DNA of 64,000 nt from Mesostigma viride (taxonomy: Eukaryota > Streptophyta > Mesostigmatophyceae > Mesostigmatales > Mesostigmataceae), in NCBI GenBank assembly GCA_009746045.1, contig RPFO01000003.1, forward strand, positions 2,123,792-2,187,791. Reading direction: 5' to 3'. The position numbers were made by a program, and so were the translations under genes. The notes below the pieces were generated by a model that saw only the letters and a list, made by a program, of their open reading frames with translations, was not told the DNA's origin and did no database searches. Every line of letters begins with the position of its first letter. The first letter of the stretch is position 1. Below, piece after piece: positions 1 through 64,000 of the stretch.

Positions 1-954
1 TCACCGGGTACATGGTTGATGATGCCACAGAGACCAGCCAACTGCCTCACACTCATGCAATATGTGTGTGGGAAATGTATAACAAACATATATGGAGGTA
101 TTCAAACCCATACAGCCTCTAAAACTTATCACCATCACACTATGGCAGGTCAACTGACTGAGGGAAGCATCTAAGAATGGTGTTTTAGGAAGGGGCCAGG
201 CCATGGTCAAGAAAGAGCATGAATAATACAAAAAGAATGTGCTACACAAGCTAGAACGTATATATAAACGTCAAAAATCGACAAGAAAACGATAACTCAG
301 CTTTACGTGGCATGGTTGGCATTACCTTGGCCGAGGCGGTGGCCGCAAAATGGCGCATTTCGGCACACCAAAGTTGTGCAGCATGGTCGCTGGATTCGGC
401 GATTTCTGGCCACCCTTGCACGTTTACGACTACTATTTATCATAAAAAGTACAAAGAAACCGATATATCCTTTAAAATACGCCGGAAAGGTATTGCTGTC
501 AACGTTTCTATCGTCCGGCCTGATCGCAGTTTTTTCCAGCAAGAACGCTGCCGACACCTATCAAATGGCATTCCCGCGAACCAAAAATTGGCCTGTATCA
601 TCTTTAGGACGTATAAAATCAATTCCCTGAGTTTGGTCAGAAAATTCGAACGAAAACGTAAATGCCATGCGTGGGCGCAAGCCGCCATGGCCAGGTCGTC
701 GTTTTCCGGAATGCACGTTGTACGTGAAAAAGTACCCTGACCCCTTGTACTTTGACCGGCCAGAACACCTCCATAACTTTGTCAGAAGTATGCAAACCCT
801 AGTACCATGCTGTGAGGAAAATTATAAACTTTCGATCTTCTCAGCTAAACTTTTCCTAATTCTCAATAGTTTTCGCGGCATTTGGTCCCCCGAGAAGGGG
901 CCGACGTGTCGGCTGTAACTCAGTTTTAGGCGGAAAATCGGCAGCCAGACCATT
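1..954. other. no supported gene (left edge)
   Basis: Overlapping short open frames exist on both strands (the longest, 312-740 on plus, is 142 codons) but they contradict each other and resemble no family I know. No splice structure could be built. Mid-range GC, unique-looking sequence. Confidence 0.4.
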
Positions 955-1150
955 TAGGGGTTAATTAATGCACCCACGTACAGATCTTGCCGGATCAGTT
1001 TACCGTGTCTGATTGCAGCTGTGGCATGCCTCTGGCATGAAGGAGAAAGGGGGTCGATCTCTGCCTTTCTTCCTGTTGTGCACACACAGGGATTAAAAGC
1101 ACTTCGGTGCTCCGTGACTCCCCAACGGGGGCACGAGTTTAATTAATTAA
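955..1150 (+). mobile_element. SINE-like retroposon, family A, copy 1
   Basis: This matches the copies at 9430-9735 (same strand), 8642-8887 and 53840-54135 (opposite strand). Shared blocks include a CTCTGGCATGAAGGAGAAAG-type segment, a short hairpin around AGCACTTCGGTGCT, and the end CAACGGGGGCACGAGTTTAA, followed by a TTAATTAA tail. I read the TTAA-rich tail as the 3' end. It is non-coding and dispersed, with a simple-repeat tail, as expected of a SINE or other short retroposon. Confidence 0.75.
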
Positions 1151-1187
1151 TATTATTATTATTATTATTATTATCAATATTTACATT

Positions 1188-1645
<458 letters not shown>

Positions 1646-1925
1646 TCTTTTCTCCTTTTCCCTTTTGATGTATACTTTCTTATTATTTCTTTTAACCCCT
1701 TCTTCATGTATGTGTGTATGTGTTCTCTTTTTTCCTTCTTATAGTTCTGGACGTTGTTTTTTTTTTTTTTCTATGAACCTTTTTTGTTTGCGCAGTCACG
1801 TGTCTATTAATTAATTAATTAATAAATAGTGAACCTTTTTAGGCTGTTACCATCTGTCTCCCTCCATATGCAGGTCTTCCACTCTTCCTACAGATAGCCA
1901 CGCGGCTAGCTCCCGCGGTATGTCC
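1646..1925. repeat. dispersed repeat family F, copy 1
   Basis: Blocks recur at 2345-2575 and 3396-3600: a TTTTAACCCCTTC-like segment, a TTTTCTATGAACCTTTTT segment, the CTACAGATAGCCAC segment and GCTCCCGCGGT. A piece ending GCAGTCACGTGTCTATTAAT (1793-1828) matches the tail of the short E retroposon. The three copies have different lengths and internal tandem expansions. No coding capacity is evident. Confidence 0.6.
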
Positions 1926-2224
1926 AGCCTGGGCAATATGTTCTCACCTGGCGTGCCCCCGGCCGCGCGCGGCAGGGCCGCCACCCGTGGACTTTTCGTG
2001 ATAGACTCGGCATGGACATGTGCTACACTAGACGTGACGGGCTCACACCCGGGCAGCCTGACCTGGTTTGTCTGTAATATGGAGGCAGATGGTGCGCAAG
2101 GATAGATGGCAAGTAGTGATGAAGCTAGACCACCCCCAAGGCTGTGGGGGCTCCGCGTGTGACCAAGTATGGCATTCATAGCGATTCGGGCCGCGGTGCC
2201 CACGCCCCTGTAACTAGGACCTAG

Positions 2225-2330
2225 ATAGCTTACACCATCCATTCCATCCCATGTTCCCCTCCCACCGAGGACTTATGCTCACGTGACGCAGTCACGTGTC
2301 TATTAATTAATTAATTAATTAATTACAAAA
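2225..2330 (+). mobile_element. short retroposon, family E, copy 1
   Basis: About 100 bp from ATAGCTTACACCATCC to GACGCAGTCACGTGTCTATT, ending in a TTAATTAA tail. A near-identical copy lies at 39136-39234, where it is flanked by a target-site duplication. That second copy is what identifies this one as mobile. Confidence 0.75.
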
Positions 2331-2344
2331 TGAATTAATTACAA

Positions 2345-2575
2345 ATTAATGTAGCTCCCGCGGTCTTCGCGTCTTTCATCTCAGACAACTACCCCAGTCC
2401 TTCCACGGCGTTGGATCGCCACCATGCGTCCAGAATAGTTGCCTCACTTAGTTTACATTTCTTTCTTTCTTTTACTTTTTCGTTTTTCCCTTTTAATGTA
2501 CACTTAATTCTTACTTTTTCTTTTAACGTACCCCTTCGCGTCTGTGTGTATGTCAAGGAGACAACCATGCAGCAC
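2345..2575. repeat. dispersed repeat family F, copy 2
   Basis: Shares GCTCCCGCGGTCTTCGCG, the CAGACAACTACCCCAGTCCT-type block and GGATCGCC with 3490-3560. It also shares the CTTTC/TTTTAACGTACCCCTTC block with 1655-1705. It holds a short, unexpanded CTTT tract, so it shows the pre-expansion state of the long tract at 1188-1645. Confidence 0.6.
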
Positions 2576-2633
2576 AGGCCAGAAATCGGGAGAATCCGGA
2601 CCATATGTGTTCTACCCATCCATCCATCCATCC

Positions 2634-2690
2634 ATCGGGGTAAATGCTCCGTGACTCCCCGACGGGAGCACGAGTTAATTTAATCAATTA
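2634..2690 (+). mobile_element. SINE family A, 3' fragment
   Basis: Only the last ~50 bp of family A are present (GCTCCGTGACTCCCCGACGG, GGAGCACGAGTTAATT), ending in a TTAAT-rich tail. The upstream part is missing, consistent with 5' truncation. Confidence 0.6.
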
Positions 2691-2761
2691 AGTAATTAAT
2701 ATGTGTTCTATTCAATTGATTAATGTGTTCTCTTTTTTTCCTTCTTATGTAGTTTTTGGTG

Positions 2762-3395
2762 TTTGGTTGGTTGGTTGGTTGGTTGGTTGGTTGGTTGGTT
2801 GGTTGGTTGGTTGGTTGGTTGGTTGGTTGGTTGGTTGGTTGGTTGGTTGGTTGGTTGGTTGGTTGGTTGGTTGGTTGGTTGGTTGGTTGGTTGGTTGGTT
2901 GGTTGGTTGGTTGGTTGGTTGGTTGGTTGGTTGGTTGGTTGGTTGGTTGGTTGGTTGTTTGGTTGTTTGGTTGGTTGTTTGGTTGGTTGGTTGGTTGGTT
3001 GGTTGGTTGGTTGGTTGGTTTTGGTTGGTTGGTTGGTTGGTTGGTTGGTTGGTTGGTTGGTTGGTTGGTTGGTTGGTTGGTTGGTTGGTTGGTTGGTTGG
3101 TTGGTTGGTTGGTTGGTTGGTTGGTTGGTTGGTTGGTTGGTTGGTTGGTTGGTTGGTTGGTTGGTTGGTTGTTTGGTTGGTTGGTTGGTTGGTTGGTTGG
3201 TTGGTTGGTTGGTTGGTTGTTTGGTTGGTTGGAGTGGTTGGTTGGTTGGTTGGTTGGTTGGTTGGTTGGTTGGTTGGTTGGTTGGTTGGTTGGTTGGTTG
3301 GTTGGTTGGTTGGTTGGTTGGTTGGTTGGTTGGTTGGTTGGTTGGTTGGTTGGTTGGTTGGTTGGTTGGTTGGTTGGTTGGTTGGTTTTGGTTGG
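2762..3395. repeat. (GGTT)n microsatellite, about 630 bp
   Basis: Almost pure TTGG/GGTT tetranucleotide with sparse variants (GTTT at 2954-2980 and 3170, GAGT at 3231). It is long enough to read open in all three plus frames as Leu-Val-Gly-Trp repeats, which are artefacts. The G-rich strand (GG runs) might form weak two-tier quadruplexes. Confidence 0.97.
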
Positions 3396-3600
3396 TTGGT
3401 TGGTTGTTGTTGTTTTTTTTCTATAAACCTTTTTGGTTTGTTACCAGCAGTCTCCCTCCACGCAGGCCGGTCTTCCTACAGATAGCCACACGGCTCCCGC
3501 GGTCTTCGCGCCTTTTCTCTCAGACAACTGCCCTAGTCCTTGCACGGCATTGGATCGCCGTGCGTCCACGAATTGTTGTCTCACTTAATAAGTATGTGCA
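3396..3600. repeat. dispersed repeat family F, copy 3
   Basis: The most complete F copy: TTTTCTATAAACCTTTTT, CAGTCTCCCTCCACGCAGG, CTTCCTACAGATAGCCACAC, GGCTCCCGCGGTCTTCGCG, GACAACTGCCCTAGTCC and GGCATTGGATCGCCG in order. All have counterparts in copies 1 and 2. It ends near a short LINE-end-like motif (ATGCGCATGCCACGGAGTAC) at 3608-3627. Confidence 0.6.
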
Positions 3601-3632
3601 TGAACATGCGCATGCCACGGAGTACCCGATTC

Positions 3633-3945
3633 GTTAATTAATTAATTAGGAACATAACTCTGTTGGGAGTACATGTAGCACATATCCCTGAGAAGGGGCA
3701 TATGGCTTTTAATCCAGTCTGGGCTCCTTACTGCAAGCCGGTAGGGTGTAAACTACACCTGCTCTAGGTGCACCAAGTGCACCTGCACCACCATGACCTC
3801 TCAGAGCTCAAGGGGCCTGGCATGGGGTGGAAGATTATTATGGCTATACAAAAGCTAGGGCATGGCTTCTCATCAGAGAGTGACTCTCTGCATAGGCAGA
3901 GCTTGGCTAAATTCTTAATGCAGCATCCAGTACCCAAAGAGGTAA
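3633..3945 (-). mobile_element. SINE-like retroposon, family B, copy 1
   Basis: Related to copies at 38790-39260 and 41516-41755 (same orientation) and 41000-41413 (opposite). A TTAATTAATTAATTAGG tail lies at the left end, so the element points to minus. Diagnostic blocks are CATATCCCTGAGAAGGGGCA, CTAGGTGCACCAAGTGCACC and GAGAGTGACTCTCTGCATAG. The tail-proximal part resembles family A (TTTTAATCC next to a short hairpin and a CTCCCAAC-like block), so A and B look like sister families. Confidence 0.75.
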
Positions 3946-4084
3946 GCATTTTCTTATACGCGGATGCCACACCTACAAGTTAAGCGCGGAGATGCATGCA
4001 TGGTCGATGGTACATGCTACATCTAGTACTATATTATCCAGATTTCTGGCCTGCACTGGTTGTCTCGTTGATATGGTCTATAAG

Positions 4085-4216
4085 TACTGAATTGTTGGGG
4101 CATGATGCAGGTACGAACTTTTTTGCTAGCTTTTGTCTAATTATTTTTCTAATGAAATCAGCATCGTACTCAGTGGCATGCTTATGCGCATGACACACAA
4201 TATTGCTTACTTACAT
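4085..4216 (+). mobile_element. LINE 3'-end fragment
   Basis: The block from TTGGGGCATGATGCAG to the GCATGCTTATGCGCATGACA segment, ending in CTTACTTAC, recurs at 7800-7920, 41856-41960 (minus) and 43795-43900. At 43.8 kb it follows LINE reverse-transcriptase C-terminal sequence, so it is the 3' UTR of that LINE. Here it is 5' truncated and non-coding. Confidence 0.6.
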
Positions 4217-4722
4217 GGTGCCATATGCTCAAATTCCATCACTTCATTGACCGTTTATTATTTTTTGTTGCCATTAAGGATTATGAAGGCACCACCTTAC
4301 CCCACATGCGGGACCATGTCGCCAATTTTGTTACGTATTCCCAACAAAGTTTATTAAAAGCTCATTTCTCATAGTATTGATCAGCAATTGTTGACAGCAC
4401 TGGATGTCAAACAACAGGATGGATGAAGTATGCTGGCCTCGAGAATGCAGGATTCATCGCAAAAAATTCAATTCAGTGAACCTCCCGGGATTCTCTTCAC
4501 CACAGGTACCCGGTGGCATCTTTTGATTTGCCTGCCATGAAATGCGTTGTCCTTCTTAATATGAACTTGGATGGGAGGGCGCTTGCTTATACAGCCCATC
4601 CAAATCCTAGGGACAGTGCAGCCAAGGGCTCCAAATGGGAGGGCGACAAGTCACGCGGACATGCCATCCCCACGATGCCTTTGCAACACATCGTGGCCCC
4701 GAGCTGCCATCGTGATGCTCAT
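4217..4722. other. no recognisable feature
   Basis: Unique-looking sequence with only short, conflicting open frames. Nothing could be tied to a known family. Confidence 0.4.
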
Positions 4723-5031
4723 TTAGTCATCCTCATCCTTGTCCTTCTTCTTATCCTTCTTATCCTTCTTGTCCTTCTTTTCATCACCGGAATCGTCATC
4801 CTTGTCCTTCTTTTTGTCCTTCTTGTCCTTCTTATCCTTCTTCTCGTCACCCGAGTCCTCGTCCTTATCCTTCTTCTTGTCCTTCTTTTCCTTCTTCTCG
4901 TCACCAGAGTCCTCGTCCTTATCCTTCTTCTTATCCTTCTTGTCCTTCTTATCCTTCTTCTCGTCCCCGGAGTCCTCGTCCTTCTTGTCTTTCTTCTTGT
5001 CTGTAACCATCAGTAGATAGGAGCATGCCAA
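4723..5031 (-). CDS. lysine/aspartate-rich repeat protein (possible 3' exon)
   Basis: The minus frame encodes about 90 residues dominated by Lys, Asp and Glu. A block ending in EDSGDE followed by KKDKKDKK occurs four to five times (18-21 residue period) and ends at a stop at 4723-4725. Read unspliced, an ATG at 5029-5031 gives 102 residues. Alternatively a good acceptor (GGTTACAG) ends at 5001, so the repeat could be the last exon, starting at 5000, of a gene whose other exons I cannot find. Charged tails like this are common in nuclear or chaperone proteins, but no function can be named. The array may simply be a coding-looking minisatellite. Confidence 0.45.
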   Translation of the reverse strand: MACSYLLMVTDKKKDKKDEDSGDEKKDKKDKKDKKKDKDEDSGDEKKEKKDKKKDKDEDSGDEKKDKKDKKDKKKDKDDDSGDEKKDKKDKKDKKKDKDEDD

Positions 5032-5158
5032 TGGCCAAGCCAGGCAGCATGATTGCCAGCATCACACATGGTGAGATTGCAAGCATCATGAACAGGGAAA
5101 TGTCAGATCGCATTAAGCCACCTTTGACAGGCTGGCACACGCTCGAAATGGCGATCAT

Positions 5159-7790
5159 CTAACAGTCCATAACTGCTTCATGAGGCGTGCACAGTTAACT
5201 GGGTAACAGCATCGTCGTGCGGCGCTTCACAAAGCACGTTAGACTGGCAACGTACCGTCGTCCTTGCCTCCCATTTTTAAAACTCCGGCCGGAGAAGAGG
5301 TGAAGGAAAGGAATAGGACCTGCGGAAACGAGGCATCCGAGCGATCGCAAAATCCAGGAAAGCGATCGTGGTCAGAAATGGAAAATCCTAAGAAATCAAA
5401 TCACTTCTGACGTCTCCGAGGTGAACAAGAACTGCGATCTGCCTGAGAACGCCAGAATCCCAGCCGAGATGAGCTTTCCTACATGCAAATTTGACACAAA
5501 AGACAGACGAGGGGCTACAACGATCCCCGCAGGAGACGCCTTCTATGCTAGAAGCATTGTACTTGACGGATCTAGACTGTGGCACTTGCATTGCGCGCTT
5601 CTATTGGCGACCGTTAATAGGATAGGATACAGCACTATCAGCAAAAAAAGCACGAGCGAGGGAAGCACGGGCTGTTTTGGAACAAATGCTGCTGATATAG
5701 AAGCCCTGCAATGCTCTTCCATAAGATATCGGCCCGCGGCTCGGCAGTGTTATTAAGAGCTAACGGTACCACATAACAGTGGCTTTGGGATCTCGCAAAC
5801 CTCGCGAGGTTGCAATACGCGATCGTCAGAAAAGTTTTAACGGACTAGGAGCATTTGGTTACTAGACAACAGAGATAGCATGCACCAGCGAGAGAGGCAA
5901 GCGGCCCAATAAACAAGCGGCTCAACAAACGTAAAAGACCTTGGTATGAGTCCGGTAGTTACCTGCGGGTTCGACCAGTCCGGCAGGTTTCCAGAGAGTG
6001 CTGCTGCAGACAACCAGCCAAATTGGCAGATTTATACCGTGGCTCGCCGAGTGGCACGCTCACGCCATGCGCTTATCCGGCCCACGCGAACGAAGATATT
6101 TCGATCAGGCATTGTTCGCTGAAAAAAGCCACCCCGTATGCCACGTGGTTGCCTCTCAATGGCTAATCGATCTGAAGCTCACAACAGGATCTTTTACGTA
6201 GAAGTCAACAAGTAGAGCTACAGGCACCACGACGGTAGAATTGCTGATTGATCATGAGCGCTGACTGCTGAGTGCTGACTTCAGTTTTTCTGGTGCAGGG
6301 GTGATGATTGATGAATGCCGCCTGGGGTTATGATGGAACTTTTGCAGGTCGTTCGAGTAGTAATTATGTGATAATGATAATCGCTACGCGGTAGTCGATA
6401 TTCCAGAACTGAAAGCCGAACGGGCTTATCGACTTCAGTTCAATATCCTGGGGTTAAGGCATCGAACCATCAAAGAAACCAGCAGTTATGCGCAGCGGAC
6501 AGATTGATGGGGTGCGACATTTTATTGCAAAAGCCAGTTGCAAAAAGGAGCACAGACCCGACAAAGCAGTGGAGCCCATTGGAAATGCGGTAGCGGACAT
6601 GTGAAGCGTTGCCTCCTTCGACCGCGTATGCCGGCATTCAGTATCAAGGGGAACTTAGTACTTAGGGAAACTGGTCGCAAAGGACGTACTTGTGCCTTTT
6701 ATTTCAGCCGTTCACAAGAAGAAGCCTTTACATTAAATGGTGGCCAATGCAATTGTTGAATTGGTACACAATGCACTTGTTGAATCCATTTTGTACTTGT
6801 TGGTCTTTCCCATGTTTTCCTTGCGCATGTTGCAGTGACTGGGCCCTAAATGCGCTGAATCATATTGCATAACTATTGAGACAGCATCCACGCACGGCAA
6901 TAAACGTAGGAGCTGGGAGGTTTCCGTCCATGACTGCCTTGACCAATAATGTTAGGGAGAACAGCCTAAAATCCTGTTGCCACTGCCGCCCTGCCTGATG
7001 CTCTAAAACCTTGTATTCTGCCCAGGGACTGGAGGTCGGCATAGAAGCACGTGAACGCGAACTGGCCGGCATTACGAGGATGGCACCGTCAGAATGCATG
7101 GGCGGCGTCATGACGTGCTGAAAGCCCCAACGTCCTAATCTCCCGCGGCTATACGCTTTCATGCTCTGTGAGGAATGCGGGGCTCAACCGGGGTCTTGCA
7201 TCCTTTCTGCCGGCCACAGGAATAGTGTTATCTCATTTTTGAAAGGCTTTGTATCTTGAGTCATGTCCTCAGCTTCTACAACACCTGCATGCACTCGGGA
7301 AGTAGGCACACCTAGCATCAGGCAAGCGTCATTCAATCAACTCAGAACCTGCAGGGTGTGCCTGGCATGGAATATGGATGGCCATTTGGGGGGAGAGCGG
7401 CCCTCAGTACAGCTAGGGATTTGCATGCTTGTGCATTGCCGGTAATTATCATCATCTTTTGTTTCCATGGTAATATTTTCGCGTAGACTGCGTCACATGC
7501 CCGGTTTCCAGAGCTGCCCGGATGAGCGGGCGTGCCACCTATAAAGGTTGAGCTACAATTACTACATCGATCCTAATTGGTCCTCAGGTAAGCCAGCAAA
7601 AAGGCTACCTCGGGTAGACTGCGCCACAGCACCTGCGTACATCACCTGTGTACACGCTGATTGTCTCATCAATGCACACTGCATGGGACACGTACATGCA
7701 TCCACGGGCACATTTATGTGTGACAAAGTAACAATTGTCTCGCTGATATCGATCTACACAGCTGGCATTCAGGCATTGTAACCGGTTGTG
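5159..7790. other. no recognisable gene over 2.6 kb
   Basis: Only short open frames, no consistent exon chain, no domain match, no tandem repeats and no retroposon copies that I could match elsewhere in the window. It could be intergenic DNA or introns of an unrecognised gene. Confidence 0.4.
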
Positions 7791-7794
7791 GCCC

Positions 7795-7925
7795 GGTCTA
7801 GTGACTATATGGTTGGGGCATGATGCAGACAACAATATTTGTAACTTTCATGTAATTATTTTCTAATGCATGAGATTAGCATAGTAGTAGTCCGTGGCTT
7901 GTCCATGCGTGCCACGAAAAATGGA
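7795..7925 (+). mobile_element. LINE 3'-end fragment
   Basis: The GGTTGGGGCATGATGCAGAC block, the TAATTATTTTCTAATG segment and the GTCCATGCGTGCCACG end match the LINE 3' UTR at 43795-43900. It directly precedes a decayed LINE ORF1, so two LINE remnants lie next to each other. Confidence 0.6.
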
Positions 7926-7959
7926 GCCACTTCCTCCCAAGCCACGACTTCTTTTCTTT

Positions 7960-9275
7960 CAGCGCCTGGCTGGCCCTGACGAGGGAACTCAGGGAAGAAT
8001 GCAACGAAATAGTCAAGTTCTTAGCAAAGAAAGGCAAGCTCATGGGGCACGGCGGGCCCATCCACAACGACGTGCACACCCTGCGCCTGAGTCGCCATCC
8101 TGCGCAGCCACTTCCAGCTCACTGAAGCCGCCCTCATCGCTCAGCTCTGCACCCCAGCCCGGCCTGCGCAGCCGGCAGCCACGTCGGCTTCCTCCCTCTG
8201 CAAGGATGACATCCGAGCAGTGCTGGAGGAGCACGTGACCTGGCCGTTGGCCAAGAAGCTGACCTCGCTAAACACGACGCTTAACACGGTGGAGGCCCGG
8301 GTCTCCAATGTGGAAACCAAGGTCGTCCACAAGCTCCAACCGCAGTTCACGGTGGTGCACACCGCGGCGCAGGCATCTGAGACGCACGCTGCACTTGTCT
8401 CTCGCCTCAACCAGGTAGGTGACCACGGTTGGATGCTGGCGACCTCCCGCCCCTCTCCTATGCGGACCTGCAGCGGACAGCGACCGCCTCAACCACCGAC
8501 GCCATCGCCACGAAACTCCAGGAGCTTGAAGACCGTCGCCAGGAGGCACAACAACAGGAGGCCACCGACCGCGCCCGCCGCGACTGCCGAGTGGTGCTGC
8601 GTCGCTTCCCCCAGAAGCCAGGTGAGACGTCAACCACCCTTAATTAATTAATTAATTAAACTCGTGCTCCCGTTGGGGAGTCACGGAGCACCGAAGTGCT
8701 TTTAATCCCTGTGTGTGCACTACAGGAGAAAGGGCAGAGACCCCCAGTCTCCTTCATGCCAAAGGCATGCCACAGCTGCAATCGGGCGCGGCTAGCTAAA
8801 AGGACAGGCTAACGATCCGGCAAACTGTGGGTGCAATAAGACCCATGTGAGCATATCATAGCAAGGAGCGTGGGCAGGTAATCTGAACAACCACCCTTGC
8901 CGACGAGCTCAAGGACCAGCTCCTTACCCTCATGGGCGCCTGGTAGGTGAGGTAGAACATCGTGGGTGCCACCGCCTTCCCCACTCACGGGACAAGGCGG
9001 CTCCGGGCCCACCAGTCCTGCTCACCTTCCCCTCCCGTGAGGACAATGATGCATGTAGAGGTTCCTTTCTCGACGCAAGAGGTTGCACGACCTCAAGCTG
9101 GACGCTGGACTACGACCTGACCCCCGCTCAGCAGCAGGAGCGACGCGACCTGTGGCCGGATCATACCTCCGCCACAATTTTAAAGCAGGATCCCCGGAAG
9201 CCCAATTAAGGTACGTGTACTGGAGGGGAGGCGGGACCTGATCTCGAGTGATCAACCACAAGATGTGAACGCCCC
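7960..9275 (+). pseudogene. decayed LINE ORF1 copy interrupted by a SINE
   Basis: Frames in this stretch line up with the intact ORF1-like protein at 39862-40926. A segment near 8000 matches the N-terminal part. Residues around AALVSRLNQ and the PGETSTTL motif (matching PAGETSTSLL) lie left of the insertion. ELKDQLLTLMGA and a WRGG motif (matching YWRGAV) lie right of it. The reading frame is broken by stops and shifts. A 246-bp SINE (8642-8887) splits it just after PGETSTTL. ORF1p of L1-type LINEs is an RNA-binding coiled-coil protein; this copy cannot make one. Confidence 0.65.
8642..8887 (-). mobile_element. SINE family A, copy 2, with target-site duplication
   Basis: The element is flanked by a perfect 11-bp direct repeat CAACCACCCTT (8631-8641 and 8888-8898), and the host LINE ORF1 resumes in register after it. 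The TTAATTAA tail (8642-8658) is at the low-coordinate end, so the element points to minus. It lacks about 50 bp present at the other end of the copies at 9430 and 54130, consistent with 5' truncation during retroposition. Confidence 0.85.
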
Positions 9276-9429
9276 CTGCGGGCTAGAATAGCTTGTATCA
9301 TAGCCCCAGCTTGTATCTATTGGTAGTCACTGCATGCCGCCATGGCGGCCATGCCTAGAATGACTGCCTAGCTGTGCCATACCTAGTCACGTGCATGCAC
9401 CGCCAACACACTGTACACAAGACAAGTAC

Positions 9430-9735
9430 ACAACCAGCCATAGCCTTAGCTTACTCCTTGTACAGCCATGCTAAGTCTTGCATGGCTATGCTCAGATTAC
9501 TTGCCCACGGCCGGCTCCTTGTTATGATATGGTCACATGCATGGTCTTATTGCACCCACAGATATTGCCGGATCGTTTAGCGTGTCCGATTGCAGCTGTG
9601 GCATGCCTCTGGCATGAAGGAGAAAGGGGGTCTCTGCCCTTCCTTCCTGTTGTGCACACACAGGGATTAAAAGCACTTTGGTGCTCCGCGACTCCCCAAC
9701 GGGAGCACGAGTTTAATTTATTAATTAATTAGTTA
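9430..9735 (+). mobile_element. SINE family A, copy 3 (longest form)
   Basis: Extends family A upstream with a TTACTCCTTGTACAGCCATG-like head that is also present in inverted orientation at 54080-54130. It ends CGGGAGCACGAGTTTAATTT plus a TTAATTAATT tail. It lies 540 bp from copy 2 in the opposite orientation. Confidence 0.75.
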
Positions 9736-9737
9736 AT

Positions 9738-10565
9738 TGTCCATGCGCATGACGCGAAAGTACTTACTAGCTTACTTTGGCTTGATCAGATGCACATATC
9801 GGGCAAACGTACGTGCTAGATTCAGAGCATGTGTGCATGCATTTCCACAGCACAAAGATCCACAACTGAGTATGAGCAGCATAACCTAGCCTTTCAGCTA
9901 GGTTCACAAGCTGACCGGCCACCTATCTATGCAGCATTGTGGTCGTGCATAGCATCCACTTGCAGCCTCAGGCATTTATTAATTGCAGACTTGTAATCAA
10001 TTGCACCATAAGAGATTTGGTTTGTTGCGTCATTCTTCATGCACTCATCACTCACCCACCCGCCACTGCATTTACGTTCCAGGACCAATGTCGATCAGAT
10101 ATAAACATATCATAATTCATATGTTTGTAAAAGTTTACCGATATTACCGTGAAAAATGTACAGGATGGCTCCCCCTCCCCCCCCCCTCCTCTTCCCCCCC
10201 CAGGTTTTACTACTAAGGCAGAAATGGGCAACATGGGCTGCGAGTTCGCAAAAGTACTGGGCTACCAGCCCTCGTGCCATCCCCCGGCATTCCTGAACCC
10301 TCAGTAAGTTTCACTGTTGGAAAACCAGCTATTAAGTTGTCCAAAATGTAAATGCTAGCAAACCATTCCCTCACTTGGTACAAAACTTTACTATCATGCA
10401 TGACATGCATGGAAGGCCCCCTATTTCAGGGGTGAATCCAGTACGGATCCACCCCATCCCATCCTGCGTGATAAAGTCTCTGTACATCACACGCCTTGTG
10501 GTCGAATTTCTGTACAACTTCATTCTCTGTCAAATAGATGTCTGCCGCCTGGCCGGTTGTCACAT
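9738..10565. other. intergenic, 3' of the TOM2A-like gene
   Basis: Begins with a 35-bp LINE-end-like motif (CATGCGCATGACGCGAAAGT). The rest should include the 3' UTR of the minus-strand gene ending at 10566, plus a cytosine-rich tract (10172-10201). No other feature is seen. Confidence 0.4.
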
Positions 10566-13500
10566 TTACATGATCCGGCAAGTTTTGTCTGGATGCGAGC
10601 CATTGCCGTGTGGCGTACCCTCCAGCCGTGTGTAACCGTTCGACTCCACGCGGGCCCCAAATGCCCCTATATTGCGCGACGTTCGGCCCTCCACTTGCCC
10701 CAGATGGCCAGGGTCCAGGCCATACTGCACAAAGGCATTGCACATGGAAACGGTAAACAGGAGGATTGGCAATGTCGAAACGCTAACACTCAACACCATA
10801 GCCAGCCAACGATTTACCCACTTACGCTTCAGAGTACGAATTCACAGCGTGTGGGTTAGTTAGAGGCATCATGAGCTAGAATACACGCACGCAGTTCATA
10901 GTTAGACCAAGGGGCAAAGGTGACAGTGGAAAAATCTGGGTGTACATCAGATATATGTCAAGGGTGGGTGGGTATTCTCATGGTTTGATATGGACAGGGG
11001 CCCGCGTGTGTGTCAAAATGCGTACAAAGCACTATCGCATAAGCATGCGATTCTGCACGGCCAGTGTAAAGCTATGCAGCCATGCACGGAAGACGTGTGG
11101 TTGGCTGCCTGCTGGGCACCTACCTGGCCGGGCTTGACAAGGGCTAAAGATAGCAGTTGCGGTCACAATAGGAAGTGATAAATCTCTACCTTTGATATGA
11201 CGTAAAGCAATGCTCTCTGTGCACATGCTTGCCCTGGTGGGCAAGTCAGGGAAGGGTGCGGTTAAAGAACGTGGGGGGAAAGATGATGTGGGGGCGCAAG
11301 ACAAGTTCCTTAATATTGTAAATAACATCCGTTCCCCATGCAAAACCCATGGAGCCTTATACATCCTCGCACTCCCAGGTCACCAAAAACACCTTACAAC
11401 GGCAAGCATTCTGCAGTAGATTCAGCAATATCGGACATATTGGCACCCCTCTCCGGTAAAGAGGTTTTTCGCAGTTGGGCTGTTTCGAAACGTTAAGTGA
11501 GATGCCTTCGGATCGGGAGACTCACACAGCCGCGAAATCATGCCAAAGGTCCTATGTTCGCTTCCTTGCTGGTAGCTTCTAGGCTTTCTTACTTTCTGTG
11601 TTCCGCGGAATCTCAGATTTGGGCAGCTAGCATTTTCACGTTTGTTGCTTTCTGACGACAATATCCAGGCTGTGCAAAATTGTGCGATCTCAAGCATCAG
11701 AAGGCGAGAAAGCCCAATTGTCGTGACATTATTGTAAGTAGAAAGCACTTTGTCTACAAATTATGCAGCTAGATTTGCAAAGCATACTTACATAGTAATT
11801 TCGAGTTCACACGAGTTGTCTATGCAAAGGATGAACAGCAACTCCACAGATCCTCATTCTTGTGCCTAAGAGAACCCAGCCACTTCAGTTCTACGCTAGC
11901 TCGATCCCCATAATAAATAAGAGCAATCCTGATAGCAGTCATGACAAACGTAACGATAGCAGTGATAATAGCGGTAACGATGGCCACAAAAACATTAGCA
12001 AAGCAACGATGACAACAATCACGACTGGCAGATCCAAATTGGTTTGGAATTTTACATTCCAAGTCAAAGAAACAAAAGAAATCTCCCCAGTCTCACCCGC
12101 TCTCTCATGCGTGCGGTCCAATCGCTGCGGCCAAGGGGAACGGGTACACCCATCGCTAGGCGCGCAGGCCCAGGGAAGGCAGGGCGGGAAAGAGGAGGCA
12201 TCGACTCCCCCCGACGGTATCCCCCCAAGTGCGGCCGACGCCGGGGGAACGGGCTGTCGTCTGGCAGGTCATCGTAGCTGTCCCCCGCGTCCAGGGTGGT
12301 CCCGGGGAAGAAGGCGTGCACTGCCATCGCCAGCACCAGGCACGCGGTCTAGGGTTGCGGGAGGACAGGTTGATTTAATGCACATGGGCAAGGTAGCCCA
12401 GACAATAAGTGGGAAGCCACTTGTCAGGAATGATGGCATTTGGCCTGCTCCTTTTCAAACGTCAATTAGCCAAGTCGGGGATGGTCGTATGACCAGATGA
12501 AAGCAGTTGGGCATCGGTCAGAAATGTGGGGTCTTGATGAGCTTTTACAGCCAGACAACTTTCAATAAGACAAAGAAGCGCTAAAAATCGGTTAGATCTA
12601 CCGTGCCGTTGCAATAGGAGGTTGTGGGCACCCGGGTGGACTGGGTAGACAAGCAGGCAGGTGGGCGGACAGGCGGGGAGGCGGGCAGGCGGGTGGGTAG
12701 GCGGGCAGTTAGCCAGGCAGCCGGCTAGGCAGGCGGGCAGGTGGGCGGGTTATTTTTCACGTGGAGGCGCCCGCTGACTTATTGCATGTGAAACCCATGC
12801 GCGCGTTCCTGGCTGTGACTGGGAAGCCGAGCTTGAAATATGTACTCAAAACTTACCAAATAGCAACTTGCTATCAGCATGCTGCAGAGTTGTAAATAAT
12901 GGTTGATGTCAGCAAATAATAATGGTTGATGTCAGCGTATACAGCCCCCAGGCACTTCCAGAATATCTTAATGCATCTTTCCTACCCTCTGCCACAATCT
13001 TTCGCCTCAACATCACGCCGACACCTTGTGCAGGTAAGCCTTGCAGGCGGGCGGGGGGGCAAGGGCGAGGGGGAGGAAGGGAAGGGGTGTTTTCCTGTCT
13101 TATGGGCAGGAAGTCAGGGCACCTTAAGAAAGATCTAATTGCTGAAGCTACCCAATACCTGGTTGTAGACTTGACCGTGCACCTCGCTTTTAGACTCGCT
13201 TTTAGAAGTCCATGTCAAACTTGGCATCTCAACAAAAAGTTCACATCAAGGGTGTAATGGTCACCCTCTCCAAGTCTCTTTTTGTTTTAACTTTTCACAA
13301 CTTCGATGCTGTGTCAAAGGCACTGCGGGGGGAAATTACCGATACTGTAATTTGCAATAACTGACCAGCCCCACATCACAACATCACAGCACAGCACACA
13401 CCCGCATCACTCACAAGCCCAACAGCCCTCCCTCACGTCACGATTCGAGAACGTCATAACACACATCACAACACGTGCGCATCGTAGCACTGTCATCTCT

Positions 13501-16500
13501 GTAGCTACATGTACGCGAAGCCTTGCTGCGTTTACTGCAATTGCAGTTTACCTGCAATCCGTTTACCTGCAATCCGTTTACCTGCAATCCCAGCACGCCC
13601 GCTCCCACGTATTTGCAAAAGTCATACTTATCCCGCATGAACGCGCGTGCCTGTTGTGAAAGACTCCAGAGTAGACATTGTGAAATTGGAACCCGCGCAA
13701 ACAACATGGATCAGATCAGCATCATGAAACAGCCGTGAGATCGAACTGCAGCAGAGAGTTTACGAGGTCATTGGAATGCCCAGTCCTGCCCACCCACCCT
13801 CCCACCACGCATGAGAGCGCAAGCTCGTGCTAGCGCATAACATGGCTTGACAATCAGCTCGTTGGCCACTGGCAAGTGACTGGTTGGCGTGGCTCTGGTG
13901 GCACCGTTGGCACAAGTGGCACACTTGGTGCACTTGGCACACTTGGAAAAGAAAGGCGGAATCCAACCCCCCCCCCCCCCCTCTTAGAGGGGACTCCTTG
14001 CAGCGCGGTGGAGCCCAGCTTGCGGCGCGCGGGGAAGGCCACCAGGGCTAGCGGGGAAGGGGATGCGCAGCGAAGGAGGTGCACACTCAGGTTTGAGGGG
14101 TGGGGTGGGGTGGGGTGGACGTGGGGTGCTACTGGGGGTGCCCGTACGTGTGTGTGTGTGTGTCCACAGGTACTTGCCCCACGGATGTTTGCCCCACGAG
14201 GTGTGACCGAGAGAGGGGGTGGCCCAGCGTGTGTAGGGTTCATCGTGGCGTTTGACCAGTGAGATGCCTTCTATGGGACCCCGGCGGACAGGCGAGATGG
14301 CCATGAGCGGTCCGGGCGTGGTGGGAAATGCTCATTGGGAATGCACGAGGGGCCGTACAGCCATCGTACCGGTGTGGGAGTACAGGCAAGGGGGGTGCTT
14401 GGTCTCCACAGAATGCCCAGAGTGCCTGTGGGGTCCGCTAGCACCTCCACCAGCAAGCCACCACTTCCATGATCATCGTCAACCAGGCTGCCATTTCCCC
14501 GATCATCGGCCACAGGTTCAGCCCATCATCGGCCATCACCTCATTGATTAGCTATCCCATCACCTCATTGATTAGCTATCCCATCACCTCATTGATTAGC
14601 TATCCCATCACCTCATTGATTAGCTATCCCATCACCTCATTGATTAGCTATCCCATCACCTCATTGATTAGCTATCCCATCACCTCATTGATTAGCTATC
14701 CCATCACCTCATTGATTAGCTATCCCATCACCTCATTGATTAGCTATCCCATCACCTCATTGATTAGCTATCCCATCACCTCATTGATTAGCTATCCCAT
14801 CACCTCATTGATTAGCTATCCCATCACCTCATTGATTAGCTATCCCTGGATCAGCCCACCTTGTCGAGGCTTCCCGTGGGGTCCTCTGGCAGCCGCTTGA
14901 AGAGGTCCGGGTCAAAGCGCCCCAGCAGGACCAGCGTGGCCTCGATGAGCATCAGCGCCAGCACACAGACGATGTACTGCAGGGGACGGGGGTTGGACCG
15001 GTGGAGGAGGCATGATTGGGAGAGCAGGTGGTGGAAACATCAGTGATGAGGGCAGCAAATGAGAAGCAACGAAAAGAAAGCAATTACCGGCAAGTGACGT
15101 AAGGGTGCAAAGTACTGGAACGCTACTGCATTTCATGGTACATCGGTTAGACGTGACATATTGGAAGTGACTAACTAAGAGCAATCAATAACAAACCAAA
15201 ATTAATAAGGGACATTAGTAGATTTCCAGAAGAAGGGCAGCGTGCACTACCGAAACATGTAATCTGGCGGGGGCTGGGGGAGGTTGGGGCGGGGGAGGGC
15301 GTCTTGCATAGCTACCCTACGGCTTCACAGCCAGCGTTGGCACGGTATACTATAGCACGGTATACTATAGTATTTATAGACCGCTAAAGGGGCGGACAGG
15401 CACACGTCCCTCGTGGCCCAAAACAGGCCGTTTGACCTGCAAGGGGCCGGCGACCTGTTGGGGAAGACAACAGTACTTGATAGGGTGTAGGATTACATCC
15501 TATTTTCACATTGGACCATTTGGGCTGAGATTAGGTCCTTATCGAACAGTGGCGAAATGGGGGGGAGATACACAATAGTGAAACCAGTTTGGATGCGCAA
15601 GGCTCAAAGCATTATTTAAAGATACACGATACTATTTAAAGATACACGATAGTGAAACCAGTTTGGATGCGCAAGGCTCAAAGCATTATTTAAAAAATAA
15701 TGACGTTGTGAGGCCCCTGTGAGCATCGGGTGCCCACGCTAACCTGCGTGGCCACGTTACCTGCCAACAAAATGTGGCGGGGTGCACTTCAAACATCGGC
15801 ACGACTCCTAGTAGCGGTACGCCCGAGGTAGCTTGCTGACATTTTTCTGGAATGCATACCCGCTGTTCAACCAGCATGTGGTAAAGCACCCTACTTGTGA
15901 AACAGCCATGCGTACGGTACTCCGGGTCGCGTACCAGGGACAGGCCGAAGGCGCGTACGCCCCCTCCCCCTCGGGCGCAGGCGAGGCCTACTAAGCTGGT
16001 GAGGAGGATGAAGGTGCCCGTGCCGGCGGTGAGCATGACGGGCCTGCATCATGGGAGTGGAACAGCCAGCACGCACAGGATAATCCATGACAAACACACA
16101 CAGGATAATCCATGACAAGCACACACAATCATCATGACAGTTTCACGTCCAGCAAGCCAGCACACAACGTCATGACAGACGCACAGACACGACAACCCGC
16201 AACCGATGGGTTGCAAGAAATCAAGTTGGCATTCTTGCCATTGATCAACCAACATTAGGCGCTCCAACATTAGGCGCTCCTTTCCGTGTTTAACCGACCA
16301 AATTATGTTCAAGGCAAGGCCAAGGAGCACGGCCAAGAATGGCAGGAAGGGTAGAGGGCAAACCAAGTGAACAGCGTAGAAAAATCAATATTAATTAATG
16401 GAGAAGAATAGCATAAACAGCAAAAGATCCCTTCACTCCACAGTGCAAACATGTGATGCCAGTGTGTACCATGAGGAAATGGACGGAAATGCAATGCAAA

Positions 16501-17132
16501 AGTAACCAATCCGAACAAAATGTCAACTCAGCCGCCACCAACACTAGCATGGCAGCCATCACCAGGCTTATGGTTGTGACATGCCGTTATCCGTCCAACG
16601 CTCCCTCTGTGCAGTAACTAAGCCAGACACTTACTGGCAGCAAAATCATGGAACCTGCGATGAGAGCTTACACTAGTTGCTTTGCATAAGCCACCAACAG
16701 CCCCCGGCCAACCAGAGATCACCAACAATCGCTACTTCTATCCTACGCCCCAGCCAGCTGGCCGCATCATTTGTTGCGGACTGCGTACGTACCAACAGAC
16801 ATGTGGTACACCTGCTTTGTACACAAATTTGCACGCTCGAAGTCTCACCAAGGGACGGCGATATCATTCCATGGCACGGCTACTGCGGATGGCCACTCGG
16901 ACGCGTAAACCCCGTGCTGCCCCGATAACGAGTAGTAATCGTCGTCATCCCCATTTACATCGGACTCGCCTTCCTCGCTTAGCTTATCATCATGCTGTTC
17001 GTGGAAAATCTCTAGCATCCATAAACTGTATGCAATGAGGCTTATACCGACAAGGCCCAGAAGGATGTTCGCCAATTTAAACGAGAACTGAACGCATCCT
17101 TGGCAGCAACTAGTGCACCCTCTGTAAGGCAT
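10566..17132 (-). CDS. TOM2A: TOM2A/tetraspanin-like four-pass membrane protein
   Basis: Six exons (minus): 17132-16849, 16043-15935, 14976-14860, 13650-13582, 12348-12097, 10724-10566. They total 990 nt, all GT-AG, phases agree, 329 residues. The start MPYRGC matches the Cys-rich MACRGC-type start of plant TOM2A proteins. Hydrophobic segments lie at about 18-40, 97-118, 127-151 and 184-205. LPEDPTGSLD (about 160-169) follows TM3 where plant homologues have a similar P-x-D-x-TGNFD motif. The soluble tail has the family signature DWTARMRERYGLD (269-281) and ends CRIM. In plants TOM2A is a tonoplast/endomembrane tetraspanin-like protein known as a host factor for tobamovirus replication; its normal role is unclear. 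It diverges from TBCE across a shared intergenic region. Exon 4's donor is triplicated. Confidence 0.86.
12645..12756. repeat. GGCA/GGCG-rich imperfect tetranucleotide repeat
   Basis: Runs of AGGC, GGGC and GGGT tetramers with frequent substitutions, inside intron 4 of the TOM2A-like gene. It is related in composition to the much purer GGGC array at 32331. Confidence 0.85.
13546..13590 (-). repeat. three 15-bp units each carrying the exon-4 donor
   Basis: On minus, GGATTGCAG|GTAAAC occurs three times in perfect tandem at the 3' end of TOM2A exon 4. Each unit offers the same donor, with possible exon ends at 13582, 13567 and 13552. The period is a multiple of three and has no stop, so downstream donor use would add five or ten residues (VNGLQ repeated) in TM4. 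A further partial copy (TTGCAG) follows. Confidence 0.9.
14534..14845. repeat. 24-bp minisatellite, 13 copies
   Basis: Thirteen apparently perfect copies of CATCACCTCATTGATTAGC plus TATCC, starting 15 bp into intron 3 of the TOM2A-like gene. Read on the gene strand, each unit contains ATGAG|GTGATG, i.e. an AG|GT junction, although similarity to the real junction (ACAAG|GTGGGC) is weak. No spacers, so not a CRISPR array. Confidence 0.95.
15566..15695. repeat. 75-bp tandem duplication in intron 2
   Basis: The block starting GATACACRATAGTGAAACC and ending AAAGCATTATTTAAA is present twice in tandem, with an extra partial GATACACGATACTATTTAAA between the copies. It lies in the intron between exons 2 and 3 of the TOM2A-like gene. 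Confidence 0.85.
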
Positions 17133-17851
17133 GGCGCAGTTTTTTCCCTGTACTACTTCTCGGCGATCGAGATGGATGACCGAGTCCGATCGATTAAGTC
17201 TTTCCTGATATTAATCGAGCAATCAGAGACACCACTGCTGTACACGGAGAAATGGAATTGGACTCGAGCCTCGCCCAAATAAAGAGTCCCAAGTCTTACG
17301 TAATGTCGAGTTGCGTGCCAATTAACTGCGCCTGCAGACTGCAGATCGATCCTGCCAGCTTGTCTCCAAAGTTTTACTTTAGCACGCTTAGCGCGGTTCC
17401 CAAATTTTCCATAAGGCGTTTTCTGAATGATAGGGGGTGACATGGCAAAGTGTAACCTCCGTTTGTGCGCCATCATGCCGAGCTGAGCACCCTGAGCCAT
17501 CGTGCACAGGAACAGACAAACGTCAATTCACGTCCGGACCCCCATTTTTCTCGGCCAACGTTGTGGGTGTAAGATGGACGTTCAGCTGGACGATAACCAC
17601 GATGCCAATTGGACATGGGGATGCCAGAATAAACTGAACTCTTAGTGTCGGCCTCTGCTTGCTGTCCACGTGTCTCCCGTTTCGCCAGTTGGCTCGTGCC
17701 TATGTGACAAGTGTCCTCATCAAACGCCTTCATTTTCTACTTGCGGATGTAACTTTTCTGGCGCAGTGCCCAAATTATAAGCACGGGCTTTCGTGTCAGC
17801 CATAGCCATAGCGTTTCATCGCCCATTACAAGTGCCCAAGGTAATCTGGTA
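17133..17851. promoter_or_regulatory. bidirectional intergenic region, TOM2A-like / TBCE
   Basis: 719 bp separate the start codons of two divergent genes, so both promoters and both 5' UTRs must lie here unless upstream non-coding exons exist. I see no convincing TATA box. The region has moderate GC, and the only open frames are short. Promoter status is inferred purely from gene arrangement. Confidence 0.6.
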
Positions 17852-20800
17852 ATGGCCCCTGACGCAACTTTTGAAATAGACGAACGCGTGGACGTTGAAG
17901 GACACCGTGCCACTGTGCGGTATGTCGGTGAGGTGGCTGGGCAAGATGGGGAATGGGTCGGCGTAGAATGGGATGATCCCGAGCGGGGTAAGAACGACGG
18001 ATCCACTGGAGGACAGCAATACTTTACATGCCGCAGCGGCAGCTCTAAAGGCGCCTCGTTCCTACGGCCGCACAAAATTACGCGTGGGACATGCCTGCTG
18101 GATGCCATCATTGCCCGATACGTCCCCACCGCGGGTCAAGCCACCAACTCGTCCGCTGCAGAGTCGGAAGACCTGACAAAAGGTAACGAAACTAATGACG
18201 CCTCTCCATGGTACGGTGCTGACTAAAAGGTTTTGCCGAGTGTCCTTTTCAGGTTGAGTCCTTGCCTGTCGTGGCAGGCAGCGCTCTATATCCCCCGGGT
18301 TTCCCAACGTGACGTAGACCCTCTCAGGAAGGTACCTGCACGATGTTTTCATCAAATCGAGGAGCAAGGCATCAGAAGCCCGCTTAAACTGAAACAAACC
18401 TTCTGCGTGCCTCGTGACTTTATGACGCTATCATGTTTTGCCTAGCTTTGCAGGAATGGGGGCGTACTAGGCGTCGCGAGGGCAACTAAAAAATTTTCAA
18501 TATTGAAACGTGTTGATGCAAAGTTTGTGCGCGTCATGCCGGCTAGCGCACGGTATCTGTCGAGGCAGCAGCGTCAGGGACTGGCCCACAGCCAGCAAGA
18601 ACATCAATTAGTGCGTGTGTGTGTCAATTTAATTAATCAGCAGTTACTGTTGGCTAACACTAGAAAGTGCATGGCCATCGCCCTGCATAGACAGCAGAGG
18701 CTGGAAGGCTCCGCAGGTTGGACATTAGGTGACGTAGTTGGTGCCAGAAGCATTGAAAATGTACCGGGGAGCATCAAACACCTTCCTTAAGCCGCATGCT
18801 CCTTACCTTTCCAACCGTATCTCTCAAGTGACCGGATTTCCTGCCTGCAAGCTGCTAGGGCCTGTGTCTTGCGCGTGCAAACAGCCACATGGCATCTGCG
18901 CAAGCGCCTGCCCTTGACTACTACAGTTTTGTTAGCCGAGGCAGCCGTGTGACATGACCGCAGATGCACGGTGTGCGCTCATTGTGTGGGCCGCCACGTG
19001 CTTGTTCCTACATGGGACGCCGCACGTATGGCTTGGGGGCAACGCTCGAAGCCATGCGTAGTGCTTGCGCTGGCGGATTCTGCCCCGCAAGCGTAGCACG
19101 CGCAAATATCCACTCCCTGGGATGGCCTGCCTACAAGCACCGCACCTAGGTTGCACCCATTATGCCCCCCACTGGCAGCATGCTGGCTTATCAGCCCTCA
19201 GCAGTATTTGTCACAGTATCAGGTACAGTATCTGGTACAGTATCTGGCACAGTATCTGGTACAGTATCTGGAACAGTATTTGGTACAGTATCTGGAACAG
19301 TATCTGGAACAGTATCTGGAACAGTATCTGGAACAGTATCTGGAACAGTATCTGGTACAGTATCTGGAACAGTATCTGGAACAGTATCTGGAACAGTATC
19401 TGGAACAAGACTACCAGTACCTTGGTGGTATTCCTGACCGCAGAGGTAAACATGATGCAGAACGATGGCCGCGTAAGTACGGGCTTTTTTGTACGCCCCT
19501 TTTCCTCGGTTCTATCCCTGGCAGATATGTGTGTGGTGATGACATGCCGGATGTGTGTGGTGTGATATTGCCGTGTAATTCCCGCGTTCACCCTTTGCCT
19601 TCGTAACCGTCGGAGATGTATTTGTCGATGATGAGTTGGCATGGTTATCGACGCTTGTATAGTAACCCTGTAGAGTAAACACAAACCTATGTTTACTTGT
19701 ATCACCCACAGAAGTAGACATGCTGCGTTGGTAACCTGCAACACAGTGCACTTGATAAAATAGACTCGTCTGTGCATGTCAAACTGCAGAGATGCTCGTA
19801 ATGATAAGTGATGACTTCGCACGGTGATTGGTACTTTGCAAGACCAACTCTTGCTGGTCTCTCCCATCACCCGCAGAAATGTGCGTGATGGTCATGGTGA
19901 CTCAGCTCGGTTGTTGGTACTATTGCATGTGACCTCCCACTTGCTTGCTTCTGCCACCTGCAGAGATGTACGTGATGACGGCCCGCCGCAACCAAGTCCC
20001 CGTCCAGCTGGTTGGCGCGGACAAGATCAGCGGCCAGCAGAGCAAGCTGGGGGAACTGGCGCAGGTCAGCCTGGTGGACGCATTGGTGACGCGTGCGACA
20101 GCAGGAGTGGGCGACACGGCTCTGGGCGACACCATGACAAGCAAGTGACATGCCGACACCTTGACCCTTGACCCTTGACCCTTGACCCTTGACCCTTTAC
20201 CCTTTACCCTTTACCCTTTACCCTTTTCCCTTTTCCCTTTACCCTTCATCCTTCACCCTTCACTCTTTACCCTTTTCCCTTTACCCTTCACACTTCACCC
20301 TTCACCCTTTACCCTTTTCCCTTTACCCTTCACCCTTCACCCTTCACCCTTTACCCTTTACCCTTTACCCTTTACCCTTCACACTTCACACTTCACACTT
20401 CACACTTCACACTTCACACTTCACACTTCACCCTTCACCCTTCACACTTCACACTTCACACTTCACACTTCACACTTCACCCTTCACACTTCACCCTTCA
20501 CACTTCACACTTCACACTTTACACTTTACACTTTACACTTTACCCTTTACCCTTTACCCTTCACCCTTCACCCTTCACCCTTCACCCTTCACCCTTTACC
20601 CTTTACCCTTTACCCTTTACCCTTTACCCTTCACCCTTTACCCTTCACCCTTCACCCTTTACCCTTTACCCTTTACCCTTTACCCTTTACCCTTTACCCT
20701 TCACCCTTCACCCTTTACCCTTCACCCTTTACCCTTCACCCTTCACCCTTTACCCTTTACCCTTTACCCTTTACCCTTCACCCTTCACCCTTCACCCTTT

Positions 20801-23800
20801 ACCCTTCACCCTTCACCCTTTACCCTTTACCCTTTACCCTTCACCCTTCACCCTTTACCCTTCACCCTTTACCCTTTACCCTTTACCCTTTACCCTTTAC
20901 CCTTTACCCTTTACCCTTTACCCTTTACCCTTTACCCTTTACCCTTTACCCTTTACCCTTTACCCTTCACCCTTTACCCTTTACCCTTCACCCTTCACCC
21001 TTTACCCTTTACCCTTCACCCTTCACCCTTCACCCTTTACCCTTTACCCTTTACCCTTTACCCTTTACCCTTCACCCTTTACCCTTCACCCTTTACCCTT
21101 TACCCTTTACCCTTTGCCCTATACCCTTAACCCTTCACCCTTTACCCTTTACCCTTTTCCCTTTTCCCTTTACCCTTTACCCTTTACCCTTTACCCTTTA
21201 CCCTTTACCCTTTACCCTTTACCCTTTACCCTTTACCCTTTACCCTTTACCCTTTACCCTTTACCCTTTACCCTTCACCCTTTACCCTTCACCCTTCACC
21301 CTTTACCCTTTACCCTTCACCCTTCACCCTTCACCCTTTACCCTTTACCCTTTACCCTTTACCCTTTACCCTTCACCCTTTACCCTTCACCCTTTACCCT
21401 TTACCCTTTACCCTTTGCCCTATACCCTTAACCCTTCACCCTTTACCCTTTACCCTTTTCCCTTTTCCCTTTACCCTTTACCCTTTACCCTTCACCCTTT
21501 ACCCTTTACCCTTTACCCTTTACCCTTTGCCCTTTACCCTTTGCCCTTTACCCTTTACCCTTTACCCTTTACACTTTACCCTTTACCCTTTACCCTTTAC
21601 CCTTCACCCTTCACCCTTTACCCTTTACCCTTTACCGTTTGCCCTATACCCTTAACCCTTCACCCTTTACCCTTTACCCTTTTCCCTTTTCCCTTTACCC
21701 TTTACCCTTTACCCTTTACCCTTTACCCTTTACCCTTTACCCTTTACCCTTCACCCTTCACCCTTCACCCTTTACCCTTCACCCTTCACCCTTCACCCTT
21801 CACCCTTTACCCTTTACCCTTCACACTTCACACTTCACACTTCACCCTTTACCCTTTACCCTTCACCCTTCACCCTTCACCCTTTACCCTTTACCCTTTA
21901 CCCTTTACCCTTTACCCTTCACCCTTTACCCTTCACCCTTTACCCTTTACCCTTTACCCTTTGCCCTATACCCTTAACCCTTCACCCTTTACCCTTTACC
22001 CTTTTCCCTTTTCCCTTTACCCTTTACCCTTTACCCTTCACCCTTTACCCTTTACCCTTTACCCTTTACCCTTTACCCTTTACCCTTTACCCTTTACCCT
22101 TTTCCCTTTAGCCTTTACCCTTTACCCTTTACCCTTTACCCTTTACCCTTTACCCTTTACCCTTTACCCTTTACCCTTTACCCTTTACCCTTTACCCTTT
22201 ACCCTTTACCCTTTACCCTTTACCCTTTACCCTTTACCCTTTACCCTTCACCCTTCACCCTTCACCCTTTACCCTTTACCCTTTACCCTTTACCCTTTAC
22301 CCTTGACCCTTGACCCTTGACCCTTGACCCTTTACCCTTTACCCTTCACCCTTCACCCTTTACCCTTTACCCTTCACCCTTCACCCTTCACCCTTCACCC
22401 TTCACCCTTCACCCTTCACCCTTCACCCTTCACCCTTCACCCTTCACCCTTCACCCTTCACCCTTCACCCTTCACCCTTCACCCTTCACCCTTCACCCTT
22501 CACCCTTCACCCTTCACCCTTCACCCTTCACCCTTCACCCTTCACCCTTCACCCTTCACCCTTCACCCTTCACCCTTCACCCTTCACCCTTCACCCTTCA
22601 CCCTTCACCCTTCACCCTTCACCCTTCACCCTTCACCCTTCACCCTTCACCCTTCACCCTTCACCCTTCACCCTTCACCCTTCACCCTTCACCCTTCACC
22701 CTTCACCCTTCACCCTTCACCCTTCACCCTTCACCCTTCACCCTTCACCCTTCACCCTTCACCCTTCACCCTTCACCCTTCACCCTTCACCCTTCACCCT
22801 TCACCCTTCACCCTTCACCCTTCACCCTTCACCCTTCACCCTTCACCCTTCACCCTTCACCCTTCACCCTTCACCCTTGAGCCTTCACACTTCACACTTC
22901 ACACTTCACACTTCACACTTCACACTTCACACTTCACACTTCACACTTCACACTTCACACTTCACACTTCACACTTCACACTTCACACTTCACACTTCAC
23001 ACTTCACACTTCACACTTCACACTTCACACTTCACACTTCACACTTCACACTTCACACTTCACACTTCACACTTCACACTTCACACTTCACACTTCACAC
23101 TTTACACTTCACACTTCACACTTACACACTTGACACTTCACACTTTACACTTTATATTTCTCCCTTTACCCTTTACCCTTTACCCTTTTACCTTTACCCT
23201 TCACTAGCATGACAAGCACGTGGCCTAGAGGCTGAACTACGGCCTCGCAAGGCAACCCCCTGTTGTGAAAATGTTGAAATGTGGCTGCTATCCAATGCCT
23301 CCATTATCACCATGACAAGCAAGCAGCAAAATGGCTGATGTGTGACTGTTAGTCACATCTCATTTTTCCCCATGACAACCAAGTGGCCTAGGAGCTGGTT
23401 GTGGCCATTATCAATGGCCCCTGCGATGATTCCTTTACGGCCATGACAAGCAAGTGGCACTGCTCACCTACCCTCTTATCCATCACCCTTTGCAATGATT
23501 GTTCCGGGTGATAAGGAAGGTGTTGGCCATGGACAAGCAAGTGGCACTGCTCACCTACCCTCTTATCCACCACCCTTCGCAATGATTGTTCAGGGTGATC
23601 AGGGAGGTGTTGGCAATGGACAAGCAAGTGGCCTAGGCAAGCACACCCCATTCCCTAACATACCATTCCCTCACATAAGGATGACACGCACGTGGCCTAG
23701 GAACTAATTTTTCCTGTTATTAAAAGCCTGTATATTATCTGGATGACACGCAATTGGCCCACACACCCTTTACCCTTACCTCTTTATCACCATCACAAGC

Positions 23801-26800
23801 AGCTAGTTGGTTTCGGCCAAATGTTCCAATCAGTTGTAGGCACTGTTACGGTTGCCCTTTGTTTGATGGCAGGCAGGCGGCTTACGCACCCTGCACCCCC
23901 CACTCTTTGCTCTTTACCACCATGACAAGCGTGTTACAGTCCTACCAACACCTCCTCACCGTTCTCGCCACCTTGGGGGAAAATGTGGGCCAAGTGCCGC
24001 CTTGTGAGGGTTCTTGTAAATGCAGAGTAGAAGGAATTGCCTGTCCTCCGATGGGGGTGGGGTGACAGGAATAAGACTTTGAACATCTCTTTGCCATGTA
24101 ACAATCTATCCAGGAGTCAGTTCCCATAACTTTATTTCGCTGCCACTCCTTGGCGTAATGGCCAGTGCTGGGCTGAAGCTGGACTATTTTTGAAATAGGC
24201 TGTTGTAGGGTTATGCCATTGACTAGTAAAGCACGCCCTGTACCCCCTTCCAACGTTCCTGTCTGGGCCTCTCCTCGGCACTTTACTTTGCACGCTGGTC
24301 CTGTTTACGTTTGCAAAAGAAAACAGAACCACAGAAAGCCGCGGGGCCCACGGCGGCTGCAGTGTCATCTCGGCTGCTACCCCGCTCTTACCAACCCGCG
24401 CTCCTCTGTTTATCCGGGGCTGCGGTCCTTTCTGCTCTGTTATGTTCTTTACGTGCTCAGGCCTAGAGGAGCTCCAGCTGCCAGGGAGCCTGATAGGGAC
24501 GTGGAAGGTGGGTCAGCCATCTGGTTGCGCTCCGGGACAGCATGGCCATGCTTGCACGCATCTCTGCATACCATCCGGAATGAGTCCTTGACTAGATTGC
24601 AGTCTTGTCACTTAGTAATTGACTTGCTTGCACTCATCTCTGTATACCATCTGGTATGAGTCCTTGAGTCGATTGAAGTCTTGTCACCAGCGACATGCCG
24701 TAATCGTTTGTGGATCTGTTTGGTCTCGTGGCGACAGCATTTGCATATTTTGTGAGGGAACAGCTGTTGTTGTGCGTGGGTGCTTCTCATGCCTTGCATG
24801 TTTGATGTTTGCTGCGGCGGACCTTGAGAAAACGACAAGTTCTCCTAGGACATTGTCTAGGAAAGGTTTCTCGGGAAGTTCTCTGTAGGGAAGTTCTCTA
24901 CGAGTACTTGGTAATGCTATTGTCTGTTTGGAGCATTTGAGCGTGTCTACCACAGCAAGTTTCCTCCCTTTTGCAGGAGTATATCGAGATCTGCTGCCTT
25001 CTAGTCTAGTTGCAGATGATCCCTATGCATTTTCTTTGTTACGGAGTTGACTGTTGAGAGCTCAAGCTTTCATACCTAAGCCCCCATGCGGCACGTTGGG
25101 CTTCTTGTGTTGTTGGGAAGTGTGCTCTGCTGAGCAAATGCCATCCCTTCCATCTTCCTTGCCTTTGGTAGTACTAAGAATCAGCTCACGATTCATGGCA
25201 TATCACTAAAATTTAGTAACCAGAAAAGTTTAGCAGTAATAAAAGTTCAGTCGTAAAGTTTAGTTGTAGGGGTAGCAGTAGTATTAAAAGTTTAGAAGCA
25301 GTCAGTTGCATGAAAATGGAATACACTTTTTTCATCATTCCTTCAATCGTGTATTTCCCATCCTAGCTTACCATCCCTGCTGTGGCCACCCTTCTTGCTG
25401 TTCACCGTCACGATGCCAACGATCCGACACCTTGCGGTGCAGGAGGTGAGCGAGCTGGCCCGCCAGCTGGCGCGCCTGCGCGCTCTCAACCTGAGCCGCT
25501 GCCGCTTCTCGTGGGCGCCCCCGTTCCCCTGCTCGTCGTCGTTGCGGCTGCTAGTGCTCAACAACTGCCAGCTGACGTGGACACAGGTGAGGGGATGTGA
25601 ATGTCGCCGTGGGTCGGCTGTGGCCTCAGTTTGGTAGTGGGTGCAGTATGCCCCCCCCCCCCCCCCGCCCCAAGGGCATTAACTGCGTATCAGCATCAAT
25701 TGTTCTACTGACTGCCGCCACAGGTCCAGCTCCCGTATGCCACCCACCCACCCACCGGTCATCCCCATGGCACCATATGCTTGCCTATTCTCTATCTTCC
25801 ACTGACTGCCGCCACAGGTCCAGCTCCCACATGCCACCCACCCACCCACCGGCCACCACCATGGCACCATATGCTTGCCTGTTCTCTATCTTCCACTGAC
25901 TGCCGCCACAGGTCCAGCTCCCACATGCCACCCACCCACCCACCGGTCACCACCATGGCACCATATGCTTGCCTGTTCTCTATCTTCCACTGACTGCCGC
26001 CACAGGTCCAGCTCCCACATGCCACCCACCCACCCACCGGTCACCACCATGGCACCATATGCTTGCCTATTCTCTATCTTCCACTGACTGCCGCCACAGG
26101 TCCAGCAGCTGGAGCCTGGCCTGCCTCACCTGGAGGAGCTGCACTTGTGCGGCAACGGGATTCGGCAGCTCCATGTGGAGGTGCGGACGTGATGGATACC
26201 GTTTTGAGTGCAAATGTGGCGCATTAGGTGGCTTTATGCACATTTTATTTCTTTTATGGAGTTTTTTTTTGTTGCACGCCTGGCGTATTGTGCGGTTCCC
26301 CTGTCGGTTGTATCTCGCTCGCAATTAGGAAATCATTTTACTGATGTGCCGTAGCCATGATTTGCTATTTTAGCTAATAGTTAACTTGTGTTTGCACGGC
26401 ATGCGCATGCATTATACGGCACGCTCAAGTGCATGCGACGCTTGCTGTGGTTCCTCGACCCTCTTCCGTTTCCCTCTGCGCCGCGCTGGGTTCTCCTTCT
26501 TCAGCGGGACGGACAGCCCGCCTGCAGGGTGTCAGGGTGGGACTCCCTGCTCCAGCTCACGCTGGACGACAACGAGGTGGACGACTGGGAGCAGGTCATG
26601 ACGCTGTCGCACCTCACAAGGTGAGAAAGTGCTAAAGCTGTCGCACCTCACAAGGTGAGAAAGTGCTAAAGCTGTCGCACCTCAAGAGGTGAGAAAGTGC
26701 TGAAGCTGTCGCACCTCAAAAGGTGGGCAAGGGATAAAGCTGCCGCACCTCAAACGGTGGGCAAGGGATAAAGCTGTCGCGCCTCAAGAGGTAAGAAAGT

Positions 26801-29800
26801 TATATTGCAGTCGCACCTGATGAGGCGGGATGCTTGACGAGGGAGCAAATGGAGGTGGAGTGGGTAGGGCCTGGCATGCCTCCATCATCTACCCTGTAGT
26901 ACCTGACGGCCGCTGTGCGTTGGCACCTATTGGACGTGCATTGGCCAAATAAAATCTTGGTTGTGCACTTATTGGACGTGCGTTGGCAAAATCTTTAGGT
27001 CTGCAGAGGGGGAGGGCCTGCCTCAGCTGTCTGATTCCGTTTGTCCAGGCTCATGTTGCATGCCTCTATTGAATAAGCTACAATGCTGCATGGCACATGT
27101 TGCTCTGCTGGATCGGCTGCATGGAAATACAGTGCACTGAAAGCAAGAATGCCCCGACTCGATTCTTCACTTTAGGCTCCCCTGAATCTGTTTCTGATTC
27201 CTCATTCACTTCATTATGTTGGCTGACAGCTCTGCCAACCACCATGTGTTCCCCGACTTTGTCGTTGGTTGGCTGCATCGCCTCTGATGGCCACGGGCCT
27301 CTGGCCTATCGGTCATCGCCCCCCAGGCTGGAACGGCTGCACTTGAATGGCAACAAGCTGACGCACGTGCGCTATCCACTCGCAGACCATAGGGGGCCTG
27401 GTGAAGGTGCAGGAGACGCAAGCGGGCGACCTGATGGGGATGCTGTGAGCTCGGCTCCTTTTGCGTCGCTCCGCTCGCTGTTGCTGGGTAAGGCTCCAAC
27501 GGTTGGCGTCAGTTATCTAGGCGCTCTGCTCTATCTCATTGCTCTGCATCTCGTGACCGAGTTGCATCGAACTAATAAGGAGTTATTTTTTTATTTCTCA
27601 GTGCGGTGGGTACTGTATTCTGTTCCAAATAAATGATGAGCCCTTTGTTTCCCCAAAGGACGCACAGTTGAATCACACACTCGTGCATTCAAGTATGAGC
27701 GAACGTGCAACCAGATAACAAATGCACGCAATCACAGGTTTGTTACCTTTGCTGAAGTAAACCGGGATCGCTGGAATAGAGGACGTAGAATACATGTAGG
27801 ATGCAAGGTGTGGTAGTAGACATAATGACATAGTGAGAGTGCATGAGATGGCCAGATGGGGGGGAGGGGGGCAGGAAGGGCACATCAGGACATGGAGCCC
27901 TCATTTTGGACATGGACAAGCCTACATTTCTTAAATACCAATGGAATCCATTTCTAGATCTTTGATTCCTCACTTCTCTGTCCATATTTCCTTTTCTCAG
28001 TTTTTCTCATATTTTTCCTCTCTATTTTTACGCTCAGTTTTTGGAATCACTGGTCAGTCGTTGCGCAGCCCTTTGTACGGACTGGACTGTAGCCCTGATG
28101 GCAGTGATTGATGTTGCCATCCAGCGCCTCCCTCTCACAACCCCTCACATTCTGGCCCCTTCCACTTTCTCCCATGGTGCGCGTCACACGTGCAGGCAGA
28201 AACTTGATATCAGACTGGGCGTCGGTGGATGCCCTGGATTCCTTTCCGAGCCTGGAGGTGCGTACGTGCCTCGGCGCTTCTCGTCTTCGCCTCCTCTTGC
28301 CTCCCCTCCCCCTGCCTCGATTTATTGCGAAAACCCCCTTCTACTAGTATTTGGGGGGGTTGGGGGGGGGAGCTTGTGGGCTGTGTTGGCTGGTTGCATA
28401 TGATCCTGTGCCCAAGCGATCAGGGAGATACACTGCTGATTGTTCTTTCCATCTCCTCTCTGACCCTCTATCTCCTCTAGTTTGATTCTTTTTACTGGCT
28501 TCATGTAAAGTCTACGCATTTTACTCGTAAGCACGTTTGCATTACAACTACAACCATCCTTGCAACATAACTCGCAAGCCAAGTTGCCCACCTGCTTTCC
28601 CCAAAAGCACTTGACAGGGTCGCATGGTAATTACGGTCCCGGTGCGGACATGTTTACGTCGAAAAAAATCGCGCCATTATACCGATGGTACCTCCGGAGT
28701 TGGAACCAAAAGTTGGGTGTCCACTTGTCATGCACGGACCCCCATCACTGAGATCCCCAAGTGGGACTACTTTTGCCCCACATGTGAGGAGGGGGGCGCT
28801 GTGATAGTGCTGATGAATGAGCTTGCCATGCATCTCCTCAAGTACGGTCTGGTGGCCAATGGCCAAATGTTTCTTCTTCCACGTTTGTAGTCAGAATGAG
28901 CTCAACTTTTAGGGCATTACTTGTCGATATGTGTAATAATTGGTTTTATCTCCCCGGGGCCCTACATCTGCGCTATTGATGTGATCTATTTTTGCAGCCT
29001 CAAAAAGTGTGGTTTTTAGGGGGGGATCAATTACATTGATAATGCTCATCAAGCCCGGGCTCCGATTTGGTAGGCAACTTCAGTTTATATGATAGTATAT
29101 GGAAATATATTGAAGCATGAGTAACCCCATGAGTTGCCCCCATTGCACTGGGTGATATGCCCCTAAAGTAAATCTTTTGTCCGTTTTTGCGTAATACCGG
29201 TCACTAAAAGGGGTATAAACCCCCCCTCTGTGGGTGGGATGGACCCCCACATATCCTATTTACATTTCCGAAATCATCCCCCGGGTAGCCCCAGGCCACC
29301 TTTGCATGTTATTGCATAGTAGTATATAGGTTAGGGGTCCTGGCATGGCACCTTCACCTTAACCCCTGAGAAGGCTTTCTCACCACCTGAGGGAGACCCG
29401 GCCAAAACCTGGGCTCAGCCCCTGAGAAAACCATGCCCTCCCTGCTTATTGGCAGGGGGTGGGGATATGTCCAACCCCCAGCTTCGTCACCCCATACCCG
29501 GCAGTCTGCCATGTGTAACCCCTTGATTAACTGGCTACTAGGCTATTGAACCAGGGTGGAAATAGGCTCCGCCTGGGGTGGTCCCAACGCAAAAAAGCCC
29601 CATTACGAGGTGGTGACGGGGCCCTGCCAGACATCGACACCCGGCTGGTTTCCCCCTTCAAATTTTGATAGGGTATTCGGCCAGGAAAAAAGATATCTAC
29701 AGATAGTGAGTATATTCTAGCATATCCAAAATACTCCCTAGTAACTAGGGGCCTAGGATACTATATACCCCCCTGGTCCTGAGCCCGCCAGGTTCCTCCT

Positions 29801-32800
29801 AGGAGTACCTGGCCGGCCCGAGGTGTAGGAGGCCACGTTCTGCACCCTGTTTTGGCATATGATGTCTGCCTCGATAACGCGGAGCTGGCAGGGGAAATCC
29901 CGGTGATGGTGAAGTTCTCCCACTCCATGACGGGTGGCAGCTTCCCGACGAGGGGCTCGAGGAGCTGGAGCGGGTGAGCGCGAAGGCAGATGCTCCGGTT
30001 CGGCATGCTGAGAAAGGTGTTGGAGAATGATGTGCTGGACTCGCTCCAGAAGGTGCTGGTGGCCAAGACCCAGGAACTGGCTGAGCCGCAGATGGACTTC
30101 TATCGACACATGGAAGTGCCACAGGTTCTCAAGCAGGGGTACAACCAGTTAAACAAGGCCGAAAGTGACGCGACTTTGAACATCATGACATCCGGCAACG
30201 GTAGAATTATGGCGGACATGCACGAGCACAAGTGGGACATCTCGCGCCTCGCGGACAAGAACGCGACATTGACGGAGGAGAACGCGCAACTCCTGCTGCA
30301 AGTAGAGGCCGTCGCTGCTGAGCTGAAGGACAGTTGCGAGCAGGCTGAGGGGCTTGACAAGGAGCTCGAGGAGGAGATCGCCCGACGCGTGCTGAAGCTG
30401 CAGGAGGAGGGGCGCGTGAAGAAGAAGCTGCAGCAGATCCAAGAGCACGCCAAGCGCACCGCCTCTCGCCTCGCCGCGGAGGTTGAGCAGGTCGTACGCG
30501 GGGCCGCAGAGAAGGAGCTGCAGCCGGCCAGGGAGCATGACGTGCGTCTCGGGAGCGAGCTGGCCGCGGTCAAGGGGAAGCGGGAGGAGAGCTGCAAGGA
30601 GGTCGCTCGCATGTCGCAGCAATCCCAGGAGACGGAGGCGAAGTTGGAGGCAGAGGTCTGGGAGACGGCGCAGCTCCAGATGCGCCTGGGTTGGAAGGAA
30701 AGTGAGCTGGATGACATCTAGAAGGAGCTGCAGGTCATCAACAAGATCTACGCGCCGGTCACGGAGGGGACGGAGGGGACCAAGGGGCGCCCAGTTCCCA
30801 TCATGACCCAACAGATGATCGTTGAGTTCGTGTTGCAGTACAACCGGGTGGTGGCGTGCTCTCCGCACACTGGCAAGGCGCTTCCTGGCTGAGTGCAAGA
30901 TATGCCTGTGTACCGCATGACGCAATTCCTCGCACGCAAGTGGTGGCAGCTGGTGGTGGCGGGAGACCGGGTCAACTGGGTCCTGGAATCGGCGCTCATC
31001 TTCCAGACCAAGCCAGTGGGAGGGGGGGGGCAGATCAAGGGGTACCGCAGTATCCTCGACGGGGTGCTAACCTTTGTGGGCCTGCGCACGCTGGAGCAGT
31101 TTGAAGATGCCATGGCCGGGCTGATTTGGGAACACGCCGCGCTACTAAGGTATTGACGTTACCGATCACCATGACCGTGGTGTAATAGTCTAATAGAGGG
31201 GGGCATCCTTCTCAGTGTGCCGAACCTGAGCATCCCCATTCGCGCTCGCCCGCTGCAGCTCCTCGAGCGCCTGGTCGGGAAGCTGCCACCTGTCATGGAG
31301 TGGGAAAACTTCACCATCACCCGGATCTCGCCTGCCAACTCCGGGTTATCAAGGCAGACATCATGCACCCATGCGCTTGCTCAACAAACTCCACGCAGAA
31401 CGCATGTCCCCTACTTGATAACCCCATACTGTTTCTAGTAGCTCAAGCCCCCACTTCTTCCCCCCTAGATAATGTGCTCAGCGGCTACCCCGTGCATGAT
31501 GTTCATCATTTTTTCCCAACCGTTCGATGCGGCGCCGATTCCTCAAAATCTTGGGTTTGTTCAATGCTTTTTTTTGGCATGGGCTCCTGCCATTCTTTCG
31601 CCTTGTCGAGCCACCAACATAACACAATCATCCGTATTGCTCAGCATGCACTGGCCCATGTCAGCTGCCTTTGCTCTGCCAGCATAAGATGCTTATCTGT
31701 TTTTTTTTTAATAAGGTATTTATCTATTTTGTTTTTATAAGGTGTTTATCTGTTTTGCTCGGCACACCACGGAACCACAACGAGCAACCTAATTGACTTG
31801 ACTTTATCAACAAACTGTTGGCGCGCAGGATACGTGTCCCACACCCAACAACATTCCACCATCATCGCTGTTCATCCCGTACCAAACTTAACCCCACCAT
31901 CGTCGCTATGGATCGGCACGCCCTGCCACCGTGATGTCTCCTCTCGCAGGAAGCATGGTTTGCTGTTTGCACAGCAACCGCTGCCACAACTTTTCTATAC
32001 ATAGCAAACAACGATCACTAATTGTTGGTGTGCAGTCATGTGTTTTAATTTAATTAAACTAATTGTCGATTCGCAGGAGACGCGGCTGACCGACAACCCG
32101 CTTTGTGCGGGGCCATCTGGGGCGGTGGGCGCGCGCTTTCTCATCATACCCCGCGCGGGGCGGCTGCAAGTGCTAAACGGGAGCACGGTGGGTTATGCGT
32201 CATTAGCGTGTGCTGCTGTAGTAGCTTTCTATAGTTTGGGTGTGGAGCTCGGTAGTTACGGCTGCAAGTGTTGAAAAGGGAGCACGGTGGGTGGAGTTGC
32301 GCACTGAAGTATGGCCTGATGGAGTGGTGGGTGGGCGGGCGGGCGGGCGGGCGGGCGGGCGGGCGGGCGGGCGGGCGGGCGGGCGGCGGGCGGGCGGGCG
32401 GGCGGGCGGGCGGGCGGGCGGGCGGGCGGGCGGCGGGCGGCGGCGGGCGGGCGGGCGGGGCGGGCGGGCGGGCAGGCGGGCGGGCAGGCGGGCGGGCGGG
32501 CGGGCGGGCGGGCGGGCGGGCGGGGCGGGCGGGCGGGCGGCGGGCGGGCGGGCGGGCGGGCGGGCGGCGGGCGGGCGGCGGGCGGGCGGGCGGGCGGGCG
32601 GGCGGGCGGGCGGGCGGGCGGGCGGGCGGGCGGGCGGCGGGCGGGCGGCGGGCGGGCGGGCGGGCGGGCGGCGGGGGCGGGCGGGCGGGCGGGCGGGCGG
32701 GCGGGCGGGGGTGGGTGGGTGGGTGGGTGGGTGGGTGGGTGGGTGGGTGGGTGGGTGGGTGGGTGGGTGGGTGGGTGGGTGGGTAGGTGGGTGGGTGGAT

Positions 32801-35800
32801 ATGCCACTGAAGTGTGGCTGTAGCACAGTGAGGACAATACCTGGGTATATTTTTTTTCTGTTTCAAAGGAGGTGGTTGAAAATAGGATAAAAACCTTGAC
32901 AGGAAAGGCTGAGGGAATGGTGCATGTTAAGAATTGAAGTAACATGCAATAATAAAGCAGAAGATTGCAACACGAAGGAGGTCACCCCCAGCCCTATTAT
33001 GAACACATCTGAGCCCTGTTGTGAGGCCTTAGAATGCTCCCAGAGGTGACCACAATCGGGTGGAGATTAGAAGGGGGGGGGGGTACAAGATTTTAGGTGG
33101 ACAGAAGGAAATAGTAAACAGGGGGACATTCTCAAGGCGTGGCATGCTACTAGCGCCTGCAAAGGAATTGCTTGATTAAGGCAGGAATACTGCAGCAGAT
33201 GGGGCGTGAGATATGGAAACATGAAATGCCCAAATATTATTAGGAAAGGGTCTCTGTGTGTCAAGTGCAAGCCTTTTCTTAGCTTGGGTCCATGGTCAAC
33301 CTAACAATTCGAATAGCTCTTAATGCCACATATACTTAAAAAAGTTTGTGTTTTCTCAATAATCTAGAAGACCGTACAGTCTGCCCATTCTAGTATTGTA
33401 GATCTCTCTGTTCGATTCCGCACTTGGTTTATGACAACGTCATCTGCCGAATCAAGCGAAACATTTGTCAGTACTGTCCTGGTACTGTAGAGTAATTCTA
33501 CATTTTGCTGTTGCGTGCATGGTTTACACCCTGCCAATTTATGTGGATTGCTCCCAACCCCAACTTCGGTGCATCGTGAGATTGAATTCATGTTTTTTTT
33601 TGTTTCAAATTCGCTACGGTGCAGGTTCGGCCACTGGAAAGGCGCGACGCTGAAATAAGGTAGGCGTGAATCTGCATGTAATTGTAGTGGGGTGTCTGCA
33701 ACGGGGTGTAAACAGTGGGTGCCTGTCGTGCAGTTACCTGCGCGCGGTGTCTATGTTTCCGTACACGGCGTCTCTGGCTCTGTGATGAGTTCAGTAGCTA
33801 CAGAGTCTACCAGGCTGTACATGCTACGGTTCTATGTTTAGTTCAGTAGCTACAGAGTCTACCAGGCTGGACATGCTACATTGTTTTTCTTGGACTGTAA
33901 AAGCTCATGTTTCTACTACTATGTCCGGTAGTGCACATATGATCACTGTATTCAACATTTTTGCTATCAGTATGTTCACTGTATGCACCATTGACAAGGT
34001 ATGCAGCATTTGCCGACATCATCCTGGTGTGCAGCATACCATCCTTGCTTTTCCCAATGCGCCTTCAAAAGTGCTTCTTTTCTCGCTAGGTGGCGCTCTC
34101 GGGATGCATCTGCATCATAATTATTGTATGCTTTGATATGATGTCCTTTTCCCGTTCCTGATGCTGGCGTTGACAGCAAATGCATTTGCATGTTGCGCTC
34201 GTATCTGATGCTTCTTTGAACGTCCGCTATGCTGGCCTGCACGGCAGACACATGTGCGGGGACAGTATTTACTTTAATGGGTTTTTCTTTTTCGTATAAA
34301 TGGCCTTGCCCTCCCCGTCATGTTGGCGTTTGTGACAGCTATGTGCGCCTGGTCTAATTCAGCTCTGCCATGACCTTGCCCCCCTTCCTGTTGTGTGTGG
34401 CAGATATGTGCGCATGGTGATGAGGGACGTGGAGAAAGCGCGGGGGGGTGACGGGGGCGAAGATGCGGCTGCGAGCATTATCAGGGAGCATCCGCGGTGA
34501 GTAGGCACTTGTGGCGCCGACGATGGTTCACTGAGACAAGCTTGTGTATTAAAGTCAACAAACCGAACACACTAAGGCAGGAACCAAGTAACCCTGCAGC
34601 AAACACGTAACCCTGTAGCTGCCGTGCTTGCTTTCGCTGTCATTGGATGTGCGGTCTTTTGCTTGCGACAACAAGGTGGCTGCTACTGGTGAGCTATTCT
34701 CCGGTCTGCTCTTTTTGCGTGTCATCTCGCACCTACTTAACTTGTTTGGATGCTTAACTCCAGGTAGATGCTAGTTTGCTCACTGACCAGGTCATCCACC
34801 TAGCTGCTTGTCTCATCTACTTTGTTTACTTTCTAGTTTTGTCGAGGTCTGTTGGATCCACCACGTTTTGATCACGTTGCCATGCCCTGATTGCCACGCT
34901 AAGTTTCCCATGCTTGGCCGCACTTACCTGGCTGCTTGTCCTTCTTACTTACCCACTTTATAATCATTCACGTCTTGTTCGCATGGCCTTGCCCAATCGC
35001 AGCTACCACCACCTCAAGGAGCTGCACAACATCACCACGGCCGCGGCTCTGGGTGCCGTCGCCAACACCACACTCGCGCATGACATGAAGGGTAGGTCCG
35101 CTTCACATAGGGTCATTAGTCACTTTTGCATGACACAAAGGGCAGGCCACGCGTTAAGCATTTCCTTATAGACCATTGTTGGCGCTCATGAAGCGTAGGC
35201 TTTTCGCGCAAGAACACAAAGGGTCAGTGTTTCTTTGATTCATCCACGGAGTATCTACTTCTGTTTAAACATAGTTAGTGTATAGATTATGCACGCGGGG
35301 TAGTTAATTGGTACTAGCACACGACATTAAGGGCAACCCTACTTTGATGTACAGCTATAATACGCACGCGATAGTTTCAATTAGTGCATGACATAAAGTT
35401 TTTTTATCGAATGCAAATGGTAATAGCACACTCTCTTTGAAGACCATTAGACCATTCTTCCAACAAGGGTTGGAAGAATGAACCGTTATGAATATGGCCG
35501 CAAGGTTTGCACGTACATATGAACATTAGCACGTCAGTCATGATGAAGTTTGAGACAAGTTCCTTTTCTTCCCTTTCATGGATGGCGTTTTCCTGAAAAT
35601 CCTTCCCCTTTTCTTAATCCTTTCAAGGAGTTGGTAAGCTACCCCAGGGATGCCATGACATAGCTCTTCCTGTATTCTAACGCACGCCTTCCTGGGTAGA
35701 CTGCATGCTTGCGTGCTACCTGCCCCAGCTATCCGCTTCACATGCTGCTATATAGTACGGTGAAAGGTTGAACCATTGCTCTCCTGGTGGGTTGATGCAT

Positions 35801-38772
35801 GGCTGCCACCCCTCCGCAGCCATCCAGTTCACCTGCGTGGCGGCGAGCGCGGGCGAGAAGCCTCCTGTGACCAAAAAGCTGCCAGCTGGCACCAGCGTGG
35901 GCAAGGTCAAGCTGCTGGTAGAGAAGCTCTTCCGCCTCAAGCCCAGCCAGCAGCAGCTCTTCCTGCTGGCCAAGGTGGGCGCCAATGCTAAGCTTTGGCT
36001 CTTTGTTAATTTAATGCTAGGTTTGGATTCATAAAGGATGTAGCGGGTTGAACTTGTTAGCCGAGCCAGTAGCAGCTCGTCCTGCTGGCCAAGGTGGGGG
36101 CACTAGTAATGATTTCTTAGTCAACGAGGAAATTATTATTACGAGGAAGTTTTTATCTGTTGTTCGCTAAGTAAGCAATAGCAGGAATGCCTGACGGCGA
36201 AGGTGGGCAGCTCCAGGTGCTTTTCTTACTTAGTAAGTGACTTCATCGTGTAAACAGCCCGACCAACAGCAGCTCTTCCTGCTGACCAAGGGCGTAAGAA
36301 ATTAGGTTTTCAAGTTAACAGAGATCTTGTAGTACTCAATCTATCATTAGCTAAATATGGTCACGCAAACCCTCCCGGTGGCAAGCGGGCGAGCACACAT
36401 CGTATTGGTTTATGAACGTCTTAGCTCCATAAGATCAAAAGAGCGAGATACTACTCCTGCGAGATTCTCCTCCTGCTGCTGGCCAATGGGCGCGGAAGCC
36501 GGCATTCAATTTGTTTCTCAATTATTGAGTTTTCAGTCCATTTTGTGATTACCTCAAATTGATAAGTTAGCAAGATAAGCAATCACTGTTTAATCTAATG
36601 AATAGTAACTAGCTCAATCCATGGCCTTTAATGCTAGCTGGTGGAAACTGGCTTCATCACACCCAAGCTCGTGACAAGTCAGCGATGGCTTTTCGTTCTA
36701 AGAATGGTGGCTTTTTGAGCGCATTGATAATGCAGCTGCCTGACTTTTCCCTTGAATCTTTCTTTGGTCTTGACAACGGGAAAATGCTTGCGTGCTTACT
36801 CTGGAATGCCGGATGCTTGTCATGCAGGATTCACCCTTCCCAGACCCCCTGAACGACGACGAGGAGGTGCTGGCAAACCTGGCGTTTGGAGATGACCAGG
36901 GCGGCCAGATACTGGTGGACGAGGTATGAATTATAATGAGCTTATTATTGATGGAAAATATTGTAGAGATCAATGCTGCCTATTTTCTGCAGTTCTTTTT
37001 TGGACTGTTGCTGCCTCCCTACTGCTGCATAGCTAAAGTAACACTGTTGTTATATTGCAACGCAAGCCGCCACAAATTCAACGCCTCCATGAAGTACCCT
37101 GCTGCAGTTGGACTTATCCTTTTTCAACGCCTGCTTGAGTTCTCCTTTCTCTGGGCGCCACTCCAAGCCTCGCAGTGTGCATGACAGGAGTGGACTTTGT
37201 GCAGCCTGTGTGCACGTAAAGGCCATGTAGATTTGCTTTCATGGCTACGTTACGAGGAACGCGCTTACCGTAGGTGTTGATGAAAATGGGACAGCAAATC
37301 GTCCACAAGATTTTTTGTGATCATGGGCACCCTTTGCTTGGTGTAGAACCATTCACAAGTGGACCCTTGTGTTCTTGTTGTGAGTCGAACTCTCCTTGAA
37401 GATCTCCAATCACGCCACGCTTGCTAAGGCCATTCTTTCCTGTGGTCGCACCCTCTGTCTCATCTCCCTGTTCACCTGTGCCATCCATTCTCCGACCTGC
37501 GGCATCCAGGTTGGAACCTGTGTCATCCGTATGCTTTATGTATACCCTTCTGCGCTCTGGGGAACTGTATCGTTGACAAAATCTCCCAACAGAAGCACAT
37601 CCATAACAATCCATTATTAAAGAAATAAAAGTTTGCAGACGTGTGGTTTTCTGGCTACTATTGCCTGCCATTGGCCCCCAGTTTGAACCCTGAACTTGGA
37701 AACCCTAAACTCCACACCCCACACCCGAAACTCTAAACCCTAAACCGCTGCCCCCCAGATCGACGTGGAAGCCGCGCGCCGAGCTGCCGAGCACGCTGCG
37801 GAGGAGCAGCGGCGGCGGTACGAGGAACAGCAGCAAGAGGTGGGCGCAGGGGGGACCCTGGGGACAAAGTTGGCTGAATCTTGGTGAAGGCTCAGTTAGT
37901 TACTGGATGTGTGTCTGTGCTTGGGGGGGGCAAGGGGGGGGGGGTGCAATCATGAAGGGAAAAGCCGATTTCTTATCTCAGATGGACCGATGCTGCGGTT
38001 GCATGGTTGATCGCCACCAAGAAACATCCTCCTGCAATTGTACAAGTCATGCTGTGCAGGGTCACAACCGGACACAATCATTATCAGCCTCGGAGTTTAT
38101 CGACGTGATTCGGGGGCCACCCCCCTGCAGCTGTGGACTGCTCAGGGAACATCCTATTCACTTCGATGCCACGGGTACCACCGAGCAAAACTCTGCAAGG
38201 CCATCATGCAGTCCGATTGAATACTCGTGCAGTATTGTGGATGGTGTGTTTAGTGGCAAGGCGGGGATGAGCGAGCACAAGGGAGGGAAGTATAACAAAT
38301 ACAGAGGGGATTAATGACAGAGGCGGGCTAGATAATCATGGCGAAAAAAACTGGCAACAGCAGACCCAGCCAGTCGGCAAATGGGCTGGTTGAGGACTGG
38401 AAGCAATTGTAACCTACTTGCCCCCGTGCGTGGCTTGAGAGGTTTCCTTCCCGCCCTCACCCATGCACCGTGGAGGTTGCTAGCATGGATGTTTAAGCTC
38501 CTGAGGGCAAAACGGAACGCTGCAAAGCGACATTGTCTCTTTTGGGGGGGCAAAGTGACCCCGAAACCCTGGGAACACCCTCGCAGAGCATTGTGTGTGG
38601 CGCCAAAGCACTGGTTTCTTATCTCACAGTGACCACTGTTTCTCCATGCTATCGTGTTCCTTGCCATGTTTTGATGTGCTAGATCGAGAGCAAGACCAAG
38701 AGGTTCATGGAGCAGGTGCATGGGGACAAGCTCAAGATCAGCTCTGTGGCAGCAGAGAAAATTGGCAGTTAA
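17852..38772 (+). CDS. TBCE: tubulin-folding cofactor E (TBCE)
   Basis: TBCE binds tubulin in the cytosol and helps assemble alpha/beta dimers. Sixteen phase-consistent exons: 17852-18182, 19964-20140, 24461-24507, 25443-25586, 26100-26188, 26528-26620, 27327-27487, 28196-28257, 32077-32187, 33625-33659, 34404-34496, 35003-35091, 35820-35974, 36828-36923, 37759-37839, 38683-38772; 1854 nt, 617 residues. The CAP-Gly domain (about 8-76) has its GKNDG signature at 46-50. Leucine-rich repeats span about 171-405 (LEELQLPG, LEELHLCGNGI, LERLHLNGNKL), followed by AEIRYVR (415-421). A ubiquitin-like domain spans 478-561. A charged tail (562-617) exceeds the roughly 530 residues of human and plant homologues. 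Intron 2 needs a GC-AG donor. Exon 5's end (26188 versus 26180) is the weakest boundary; phase favours 26188. Confidence 0.93.
19201..19408. repeat. 12-bp minisatellite (CAGTATCTGGWA)n, about 17 copies
   Basis: Tandem 12-mer with A/T/C variation near its end, in TBCE intron 1, just upstream of the diverged acceptor-junction repeats. Frames through it (SGTV, YLVQ, SIWY) are artefacts. Confidence 0.95.
19426..19963 (+). repeat. about 86-bp diverged tandem copies of the exon-2 acceptor
   Basis: The real acceptor CCTGCAG|AGATGTACGTGATG (exon begins 19964) is preceded by six decayed copies. They lie near 19445 (CGCAGAGGTAAACATGATG), 19526 (GGCAGATATGTGTGTGGTG), 19612 (CGGAGATGTATTTGTCG), 19704 (CACAGAAGTAGACATG), 19790 (TGCAGAGATGCTCGTAATG) and 19877 (CGCAGAAATGTGCGTGATGG), spaced about 82-92 bp. 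The segments between copies also match, e.g. CGGTTGTTGGTACTATTGCA against CGGTGATTGGTACTTTGCA. Confidence 0.75.
20157..23205 (+). repeat. 3-kb heptamer array (CCCTTTA/CCCTTCA/CACTTCA/CCCTTGA)
   Basis: A heptanucleotide array fills most of TBCE intron 2. Variants are arranged in blocks: mixed CCCTTTA/CCCTTCA from 20190 to 22330, nearly pure CCCTTCA from 22376 to 22875, nearly pure CACTTCA from 22886 to 23130. CCCTTGA occurs at both edges of the first part (20160-20195, 22300-22330). A rare variant string GCCCTATACCCTTAACCC recurs at about 21116, 21417, 21641 and 21963; the spacings (301, 224, 322) are all multiples of 7, indicating higher-order duplication. The heptamer is not the plant telomere repeat (CCCTAAA). 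Long open frames through it are artefacts. Confidence 0.97.
23207..23945 (+). repeat. serial copies of the exon-2 donor junction
   Basis: The junction at 20131-20150, ACCATGACAA|GCAAGTGAC, recurs about ten times downstream of the heptamer array. Examples are CATGACAAGCACGTGGCC (23209), CCATGACAAGCAAGCAGC (23312), CCATGACAACCAAGTGGCC (23370), CCATGACAAGCAAGTGGC (23442), CATGGACAAGCAAGTGGC (23528), AATGGACAAGCAAGTGGCC (23617), GATGACACGCACGTGGCC (23681), GATGACACGCAATTGGCC (23743) and CCATGACAAGCGTG (23920). Spacing is about 60-100 bp. Several are followed by CTAGGAGCTG- or CACTGCTCACC-type blocks, so whole junction-plus-intron units were duplicated. Confidence 0.8.
24545..24690. repeat. tandem duplication after TBCE exon 3
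   Basis: Two diverged copies of a segment containing TTGCAYKCATCTCTGYATAC, GAGTCCTTGA and TCTTGTCAC lie shortly after the exon-3 donor. Period about 80 bp. Confidence 0.75.
25724..26099 (+). repeat. 94-bp array, four copies, each ending in the exon-5 acceptor
   Basis: Units start at 25724, 25818, 25912 and 26006 (period exactly 94) and the exon proper starts at 26100. Each unit begins GTCCAGCTCCC and ends CACTGACTGCCGCCACAG. The true exon 5 begins GTCCAGCAGC after the same CCGCCACAG. There are therefore five equivalent acceptors in TBCE intron 4, and each unit begins with GT and ends with AG. Confidence 0.97.
26604..26807 (+). repeat. 34-bp array, six copies of the exon-6 donor
   Basis: The first unit contains the real end of TBCE exon 6, CTGTCGCACCTCACAAG|GTGAGAAAG. 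Five more copies follow at exact 34-bp steps (26638, 26672, 26706, 26740, 26774), then a decayed seventh (TCGCACCTGATGAG). Each retains an AG|GT or CG|GT at the junction, with donors GTGAGA, GTGGGC or GTAAGA. The period is not a multiple of three, so use of alternative donors would shift the frame. Confidence 0.97.
28640..28890 (+). pseudogene. possible PHD-finger fragment in TBCE intron 8
   Basis: A plus frame contains TCHART, PITEIPKWDYFCPTCEEGG, then a stop at 28888-28890. The H-x-P-x-x-x-IP-x-x-D-x-FCPxC spacing resembles the second half of a PHD zinc finger. The first zinc-binding cysteines are not visible. It might be an exon of a nested gene, a captured fragment in a transposon, or chance. 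Confidence 0.3.
28891..29780. other. TBCE intron 8, unidentified repeat-like sequence
   Basis: Rich in C/G homopolymer runs and repeated CCCTGAGAA-type words, with no coding frame. It may be the non-coding 5' part of the element whose ORF follows, but nothing proves this. Confidence 0.35.
29850..31156 (+). pseudogene. decayed coiled-coil ORF inside TBCE intron 8
   Basis: A frame from 29990 to 30721 (243 residues) is mostly helical and heptad-like (charged blocks such as EELEEEIARR, VKKKLQQIQEHA). The frame continues past the stop at 30719-30721 (KELQVINKIYAPVTEG). After another break near 30890 it reads QDMPVYRMTQF, WWQLVVAGDRVNWVLE and ends at 31154-31156. Upstream, 29860-29950 reads DVCLDNAELAGEIPVMVKF in a different phase. 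So it is one longer gene with at least one frameshift and two stops. I recognise no family. It lies in an intron on the sense strand, with its N-terminal segment duplicated in inverted orientation downstream. Confidence 0.55.
31205..31370 (-). repeat. inverted duplicate of the ORF's N-terminal segment
   Basis: Read on minus, this stretch encodes DVCLDNPELAGEIRVMVKF and SHSMTGGSFP, matching plus-strand 29860-30012 at high identity. The two arms lie about 1.2 kb apart and bracket the coiled-coil ORF. They could pair in the TBCE pre-mRNA. Confidence 0.8.
32251..32292 (+). repeat. copy of the TBCE exon-9 donor junction
   Basis: CGGCTGCAAGTGTTGAAAAG and GGAGCACGGTGGGTGGA repeat the real exon-9 end, CGGCTGCAAGTGCTAAACGG and GAGCACG|GTGGGT at 32161-32193, about 95 bp downstream in the intron. 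Confidence 0.8.
32331..32801 (+). repeat. (GGGC)n then (GGGT)n array, about 470 bp
   Basis: Nearly pure GGGC tetranucleotide (32331-32708), passing abruptly into GGGT (32709-32799), in TBCE intron 9 on the sense strand. Hundreds of regularly spaced GGG runs make stable G-quadruplexes likely in the non-template strand and in the pre-mRNA. Frames through it (Gly-Arg-Ala, Pro-Ala-Arg) are artefacts. Confidence 0.97.
33789..33881. repeat. 51-bp tandem duplication, TBCE intron 10
   Basis: GTTCAGTAGCTACAGAGTCT and ACCAGGCTGKACATGCTAC occur twice in tandem, differing by one base in the second block. Confidence 0.85.
34140..34403 (+). repeat. diverged copies of the exon-11 acceptor
   Basis: Before the real acceptor (TGTGTGTGGCAG|ATATGTGCGCATGG) there are three decayed versions: TTGACAGCAAATGCATTTGC (near 34171), ACGGCAGACACATGTGCG (near 34240) and TGTGACAGCTATGTGCGCC (near 34331). 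Their upstream flanks are similar (CCTTTTCCCGTTCCTGATGC, CTTGCCCTCCCCGTCATG, CTTGCCCCCCTTCCTG). Confidence 0.7.
35080..35405 (+). repeat. diverged copies of the exon-12 donor
   Basis: The exon-12 end GCGCATGACATGAAG|GGTAGG is followed by copies TGCATGACACAAAGGGCAGG (35127), GCAAGAACACAAAGGGTCAG (35208), GCACACGACATTAAGGGCAA (35318) and GTGCATGACATAAAG (35383). Spacing is 65-110 bp and divergence increases in places. Confidence 0.7.
35940..36300 (+). repeat. diverged copies of the exon-13 donor
   Basis: The exon-13 end (CAGCAGCTCTTCCTGCTGGC then CAAG|GTGGGCGCC) recurs as CAGCTCGTCCTGCTGGCC/AAGGTGGGGGC near 36072 and CAGCAGCTCTTCCTGCTGAC/CAAGGGCG near 36269. A shorter match, GGCGAAGGTGGGCAGC, lies near 36195. 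Confidence 0.8.
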
Positions 38773-38789
38773 TCTTGTGCGGCGCAGCC

Positions 38790-39260
38790 CTCAATTAGGA
38801 ACATAACTCCCTTGGGAGTACATGTAGCTCATATCCCTGAGAAGGGGCATATGGCTTTTAATGCATTCGGGGCTACTTCCTGCAAGGGTAGGGTGTAAAC
38901 TACACCAGCTCTAGGTGCACCAAGTGCACCTGCACCACCATGATGTATCAGAGCTCAAAGGCCTGGCATGGGGTGGAAGATCATCATGGCTATACAAAGG
39001 CTAGGGCATGGCTTCTCAGCAGAGAGTGACTCTCTGCATAGGCAGAGCTTGGCTGAATTCTTAATGCATCATCCATGGGGAGTCCCATTATAGGCAGAGA
39101 GTGGCTAAATTCTCAAGGCATCATCCATGGGAGGGGAATGGATAGCTTACACCATCCATTCCATCCCATGTTCCCCTCCCACTGAGGACTTATGCTCACG
39201 TGACGCAGTCACGTGTCTATTAATTAATCAACTAATGGGAGGGGCCATTATGGGCACACA
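38790..39260 (-). mobile_element. SINE family B, copy 2, split by element E
   Basis: Begins 18 bp after the TBCE stop, so it probably forms the TBCE 3' UTR. The tail end carries AATTAGGAACATAACTCCC. It reads through CATATCCCTGAGAAGGGGCA and CTCTCTGCATAGGCAGAGC and is interrupted at 39135 by the 99-bp E element. It resumes at 39245 with CCATTATGGGCACACATG, which matches the head of copy 3. Confidence 0.75.
39136..39234 (+). mobile_element. short retroposon, family E, copy 2, with target-site duplication
   Basis: 99 bp flanked by the direct repeat ATGGGAGGGG (39126-39135 and 39235-39244) inside a family B SINE. It ends in ATTAATTAATC. The body matches 2225-2330. The insertion inside B shows that E was active after this B copy landed. 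Confidence 0.8.
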
Positions 39261-39646
39261 TGGGCGTATAAACCCTCAAGGGTAGCCAGAAACAGGCAAT
39301 GATCCTCTTATGTCAGCATACAGCACAATCCATTCCTCTGCCTACCAGCATGTCTGTCACCTGGTTTTAGAACCATCTACACCTTTAACTTCTGGGCAGG
39401 ATCTTATAGGGATCGACAACAACTCGGACCCTTAGGTCCTTCCGTCACTGCGAATTCCGGCCACGAGGTAGCCATGGCTGTCGGGGCTCATAACTTTCAC
39501 GTTTGAGCACCGAATTTAGCCGTGAATATCACAATCGCTTCGTCTTTCTAAGACGCACATGCTGATATAATTTTCCGACGCTATTACGCAATATATGGCG
39601 AATAAACGCGCCTCGACGCAACGCAGCCTGGCGGCTGCGCTCGGCA

Positions 39647-40926
39647 ATGAAAAATACGTCTGCAGCTCAGGCTGCAGCTCCGCCATCAGGTCCGGCAGGC
39701 AGCGGCGACACTAGTCGTGCACTGGTGGTCGTCCAGCAACCTCCCGGGCTTAACGCCTCGCCATCTGCATCGCCTGACCCCAAGCGCACCCGCTCAGCCG
39801 ACAAAACAGGAGGGTCTTCACGCCCCGGCCTTTCCAGGTCGATGATTACGACTGGGACAACATGCCTCCGTCCGATGCTATGGACTGCATCTTCTACGGG
39901 GACTACGCTTCGCTTTACGACCTGTGCCTCCATCTCCACGACACCGATCGCCTCCTCACCCCGAACGGCATCCGCTGGGTTAACATCCACATGCTTTTCG
40001 GGACCACCCGCCCCCAACTCCAGCACGCCATCCTCAACTCCCTTCTCAAGCGCTCCGACGGCGAGATCTGGGCTCCATCCATCTCCGCCCCCACACTCCG
40101 TTCCATCCTGACGGAAGCCTTTCAGCAGCACGTGACCCCCCTTGCTGCCGACATTTCAGCAATCGGCGGCACGCTGACTGCTGAACTTCCTCACATTTCC
40201 ACCGCCGCCGCCTCCACCTCCACCGCCGTTTCCGCCTTCACTGCCGACATCAAAGCCCAGCTCCTCGACCTCGACCAACGCCTTCAAGCCACCGCCACCG
40301 CCCTTGAGAGCTTGCATGACACCGCCGGCCTCACCGCCCAAGCGGTGCAGGAAATCGCTGCCCAGCCGGCACCTGCTGGCCCGGCCAGTGATGTTCCCTC
40401 CACCTGGGCGGACTTGCTTAAGCATCACACCACCTCCACCACCTCCACCATCGCGGCACAACTCAAGCAACAAGCCCTCGACCTTCGCGAGGCGGCCGAG
40501 CTCGACAAGCGCAGCCACAATGTCATCGTCAAGCACTTCGACCAGCCGGCAGGTGAGACCTCCACGAGTCTCCTTGAGGCAGTTAAGCGCGCCATTCTTG
40601 CCCCCATGTTACTCACTGGTGAGCTGGACATGTCGGTTGTCCGCCTCCCCCGCGCGCGGGGGAAGGCTGGCCCGGCACCCGTGCTCCTCACCTTTAAGTA
40701 CATGACGGACAAGCTGGCGTTCCTTAAATGCCGCAAGAAGCTCTCGGAGACTCGCTTCACGCTGGACGACGACTTGACCTTGGCCCAGCAACAGCGGCGA
40801 CGCGAGCTATGGCCGACCTACCTTCAGCTCCGGCAGCGTGCAGGGGGGAAGCCGGTATACTGGAGGGGGGCGGTCATCCACGTTGACCACAAGCCCTGGC
40901 AGGCCCCTCCTGCCACTCCAGGCTAG
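39647..40926 (+). CDS. LINE ORF1p-like protein (frameshifted at the 5' end)
   Basis: The main frame, 39862-40926, encodes 354 residues. Residues about 95-200 are alanine/threonine-rich and helical (probable coiled coil). NVIVKHFDQP then begins an RRM-like region with PVLLTFKYMTDK and LAFLKCRKKL. The C-terminal part (DDDLTLAQQQRRRELWPTYL, YWRGAVIHVD) resembles the C-terminal RNA-binding domain of L1-type ORF1p. An ATG at 39647 opens a second frame whose first ~70 residues (Pro/Ser-rich, with PKRTRSADK) probably belong to the same protein; a +1/-1 shift near 39840-39860 separates them. Related decayed sequence lies at 7960-9275. No reverse transcriptase follows, so this LINE is incomplete. Confidence 0.7.
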
Positions 40927-40999
40927 GGAATATACCAGTAGTGTCGATTAGATAAGCTTAGCCTTGCAAGTGGCCCACGCGCATGTGCGCCCATAATGG

Positions 41000-41413
41000 C
41001 CCCCATGGATGATGCTTTCGGTATCTAGCCGCGCCCAGCCTACAATGGGACCTCCCATGGATGATGCATTAAGAATTTAGCCATGCGATGCCTATGCAGG
41101 GAGTTACTCTCTGCTGAGATGCCATGTGTACACCAGCTATAGCCTAGCCACATACCCTCCACCCCATATGTCATGCAGGCCTTCTAGGCCCTCTCCTCAA
41201 GCCCCCCCTGGGTGCCTGTGCTTGTTAAGGAGGCATGAACCATCATGGCGGTGCAGGTGCACCTTGTGCACCCAGAGCAGGTGACAGTTGTACATCCTCC
41301 ACCTGCAGGTTGTAGCCCTGATTGTATTACAAACCCATAGATGCCCCTTTCTCAGGGCTATGTGTTACATATGCTCCCAACGGAGCTATGATTTTAATTA
41401 ATTAATTAATTAG
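41000..41413 (+). mobile_element. SINE family B, copy 3 (longest form)
   Basis: About 410 bp, from CCCATAATGGCCCCCATGG to GCTCCCAACGGAGCTATG, plus an (AATT)n tail. It includes the shared blocks GGTGCACCTTGTGCACCC and TGCCCCTTTCTCAGGG. It faces copy 4 in the opposite orientation, tail to tail, about 100 bp apart. Confidence 0.75.
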
Positions 41414-41515
41414 GTCCTTGAAGTAGAGGTAATCGGCCGGCTATCCAGAGGAGGACAGCCTCCTCTGGATTGAACCATAGATTGCTGGTTGTCTCCTTGA
41501 TAGATTGTACGTATC

Positions 41516-41748
41516 ATTAATTAAATCCGTTGGGAGTATAGGTAGCACATATCCCTGAGAAGGGGCATATGGCTTGTAATACATTCTAGGCTACTTCCTG
41601 CACTTGGGTAGGGTGTAAACTACACAAGCCTCTGGGTGCACCATGATGTGTCACAGATCATAAGGCCTGGCATGGGGTGGAAGATTAATATGGCTAGGCA
41701 ATGGCTAGGGTGCATGGCATCTCAGCAGAGAGCAACTCTAGCTCTGCA

Positions 41749-41755
<7 letters not shown>
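41516..41755 (-). mobile_element. SINE family B, copy 4
   Basis: Tail-side ATTAATTAAATCCGTTGGGA, then CATATCCCTGAGAAGGGGCA and CCTGGCATGGGGTGGAAG, ending in AGAGAGCAACTCTAGCTCTG. Its 5' end abuts the (TAAG)n tract at the end of a minus-strand LINE fragment. Confidence 0.7.
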
Positions 41756-41822
<67 letters not shown>

Positions 41823-41855
41823 CAAGTAAGTAAGTAAGTAAGTAAGTAAGTACTT
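41756..41855. repeat. (TAAG)n microsatellite at a LINE 3' end
   Basis: About 24 units of AAGT/TAAG with one CAAG variant. Read on minus it is (ACTT)n directly following the LINE 3' UTR. Shorter CTTACTTAC tails follow other copies (4205, 9760), so this is an expanded LINE tail. Confidence 0.85.
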
Positions 41856-42180
41856 GCATGTCATGCGCAAAGGCACGCCACGGAGTACTATGCTAATCTC
41901 ATTAGAAAAAATAATTACACAAAAGTTTAAACAGATATCGTCTGCATCATTTTCCAACCATTAAGCACTAGATGGGGATGTAATCCTCATCCGAGCTGTC
42001 CTCTACTGTAATGGCAGACGAGGCGGTAGTGTAGCGGCTATCCTCAGGGCCAATAACCTCCACCTGCGGACTTCTACCCTGGCTAGCAACGGGCTGCGGG
42101 GCCCGTGGGGAGAAAACAGGAGCATACCCCTCAGGAAGGTGCTTATCGCAGATGGCAGCCCATTTCTCCTTGTCAATCAT
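41856..42180 (-). pseudogene. LINE 3' fragment with C-terminal reading frame
   Basis: A frame of 70 residues (42180 to 41968) starts MIDKEKWAAICDKHLPEG and ends SSDEDYIPI. It matches the plus-strand sequence at 43550-43780 (MIDKETWAAVCDKHLPEG to DSSDEDY). It is followed by the shared LINE 3' UTR (GGTTGGAAAATGATGCAG-like to CATGCGCATGACA-like) and the (ACTT)n tail. 5'-truncated LINEs of this kind are dead on arrival. Confidence 0.65.
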
Positions 42181-42529
42181 GCGGGCGGCTTATTCGGACA
42201 GTGACGCACAAGTACGACATTATACGACTAGACAACACTTGTATTCTTGTCTATGTCTTTTGAAATTGAATGTGAATGTTTTGGTTGCTTTCCAAATATA
42301 TAAAGCATCATGGTTTTATTCTACAGCTGGTTGGCTACGGAATCGCCTGTCATGAGGTCGGCGGCCAAGTATGTCCGTGACCTGCATTACACTGGATTTT
42401 ATATAGTGCATGGATCACAGACATGAGTACCGTCTATTGCTATGGATATGCCTTCCAAGTGATAGTCTAGGATATAATGGCACGCAAACGCGACACTGAT
42501 CTATTCATCATATTATGGTGGACTATATT

Positions 42530-43920
42530 ATGAGGCGTGCACAAGCCCGCTTTGCGCTTTGCCCGGGTGGAGGGGCCGGCGCCGGGGATCGAGATCACGG
42601 AGTACGCCAGCTACGCGGGCGGTGTTGACCCCGACCCTACTGTACAGACTGAGCGATCTTATCTTGCACGGCTGATGACACGGCGCTCGTGGAGACCCCG
42701 GAGTCCGCCCGACTCCGTAGATAGCTTCGGTCAGTGACTGGAAGCGTGCATGGGCCGGTGGGGCTTATGATAAGCTGCCAAGAAAACGGAGGTCGATCAT
42801 GGCCATTGGGTTTCCCCGGCTTGGACCCGCCCCCCCACCCACCCGGCCTCCTCCTGCTGCATGGACGGCAGCCCCGTCGATCCCCCCGCGGCGACTCGAT
42901 CGCTTAATTCAATTAAGCTCGATCGATCCTTGGCAGCTGGCTTCCCTCCACGGCCGACGACATCAACACCCGCATTGGCCAGGCCTGGGCGGCCCAGGCT
43001 AGCTCCGCCGCCTCGACAGGTGAGTTCTGGACATGTCGCTACCTGAGTGCATGAGCGGCGCAAGCGCATTCTGTTCAAGGCCCTTGTCCTCAGGCAGCGC
43101 CCTCCTTTACGGCTGCGAGGCGTGGACCCGGCCTGGACCAGGCGCTGAGCAAGCAGCTTGACGGCACTGTCACTCGAATCAGCTCCGTCACATCCTCGGC
43201 GTCCGCTATGTATACCAATCGTCGGAGCGGGCCGCACGCGGGCCGAGCTCGAGATCCTGCAACTCCCTCTTGTCACCCATACCATCCGACACCGCCGTCT
43301 CCTCTTTGCATGCCGGCCATTTTGCCCGCACAGACCAGGTGAGTACCGATCTGGGCCCTGCGGGCGGGCTTTGGACGGGCCAACCAGGTAGACACCTCCT
43401 CCTATGGCATGCAGGGTCCTCTTGTCCCATCGCAACCCACTGGCAAACTTGCGCGCGCCCCGCACCGACGCCGCGCGACCCATGTGACACAACTGCTTGA
43501 GGATTCAGGGCTTCTGGCCTCTGGGAATATCTGTACTCCGCGCCCGCATGATAGACAAGGAGACATGGGCTGCCGTCTGCGATAAGCACCTTCCTGAGGG
43601 GCACGCTCCTGTTTTCCCCCCACGGGCCCCGCGACCCATTGCATGCTATAGAATGCAAGGTAGGAGTCCGCGCGCAGGTGGAGGTTATTGCCCATGAGGA
43701 TAGCCGCTACACGACCGCTTCGTCTGCCATTACAGTAGAGGACAGCTCAGATGAGGACTATACAGTCCCCCTCTACTGACTACACATGTATGGTTGGGGC
43801 ATGATGCAGATATTTATAATTTTCGTGTAATTAAAATTTCCAATAAGATTAGCATAGTACACCGTGGCATGCCCATGCGCATGACACGCAAGTACTTAAT
43901 AATTACATACTTAATTATAT
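42530..43920 (+). pseudogene. decayed LINE reverse-transcriptase C-terminal region
   Basis: Near 42600 a frame reads ITEYASYAGGVDP, at the position of the RT box (normally YADD). Around 42950-43000 it reads DINTRIGQAWAAQA. Around 43060-43130 it reads KALVL then LYGCEAWT in shifted frames. Around 43230-43310 it reads TRAELEILQLPLVTHTIRHR followed by RLLFA. This DI-x-x-RI ... LYGxEAW ... R-R-x-L-x-FAGH order is typical of the C-terminal part of non-LTR retrotransposon RTs. It is followed by the MIDKETW frame and the LINE 3' UTR (43795-43900). Stops and shifts break it throughout, and the catalytic aspartates are gone. Confidence 0.65.
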
Positions 43921-45530
43921 CTGGCCTGCACTGATGCCTTTTGCATGTGCAGCCCATGTAATTGCATAATATTTAATCTAGTTATATATATGCATTTTGG
44001 ACCTACTAGCTAGCATTTCCGCCACTATAGCTAGAATCATGCAGGCTGCATTCTTGTAGTCCTCGCGGATCGCGGATTCCGGGTCAACTCAGGCGTAACT
44101 CACGCTATAGACTGGGATCTTTCGGGACGTGTGGCTCGTTAAATTTACCGCAACAAAAAAGGGCCGGTGCGAATTCCGGCTGATGAAGTTAGCGTTGCAT
44201 GGCACCTGTGCATGCAGAGCCGCAAGTCCCTTCCCCTATACTGACAGCTGCTCAGCCTGACTCTGTAGTAGATGCTGTTGGTTGCAGAGTCATCATCCCA
44301 CAACGCCAGACCTGCACCCACGTCAAGACGATATAAACATATATGACGCAGTCAGTCAAATGTAGATAAAAAGCGTAGATAAAAGGGGCGATTAAAATAA
44401 AAAATCTACCTCAGGCCACACATGGTCGTTTGCAACAGGTGGTGGCATGCTGGTACGTGGCGCTGAAAAAAACATCCTCAAAGAAACGGCTCATGAATGC
44501 TGCAGTCCGACACACAACAGCAGCCAGCGCCCTTGTGATAGAACCTCATGGTTAGTTCAATGTCCAGACAGATGCAGCAAATAGGGATTGCAGGCCTATA
44601 TTATAATGCAGTCAAGTTCAACCACTGCATAAATCATTGGCTGGATCCCAGCTGTGGACCTCTGGAGATCAATGCGAGCTGCTGACCACCATGCACTGTC
44701 TCTGTGATTTGTCTCATACTCCCGTGCACATCACTGCAAACTATGATGATCACGATTAAAGTTATAAACTTTGCGAAGTACTTATAATTCTATTATAACC
44801 GTGGTGTTACGGCACGTAAAAAACTGTGTTAGTTACGCAGTAAATTCGGCGCCATGTCCGTCTGATTTGTTTGAGTCTGCGTAGAGATATAGCTTGCCGA
44901 TCGGGAGTCCCAGTCGTGTCAATCGTTGATTAGTTAGTATTCTACCTCTTATAGTGTCCGTGGCATCGCGAAACGTACATGATGGCTTGGACTAGTGTTT
45001 TGCCCGTTGGTGTCCTGGACCAGCGCCGTCATACGTGGCATTAATTAGTGTGTTATCCTGCGTAGATCACTATAGAGGCCTACCAGTGATCATACGGGCG
45101 AGGGCCATGCTTGGCCCGAGCACGCACGAAGACGTTGACTCATTTATGTGTTTTCTTACCATTTGTGTCATCAGTCCAGCAACGAGTTACATGGTTTGGG
45201 CTCCTGGTTTTGTGCTACTATTTCACTTGCTCTTATCACCGTATTGTGTTAAAATGTTAGTGGCTCAATTTGGAAAGTAATATAGAAATGCATATAGAAA
45301 TCAGCAACTCCAGGGCAACTCCAAAAACTTTCCCACATCAGAATCCCTTAATTCTACCGGTTTGATAGTAGCTTAGGTCAGATTAGGCGAGGCAATCATT
45401 GGGTTATACATAGCAGTGGTCGTGGTGGTAGCCGGGACGCGCGGCGTAACACTTAGCAAAGTGACCCCAACCCTCGACGTGGAACTCTAGCTAGGTAACC
45501 ATGCAGACTATCTCTGGGAGTGATGCGCGG
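43921..45530. other. no recognisable feature over 1.6 kb
   Basis: AT-richer, with short conflicting frames only. No repeat family copies were matched. Confidence 0.4.
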
Positions 45531-45542
45531 GTGCGGGTGCGC

Positions 45543-45905
45543 TCAAGGCCGACAACGAACGGTTCCAAGGGTACGTCGGGGGTAAGGATTGGGAAGGAAG
45601 GAGGGGTTGATAGAGTGTTCTACAACTGCACCGACTGAGTCTTGCCCTAACAGGTCTTGACGTAGACTAGTCAGCAGCAGGGCGCCCCGCTGAGCTGGCC
45701 CAAGCCGGACGTCAGGCTGGGGGGGCACAGGACAGACGCGGATATTTAACGCCTCCGAAATTCGCAGGTACAGCATTATGGCAGAACCTGATGACCACCA
45801 GCAGGCCCGCAAGGCGTAGACCGTCAGCATTACCATCGTGCAGCCTGCATGCCAGCAATTAATGGAATGGGAAGTGGGGCACGAGGTGGCACAAGTGTTT
45901 TCCAC
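45543..45905 (-). pseudogene. tyrosine recombinase-like segment
   Basis: The frame contains SGSAIMLYLRISEALNIRV. Its LRISEALxxR core is the classic motif around the first catalytic arginine of tyrosine recombinases. LLLTSLRQDLLGQDSV follows where the family has a T-K-T-D-Q-x-G-like strand. The HxxR and catalytic tyrosine boxes would lie below 45543 and were not found, so it is truncated or decayed. Confidence 0.5.
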
Positions 45906-46429
45906 CCAGCGAGGACACCACTACGTGCCAAGTCCCACCGCTTCACCATAACCGGTAGTAAAATTGCAACCCCATCAAGGTATTGACACACGCCTGGCGG
46001 CTGTATCCCCGGAAATGAGCCCAGGCGACGTACGCACAAAAGGTCTCCTCGTGAGCGCCAGCGCGCGACGATGGCCTGTTCGCCCGGCCGCCAGCCTCCC
46101 ACCAAGTCAATACATAGAGAATCAAGGCCACGACAGTACTGTATAATAGGCCTGGCCGCAAGGTAAGCTGGCTTCACTTCCCCTTCTAGCAATGGAAGGT
46201 ATAACAGTTAATGCAGGGGGCCCCGGGTTAGGATGGACATGGCTTTCACGGTCACGTCTCGCACCCAGCCTGTCAGAAAAGCCGCCATGGATTGGCCGCG
46301 AGAAATGCCATCGGCTGGTTGAAGAGCACTCAGCGTCCACACCCACTGGGAACGGCTCCCATGGTGGCCAGGGTAAGCGCGCACAAGCAGCGGCACTGCT
46401 TGTTTAGCTTGTACGATGCATAATGACTG

Positions 46430-46590
46430 CACCTGACTGAGCCAAGCAGCACGATGCCGCGGTGTAATCCCCCAACGTCGCCACCCGTTTGCCTCGGTTT
46501 GCCAGGTTGCGCGCACACCTCTCCACGCCCTTCACTGCGGCCCGCACCTCCTTCACGTTGATGTGCATCCCCGGGTCGCGCCAACTCGAC
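46430..46590 (-). pseudogene. RNase H-like segment
   Basis: The frame reads MHINVKEVRAAVKGVERC then ATLGDYTAASCC. This matches the HINVxELxAV and SDNTTAVAY spacing of the RNase H domain in DIRS-type elements, including the glutamate of the first motif and the aspartate of the second. Flanking frames are interrupted. Confidence 0.45.
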
Positions 46591-47196
46591 TCTTGACCCC
46601 AAGCCGCGGTTGCTGGCTAGTGATTGCTTGCTGCGCCCGCGCGCTGAGCGGCCTAGGGCCAGCGTAGGCCGCCTCGGTCCGAATGAGCAAGGTTGCCAGG
46701 TACTCCCGCACCTCACGACTCACATGCACGCCCCAGCTCCGTCAAATCGCCCGGCTCCATCGTAGCGTAGACGACACCTTGCCCGCAGGTCAGTTGACGT
46801 ACGCGTCAGACGCGACCACCTCACGGGCCAAAGGTGCGCTTCGGTCATGCAACCCCATATAGCACATGAGCCAAGGCCAGGGCACACTGACTGACACTAA
46901 CTCCTCTCTCACCCCGGCCCTGACAGCACCCGCGACCGCTGCCCCCACCCTTTCAGACTGATGAACTCGAAAAATTGTCGCCAGATGGAAAGGCAGCTGC
47001 GGCTTAACATTTGCAGCCACAACCACCGGCCCACGTGAGATTGCAGCTGGTGGCCAGCCCCTCAGCCGTAGCTCGTCCACGAGTAAGTACAGATAGCTTG
47101 TGTGTGCGATCACGAGGGTGAGCTGCTTGACTGCTGGAACCCAGCACGCCGTTCCGCCGGTGCACGGCACCCCCAGGGCTTGGAACTACTTGTCCC

Positions 47197-47278
47197 CTCC
47201 CAGGGTGGCCATCTTAGTCTTCTCATTAGAAGGCACCCTCCCAGGGTGGCCATCTTAGTCTTCTCATTAGAAGGCACC
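47197..47278. repeat. 41-bp perfect tandem duplication
   Basis: The block starting CTCCCAGGGTGGCCATCTTA and ending TAGAAGGCACC occurs twice without a mismatch, inside the decayed DIRS-like element. The identity implies a recent event. Confidence 0.95.
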
Positions 47279-47833
47279 AGGTTGTTTGGAAGGTAGCCAC
47301 GCCTGCTCAGCCCTGATCATGAGCTTGCCCCATTCATGGCCATGGAGCAGCCCTGGCTGGGCTTGGGTACATTCCAATACCTTGCACTCACCGCAACCGC
47401 TGGCTTCAATGATGCAGTTAATTCCTCGCTGGCATAAATCTCCGGCCAGCTCGGTCGCATATGTAGCCAACAGGTCAAGCAGCCGGGCCTTCCCTGCCAC
47501 CTCGGCCTTTGGCAGACTCACTGCGTCTGCGCATAGCTGTTCGTAGTAATTCTGCTTCCCATACATTGCATCAGCACCTTCTTGCACCTGGCAGCATGGC
47601 CTGTCGCAACACCTACGCGGCGACTGTGCCTGGTGCATCCATGGTGCTTCTTGACTCTCGCAAGGGCGGAAGGGCCTCCTCCCGGCCTCCACGCCAGTAG
47701 GGTTAGGAGGAGGGTCTGCCCCTCCCCCCCCCAACCCCAAGGAAGCCAACGTATACCACCTTGCATTGCAGTGCGTACTCACTTGCGGTAGCGGCGCGCA
47801 CGTGGCACGCTGTCCCCGGCGTGCCGGTCTCAC
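47270..47833 (-). pseudogene. open frame inside the DIRS-like element
   Basis: 188 codons. The C-terminal half looks coding (MYGKQNYYEQLCADAVSLPK, LLDLLATYATELAGDL, GINCIIEASGCGECKVLEC) and may be capsid-like or an ORF of the element. The first half is Pro/Gly-rich and may be out of frame. I recognise no domain. Confidence 0.35.
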
Positions 47834-48401
47834 CCTGCCCCACGCGTGTTCGTTGGCCTAAGTGGGTATATGGCAGCGGGAAAAGGGAGTGGTCCCGCTG
47901 GGGTTCAATATTACTACTTGCTGGGCCTTGTTGAGCTTCTCCAAGAGGATCGTAGTCTGTAGAGCCGGGGTGGGTGACAGTGCAGCCTCCTCCCCCAGTG
48001 GCAGGAGGTGGCTTCACTGGCTTACTACCTTCCACTCCCCCCTCCCTGCCCCTCCACCTGCATGCAGCAAGGCCGCCACCGCCCTCATTAGGTATTCCGT
48101 GCCCACAAGTTCCCCGCGGCTACTGAGCCTCTCGCGGAGCTCCTCGCGAAAAGTGTCCATGGCCAATTGAATGTTCATGACAACTTTCCTGTTCTCCATG
48201 TTTCGCCAATTTCCAGGCTTGATTGTCATGACCCACGACCGGATACCCATCCCATTGGCGCTGGCGTCCTCCACATGCACTCCCGGCAGCACCCGGTACG
48301 AAATCCGATATTTCACGCTCTTGACTCGGCTTGGCACCAGCACCCCTTTCGAGGCGTTGAATGGGCTTCCCGCCCCTCCATTCCTCCCAGCAGTTGAGCC
48401 C

Positions 48402-49031
48402 TCAAACCATGCATGAATTCCTCGGCTGCGAGATCCCCCTCATCCTCCTCCTTGTCGTCCTGATTTTCGGTTTCGACAGGTGCCCCGACAAATGTTGCCC
48501 ATTAACCTCGCCCTTGTATCCTTTCCGACTTGCAGCCTCCCCAGCTGCCAAATTTTCGGCCTTGCCTTTTGGCTTTTGCCCTTTGGCCGTTTTTCGTTGC
48601 GCAGGGGTCGATGGTGGTAGCGCCGCCTTAACGTCGCCTGCCACGCTCGGATCTGTCACCGCCAGCAGTTTTGCCACCAACCCTTTGTTTGGGTAGCGTG
48701 CCTGCAACACGTTGTCAACGTCGACGTGATCGGCCAGCAACTGCACGAAAGACCTCAGCTGGCCCGAGCTCCACGAGCTGGCGTCCGTCACCCAGTCATC
48801 GGTACCAAAGACTGGCTCGACTGCACCCACGGCCTCTGCGGGGCTGGTGCACTTGGCGAGCAGTCTGAGAGGGGAGCTGTTTCTTTCTGGCGCTGAAGGT
48901 GACTGGCGTGCAACTGGCGGCAGCAGCCCGCGGCGTGGGCGTCCCTTCCTCCTCACGCGCTGCCTGCCTAAGTGTAATTGCCTTGTGCCCCTTTGGCATT
49001 GCTGCTCAGGGCCAGAAATTGACTTTGACAT
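48402..49031 (-). CDS. gag-like ORF of the DIRS-like element
   Basis: 209 codons from ATG at 49031 to the stop at 48402. The first 60 residues are Arg/Gln-rich. The middle (DDWVTDASSW, GQLRSFVQLLADHVDVDNVL, YPNKGLVAKLLAVTDPSV) looks like folded helical protein. The end is Lys-rich. Its position upstream of RNase H/recombinase-like sequence suggests a capsid or nucleic-acid-binding role. The family is not recognised from sequence alone. Confidence 0.4.
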   Translation of the reverse strand: MSKSISGPEQQCQRGTRQLHLGRQRVRRKGRPRRGLLPPVARQSPSAPERNSSPLRLLAKCTSPAEAVGAVEPVFGTDDWVTDASSWSSGQLRSFVQLLADHVDVDNVLQARYPNKGLVAKLLAVTDPSVAGDVKAALPPSTPAQRKTAKGQKPKGKAENLAAGEAASRKGYKGEVNGQHLSGHLSKPKIRTTRRRMRGISQPRNSCMV

Positions 49032-50313
49032 TGGAGGTTCGTCACACCAGAGGTTCGTTTACCCTGGCTTGCTGTCGCCGCCCTTGTGAAAAAACAATGA
49101 GGCCGACCTTTGCAAGGTGGATTTGCTTTTGTCTTTTTTGCGTGTCATGCGGCCTTGGCCCGGACGGCATTTTTTTGCCGCGCAAATTTTGCGTCTGAGC
49201 AAATCGAGAGATTCCGGAGAAGGGCAAATCGAAATTTCCCTTCCCTTAAAAGGTCAGACTGTACCGGCCGTACGGACCACAAGGGATACCTGCCGCTGCT
49301 TAGGGATTTCCCTCACTTTCTTTGGACTTGGGCCAACACTTTCTTTGGACTTAAAAGGGCCAAGACGAAGGGAAGTTTCCTTAGGTTTGCTCGGGCAGGG
49401 GCGGGAATGCTCAAGGACGCGCACGCATAAGGCAGGCTGAAAGAAGAGGGTGATTACCGTTTGTACATGCGTCTGGACCGAGCGTGCGCCTTTGCCGTAC
49501 CGCGTGTGTCAGCAGCCACTTTATGTATTCTTCCTGCTGTCAGTCACGGGGAGTCCAAAGTGTTCGGAAGGCTGCTCGAACGAGCCATCCATACCATTTT
49601 TGGGCTGTCGCCCTTCCCTTAATTAAGCTAACAGAAGGGCAAGGTCATACCAACCTCCCGGAATCTCTCAAATGACGAATAATAATAGATGTTCTGATTG
49701 CATGCCGACGGTTTACGTAAGATTGCCGGGGCTCTTAGGTCACATAATAAACCTGAGAGAAAAGTCTGAGATATAGGCAATCAGCACGTCATCAACAAAG
49801 CAATAGACAGCGGCAGGCTTATATCTCAAGGTAGCTCTCGCCACCTGCCAGGCCAGGAAACCGGCCAAATCATTGCAACTGCCACTCCGGATCAAGGTAG
49901 CTGCAGCGGCCTCAAAAGATATTTCACGTGGACCCTATAACCTAGCTATAGTATCTACCCTTCCATCTCACTATTAAAAATAAAGTATGTTCAGAAAACC
50001 AGGATCTACTGTAGCTAAATAGATCCGCCCAGCTAGGCACCACCCAGCCCCACGAATCAAGTTTGTGCCATTGAGGTGCTCGCCATTATGTGATTAACAA
50101 CTGCGAGTAAATCGAAAGATGTATAATCAACTTCACCCTAAAAGTCACATTGGTATCTGGAGGTGCGAAGTCTGCACGTATGGTCCTGCAACGAGTCGCC
50201 CCCTACTACTAAGTAACACCATGCAATGATGAGAAGGCCAGACTTTGCGATGCATAATAATGTTCGACGAAACCAGGCTGGTGGCATGCACTGTCAGCAT
50301 GCAGCGAGCGCAG
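49032..50313. other. intergenic; possible 5' end of the DIRS-like element
   Basis: Holds a short TTTCTTTGGACTT duplication (49318-49350) and some AT-rich sequence. No gene supported. Confidence 0.35.
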
Positions 50314-53300
50314 TCACGTTGATGATTCCTTTACACTGTCAGTCACTAATACGTGTACAGAATAATTCTGATCAGTGACGCGGGAAAAGAAGATAGAAGA
50401 TAGCCTTGTGCAAGACCACTGCATACTGAATGCCGCACGTTCCATTCTCATTTCGTTCCCATCAGCACTGACACATGCAATACAATCAATCAGGCTTGAC
50501 ACCCACCTGAACAATGTGGTCGGTCGCCCCGCTGAAGAGTACCCCGTCATCGCAGGACGCGAGGGAAGTGACGGCGCCAGAATGGCCGGTCATAACCGCC
50601 ACGCGCTTGCATGTCACCACCTGCCAAACCTGCGGCGTGCGTGCGCATGCATGGTAATAGCCAAGGTGACAAGTAACAGGTACTCAGTAGCCGGCTTGCT
50701 GAGCCGGAAACGGAGGACATGCTGCATGAGCGCTGCTGGAGCCTATGGTGGGCCCGTACCCGCTATACCCGAACACGGACGCCCGAAGATGAACAAGCAC
50801 CGGTGGCCTAGACCGATACCTTATAGTACCGGTAGTTGGCTTCAGTCTCATTGGGAAGATACGAACATACTCGGGTGTTCGGTACATCGTATTTGGTACC
50901 GGTACCACAGGTTCGACCCATGACCTTGTCCACACCTGCACGTCCTTGCCGCTTGCCCTCACCTGCATGTCCTTGCCGCTTGCCCTCACCTGCACGTCCT
51001 TGCCGCTTGCCCTCACCTGCACGTCCTTGCCTCTTGTCCCCACATGCACGTCCTTGCCGCTTGCCCTGACCTGCGCATCCTTGCCCCTTGTCCTCACCTG
51101 CACGTCCTTGCCTCTTGTCCCCACCTGCACGTCCTTGCCTCTTGTCCACACCTGCACGTCCTTGCTGCTTGCCCTCACCTGCACGTCCTTGCTGCTTGTC
51201 CTCACCTGCATGTCCTTGCCGCTTGCCCTCACCTGCACGTCCTTGCCGCTTGCCCTCACCTGCACGTCCTTGCCGCTTGCCCTCACCTGCGCATCCTTGC
51301 CCTTGTCCTCACCTGCACGTCCTTGCCTCTTGTCCCCACCTGCACGTCCTTGCCGCTTGCCCTCACCTGCACATCCTTGCCTCTTGTCCACACCTGCATG
51401 TCCTTGCCGCTTCATTGTCCCCACCTGCACGTCCTTGCCTCTTGTCCCCACCTGGAGGTCCTTGCCACTTGTCCTCATGCACCAGCATGTCCTCGTCCGT
51501 CGCCTGGGACAGGGCGCCGTCATGCCATGTCTTGTTCAAACTCAATCCTGACCCAATCAGATATAGTAACGATTTACTTGCTTTGCAAGCATTACCCTAA
51601 CCCACCCATCATGGTACATTATCGTTCTCACCTGGATTTCCATGCCCTATGATTAACCCCATGCTCACCTGGATGTCCTTGTCTGTAGCCTGGTAGAGAA
51701 AGCCGTCGGCCACCACCACCGCGGCCGTGGGAGATGCCTCCTCGCTCTCAAAACGCGCAACGATGTCATGGGTCTTCATGTCCCATGCCTGTCAGTCCAT
51801 CTCAGAAAGGTTTTACAATTTTTACGATGAAACAGGGATGGACCGTTTTAGGCAAACCAGCGCAGACATGCGTCATCATCAACTCAGCAGAAAGAAACTC
51901 TTCCTAGCACAGAACGGTGGTCGCATCGACAGACTCAATCCTGTTAGGCAGGTATGTGCACACATCCAAAGTAGTTGCCATAGCTACAAGCTCACCACAA
52001 AAACGCCTTCAACACGGGTAATTTAAGGGCTAATTACTTATAAGCAAATGAAAGCACTTACTGTTGATTCAAGCCAGCTTTATTTCACACGAATACAGCT
52101 GATAAGGGACTATTGCAAAACTTGGCTTGTGAATGTGAAAGAGACAGGACAGCACGCTGGCGCTTACTTGCTTACATTGTTTTCCATGACACAAAAGGCG
52201 ATAAACATGTACAAGGTATCTAATCATGTTAATGACATGTAAGACAGGTAACTATATTGGGACAGGTGGGCGCTATTCATTACCGTTGGGGCAGGTGGGC
52301 ACTACTCCGGTCACCATTGGAGCAGGTCGTCGTCATTCATTTCTGTTAAGGCAGGTGGGCTTTCAAATGACACAGCCACCACTACAGTTTTGGGAGGCAG
52401 CACCTGAATTGCAGCTTGCTTGCATGCACCTTTAGATCAATGCTCGCTCGCTACGCGGCTTGGTCAGCTAGATCCACACGCGAGCTGAACGACTTTCCAA
52501 CATACCTGCAGAGAGGAAATGCCTGCAACAAATCCTGCTGTTCCGCCCCCCCAATAACTCTGCAACCACCTGCATGCATAGAATGCATTGAGCACCACTG
52601 CTATTCACGCACACACCTGGACCATCCCCAAAGCTAAGTAGTGGCGCGAGTATGCTATGTCTACGCCATTCCCCCATCGGCCCTGCACGACCTACGTACC
52701 TAAGGCCCACGCAAGCATGCACCATCGGTTCAAAATTTTTGGAGCCACTGGCACACACATTGACACACTGACATCCTCCCCCCGACAGTTGCTGCACCAT
52801 TGTACAGTAGTATAATAATAACAGCATCGTATAGTAGCGTATTAATAATAGTATCATATAGTAGTATAATAATACTAGTATCGCACAGTAGTATAAAAAA
52901 ACTATACTACTACATGATTAGATACTCGCGCCTGCACCATCCTCTGTACGCTTAATTGCTGTATTTCGCTGGTATACAGCGTCCAACCTGCCCACCGCCA
53001 CCATCCCTGATAGAGTTCGTAACAAAGGCACACCCATGATTGGTTGACCAGCATCATCCTCGATGCTGTTGCGATAGGCATGGCACACCCACATCTGGAC
53101 CATTCAGGACTTCTCGTAAACCGTGTGAGCTTGTATACGGCAATACGGCAATACGCCAAAACCTCGGCGTATTGCGTATTTGGTATACCACGGCGCATAA
53201 TACGGAGTACTAGCTCATACTGCTCGTAAATAAACCCACAGGCACCATCCCCACTTGTACTGTCCCTATATGAGCCCACCTGCACTGTCCGAACTGTTTG

Positions 53301-56300
53301 GTATTCAGAGTTTACGAAGGGTACACTACCGCACATGGCCCACCTGCACCATCCCCGAGCTCCCCGCCGCGAACAGCCAGCGTCCGTCCCTCGCCAGCGC
53401 GCTCACGTGGGCCCCCTTGAAGACGAGCGTGGCCAGTTGCGAGTGGCTGCGCGCGCACCAGATCTGTCATGCAACATTGAAGGATCGATCACCATGCAGG
53501 GTGGCCGGTGGATGCAACGAAGGATCACCATGGGTGTGTGGGGAGGTGCAAGGGGAGGATCGACATGGACCTGTTGTACAAGGAGGAATGACCATGGATG
53601 CAAGGTGCATGACATTGAGCTATTAATTAATGACGATGAGCTGGCCAGGTGAGAGCGGCTGTGCGCGCACCATGGACCTGTCAGAGCAACCTTGTGTGAA
53701 GGGCGCGGAAAGTAGCAGCAGCCATTTAGCATTTGTTCGACTAAGGAATTTGCCATTCGTCGTAGTAGAAGCCAATTATCACGACAACTATGATGGGTCT
53801 TTCTCATTAGACTTATGCCATAGTACAAGCAACACGGAGTAATTAATTAATTAATTAAACGCGTGCTCCCGTTGGGGAGTCACGGAGCACCGAAGTGCTT
53901 TTAATCCCTGTGTGTGCACAACAGGAGAAAGGGCAGAGACCCCCAGTCTCCTTCATGCCTAAGGCATGCCACCGCTGCACTCGGGCGCGCTAGCTAAACG
54001 GACACGCTAACGATCCGGCAATCTGTGGGTGCAATAAGACCCATGTGAGCATGGCATTACAAGGAGCGTGGGCGAGTAAACTGATCATAGCCAAGACGTA
54101 GCATGACTGTACAAGGACGCGGAGTAAGATCCAGTAGTTGCAGCGCATGACATGTCTATTTGTCCACTCCTCAACAGCTTGATGCTCCTGTGTTGCATGA
54201 CATGGCATGCGTGTGCGACAAGTACTTAGCATTTGCAAGAATCGATGGCACATTCAATGATTTGCTGAAGCTGCGCAATAATGAATACGTGGTTTGTCCA
54301 CAATTCAAGTAGCGGGACCCAAACATCTGCCAAAAGATCCGCGCATACCTTCACGCCGTGTACGAATCCCGTGTAGATGACCCCGTCTCCCGCCAGCAAT
54401 GCCTGGCCACCCGCCAACCGCTCGCCCAGCGTCGCCACGTGGCGATAACTCGTGCAGTCCCACACCTGCGGGGAATCAACCCATTTCGGTTCTCAACGGT
54501 GTCAGGTGAAATCTCAACTGTGCCCACTAACTTTCAACCTTCCTAGCACGGCACATATGCGAGAACTCGAAATGCTGACAAGACAAATAGCTACGCGAAC
54601 CTGCGTGAGAAATAGCGTGACAAACCCAAACGCGACCCGAAACATGTCGAATACAACTTGGACCTGCATGCAGCACGTCCACTACCTAGAAGTCGAAGGA
54701 GCGATGCGATGGCTGATGCCAGGCGATGGGACATGCCATGCCGGTCTTAAGGTACATGCCATGCCGGTCTTAAGATACATGCCATGCCGGTCTTAAGATA
54801 CATGCCATGCCGGTCTTAAGATACATGCCATGCCGGTCTTAAGATACATGCCATGCCGGTCTTAAGATACATGCCATGCCGGTCTCAAGGTACATGCCAT
54901 GCCGGTCTTAAGGTGCATGCATCAGGGGAAGCGACGCACCCGGGAAATGTGTGCGTCAAAGGATAGCCACAACCTGCAGGTTTAATTAATCAGAATGCCA
55001 GCATAGCTAGCTAACGAGGAAAAGAATGCATGCTACCATCCGGCTCCGCCAGGCCTGGGTGTGCTGAAGTGCCATTTTTACCCCCCTACCCTCAAAGTCT
55101 GTGTTCGAGCATAACCCAAAGCAATGGCATGACGTTGGCACGCATGCTTATCACAGTCAATGCCCCCTGTGAAAAAACACATCAATAGATCCACCCTGGT
55201 AGATGAAAGCCGTATATATCGACTCTCTCAGCCATGACAGGCACAAAGTGACCCACCTCCAGGGCGTCCCTGGTCGCCACAAACAGCCGGTCCCCGTACA
55301 CGGCCAGCCCGAGGATGGGCACGCACTGGTTGCCGACAGAGGGCAGCGTGGTCAGGAGCCGCTGCTTGTCTGCGTCCCACACCTGCACATGTGGGGTATG
55401 GTAGCATTTGCTATTTTATCAGGCGATGTGTGTGACAGGAAATTGTTGTTTTTGCTTGTCTGCATCCCGCACTTGCACGCATGCGGTGTGAAAGAAGTGG
55501 TTATTTATTGGTCGCGTGATTAGACTGAAGGCCTTAACACAAAGCCGCTCTGTTTTTCCGCATCCCACAGTGACTGCACGGGTGTCATGTGATTGCGTTT
55601 GGTATTTTATAATAAGGAAAGTTATGCCTTACGTGACAGAAAATTATTGAAAGGCTGCTTAACAGTATGACGATACTGCAAATCCGCGTTCGAGACCTGC
55701 AAATTTTGAGCCGAGAGACAACCGGTTGATCATTTGATTAAGCACAATGTAAAAACATCAGAACTGCAATAACTGCCACAGGTTGCTGGGCACCTGCGCG
55801 TGGCGCGTGACAGCAACAACGAATTGATTACAAGGCCGCACGAAAGGGTTCATCATGATGTCAGACATGATGTCACGCAAGATTGCATGACAAGAAAATG
55901 AGTTGGCAACGGGCTCAAAACCAATCAATCGGGTTTGCCTTGCACATGTGAAAGTTGTCTCACAGCATCGTTTGAATTCAACGTGAACAGGCGGAGAAGC
56001 ACGGTCTCGACGAGAGCAGTCCGTGCCGGACACCAGGTTCAATGACCTGCAGACGTGATCTGCGCGTGCATCCGGTCATGAGCGCCCTAAGCTTACTATC
56101 CATGGATAAAGCTGAAGGTGATGAACAGTGCCCGCAGTACCAGCTTGGGCGCTGCACATAGCTAGCAGCGCAAGCCATGCATGTGTGGGCAAGATGGGAA
56201 ACCATACATTGTTAACTAGCAGCAATACATAGCGGCCGCAGTACTAGCTGGGGCACTGCAGATAGCAGCGCAAGCCATGTGTGGGCAAGTCATAGGGAGC

Positions 56301-59300
56301 CACATATGGTTCCATGTGGGGGAAAACACGAGCTAGAGAGCCGGCGCTGGCAAACCCGTGCGGTATCAAAACATGTATATTTTGCTATTGCACGAAACCC
56401 AGGCGACATTGCATGTGCAGCACGAACTCCCCCGGTGTGCGCGTCTGCGTGCGTGTGTTCGTGCGTGCGTACGTGCCTGTGCGCGTATGTGTGTATGTGT
56501 GTTTGTCTGTGTGTTTGTCTGTGTGTGCGCGCGTGTGTGTGATTGTGTGTGTGCATGCGTGTGTGCGTGTGTGCATGTGTGTGCGTGCGTGAGAGAGAAC
56601 AAGAGGCTAGACGGAGAGAGCCAGAGAGAGAGTGTGTGTGTGCGTGTGCGCGCGTGTCTAGTACCAGCACGGTATACCAAAGCAGCGAGGTACCAGGGTC
56701 TAGGCAACCCAGCACAAAAGCACAGCTGGCAGGAATTTGCGCTGCCTATAATCAACCCCTGGTATGGCTAAAAATACGGGCAGAGATTAAGATGCAGATA
56801 TTAAGAAGTGCAGGCCACACATTCTACTCCTGCCCGCCTGCTATTCTCGATTAACTCTTCGATACCTACCTGTGTGCTTCTGCTACAACCCATACGTGAA
56901 GCAATGTACAGAAAAGCCAGGGGAATATGTTGGAAATGCAGAACCCACAAACCAATTACTGTATCCAAATGCACAACGAGCACAGTGACCGACGCTCCTC
57001 TAGAATTGCCAAAACATGTTAGTGATGTTACCCTTTAGGATGGTGTGGCAATTCTATTATAATCCTATATCTATACTACTATTAATTTAAATAGAAATGT
57101 ATTACAATCATATCTATATTATTACCCATGTTACCCGTTGGGATGGTGCGGGCGGTAAGCCGCCCACAAATCACTGCCAACAGTCCACCATAGCAACAGT
57201 CCCATGCACCTGGCAGCAGAGGCCCGGGCACACAAGGGCACTTTTTCACTTGCTGTGCAAGGAATTTTAGCCATTAACTAAAACATCGTCCTGGCACATG
57301 TACTTGCCAACACAAACACCGCCAGCACACATGTACTTGCCACACAAGGGCTAGTAATCCTGTACCGAGTGCAACGCCTGATCCGCCGAACATCCCCTCA
57401 TGCGCAGCACGCTGAAGAGACCAACACAGCTATGTATATATAAACACAACTACTCAAGGCCGCGGCAGACCTGAATGCTGCCGCAGTGGTTTCCAACATA
57501 CAGCTGGGATTATAGTGATGTCATCATAGCAATCATAGCATCCATGCATAGGACCAACGCGGCGGACCTGGGTTGCTGCCATAGCGCATGAACTGCCGTA
57601 CAGCCACACGAGCATCCATGCGCCCAACTACAGCTTACCTGAATACTGCCGTAGAAGTTCCCCACGTACAGCCGCCCACCCCCCAGGGCGAGCGCCTGCG
57701 CCCAGTAGCGGCTGTTGAGGGTGGCCAGCTGGCGGTGGCCCGACTCGAGGCTGTGCACCTGTGCGCAGTCCACACAACCCCGACAGAGAAGTTGCATCCG
57801 TTAGAACGAGAATCAGATTGTGCAGCAGAAACTAGCAATGCCGGGTTCACATCACCCTTGAGCACAGTAATTAGTAACTACACAACGGGTTTAGGCTAGC
57901 GGTGCCATATTCATTATTAAAGCTCAAGGACACTCGGATAGCATATATATTTATATTTTAAGCCAAAATAGCAGTTGCTGCTGGAGAGCAATGAGGAACA
58001 CACGCGAGGGGAAGCAAAACAAATCAAAAAAAGAAATTTTAAGCGGTTAAGTAAAGCGGTTAAGTAAAACTTAAAAACAAAAAAGAAGAGAAAACTTGAT
58101 AATCATGGTGTCAATTCTAAATACTCTTGATTTCAAAAGCCTCTTGTGCCCACAACCCATAGCAAACTAGTTAAACTCCCTCACCTGCACGTACCGTCCC
58201 GATTCCCAAGACCCCTTAAAAATTACTCGAGCCCCACATCCTGAACAACCACACCCACCCCTAACTACTCGCTGGGTATACTTTTGCACTTACCCGCGCT
58301 GGGTGTATCTATCAATGCATGAGACAACCTGTGGGGCTATTTATGCGCACTTACCCGCACGTAGCCGTCCCATGACACGCTGTACAGGCGTCCCTTCTCC
58401 AGCGCGAGCCCCGTGACGCGGTCCTGGTGGCGACGCAGCGTGGCGACGGGCATTGGCACGGTGCACGCACGGAACCACTGCGGCCACAAGCAGTGGCGGC
58501 CAATCGAGCAGCTATGAGTTGACCCAAAACGAGGGAAGCCAAGTGGCCGCAAACATACAGCAGCGCACCGCACACACAACAGCGCATGCACCAAGGTGTA
58601 CAACCGCAAACAACCAATGTGTCCATAAGCAGTGGGCCCCATAGCGTGCGCGAGCGGGAACCATGAAGCCGTGCCCACGAGCGGTGAATGGACCCAAGCA
58701 GCCACAGCCAAGGGCACAAAGCGTCAGGAACAAATAGGCAAAGCCAGTAGACCGACCGTGTCCACCGCTAGGGAACCAACAGGCCACAGCTAGTAGACCA
58801 ACCGTGTCCACCCCATACACAGCACCCCTCCTTGCTCACCTGCAACTCCGCCGCCTGCACCCTGGCACCCTGGCGTGCCCCCCTCAGCTCCCCCTCCAGC
58901 TCCCCCACCCTCCCCCTTAGTCGCCTCTCCTCCTCCTCCCTCTTCCCCACCTCCTCCTTAACCTCCTCCACCGCCCGGAGCGCCTCCCTCCGCCACTCCG
59001 CCTCCTCCACCAGCTCGCCGCGCATCCCCGCCAGCTCCGCGTCCCTCTCTTGCAACTCTGCGCGCGCCGCCGCCACCTGTCCCTCCAGCGCCTGCAGCTC
59101 CTCGAATCGCAGCGCCGCCCTCGTGAGGGACGCCTGAAGCTTCTCCTGCAAGTCGTGCAGCTGCGATTCTTGCGCGCGCAACAGCACGCCGTACCCTGCC
59201 GCCTGCGTCTCCAGGTCCTCTGCCCGCCGCTGCGCCGTCGCGCGCCACTGGTCGCTGATCTGGCACTGCGCCAGCAAGGTGGCCTGCTCGGTCACTGTGG

Positions 59301-60048
59301 CCTGGGAGGAGACCAGCTGGGATTGGAGGTCGGATATCTTGGCTTGGAGCTCGGAGATAATGTCCTGCTTCTCGGATATGCTTCCTTGTTGCTCCGACAT
59401 CTTCAGTTGGAGAGCGAGCACGATCGCGCGGTGGCGGGCGCGTTCCTTGGAGAAGGACGAGGACTGGGTCAGCCGGCCCTGTCCGATGGTCGATTGAGAA
59501 GCCGCCGCATCAGCCCGTGGCTCATCGACCCTGTCTAGGGTCTGCTCGTCAACCGTGGTCGGCCCGACCCGGCGCCCTCCAATGGACGGCTCGTCATCAG
59601 CCGTGGCCCGCTCATGTGACGGCGTCAGGCGGACCCGCCCGGTGGCTTGTTGAGAAGACGGCTCGCCAACGGTGAGAAGTCGGCTAGTCGGTTGAGGAGT
59701 CAGCTCATTGACGGAGGTCGGCTCATTAACCATGCCTAGGGTCAGCTCATTGACTGTGCCCAGGGTCAGCGCATCAACCGTGGCGGGCTCGACGCCGGGC
59801 GAGGCCCAGCCTAGCTCTTGCAGTACATCTTGCGTGTGTGTGGGCCAGTCTTGGGACGAACCGGAGACTAATGGACCGACCGCTCCGGCGGGGGGGGCGC
59901 TCGCGTGCTTTCTCGAGTCTCCCGTGGACCGGTCGTGGGAGGAGCGTGCTGACCCTGGCAGACCACAGCGCAGCAGCTTGAGGGTGTCATCCTGGTAGCT
60001 GTCGTGCGCGTGGCGCCACCCCGTCTCCAGTCCACCAACGAACGAAAC
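50314..60048 (-). CDS. coiled-coil / seven-blade WD40 protein
   Basis: Exons on minus: 60048-58840 (403 codons), then 58477-58355, 57758-57639, 55382-55257, 54465-54349, 53463-53344, 51788-51669 and 50629-50507. The probable last exon is 50418-50314. All are phase 0 with GT-AG ends. The first exon has a Ser/Thr/Pro-rich part and a long coiled coil (about 59450-58840; [19 protein letters not shown]). Each of the next seven exons encodes one WD-type blade of 39-42 residues, e.g. [45 protein letters not shown]. That makes a complete seven-bladed propeller, one blade per exon. Such proteins are scaffolds or ubiquitin-ligase adaptors; the specific role is unknown. An acceptor at 60049 implies an upstream exon; otherwise Met at 59733 may start it. 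The last exon is less certain. Confidence 0.85.
50936..51525 (-). repeat. 27-bp array, 20 copies, WD40-gene intron
   Basis: On the gene strand each unit starts GTGAGG or GTGGGG and ends GGACGTGCAG or a close variant, so every unit boundary reads CAG|GTGAG. Two units have lengths 26 and 31; the rest are 27. At the transcript-upstream edge (51525-51479) lies a longer copy of the preceding exon's end, encoding [13 protein letters not shown]. The real exon end (51669) encodes [13 protein letters not shown]. The array is therefore built from the exon-intron junction. A 279-codon open frame through it is explained by the repeat. Confidence 0.93.
52225..52365. repeat. about 45-bp diverged tandem repeat
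   Basis: Four copies of a GGGGCAGGTGGGCACTACT-like unit followed by a TTCATT/TCACCATTGG block, in the WD40-gene intron after blade 5. Units contain CAGGT. Confidence 0.7.
52920..53343 (-). repeat. diverged copies of the blade-5 exon donor
   Basis: The real junction on plus reads GGCCCACCTGCACCATCCC (53339-53357). Related strings follow into the intron: GAGCCCACCTGCACTGTCC (53273), AACCCACAGGCACCATCCC (53233), CTGCCCACCGCCACCATCCC (52988) and GCGCCTGCACCATCC (52928). Confidence 0.65.
53464..53700 (-). repeat. copy of the blade-5 exon acceptor
   Basis: At 53640-53697, CTGGCCAGGTGAGAGCGGCT and GTGCGCGCACCATGGACCTG, then GTCAGAGCAACC, parallel the real exon start at 53430-53485 (GTGGCCAGTTGCGAGTGGCT, GCGCGCGCACCAGATCTG, TCATGCAAC). 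Shorter ATCACCATG/GGTGCA blocks lie between. Confidence 0.7.
53840..54135 (-). mobile_element. SINE family A, copy 4
   Basis: Near-identical to copy 2 over most of its length (TGCTCCCGTTGGGGAGTCAC, GGAGCACCGAAGTGCTTTTA). It continues into the head segment TAGCATGACTGTACAAGGAC seen in copy 3. The TTAATTAA tail is at 53841-53858. It lies in a WD40-gene intron on the sense strand. Confidence 0.8.
54731..54914. repeat. 23-bp minisatellite, 8 copies
   Basis: ACATGCCATGCCGGTCTTAA plus GRT repeated eight times at exact 23-bp steps with one or two substitutions. WD40-gene intron between blades 3 and 4. No AG|GT on the gene strand at unit boundaries. Confidence 0.95.
55383..55605 (-). repeat. diverged copies of the blade-3 exon acceptor
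   Basis: The plus-strand junction GCTTGTCTGCGTCCCACACC|TGCACATG (55363-55389) recurs as GCTTGTCTGCATCCCGCACT/TGCACGCATG near 55454 and TTTTCCGCATCCCACAGT/GACTGCACGGGTG near 55555. Each is followed by similar intron sequence (TTTGCTATTTTATCAGG against TTTGGTATTTTATAATAAGG). Confidence 0.75.
56440..56660. repeat. alternating TG/CG dinucleotide-rich tract
   Basis: About 220 bp of GTGTGCG/GTGCGT-like alternating purine-pyrimidine sequence, then GAGAGA and GTGTGTGCGTG. It has high Z-DNA potential, in a WD40-gene intron. Cys/Val and Thr/His frames are artefacts. Confidence 0.85.
57465..57625 (-). repeat. diverged copies of the blade-2 exon donor
   Basis: The real junction (plus: TTACCTGAATACTGCCGTAG at 57636, then CCCACGTACAGCC) is echoed by GACCTGAATGCTGCCGCAGT and CCAACATACAGCTGGG (57470-57508), and by GACCTGGGTTGCTGCCATAG with GAACTGCCGTACAGCC (57565-57607), in the intron just after the exon. 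Confidence 0.75.
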
Positions 60049-60460
60049 CTGCCCAGGTTTGTGATGGTACGTGTTGTTTGGGGAAATCTTGTTTTGATAA
60101 TGTTCAGGAAAGGATTTTGCCTTGGAAAGGATTTTGTTTTAAACGATAGTGTCGTGCCACGCATAAGCTAAATAGTTGAATGGGTTGCTTCCGTGCTATG
60201 CTAGAGGCACCACAGTAGAAAACTGCTGCTGATGGTTGGACGTCCAGGAAAAAAGTCCAATGGGCACACGATCCAACAATGCTTGAACGGTAGTACGGCG
60301 AAAAAGTAAAGAATAAGATAAACAAACTGGCTAGATAACTTGCCTCATTAGAGCCACGAATGCAACCACATGAGCCGTATACAAAGAAAAGACTCCCCTG
60401 TTGTGAGATGAACGCATCGCTTCACATGTAAAAAATCACACACGTAATCATTTGCCCCCG

Positions 60461-61060
60461 CTATGCTGGGCCCGACACGTGGCCATGCTGACATGATCGA
60501 ACCTGATCAACCGGGTTGCCGCTTGCTTGACCCACGCTCCCAGCAGGGGCTTCCATTAAATCTTCACGCTCCGATGAGCTCGCAATTTGCTCGTCGGACC
60601 TAGGCGAGCGTAAGGAATCACCTTGCGCGCCTTCGGAAGAAGAAGATAGAAAAGCTTCATGGACCGTACATCCAGGTTTTCTGGCAATGACGTCGGGAAC
60701 AACTCCCGCCTTGCCGAGTCCGTTTACCGTTGACTGCGTTACCGTTAACTGCATGCTAACGTGTTTTCCTCGGCAGACGTTGTTAACATGAAACTTGCAG
60801 TGTTGACGCCAAAATTTACCTTGATCAAGAGAATCCACGAGGCGCAATAAGACGAAGGCTGTGTACACGATATTTGCTTGCTTTTGCCAGGAAGTAGGTA
60901 TGCTATAACAAAAGTATGGAGCGGAACGCAATATTCCGCCAATCTTGGCAGCAATGTAGTAATATGGATCAGCTACGCAGTATTCACATCCCGGCTTTCG
61001 TATCCCGTATGCCGCCACAAAGGCACGCATCCGCGCATTGTCGTACAACCCGACCGGCAC
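60461..61060 (-). CDS. hypothetical ORF, possible N-terminal exon of the WD40 gene
   Basis: 199 open codons from ATG at 61060. Cys and Tyr residues cluster in the first 100 positions (GCEYCVADPYYYIAAKIGG, WRQHCKFHVNNVC), and the end is Ser/Glu-rich. It lies upstream of the coiled-coil/WD40 gene on the same strand. A possible donor (GATCAG|GTTCGA, exon end 60503) would join in phase 0 to the acceptor at 60049, but the donor is weak. No known domain. It may be the gene's first exon or a chance frame. Confidence 0.35.
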   Translation of the reverse strand: MPVGLYDNARMRAFVAAYGIRKPGCEYCVADPYYYIAAKIGGILRSAPYFCYSIPTSWQKQANIVYTAFVLLRLVDSLDQGKFWRQHCKFHVNNVCRGKHVSMQLTVTQSTVNGLGKAGVVPDVIARKPGCTVHEAFLSSSSEGAQGDSLRSPRSDEQIASSSEREDLMEAPAGSVGQASGNPVDQVRSCQHGHVSGPA

Positions 61061-61764
61061 CTTCTTGACACAGATACGCGTAGTGGAGCCAGAGCCAAAA
61101 CACGTTCACTCAATTCGTCGCGCGATTTCAATGACGAGGGCGCTTCTTTAACACCTGTAATCGACCAAAAAACTAGTCTAATCTGAAGCGCAAAGCTCTA
61201 AAATGTGAAGATATGGCCGCTAAGGCTATCTCGATTACTGGAATGAGTTTCCTGGCAGCTCGCCTGGCAGTATGGGCCCTGGTGACACGTGGTAGCGCCC
61301 ATCGTGCATCGACGGGCATCGGGCTGAGCATGCGGGCCAGGGCACACCACGATGGTACGATGAGCAACGATCAGGCCTGGCGTGGCGCAAATTTGTGATG
61401 CACGAAGTTCGCAGGAGAGGATGCCAAAAGATGTTCTAATTTCCAAGGTTCTTCACACGGGCAGTACGCCAGCTGTTGCAAAATCTTTTCTTGAGGTTTT
61501 CTAGAGAAGTTGTGTTTCGACTTTGGACCGACTAGTGCCGCGCCGTCACCTGTGTTAACATTTGTGCCTACTAATTTGTGCTACATCGTGCTTACTCGGT
61601 CTGCCCTATTTGCTGTAGCCAATTAATTTGCCACCATACTGTAGTTACGTCACGAGGATTTATGTCGAGGCGTTGACCCTGTCGGGAGGGAGACCCCGGG
61701 GAACCATGGGCTCTCAAACTACGAACTCCTGACCCTGATAAGTCCAACATCGCATATTAATTAA
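61061..61764. other. no recognisable gene
   Basis: Short conflicting frames only. If 60461-61060 is the WD40 gene's first exon, its promoter would lie here. Confidence 0.35.
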
Positions 61765-61843
61765 TAACTAACTAAGTGATCAATCACGCAGTCCCGTTGC
61801 GGGGAACTCACTGGGGCGTGAGCCGCGGAGCATGAACCCTTTA
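61765..61843 (+). mobile_element. A-like retroposon 3' fragment next to the (ATG)n tract
   Basis: Starts near TTAATTAATAACTAAC and contains CACGCAGTCCCGTTGCGGG, CTCACTGGGGCGTGAGCC and GCGGAGCATGAACCCTTTAA. These words resemble the CCCGTTGGGG / GGAGCAC / CTTTTAAT order of family A read in the opposite direction, but only loosely. Confidence 0.35.
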
Positions 61844-63891
<2,048 letters not shown>

Positions 63892-64000
63892 GAGACCATG
63901 CTAATCTACCGGTCTATCTAAGTAACTAATAGTAGTTACTAGTTCCATGGACTACTAGGGGAGAGGGCCCTGAATGGCCCGGTCGGGACGGTCGCCGCGG

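Follow-up and report, generated by a model that had tools for sequence, protein, structure and literature searches.

Introns of Mesostigma viride genes contain repeated local copies of their own splice junctions

The window analyzed here, a stretch of 64,000 nt of Mesostigma viride DNA, contains three genes whose introns hold repeated copies of their own donor or acceptor sites. The TBCE gene was identified as Tubulin-specific chaperone E by a PDB match (E 1.2e-45) and by the presence of CAP_GLY and LRR domains, the WD40 gene exceeded the cut-off for PF00400 with other beta-propeller families falling under theirs, and the remaining gene, which gave no Pfam match, is presumably TOM2A-like, a label taken from the initial annotation. 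Gene models were built independently of the repeats, and a codon model trained on other genes ranked the chosen frame top in 19 of the 19 TBCE and WD40 exons tested, the four TOM2A-like exons being left out of this test. A blind exon finder, which is not equivalent to gene annotation, proposed 42 exons across the window; 14 coincided exactly with model exons, and part of the 27-bp array in the WD40 gene was also labelled as an exon. No relatives were found in viral_contigs, a collection from which records close to the source genome may be omitted. For each of the 43 modelled junctions in the window (23 donors and 20 acceptors), a 42-nt probe covering the junction was searched in its own intron and compared with 300 non-cognate segments. 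A GT is located 5 nt beyond the candidate end of TBCE exon 2 at 20140. The coordinates of the junction copies are collected in Table 1.

Table 1. Splice junctions and their copies in the window
Gene	Junction and copies	Span	Strand	Evidence and remarks
TOM2A-like	Donor 13582, 15-bp array; copies 13567 and 13552	13529..13590	-	TRF; p 0.0033
TBCE	Exon 2 acceptor 19964; five earlier copies (19877, 19790, 19614, 19525, 19444) at ~87-bp steps	19444..19964	+	p 0.0033; period 87 is the best of 81 tried
TBCE	Exon 2 end and donor; last base 20140 if GC-AG	20131..20147	+	Donor type uncertain
TBCE	Exon 2 donor core, eight copies	23208..23940	+	p 0.001
TBCE	Exon 5 acceptor 26100 in 94-bp array (4.3 copies)	25703..26106	+	TRF; p 0.0033
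TBCE	Exon 6 donor 26620 in 34-bp array (6.4 copies)	26603..26818	+	TRF; p 0.0033
TBCE	Exon 7 start copied without AG (acceptor 27327)	27107..27121	+	p 0.0033; distance 220; by eye
TBCE	Exon 8 donor 32187; copy 32286	32160..32292	+	p 0.0033
TBCE	Exon 9 acceptor 34404; copy 34339, weaker ones upstream	34177..34404	+	p 0.013
TBCE	Exon 10 donor 35091; copy 35141, weaker ones downstream	35077..35400	+	p 0.0066
TBCE	Exon 11 donor 35974; copies 36093 and 36202, weaker 36289 and 36487	35940..36490	+	p 0.0033
WD40	W7 donor 51669; copy 51632; 27-bp donor-copy array 51483-50936	50925..51682	-	TRF
WD40	W6 donor 53344; spanning copies 53280, 53240, 52996, 52617	52617..53357	-	p 0.0033
WD40	W6 acceptor 53463; copy 53677	53434..53690	-	p 0.0033
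WD40	W4 acceptor 55382; copy 55472, weaker 55574 and 55695	55362..55695	-	p 0.0033
WD40	W3 donor 57639; exon-end copy 57471	57471..57673	-	p 0.0033
WD40	W2 donor 58355; copies 58294 and 58185	58185..58372	-	p 0.0066

Our probe searches confirmed that the junctions are multiplied within their introns. All 14 sets of donor or acceptor copies described in the initial annotation were recovered, 13 of them at p ≤ 0.01 and acceptor 34404 at 0.013, together with two sets beyond its list (donor 58355 and the exon-start copy near acceptor 27327). An own-intron copy at p ≤ 0.01 was detected for 14 of the 43 junctions, a count from which a length cap removed donor 20140 (p 0.001 with its full intron). 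Direct local copies spanning the junction, with exon and intron sequence, were present at 15 of the 43, reaching 19 spanning copies for the W7 donor, and 8 of the 19 complete introns had no junction copy. Probes scored in their own intron only, as opposed to non-cognate or wrong-side segments, and this introner/transposon test revealed no sequence family common to the introns, in line with the earlier claim that the sets each derive from a different sequence, here the junction of the intron itself, and not from a common element. Direct copies on the own-intron side were found in 12 of 30 cases in the window, against 2 on the wrong side and 3 inverted. The match rate was maximal at the boundary (10/23 donors, 7/20 acceptors), ranged within introns from 14 to 32% for donors (from +15) and from 5 to 20% for acceptors (from +10), and was nil deeper in the exons (0/23 donors from a depth of 35 nt, 0/20 acceptors from 40 nt).

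Matches numbered 17, where random placement within these introns would give 7.6 if just the same side is counted (p 1.2e-4) and 11.0 if either side counts (p 0.019). Masking every TRF array dropped three junctions lying inside arrays; 13 of the 40 left still matched, where 2.7 (p 5e-6) and 5.0 (p 2e-4), respectively, were expected, and a strict threshold (score 26) gave 11 against 2.45, an enrichment of more than twofold in a window chosen for the feature. The introns themselves were rich in local direct repeats, as 301 of 1081 random 42-mers had direct matches against 44 with inverted ones; with arrays masked, direct repeats in the introns outnumbered inverted ones by just 11 to 6. Junction copies cover 20.6% of intron length, a share that does not demonstrate a dominant mode of intron growth, as raised in the initial annotation.

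The copies range from perfect to barely visible, as originally described. Whole-unit, head-to-tail tandem arrays recognized by TRF include donors 13582, 26620, and 51669 and acceptor 26100, and most diverged junction sets are absent from the TRF list. In two diverged sets, similarity extends past the core (T1-T2, 56/87 nt at 75%; W3-W4, 84/104 nt at 76%). AG/GT is juxtaposed at many donor copies and missing from most copies of acceptor 19964. A conveyor-belt order, with the newest copies closest to the exon, was rejected, as rho was inconsistent among the five sets (exon 6 donor, -0.9; exon 2 acceptor, -0.79; exon 2 donor, -0.34; WD40 W6, +0.95; W7, -0.05).

The claim of recurrence in unrelated genes held beyond the window as well. 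In eight chaperonin genes located on other contigs of this 440-Mb assembly, copies accompanied 17 of 88 junctions, with 1 on the wrong side and 1 inverted (sign test 1.4e-4); a proteasome family considered as a second replicate gave 11 matches, mostly within a single piece, and was not used. When only simple repeats were masked, chaperonin junctions showed no significant excess over intron interiors (17 vs 13.8, p 0.17), and their overt arrays were not richer at junctions; diverged copies alone were about twofold commoner there. A junction-specific hot spot was accordingly rejected as the main reading, and a junction-specific process, as in the initial annotation, is not supported; the interpretation given there is partly supported overall. 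Pooled diverged copies numbered 24 where 9.0 were expected, and a comparison of this count with 18 gave P 0.10; an approximately twofold excess is predicted by a slowly evolving exon partner alone. Current activity of the process, suggested in the initial annotation, is unproven, the one donor compared in both probable haplotypes having the same copies in each.

More likely than not, the copies are products of a general process of short tandem duplication whose effects are tolerated at junctions. DNA stretches between about 15 bp and a few hundred bp long would frequently be duplicated in place in the M. viride genome, with exonic duplications purged by selection and intronic ones persisting. 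A duplication straddling a splice boundary would create two splice sites, and it would be tolerated because use of the outermost site (the first donor or the last acceptor) would restore the original mRNA. Such an event would be nearly neutral, lengthening the intron and leaving a junction copy inside, and repeated rounds would produce arrays; the mutational step itself may be duplication via break repair or slippage. Junction copies would stay recognizable about twice as long as wholly intronic copies, since selection would preserve the copy on the exon side. What the data establish are the junction copies themselves, the orientation and intron side in which they occur, their presence in further genes of the assembly, and a roughly twofold persistence.

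Several aspects of copy anatomy count against general duplication as the best reading and bring its rivals into play. In all five sets tested, the intronic copies share a core with flanks at chance level, a contrast too strong for a conserved exon partner to account for. The exonic reach of the copies has a median of 24 nt and exceeds 45 nt in 2 of 29, and the exonic part makes up less than half of the spacing in 22 of 23, compared with an average of one-half for random breakpoints; this limited reach argues against plain duplication, as does the clustering of copy spacing at 85-102 bp (9/28). The more than twofold enrichment in the window at the strict threshold and the small surplus of direct over inverted repeats after array masking (11 to 6) also weigh against it. 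The core/flank contrast would be expected if selection maintained the copies as functional splice sites (decoy, alternative, or recursive) while the spacers drift, an explanation we consider unlikely. It gains from the copies of acceptor 19964, which retain 16-18 of 24 identities at 5 of 6 multiples of 87 bp, and from the donor copies, as 20 of the 24 listed with a score surpass random sequence at its 99th percentile and 9 of the full 37 match or exceed the score of the outer site, one W3 copy having been scored one base out of position. However, the contrast is inflated by the selection of copies for their likeness, many of the arrays are young, and the chaperonin enrichment is at most about twofold. 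Recursive splicing, raised earlier, is likewise not supported as a general function, because several copies of acceptors such as 19964 have no following GT and some arrays advance by 15-48 nt, steps too short for stepwise splicing. Similarly doubtful is a broader process acting on junctions, in which short exon-anchored segments would be repeatedly copied into the intron at a spacing of about 85-105 bp, the copied sites would persist as functional decoys or alternatives as the intervening DNA drifts, and introns of this lineage would grow and be tuned by junction multiplication.

Short cores, unlike flanks, and limited exonic reach are also what templated insertion during break repair would leave, with short segments copied from nearby exon edges and no duplication of whole units; we hold this to be improbable given the whole-unit arrays, the 87-bp register in one set, the likeness past the core in T1-T2 and W3-W4, and the restriction of copies to direct orientation on their own side. 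The chance appears slim that a tandemly duplicated exon segment with AG/GT gave rise to the introns, with the copies as birth relics. This origin, mentioned in the initial annotation as a model of intron gain, finds its expected spliced-sequence match in one intron, T2-T3, where three copies of the exon 2 donor (23208, 23370, and 23619) go on to match the opening bases of exon 3 with a score of 43 (shuffled P 0.001), compared with 32-40 for 19 other exon starts. The match is suggestive, but it was spotted post hoc, and copies that follow the spliced sequence to both sides of the exon-exon join were not found generally. The spliced probe exceeded the donor probe in W7-W8 (34 vs 31); in other introns, spliced probes never beat both the donor and the acceptor probes, except for one sub-threshold, tie-level case. 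Intron starts were no closer to next exon starts than shuffled pairs (p 0.78), and exon ends weakly resembled intron ends (p 0.044). An assembly artefact in repeats, to which perfect arrays like the 24-bp one (13.1 copies, TRF) at 14533-14846 and the tandem array that crosses a junction in 48-bp steps at L024 might point, has very little probability, as most copies are diverged, each differently, and two contigs that look like haplotypes (C1641 and C887) both have the same copies of the one donor compared.

Among known systems, the potato RdRp gene (PMC4974935) underwent a tandem duplication over an intron-exon boundary, one event that gave a new intron. The likeness lies in a duplicated segment that spans the boundary and copies the splicing signals; the junctions here are many, often with multiple copies and mostly with no sign of a new intron. 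In fission yeast, intron gain was inferred in 24-nt coding tandem repeats with AGGC in two orthologous genes (PMC3629103); those introns likewise consist of short tandem repeats, each with a possible splice site, whereas many introns are involved here and the unit differs per intron. The tandem genomic duplication model, as reviewed (PMC3443670), makes an intron by duplicating AG/GT-bearing sequence, whereas existing junctions multiply within introns in M. viride. Amoebophrya introners (PMC7789003) are characterized by shared family sequences with inverted repeats of 8-20 nt and direct repeats of 3-5 nt; direct repeats at intron ends are common to both, but every set here copies its own junction. 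The overt arrays are ordinary tandem repeats like intronic minisatellites, from which most diverged junction sets differ in being missed by TRF. Recursive splicing ratchet points (PMC8605326, PMC6110457) share the AG beside GT within introns with many donor copies, in contrast to several copies without AG/GT and some very short steps. In searches of openly licensed PMC papers, we came across no account of splice-junction arrays with multiple copies as a trait of a whole genome.

How introns lengthen without harm to the gene is usually answered with transposons. A visible local self-copy at about one-fifth (chaperonin genes) to about one-third (window) of the sampled splice junctions makes a neutral route, in which the boundary is duplicated and the outermost site kept, measurable. 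The natural arrays of near-identical competing splice sites offer a direct test of the first-donor and last-acceptor choice of the spliceosome.

Junctions in the window are repeatedly copied within their own introns. When a probe of 30 nt of exon and 12 nt of intron was aligned to the remainder of its own intron, against a null of 300 equal-length segments from elsewhere in the window, 14 of 43 junctions reached p ≤ 0.01, with 0.4 expected by chance; the TBCE exon 2 donor, scored separately from these, gave p = 0.001. At least one junction-spanning copy was present at 15 of the 43 junctions, and all 14 sets of donor or acceptor copies listed in the initial annotation were confirmed (weakest p 0.013). 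Sliding the probe localized the signal: the match rate at donors was 10/23 at the boundary and 0/23 from 35 nt into the exon inward, acceptors peaked at 7/20 and fell to 0/20 from 40 nt into the exon inward, and within introns the donor rate was 14-32% (from +15) and the acceptor rate 5-20% (from +10). Copies also favored direct orientation and the junction's own intron side (12 of 30, against 2 on the wrong side and 3 inverted), the latter five all scoring 22-23, the detection limit. Nine of 37 inner donor copies scored equal to or higher than the outer donor, and 21 of 37 lay within one bit of it; because inner donors are often as strong, we predict that position, rather than sequence, must choose the site, or that mis-splicing is common.

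These junctions come from three modelled genes (43 boundaries, 23 model exons) in an assembly of 440 Mb and 2243 contigs; the genes in the window appear to be green-algal in character. The plus-strand TBCE gene matched a PDB entry, Tubulin-specific chaperone E (E 1.2e-45), and carried CAP_GLY and LRR domains; the WD40 gene was supported by PF00400, which passed its cut-off while other beta-propeller families fell below theirs. No Pfam match was obtained for the third gene, presumably TOM2A-like, a name taken from the initial annotation. Every boundary string was unique, the chosen frame scored highest in 19 of 19 TBCE and WD40 exons under a codon model trained on other genes, and a blind exon finder, trained on the same genes as it was scored on, gave exact boundaries for 14 of 23 model exons and also returned TBCE exon 8. 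The TBCE exon 2 donor may be either GC or GT, and one TBCE exon beyond exon 7 was not found in the gene modelling of the window.

Elsewhere in the assembly, two samples were scored. The 200 kb around the window, where the blind finder was restricted to strong short exons, yielded 23 testable exons. At score 24, flank acceptors showed seven own-side, one wrong-side, and no inverted copies; four of the seven were same-strand exons in one locus (L007; scores 41, 45, 32, and 37 vs 14-16 on the wrong side), and the other three belonged to exons scoring on the wrong side too. Flank donors showed no own-side excess in these 200 kb (two own-side, three wrong-side, one inverted). Chaperonin (PF00118) genes were picked by exon matches, blind to the feature; nine of the loci so listed were taken, and L028 was excluded as the likely second haplotype of L027, leaving eight genes. 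Domain matches, frame, and splice scores were combined to build their exon chains, so that individual boundaries could be in error; exons with weak support were removed by rule and two predicted exons by hand, one of them in L024 that plainly translated into an array, a removal that contributes one positive (donor L024:4061). Among 88 chaperonin junctions, copies lay on the own side at 17, on the wrong side at 1, and in inverted orientation at 1 (sign test 1.4e-4), the own-side cases being 13/43 donors and 4/45 acceptors, with at least one own-side copy in 7 of 8 genes; the feature is therefore not limited to the window. On three contigs (G000 C1590, C667, and C2011), matches to proteasome or chaperonin fell within one open frame, unlike the intron-rich genes; these may be genes without introns, or the contigs may be of foreign origin.

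Introns in the window are themselves rich in repeats: of 1081 random intronic 42-mers, 301 recurred in direct orientation within their intron and 44 in inverted orientation, a gap that narrowed to 11 direct vs 6 inverted self-matches with arrays masked. An excess at junctions over random positions of the same introns held in the window (17/43 vs 7.6 same-side, p 1.2e-4; vs 11.0 either-side, p 0.019), including with all tandem arrays masked (13/40 vs 2.7 or 5.0), and in the chaperonin genes with all arrays masked (12/79 vs 5.5 either-side, p 0.0035). With simple repeats alone masked, the chaperonin excess stood against the same-side expectation (17 vs 9.0, p 0.002) and failed against the either-side one (13.8, p 0.17), which is fairer because a duplicated interior position can have its partner on either side. 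We take the mutational step to be a general short tandem duplication. The junction would be the sole place where a duplication can take in coding sequence harmlessly, and as the exon copy would hardly change, a junction pair would drift half as fast as two intronic copies. One conserved partner predicts a twofold enrichment of diverged copies; the pooled window and chaperonin value (24 vs 9.0 expected) is consistent with that factor (P 0.10 against twice expected), and the process is therefore taken as general. PMC8355091 traces small tandem duplications to breaks at which single-strand breaks lie close by on opposite strands, which we infer to be a plausible source of the copies in this genome.

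Several features are not accounted for by general duplication. Intronic copies exceeded shuffled sequence in core likeness in 5/5 sets (z 2.8 to 10), and their flanks were at chance level in the same sets (z -1.2 to 1.1); this contrast is inflated, since cores were picked by likeness, yet a conserved exon master can explain no more than a twofold difference in distance. The TBCE exon 2 acceptor set kept an 87-bp register (best among 81 periods tried), with cores matching 16-18/24 at five of six steps. The contrast between core and flank is also tempered by some likeness past the core, over 56 nt at 75% in TBCE intron T1-T2 and over 84 nt at 76% in WD40 intron W3-W4. Exonic reach was short (median 24 nt; >45 nt in 2/29), and the exonic share of copy spacing was under half in 22/23, which could reflect selection against longer exon-like copies or short-segment copying. 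Nearest-copy distances (window and L022-L030 introns) fell at 85-102 bp in 9/28 vs 11% of interior lags, themselves not independent, at 84-106. In TBCE intron T2-T3, three copies continue into the opening bases of exon 3 (score 43; other exon starts up to 40), as expected if this intron originated as an exon duplication, a pattern spotted after the fact.

Copies ranged from perfect (48-bp steps, L024) to faint, a spectrum that suggests continuing turnover. L027 (C1641) and L028 (C887), the same chaperonin gene and probably haplotypes, aligned over 3317 bases with 76 mismatches (~2%) and 15 small, partly tandem indels; the single donor compared carried the same copies in both, so that no junction event was captured. 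By match coordinates, the interval separating two matched exons spans 4082 bases on one contig and 850 bases on its counterpart. The proposal that junction copying is the dominant mode of intron growth was not established: copies spanned 4347 of 21131 bases (20.6%) of 19 complete introns, and TRF arrays, an overlapping set, covered 5799 (27.4%), over half of it one CCTTTAC array. Published parallels are a duplication across an intron-exon boundary in one potato gene (PMC4974935), intron gain inside 24-nt tandem repeats in two fission yeast genes (PMC3629103), and the AGGT model of intron gain (reviewed in PMC3443670). Those potato and yeast cases concern one or two genes, whereas here roughly one-fifth to one-third of the junctions sampled in a single genome are copied, often several times each; as far as openly licensed literature shows, this recurrence is new.

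Locations of features in the window and in the chaperonin loci
Feature	Location	Strand	Description
Window	C1691:2123792-2187791		
Long open frames	8091-9209; 39566-40926	plus	common short motif near ends (by eye)
CCTTTAC array	20159-23201		~435 copies; most of TBCE intron 2; starts 18 nt past exon 2 donor
Inverted repeat	29859-30019; 31204-31364		161 nt; 88% complementary; arms 1184 nt apart
Open frame	29978-30718		coiled-coil-like; surrounded by the inverted repeat, in long TBCE intron
WD40 gene	50507-58477	minus	exons W2 to W8 each about one WD repeat, all phase 0; AG/GTG at both ends in most
ATG array	61844-63888		682 copies, 99%
48-bp array	L024:4061-4361		repeats chaperonin exon's donor junction; no change across 42 probed bases
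Predicted exons removed by hand	L024:4151-4445; L027:4952-5363		

Among the other elements of the window, the inverted repeat and the open frame it surrounds look like a mobile element, and the pair of long open frames on the plus strand resemble retroelement ORFs that are related to each other.
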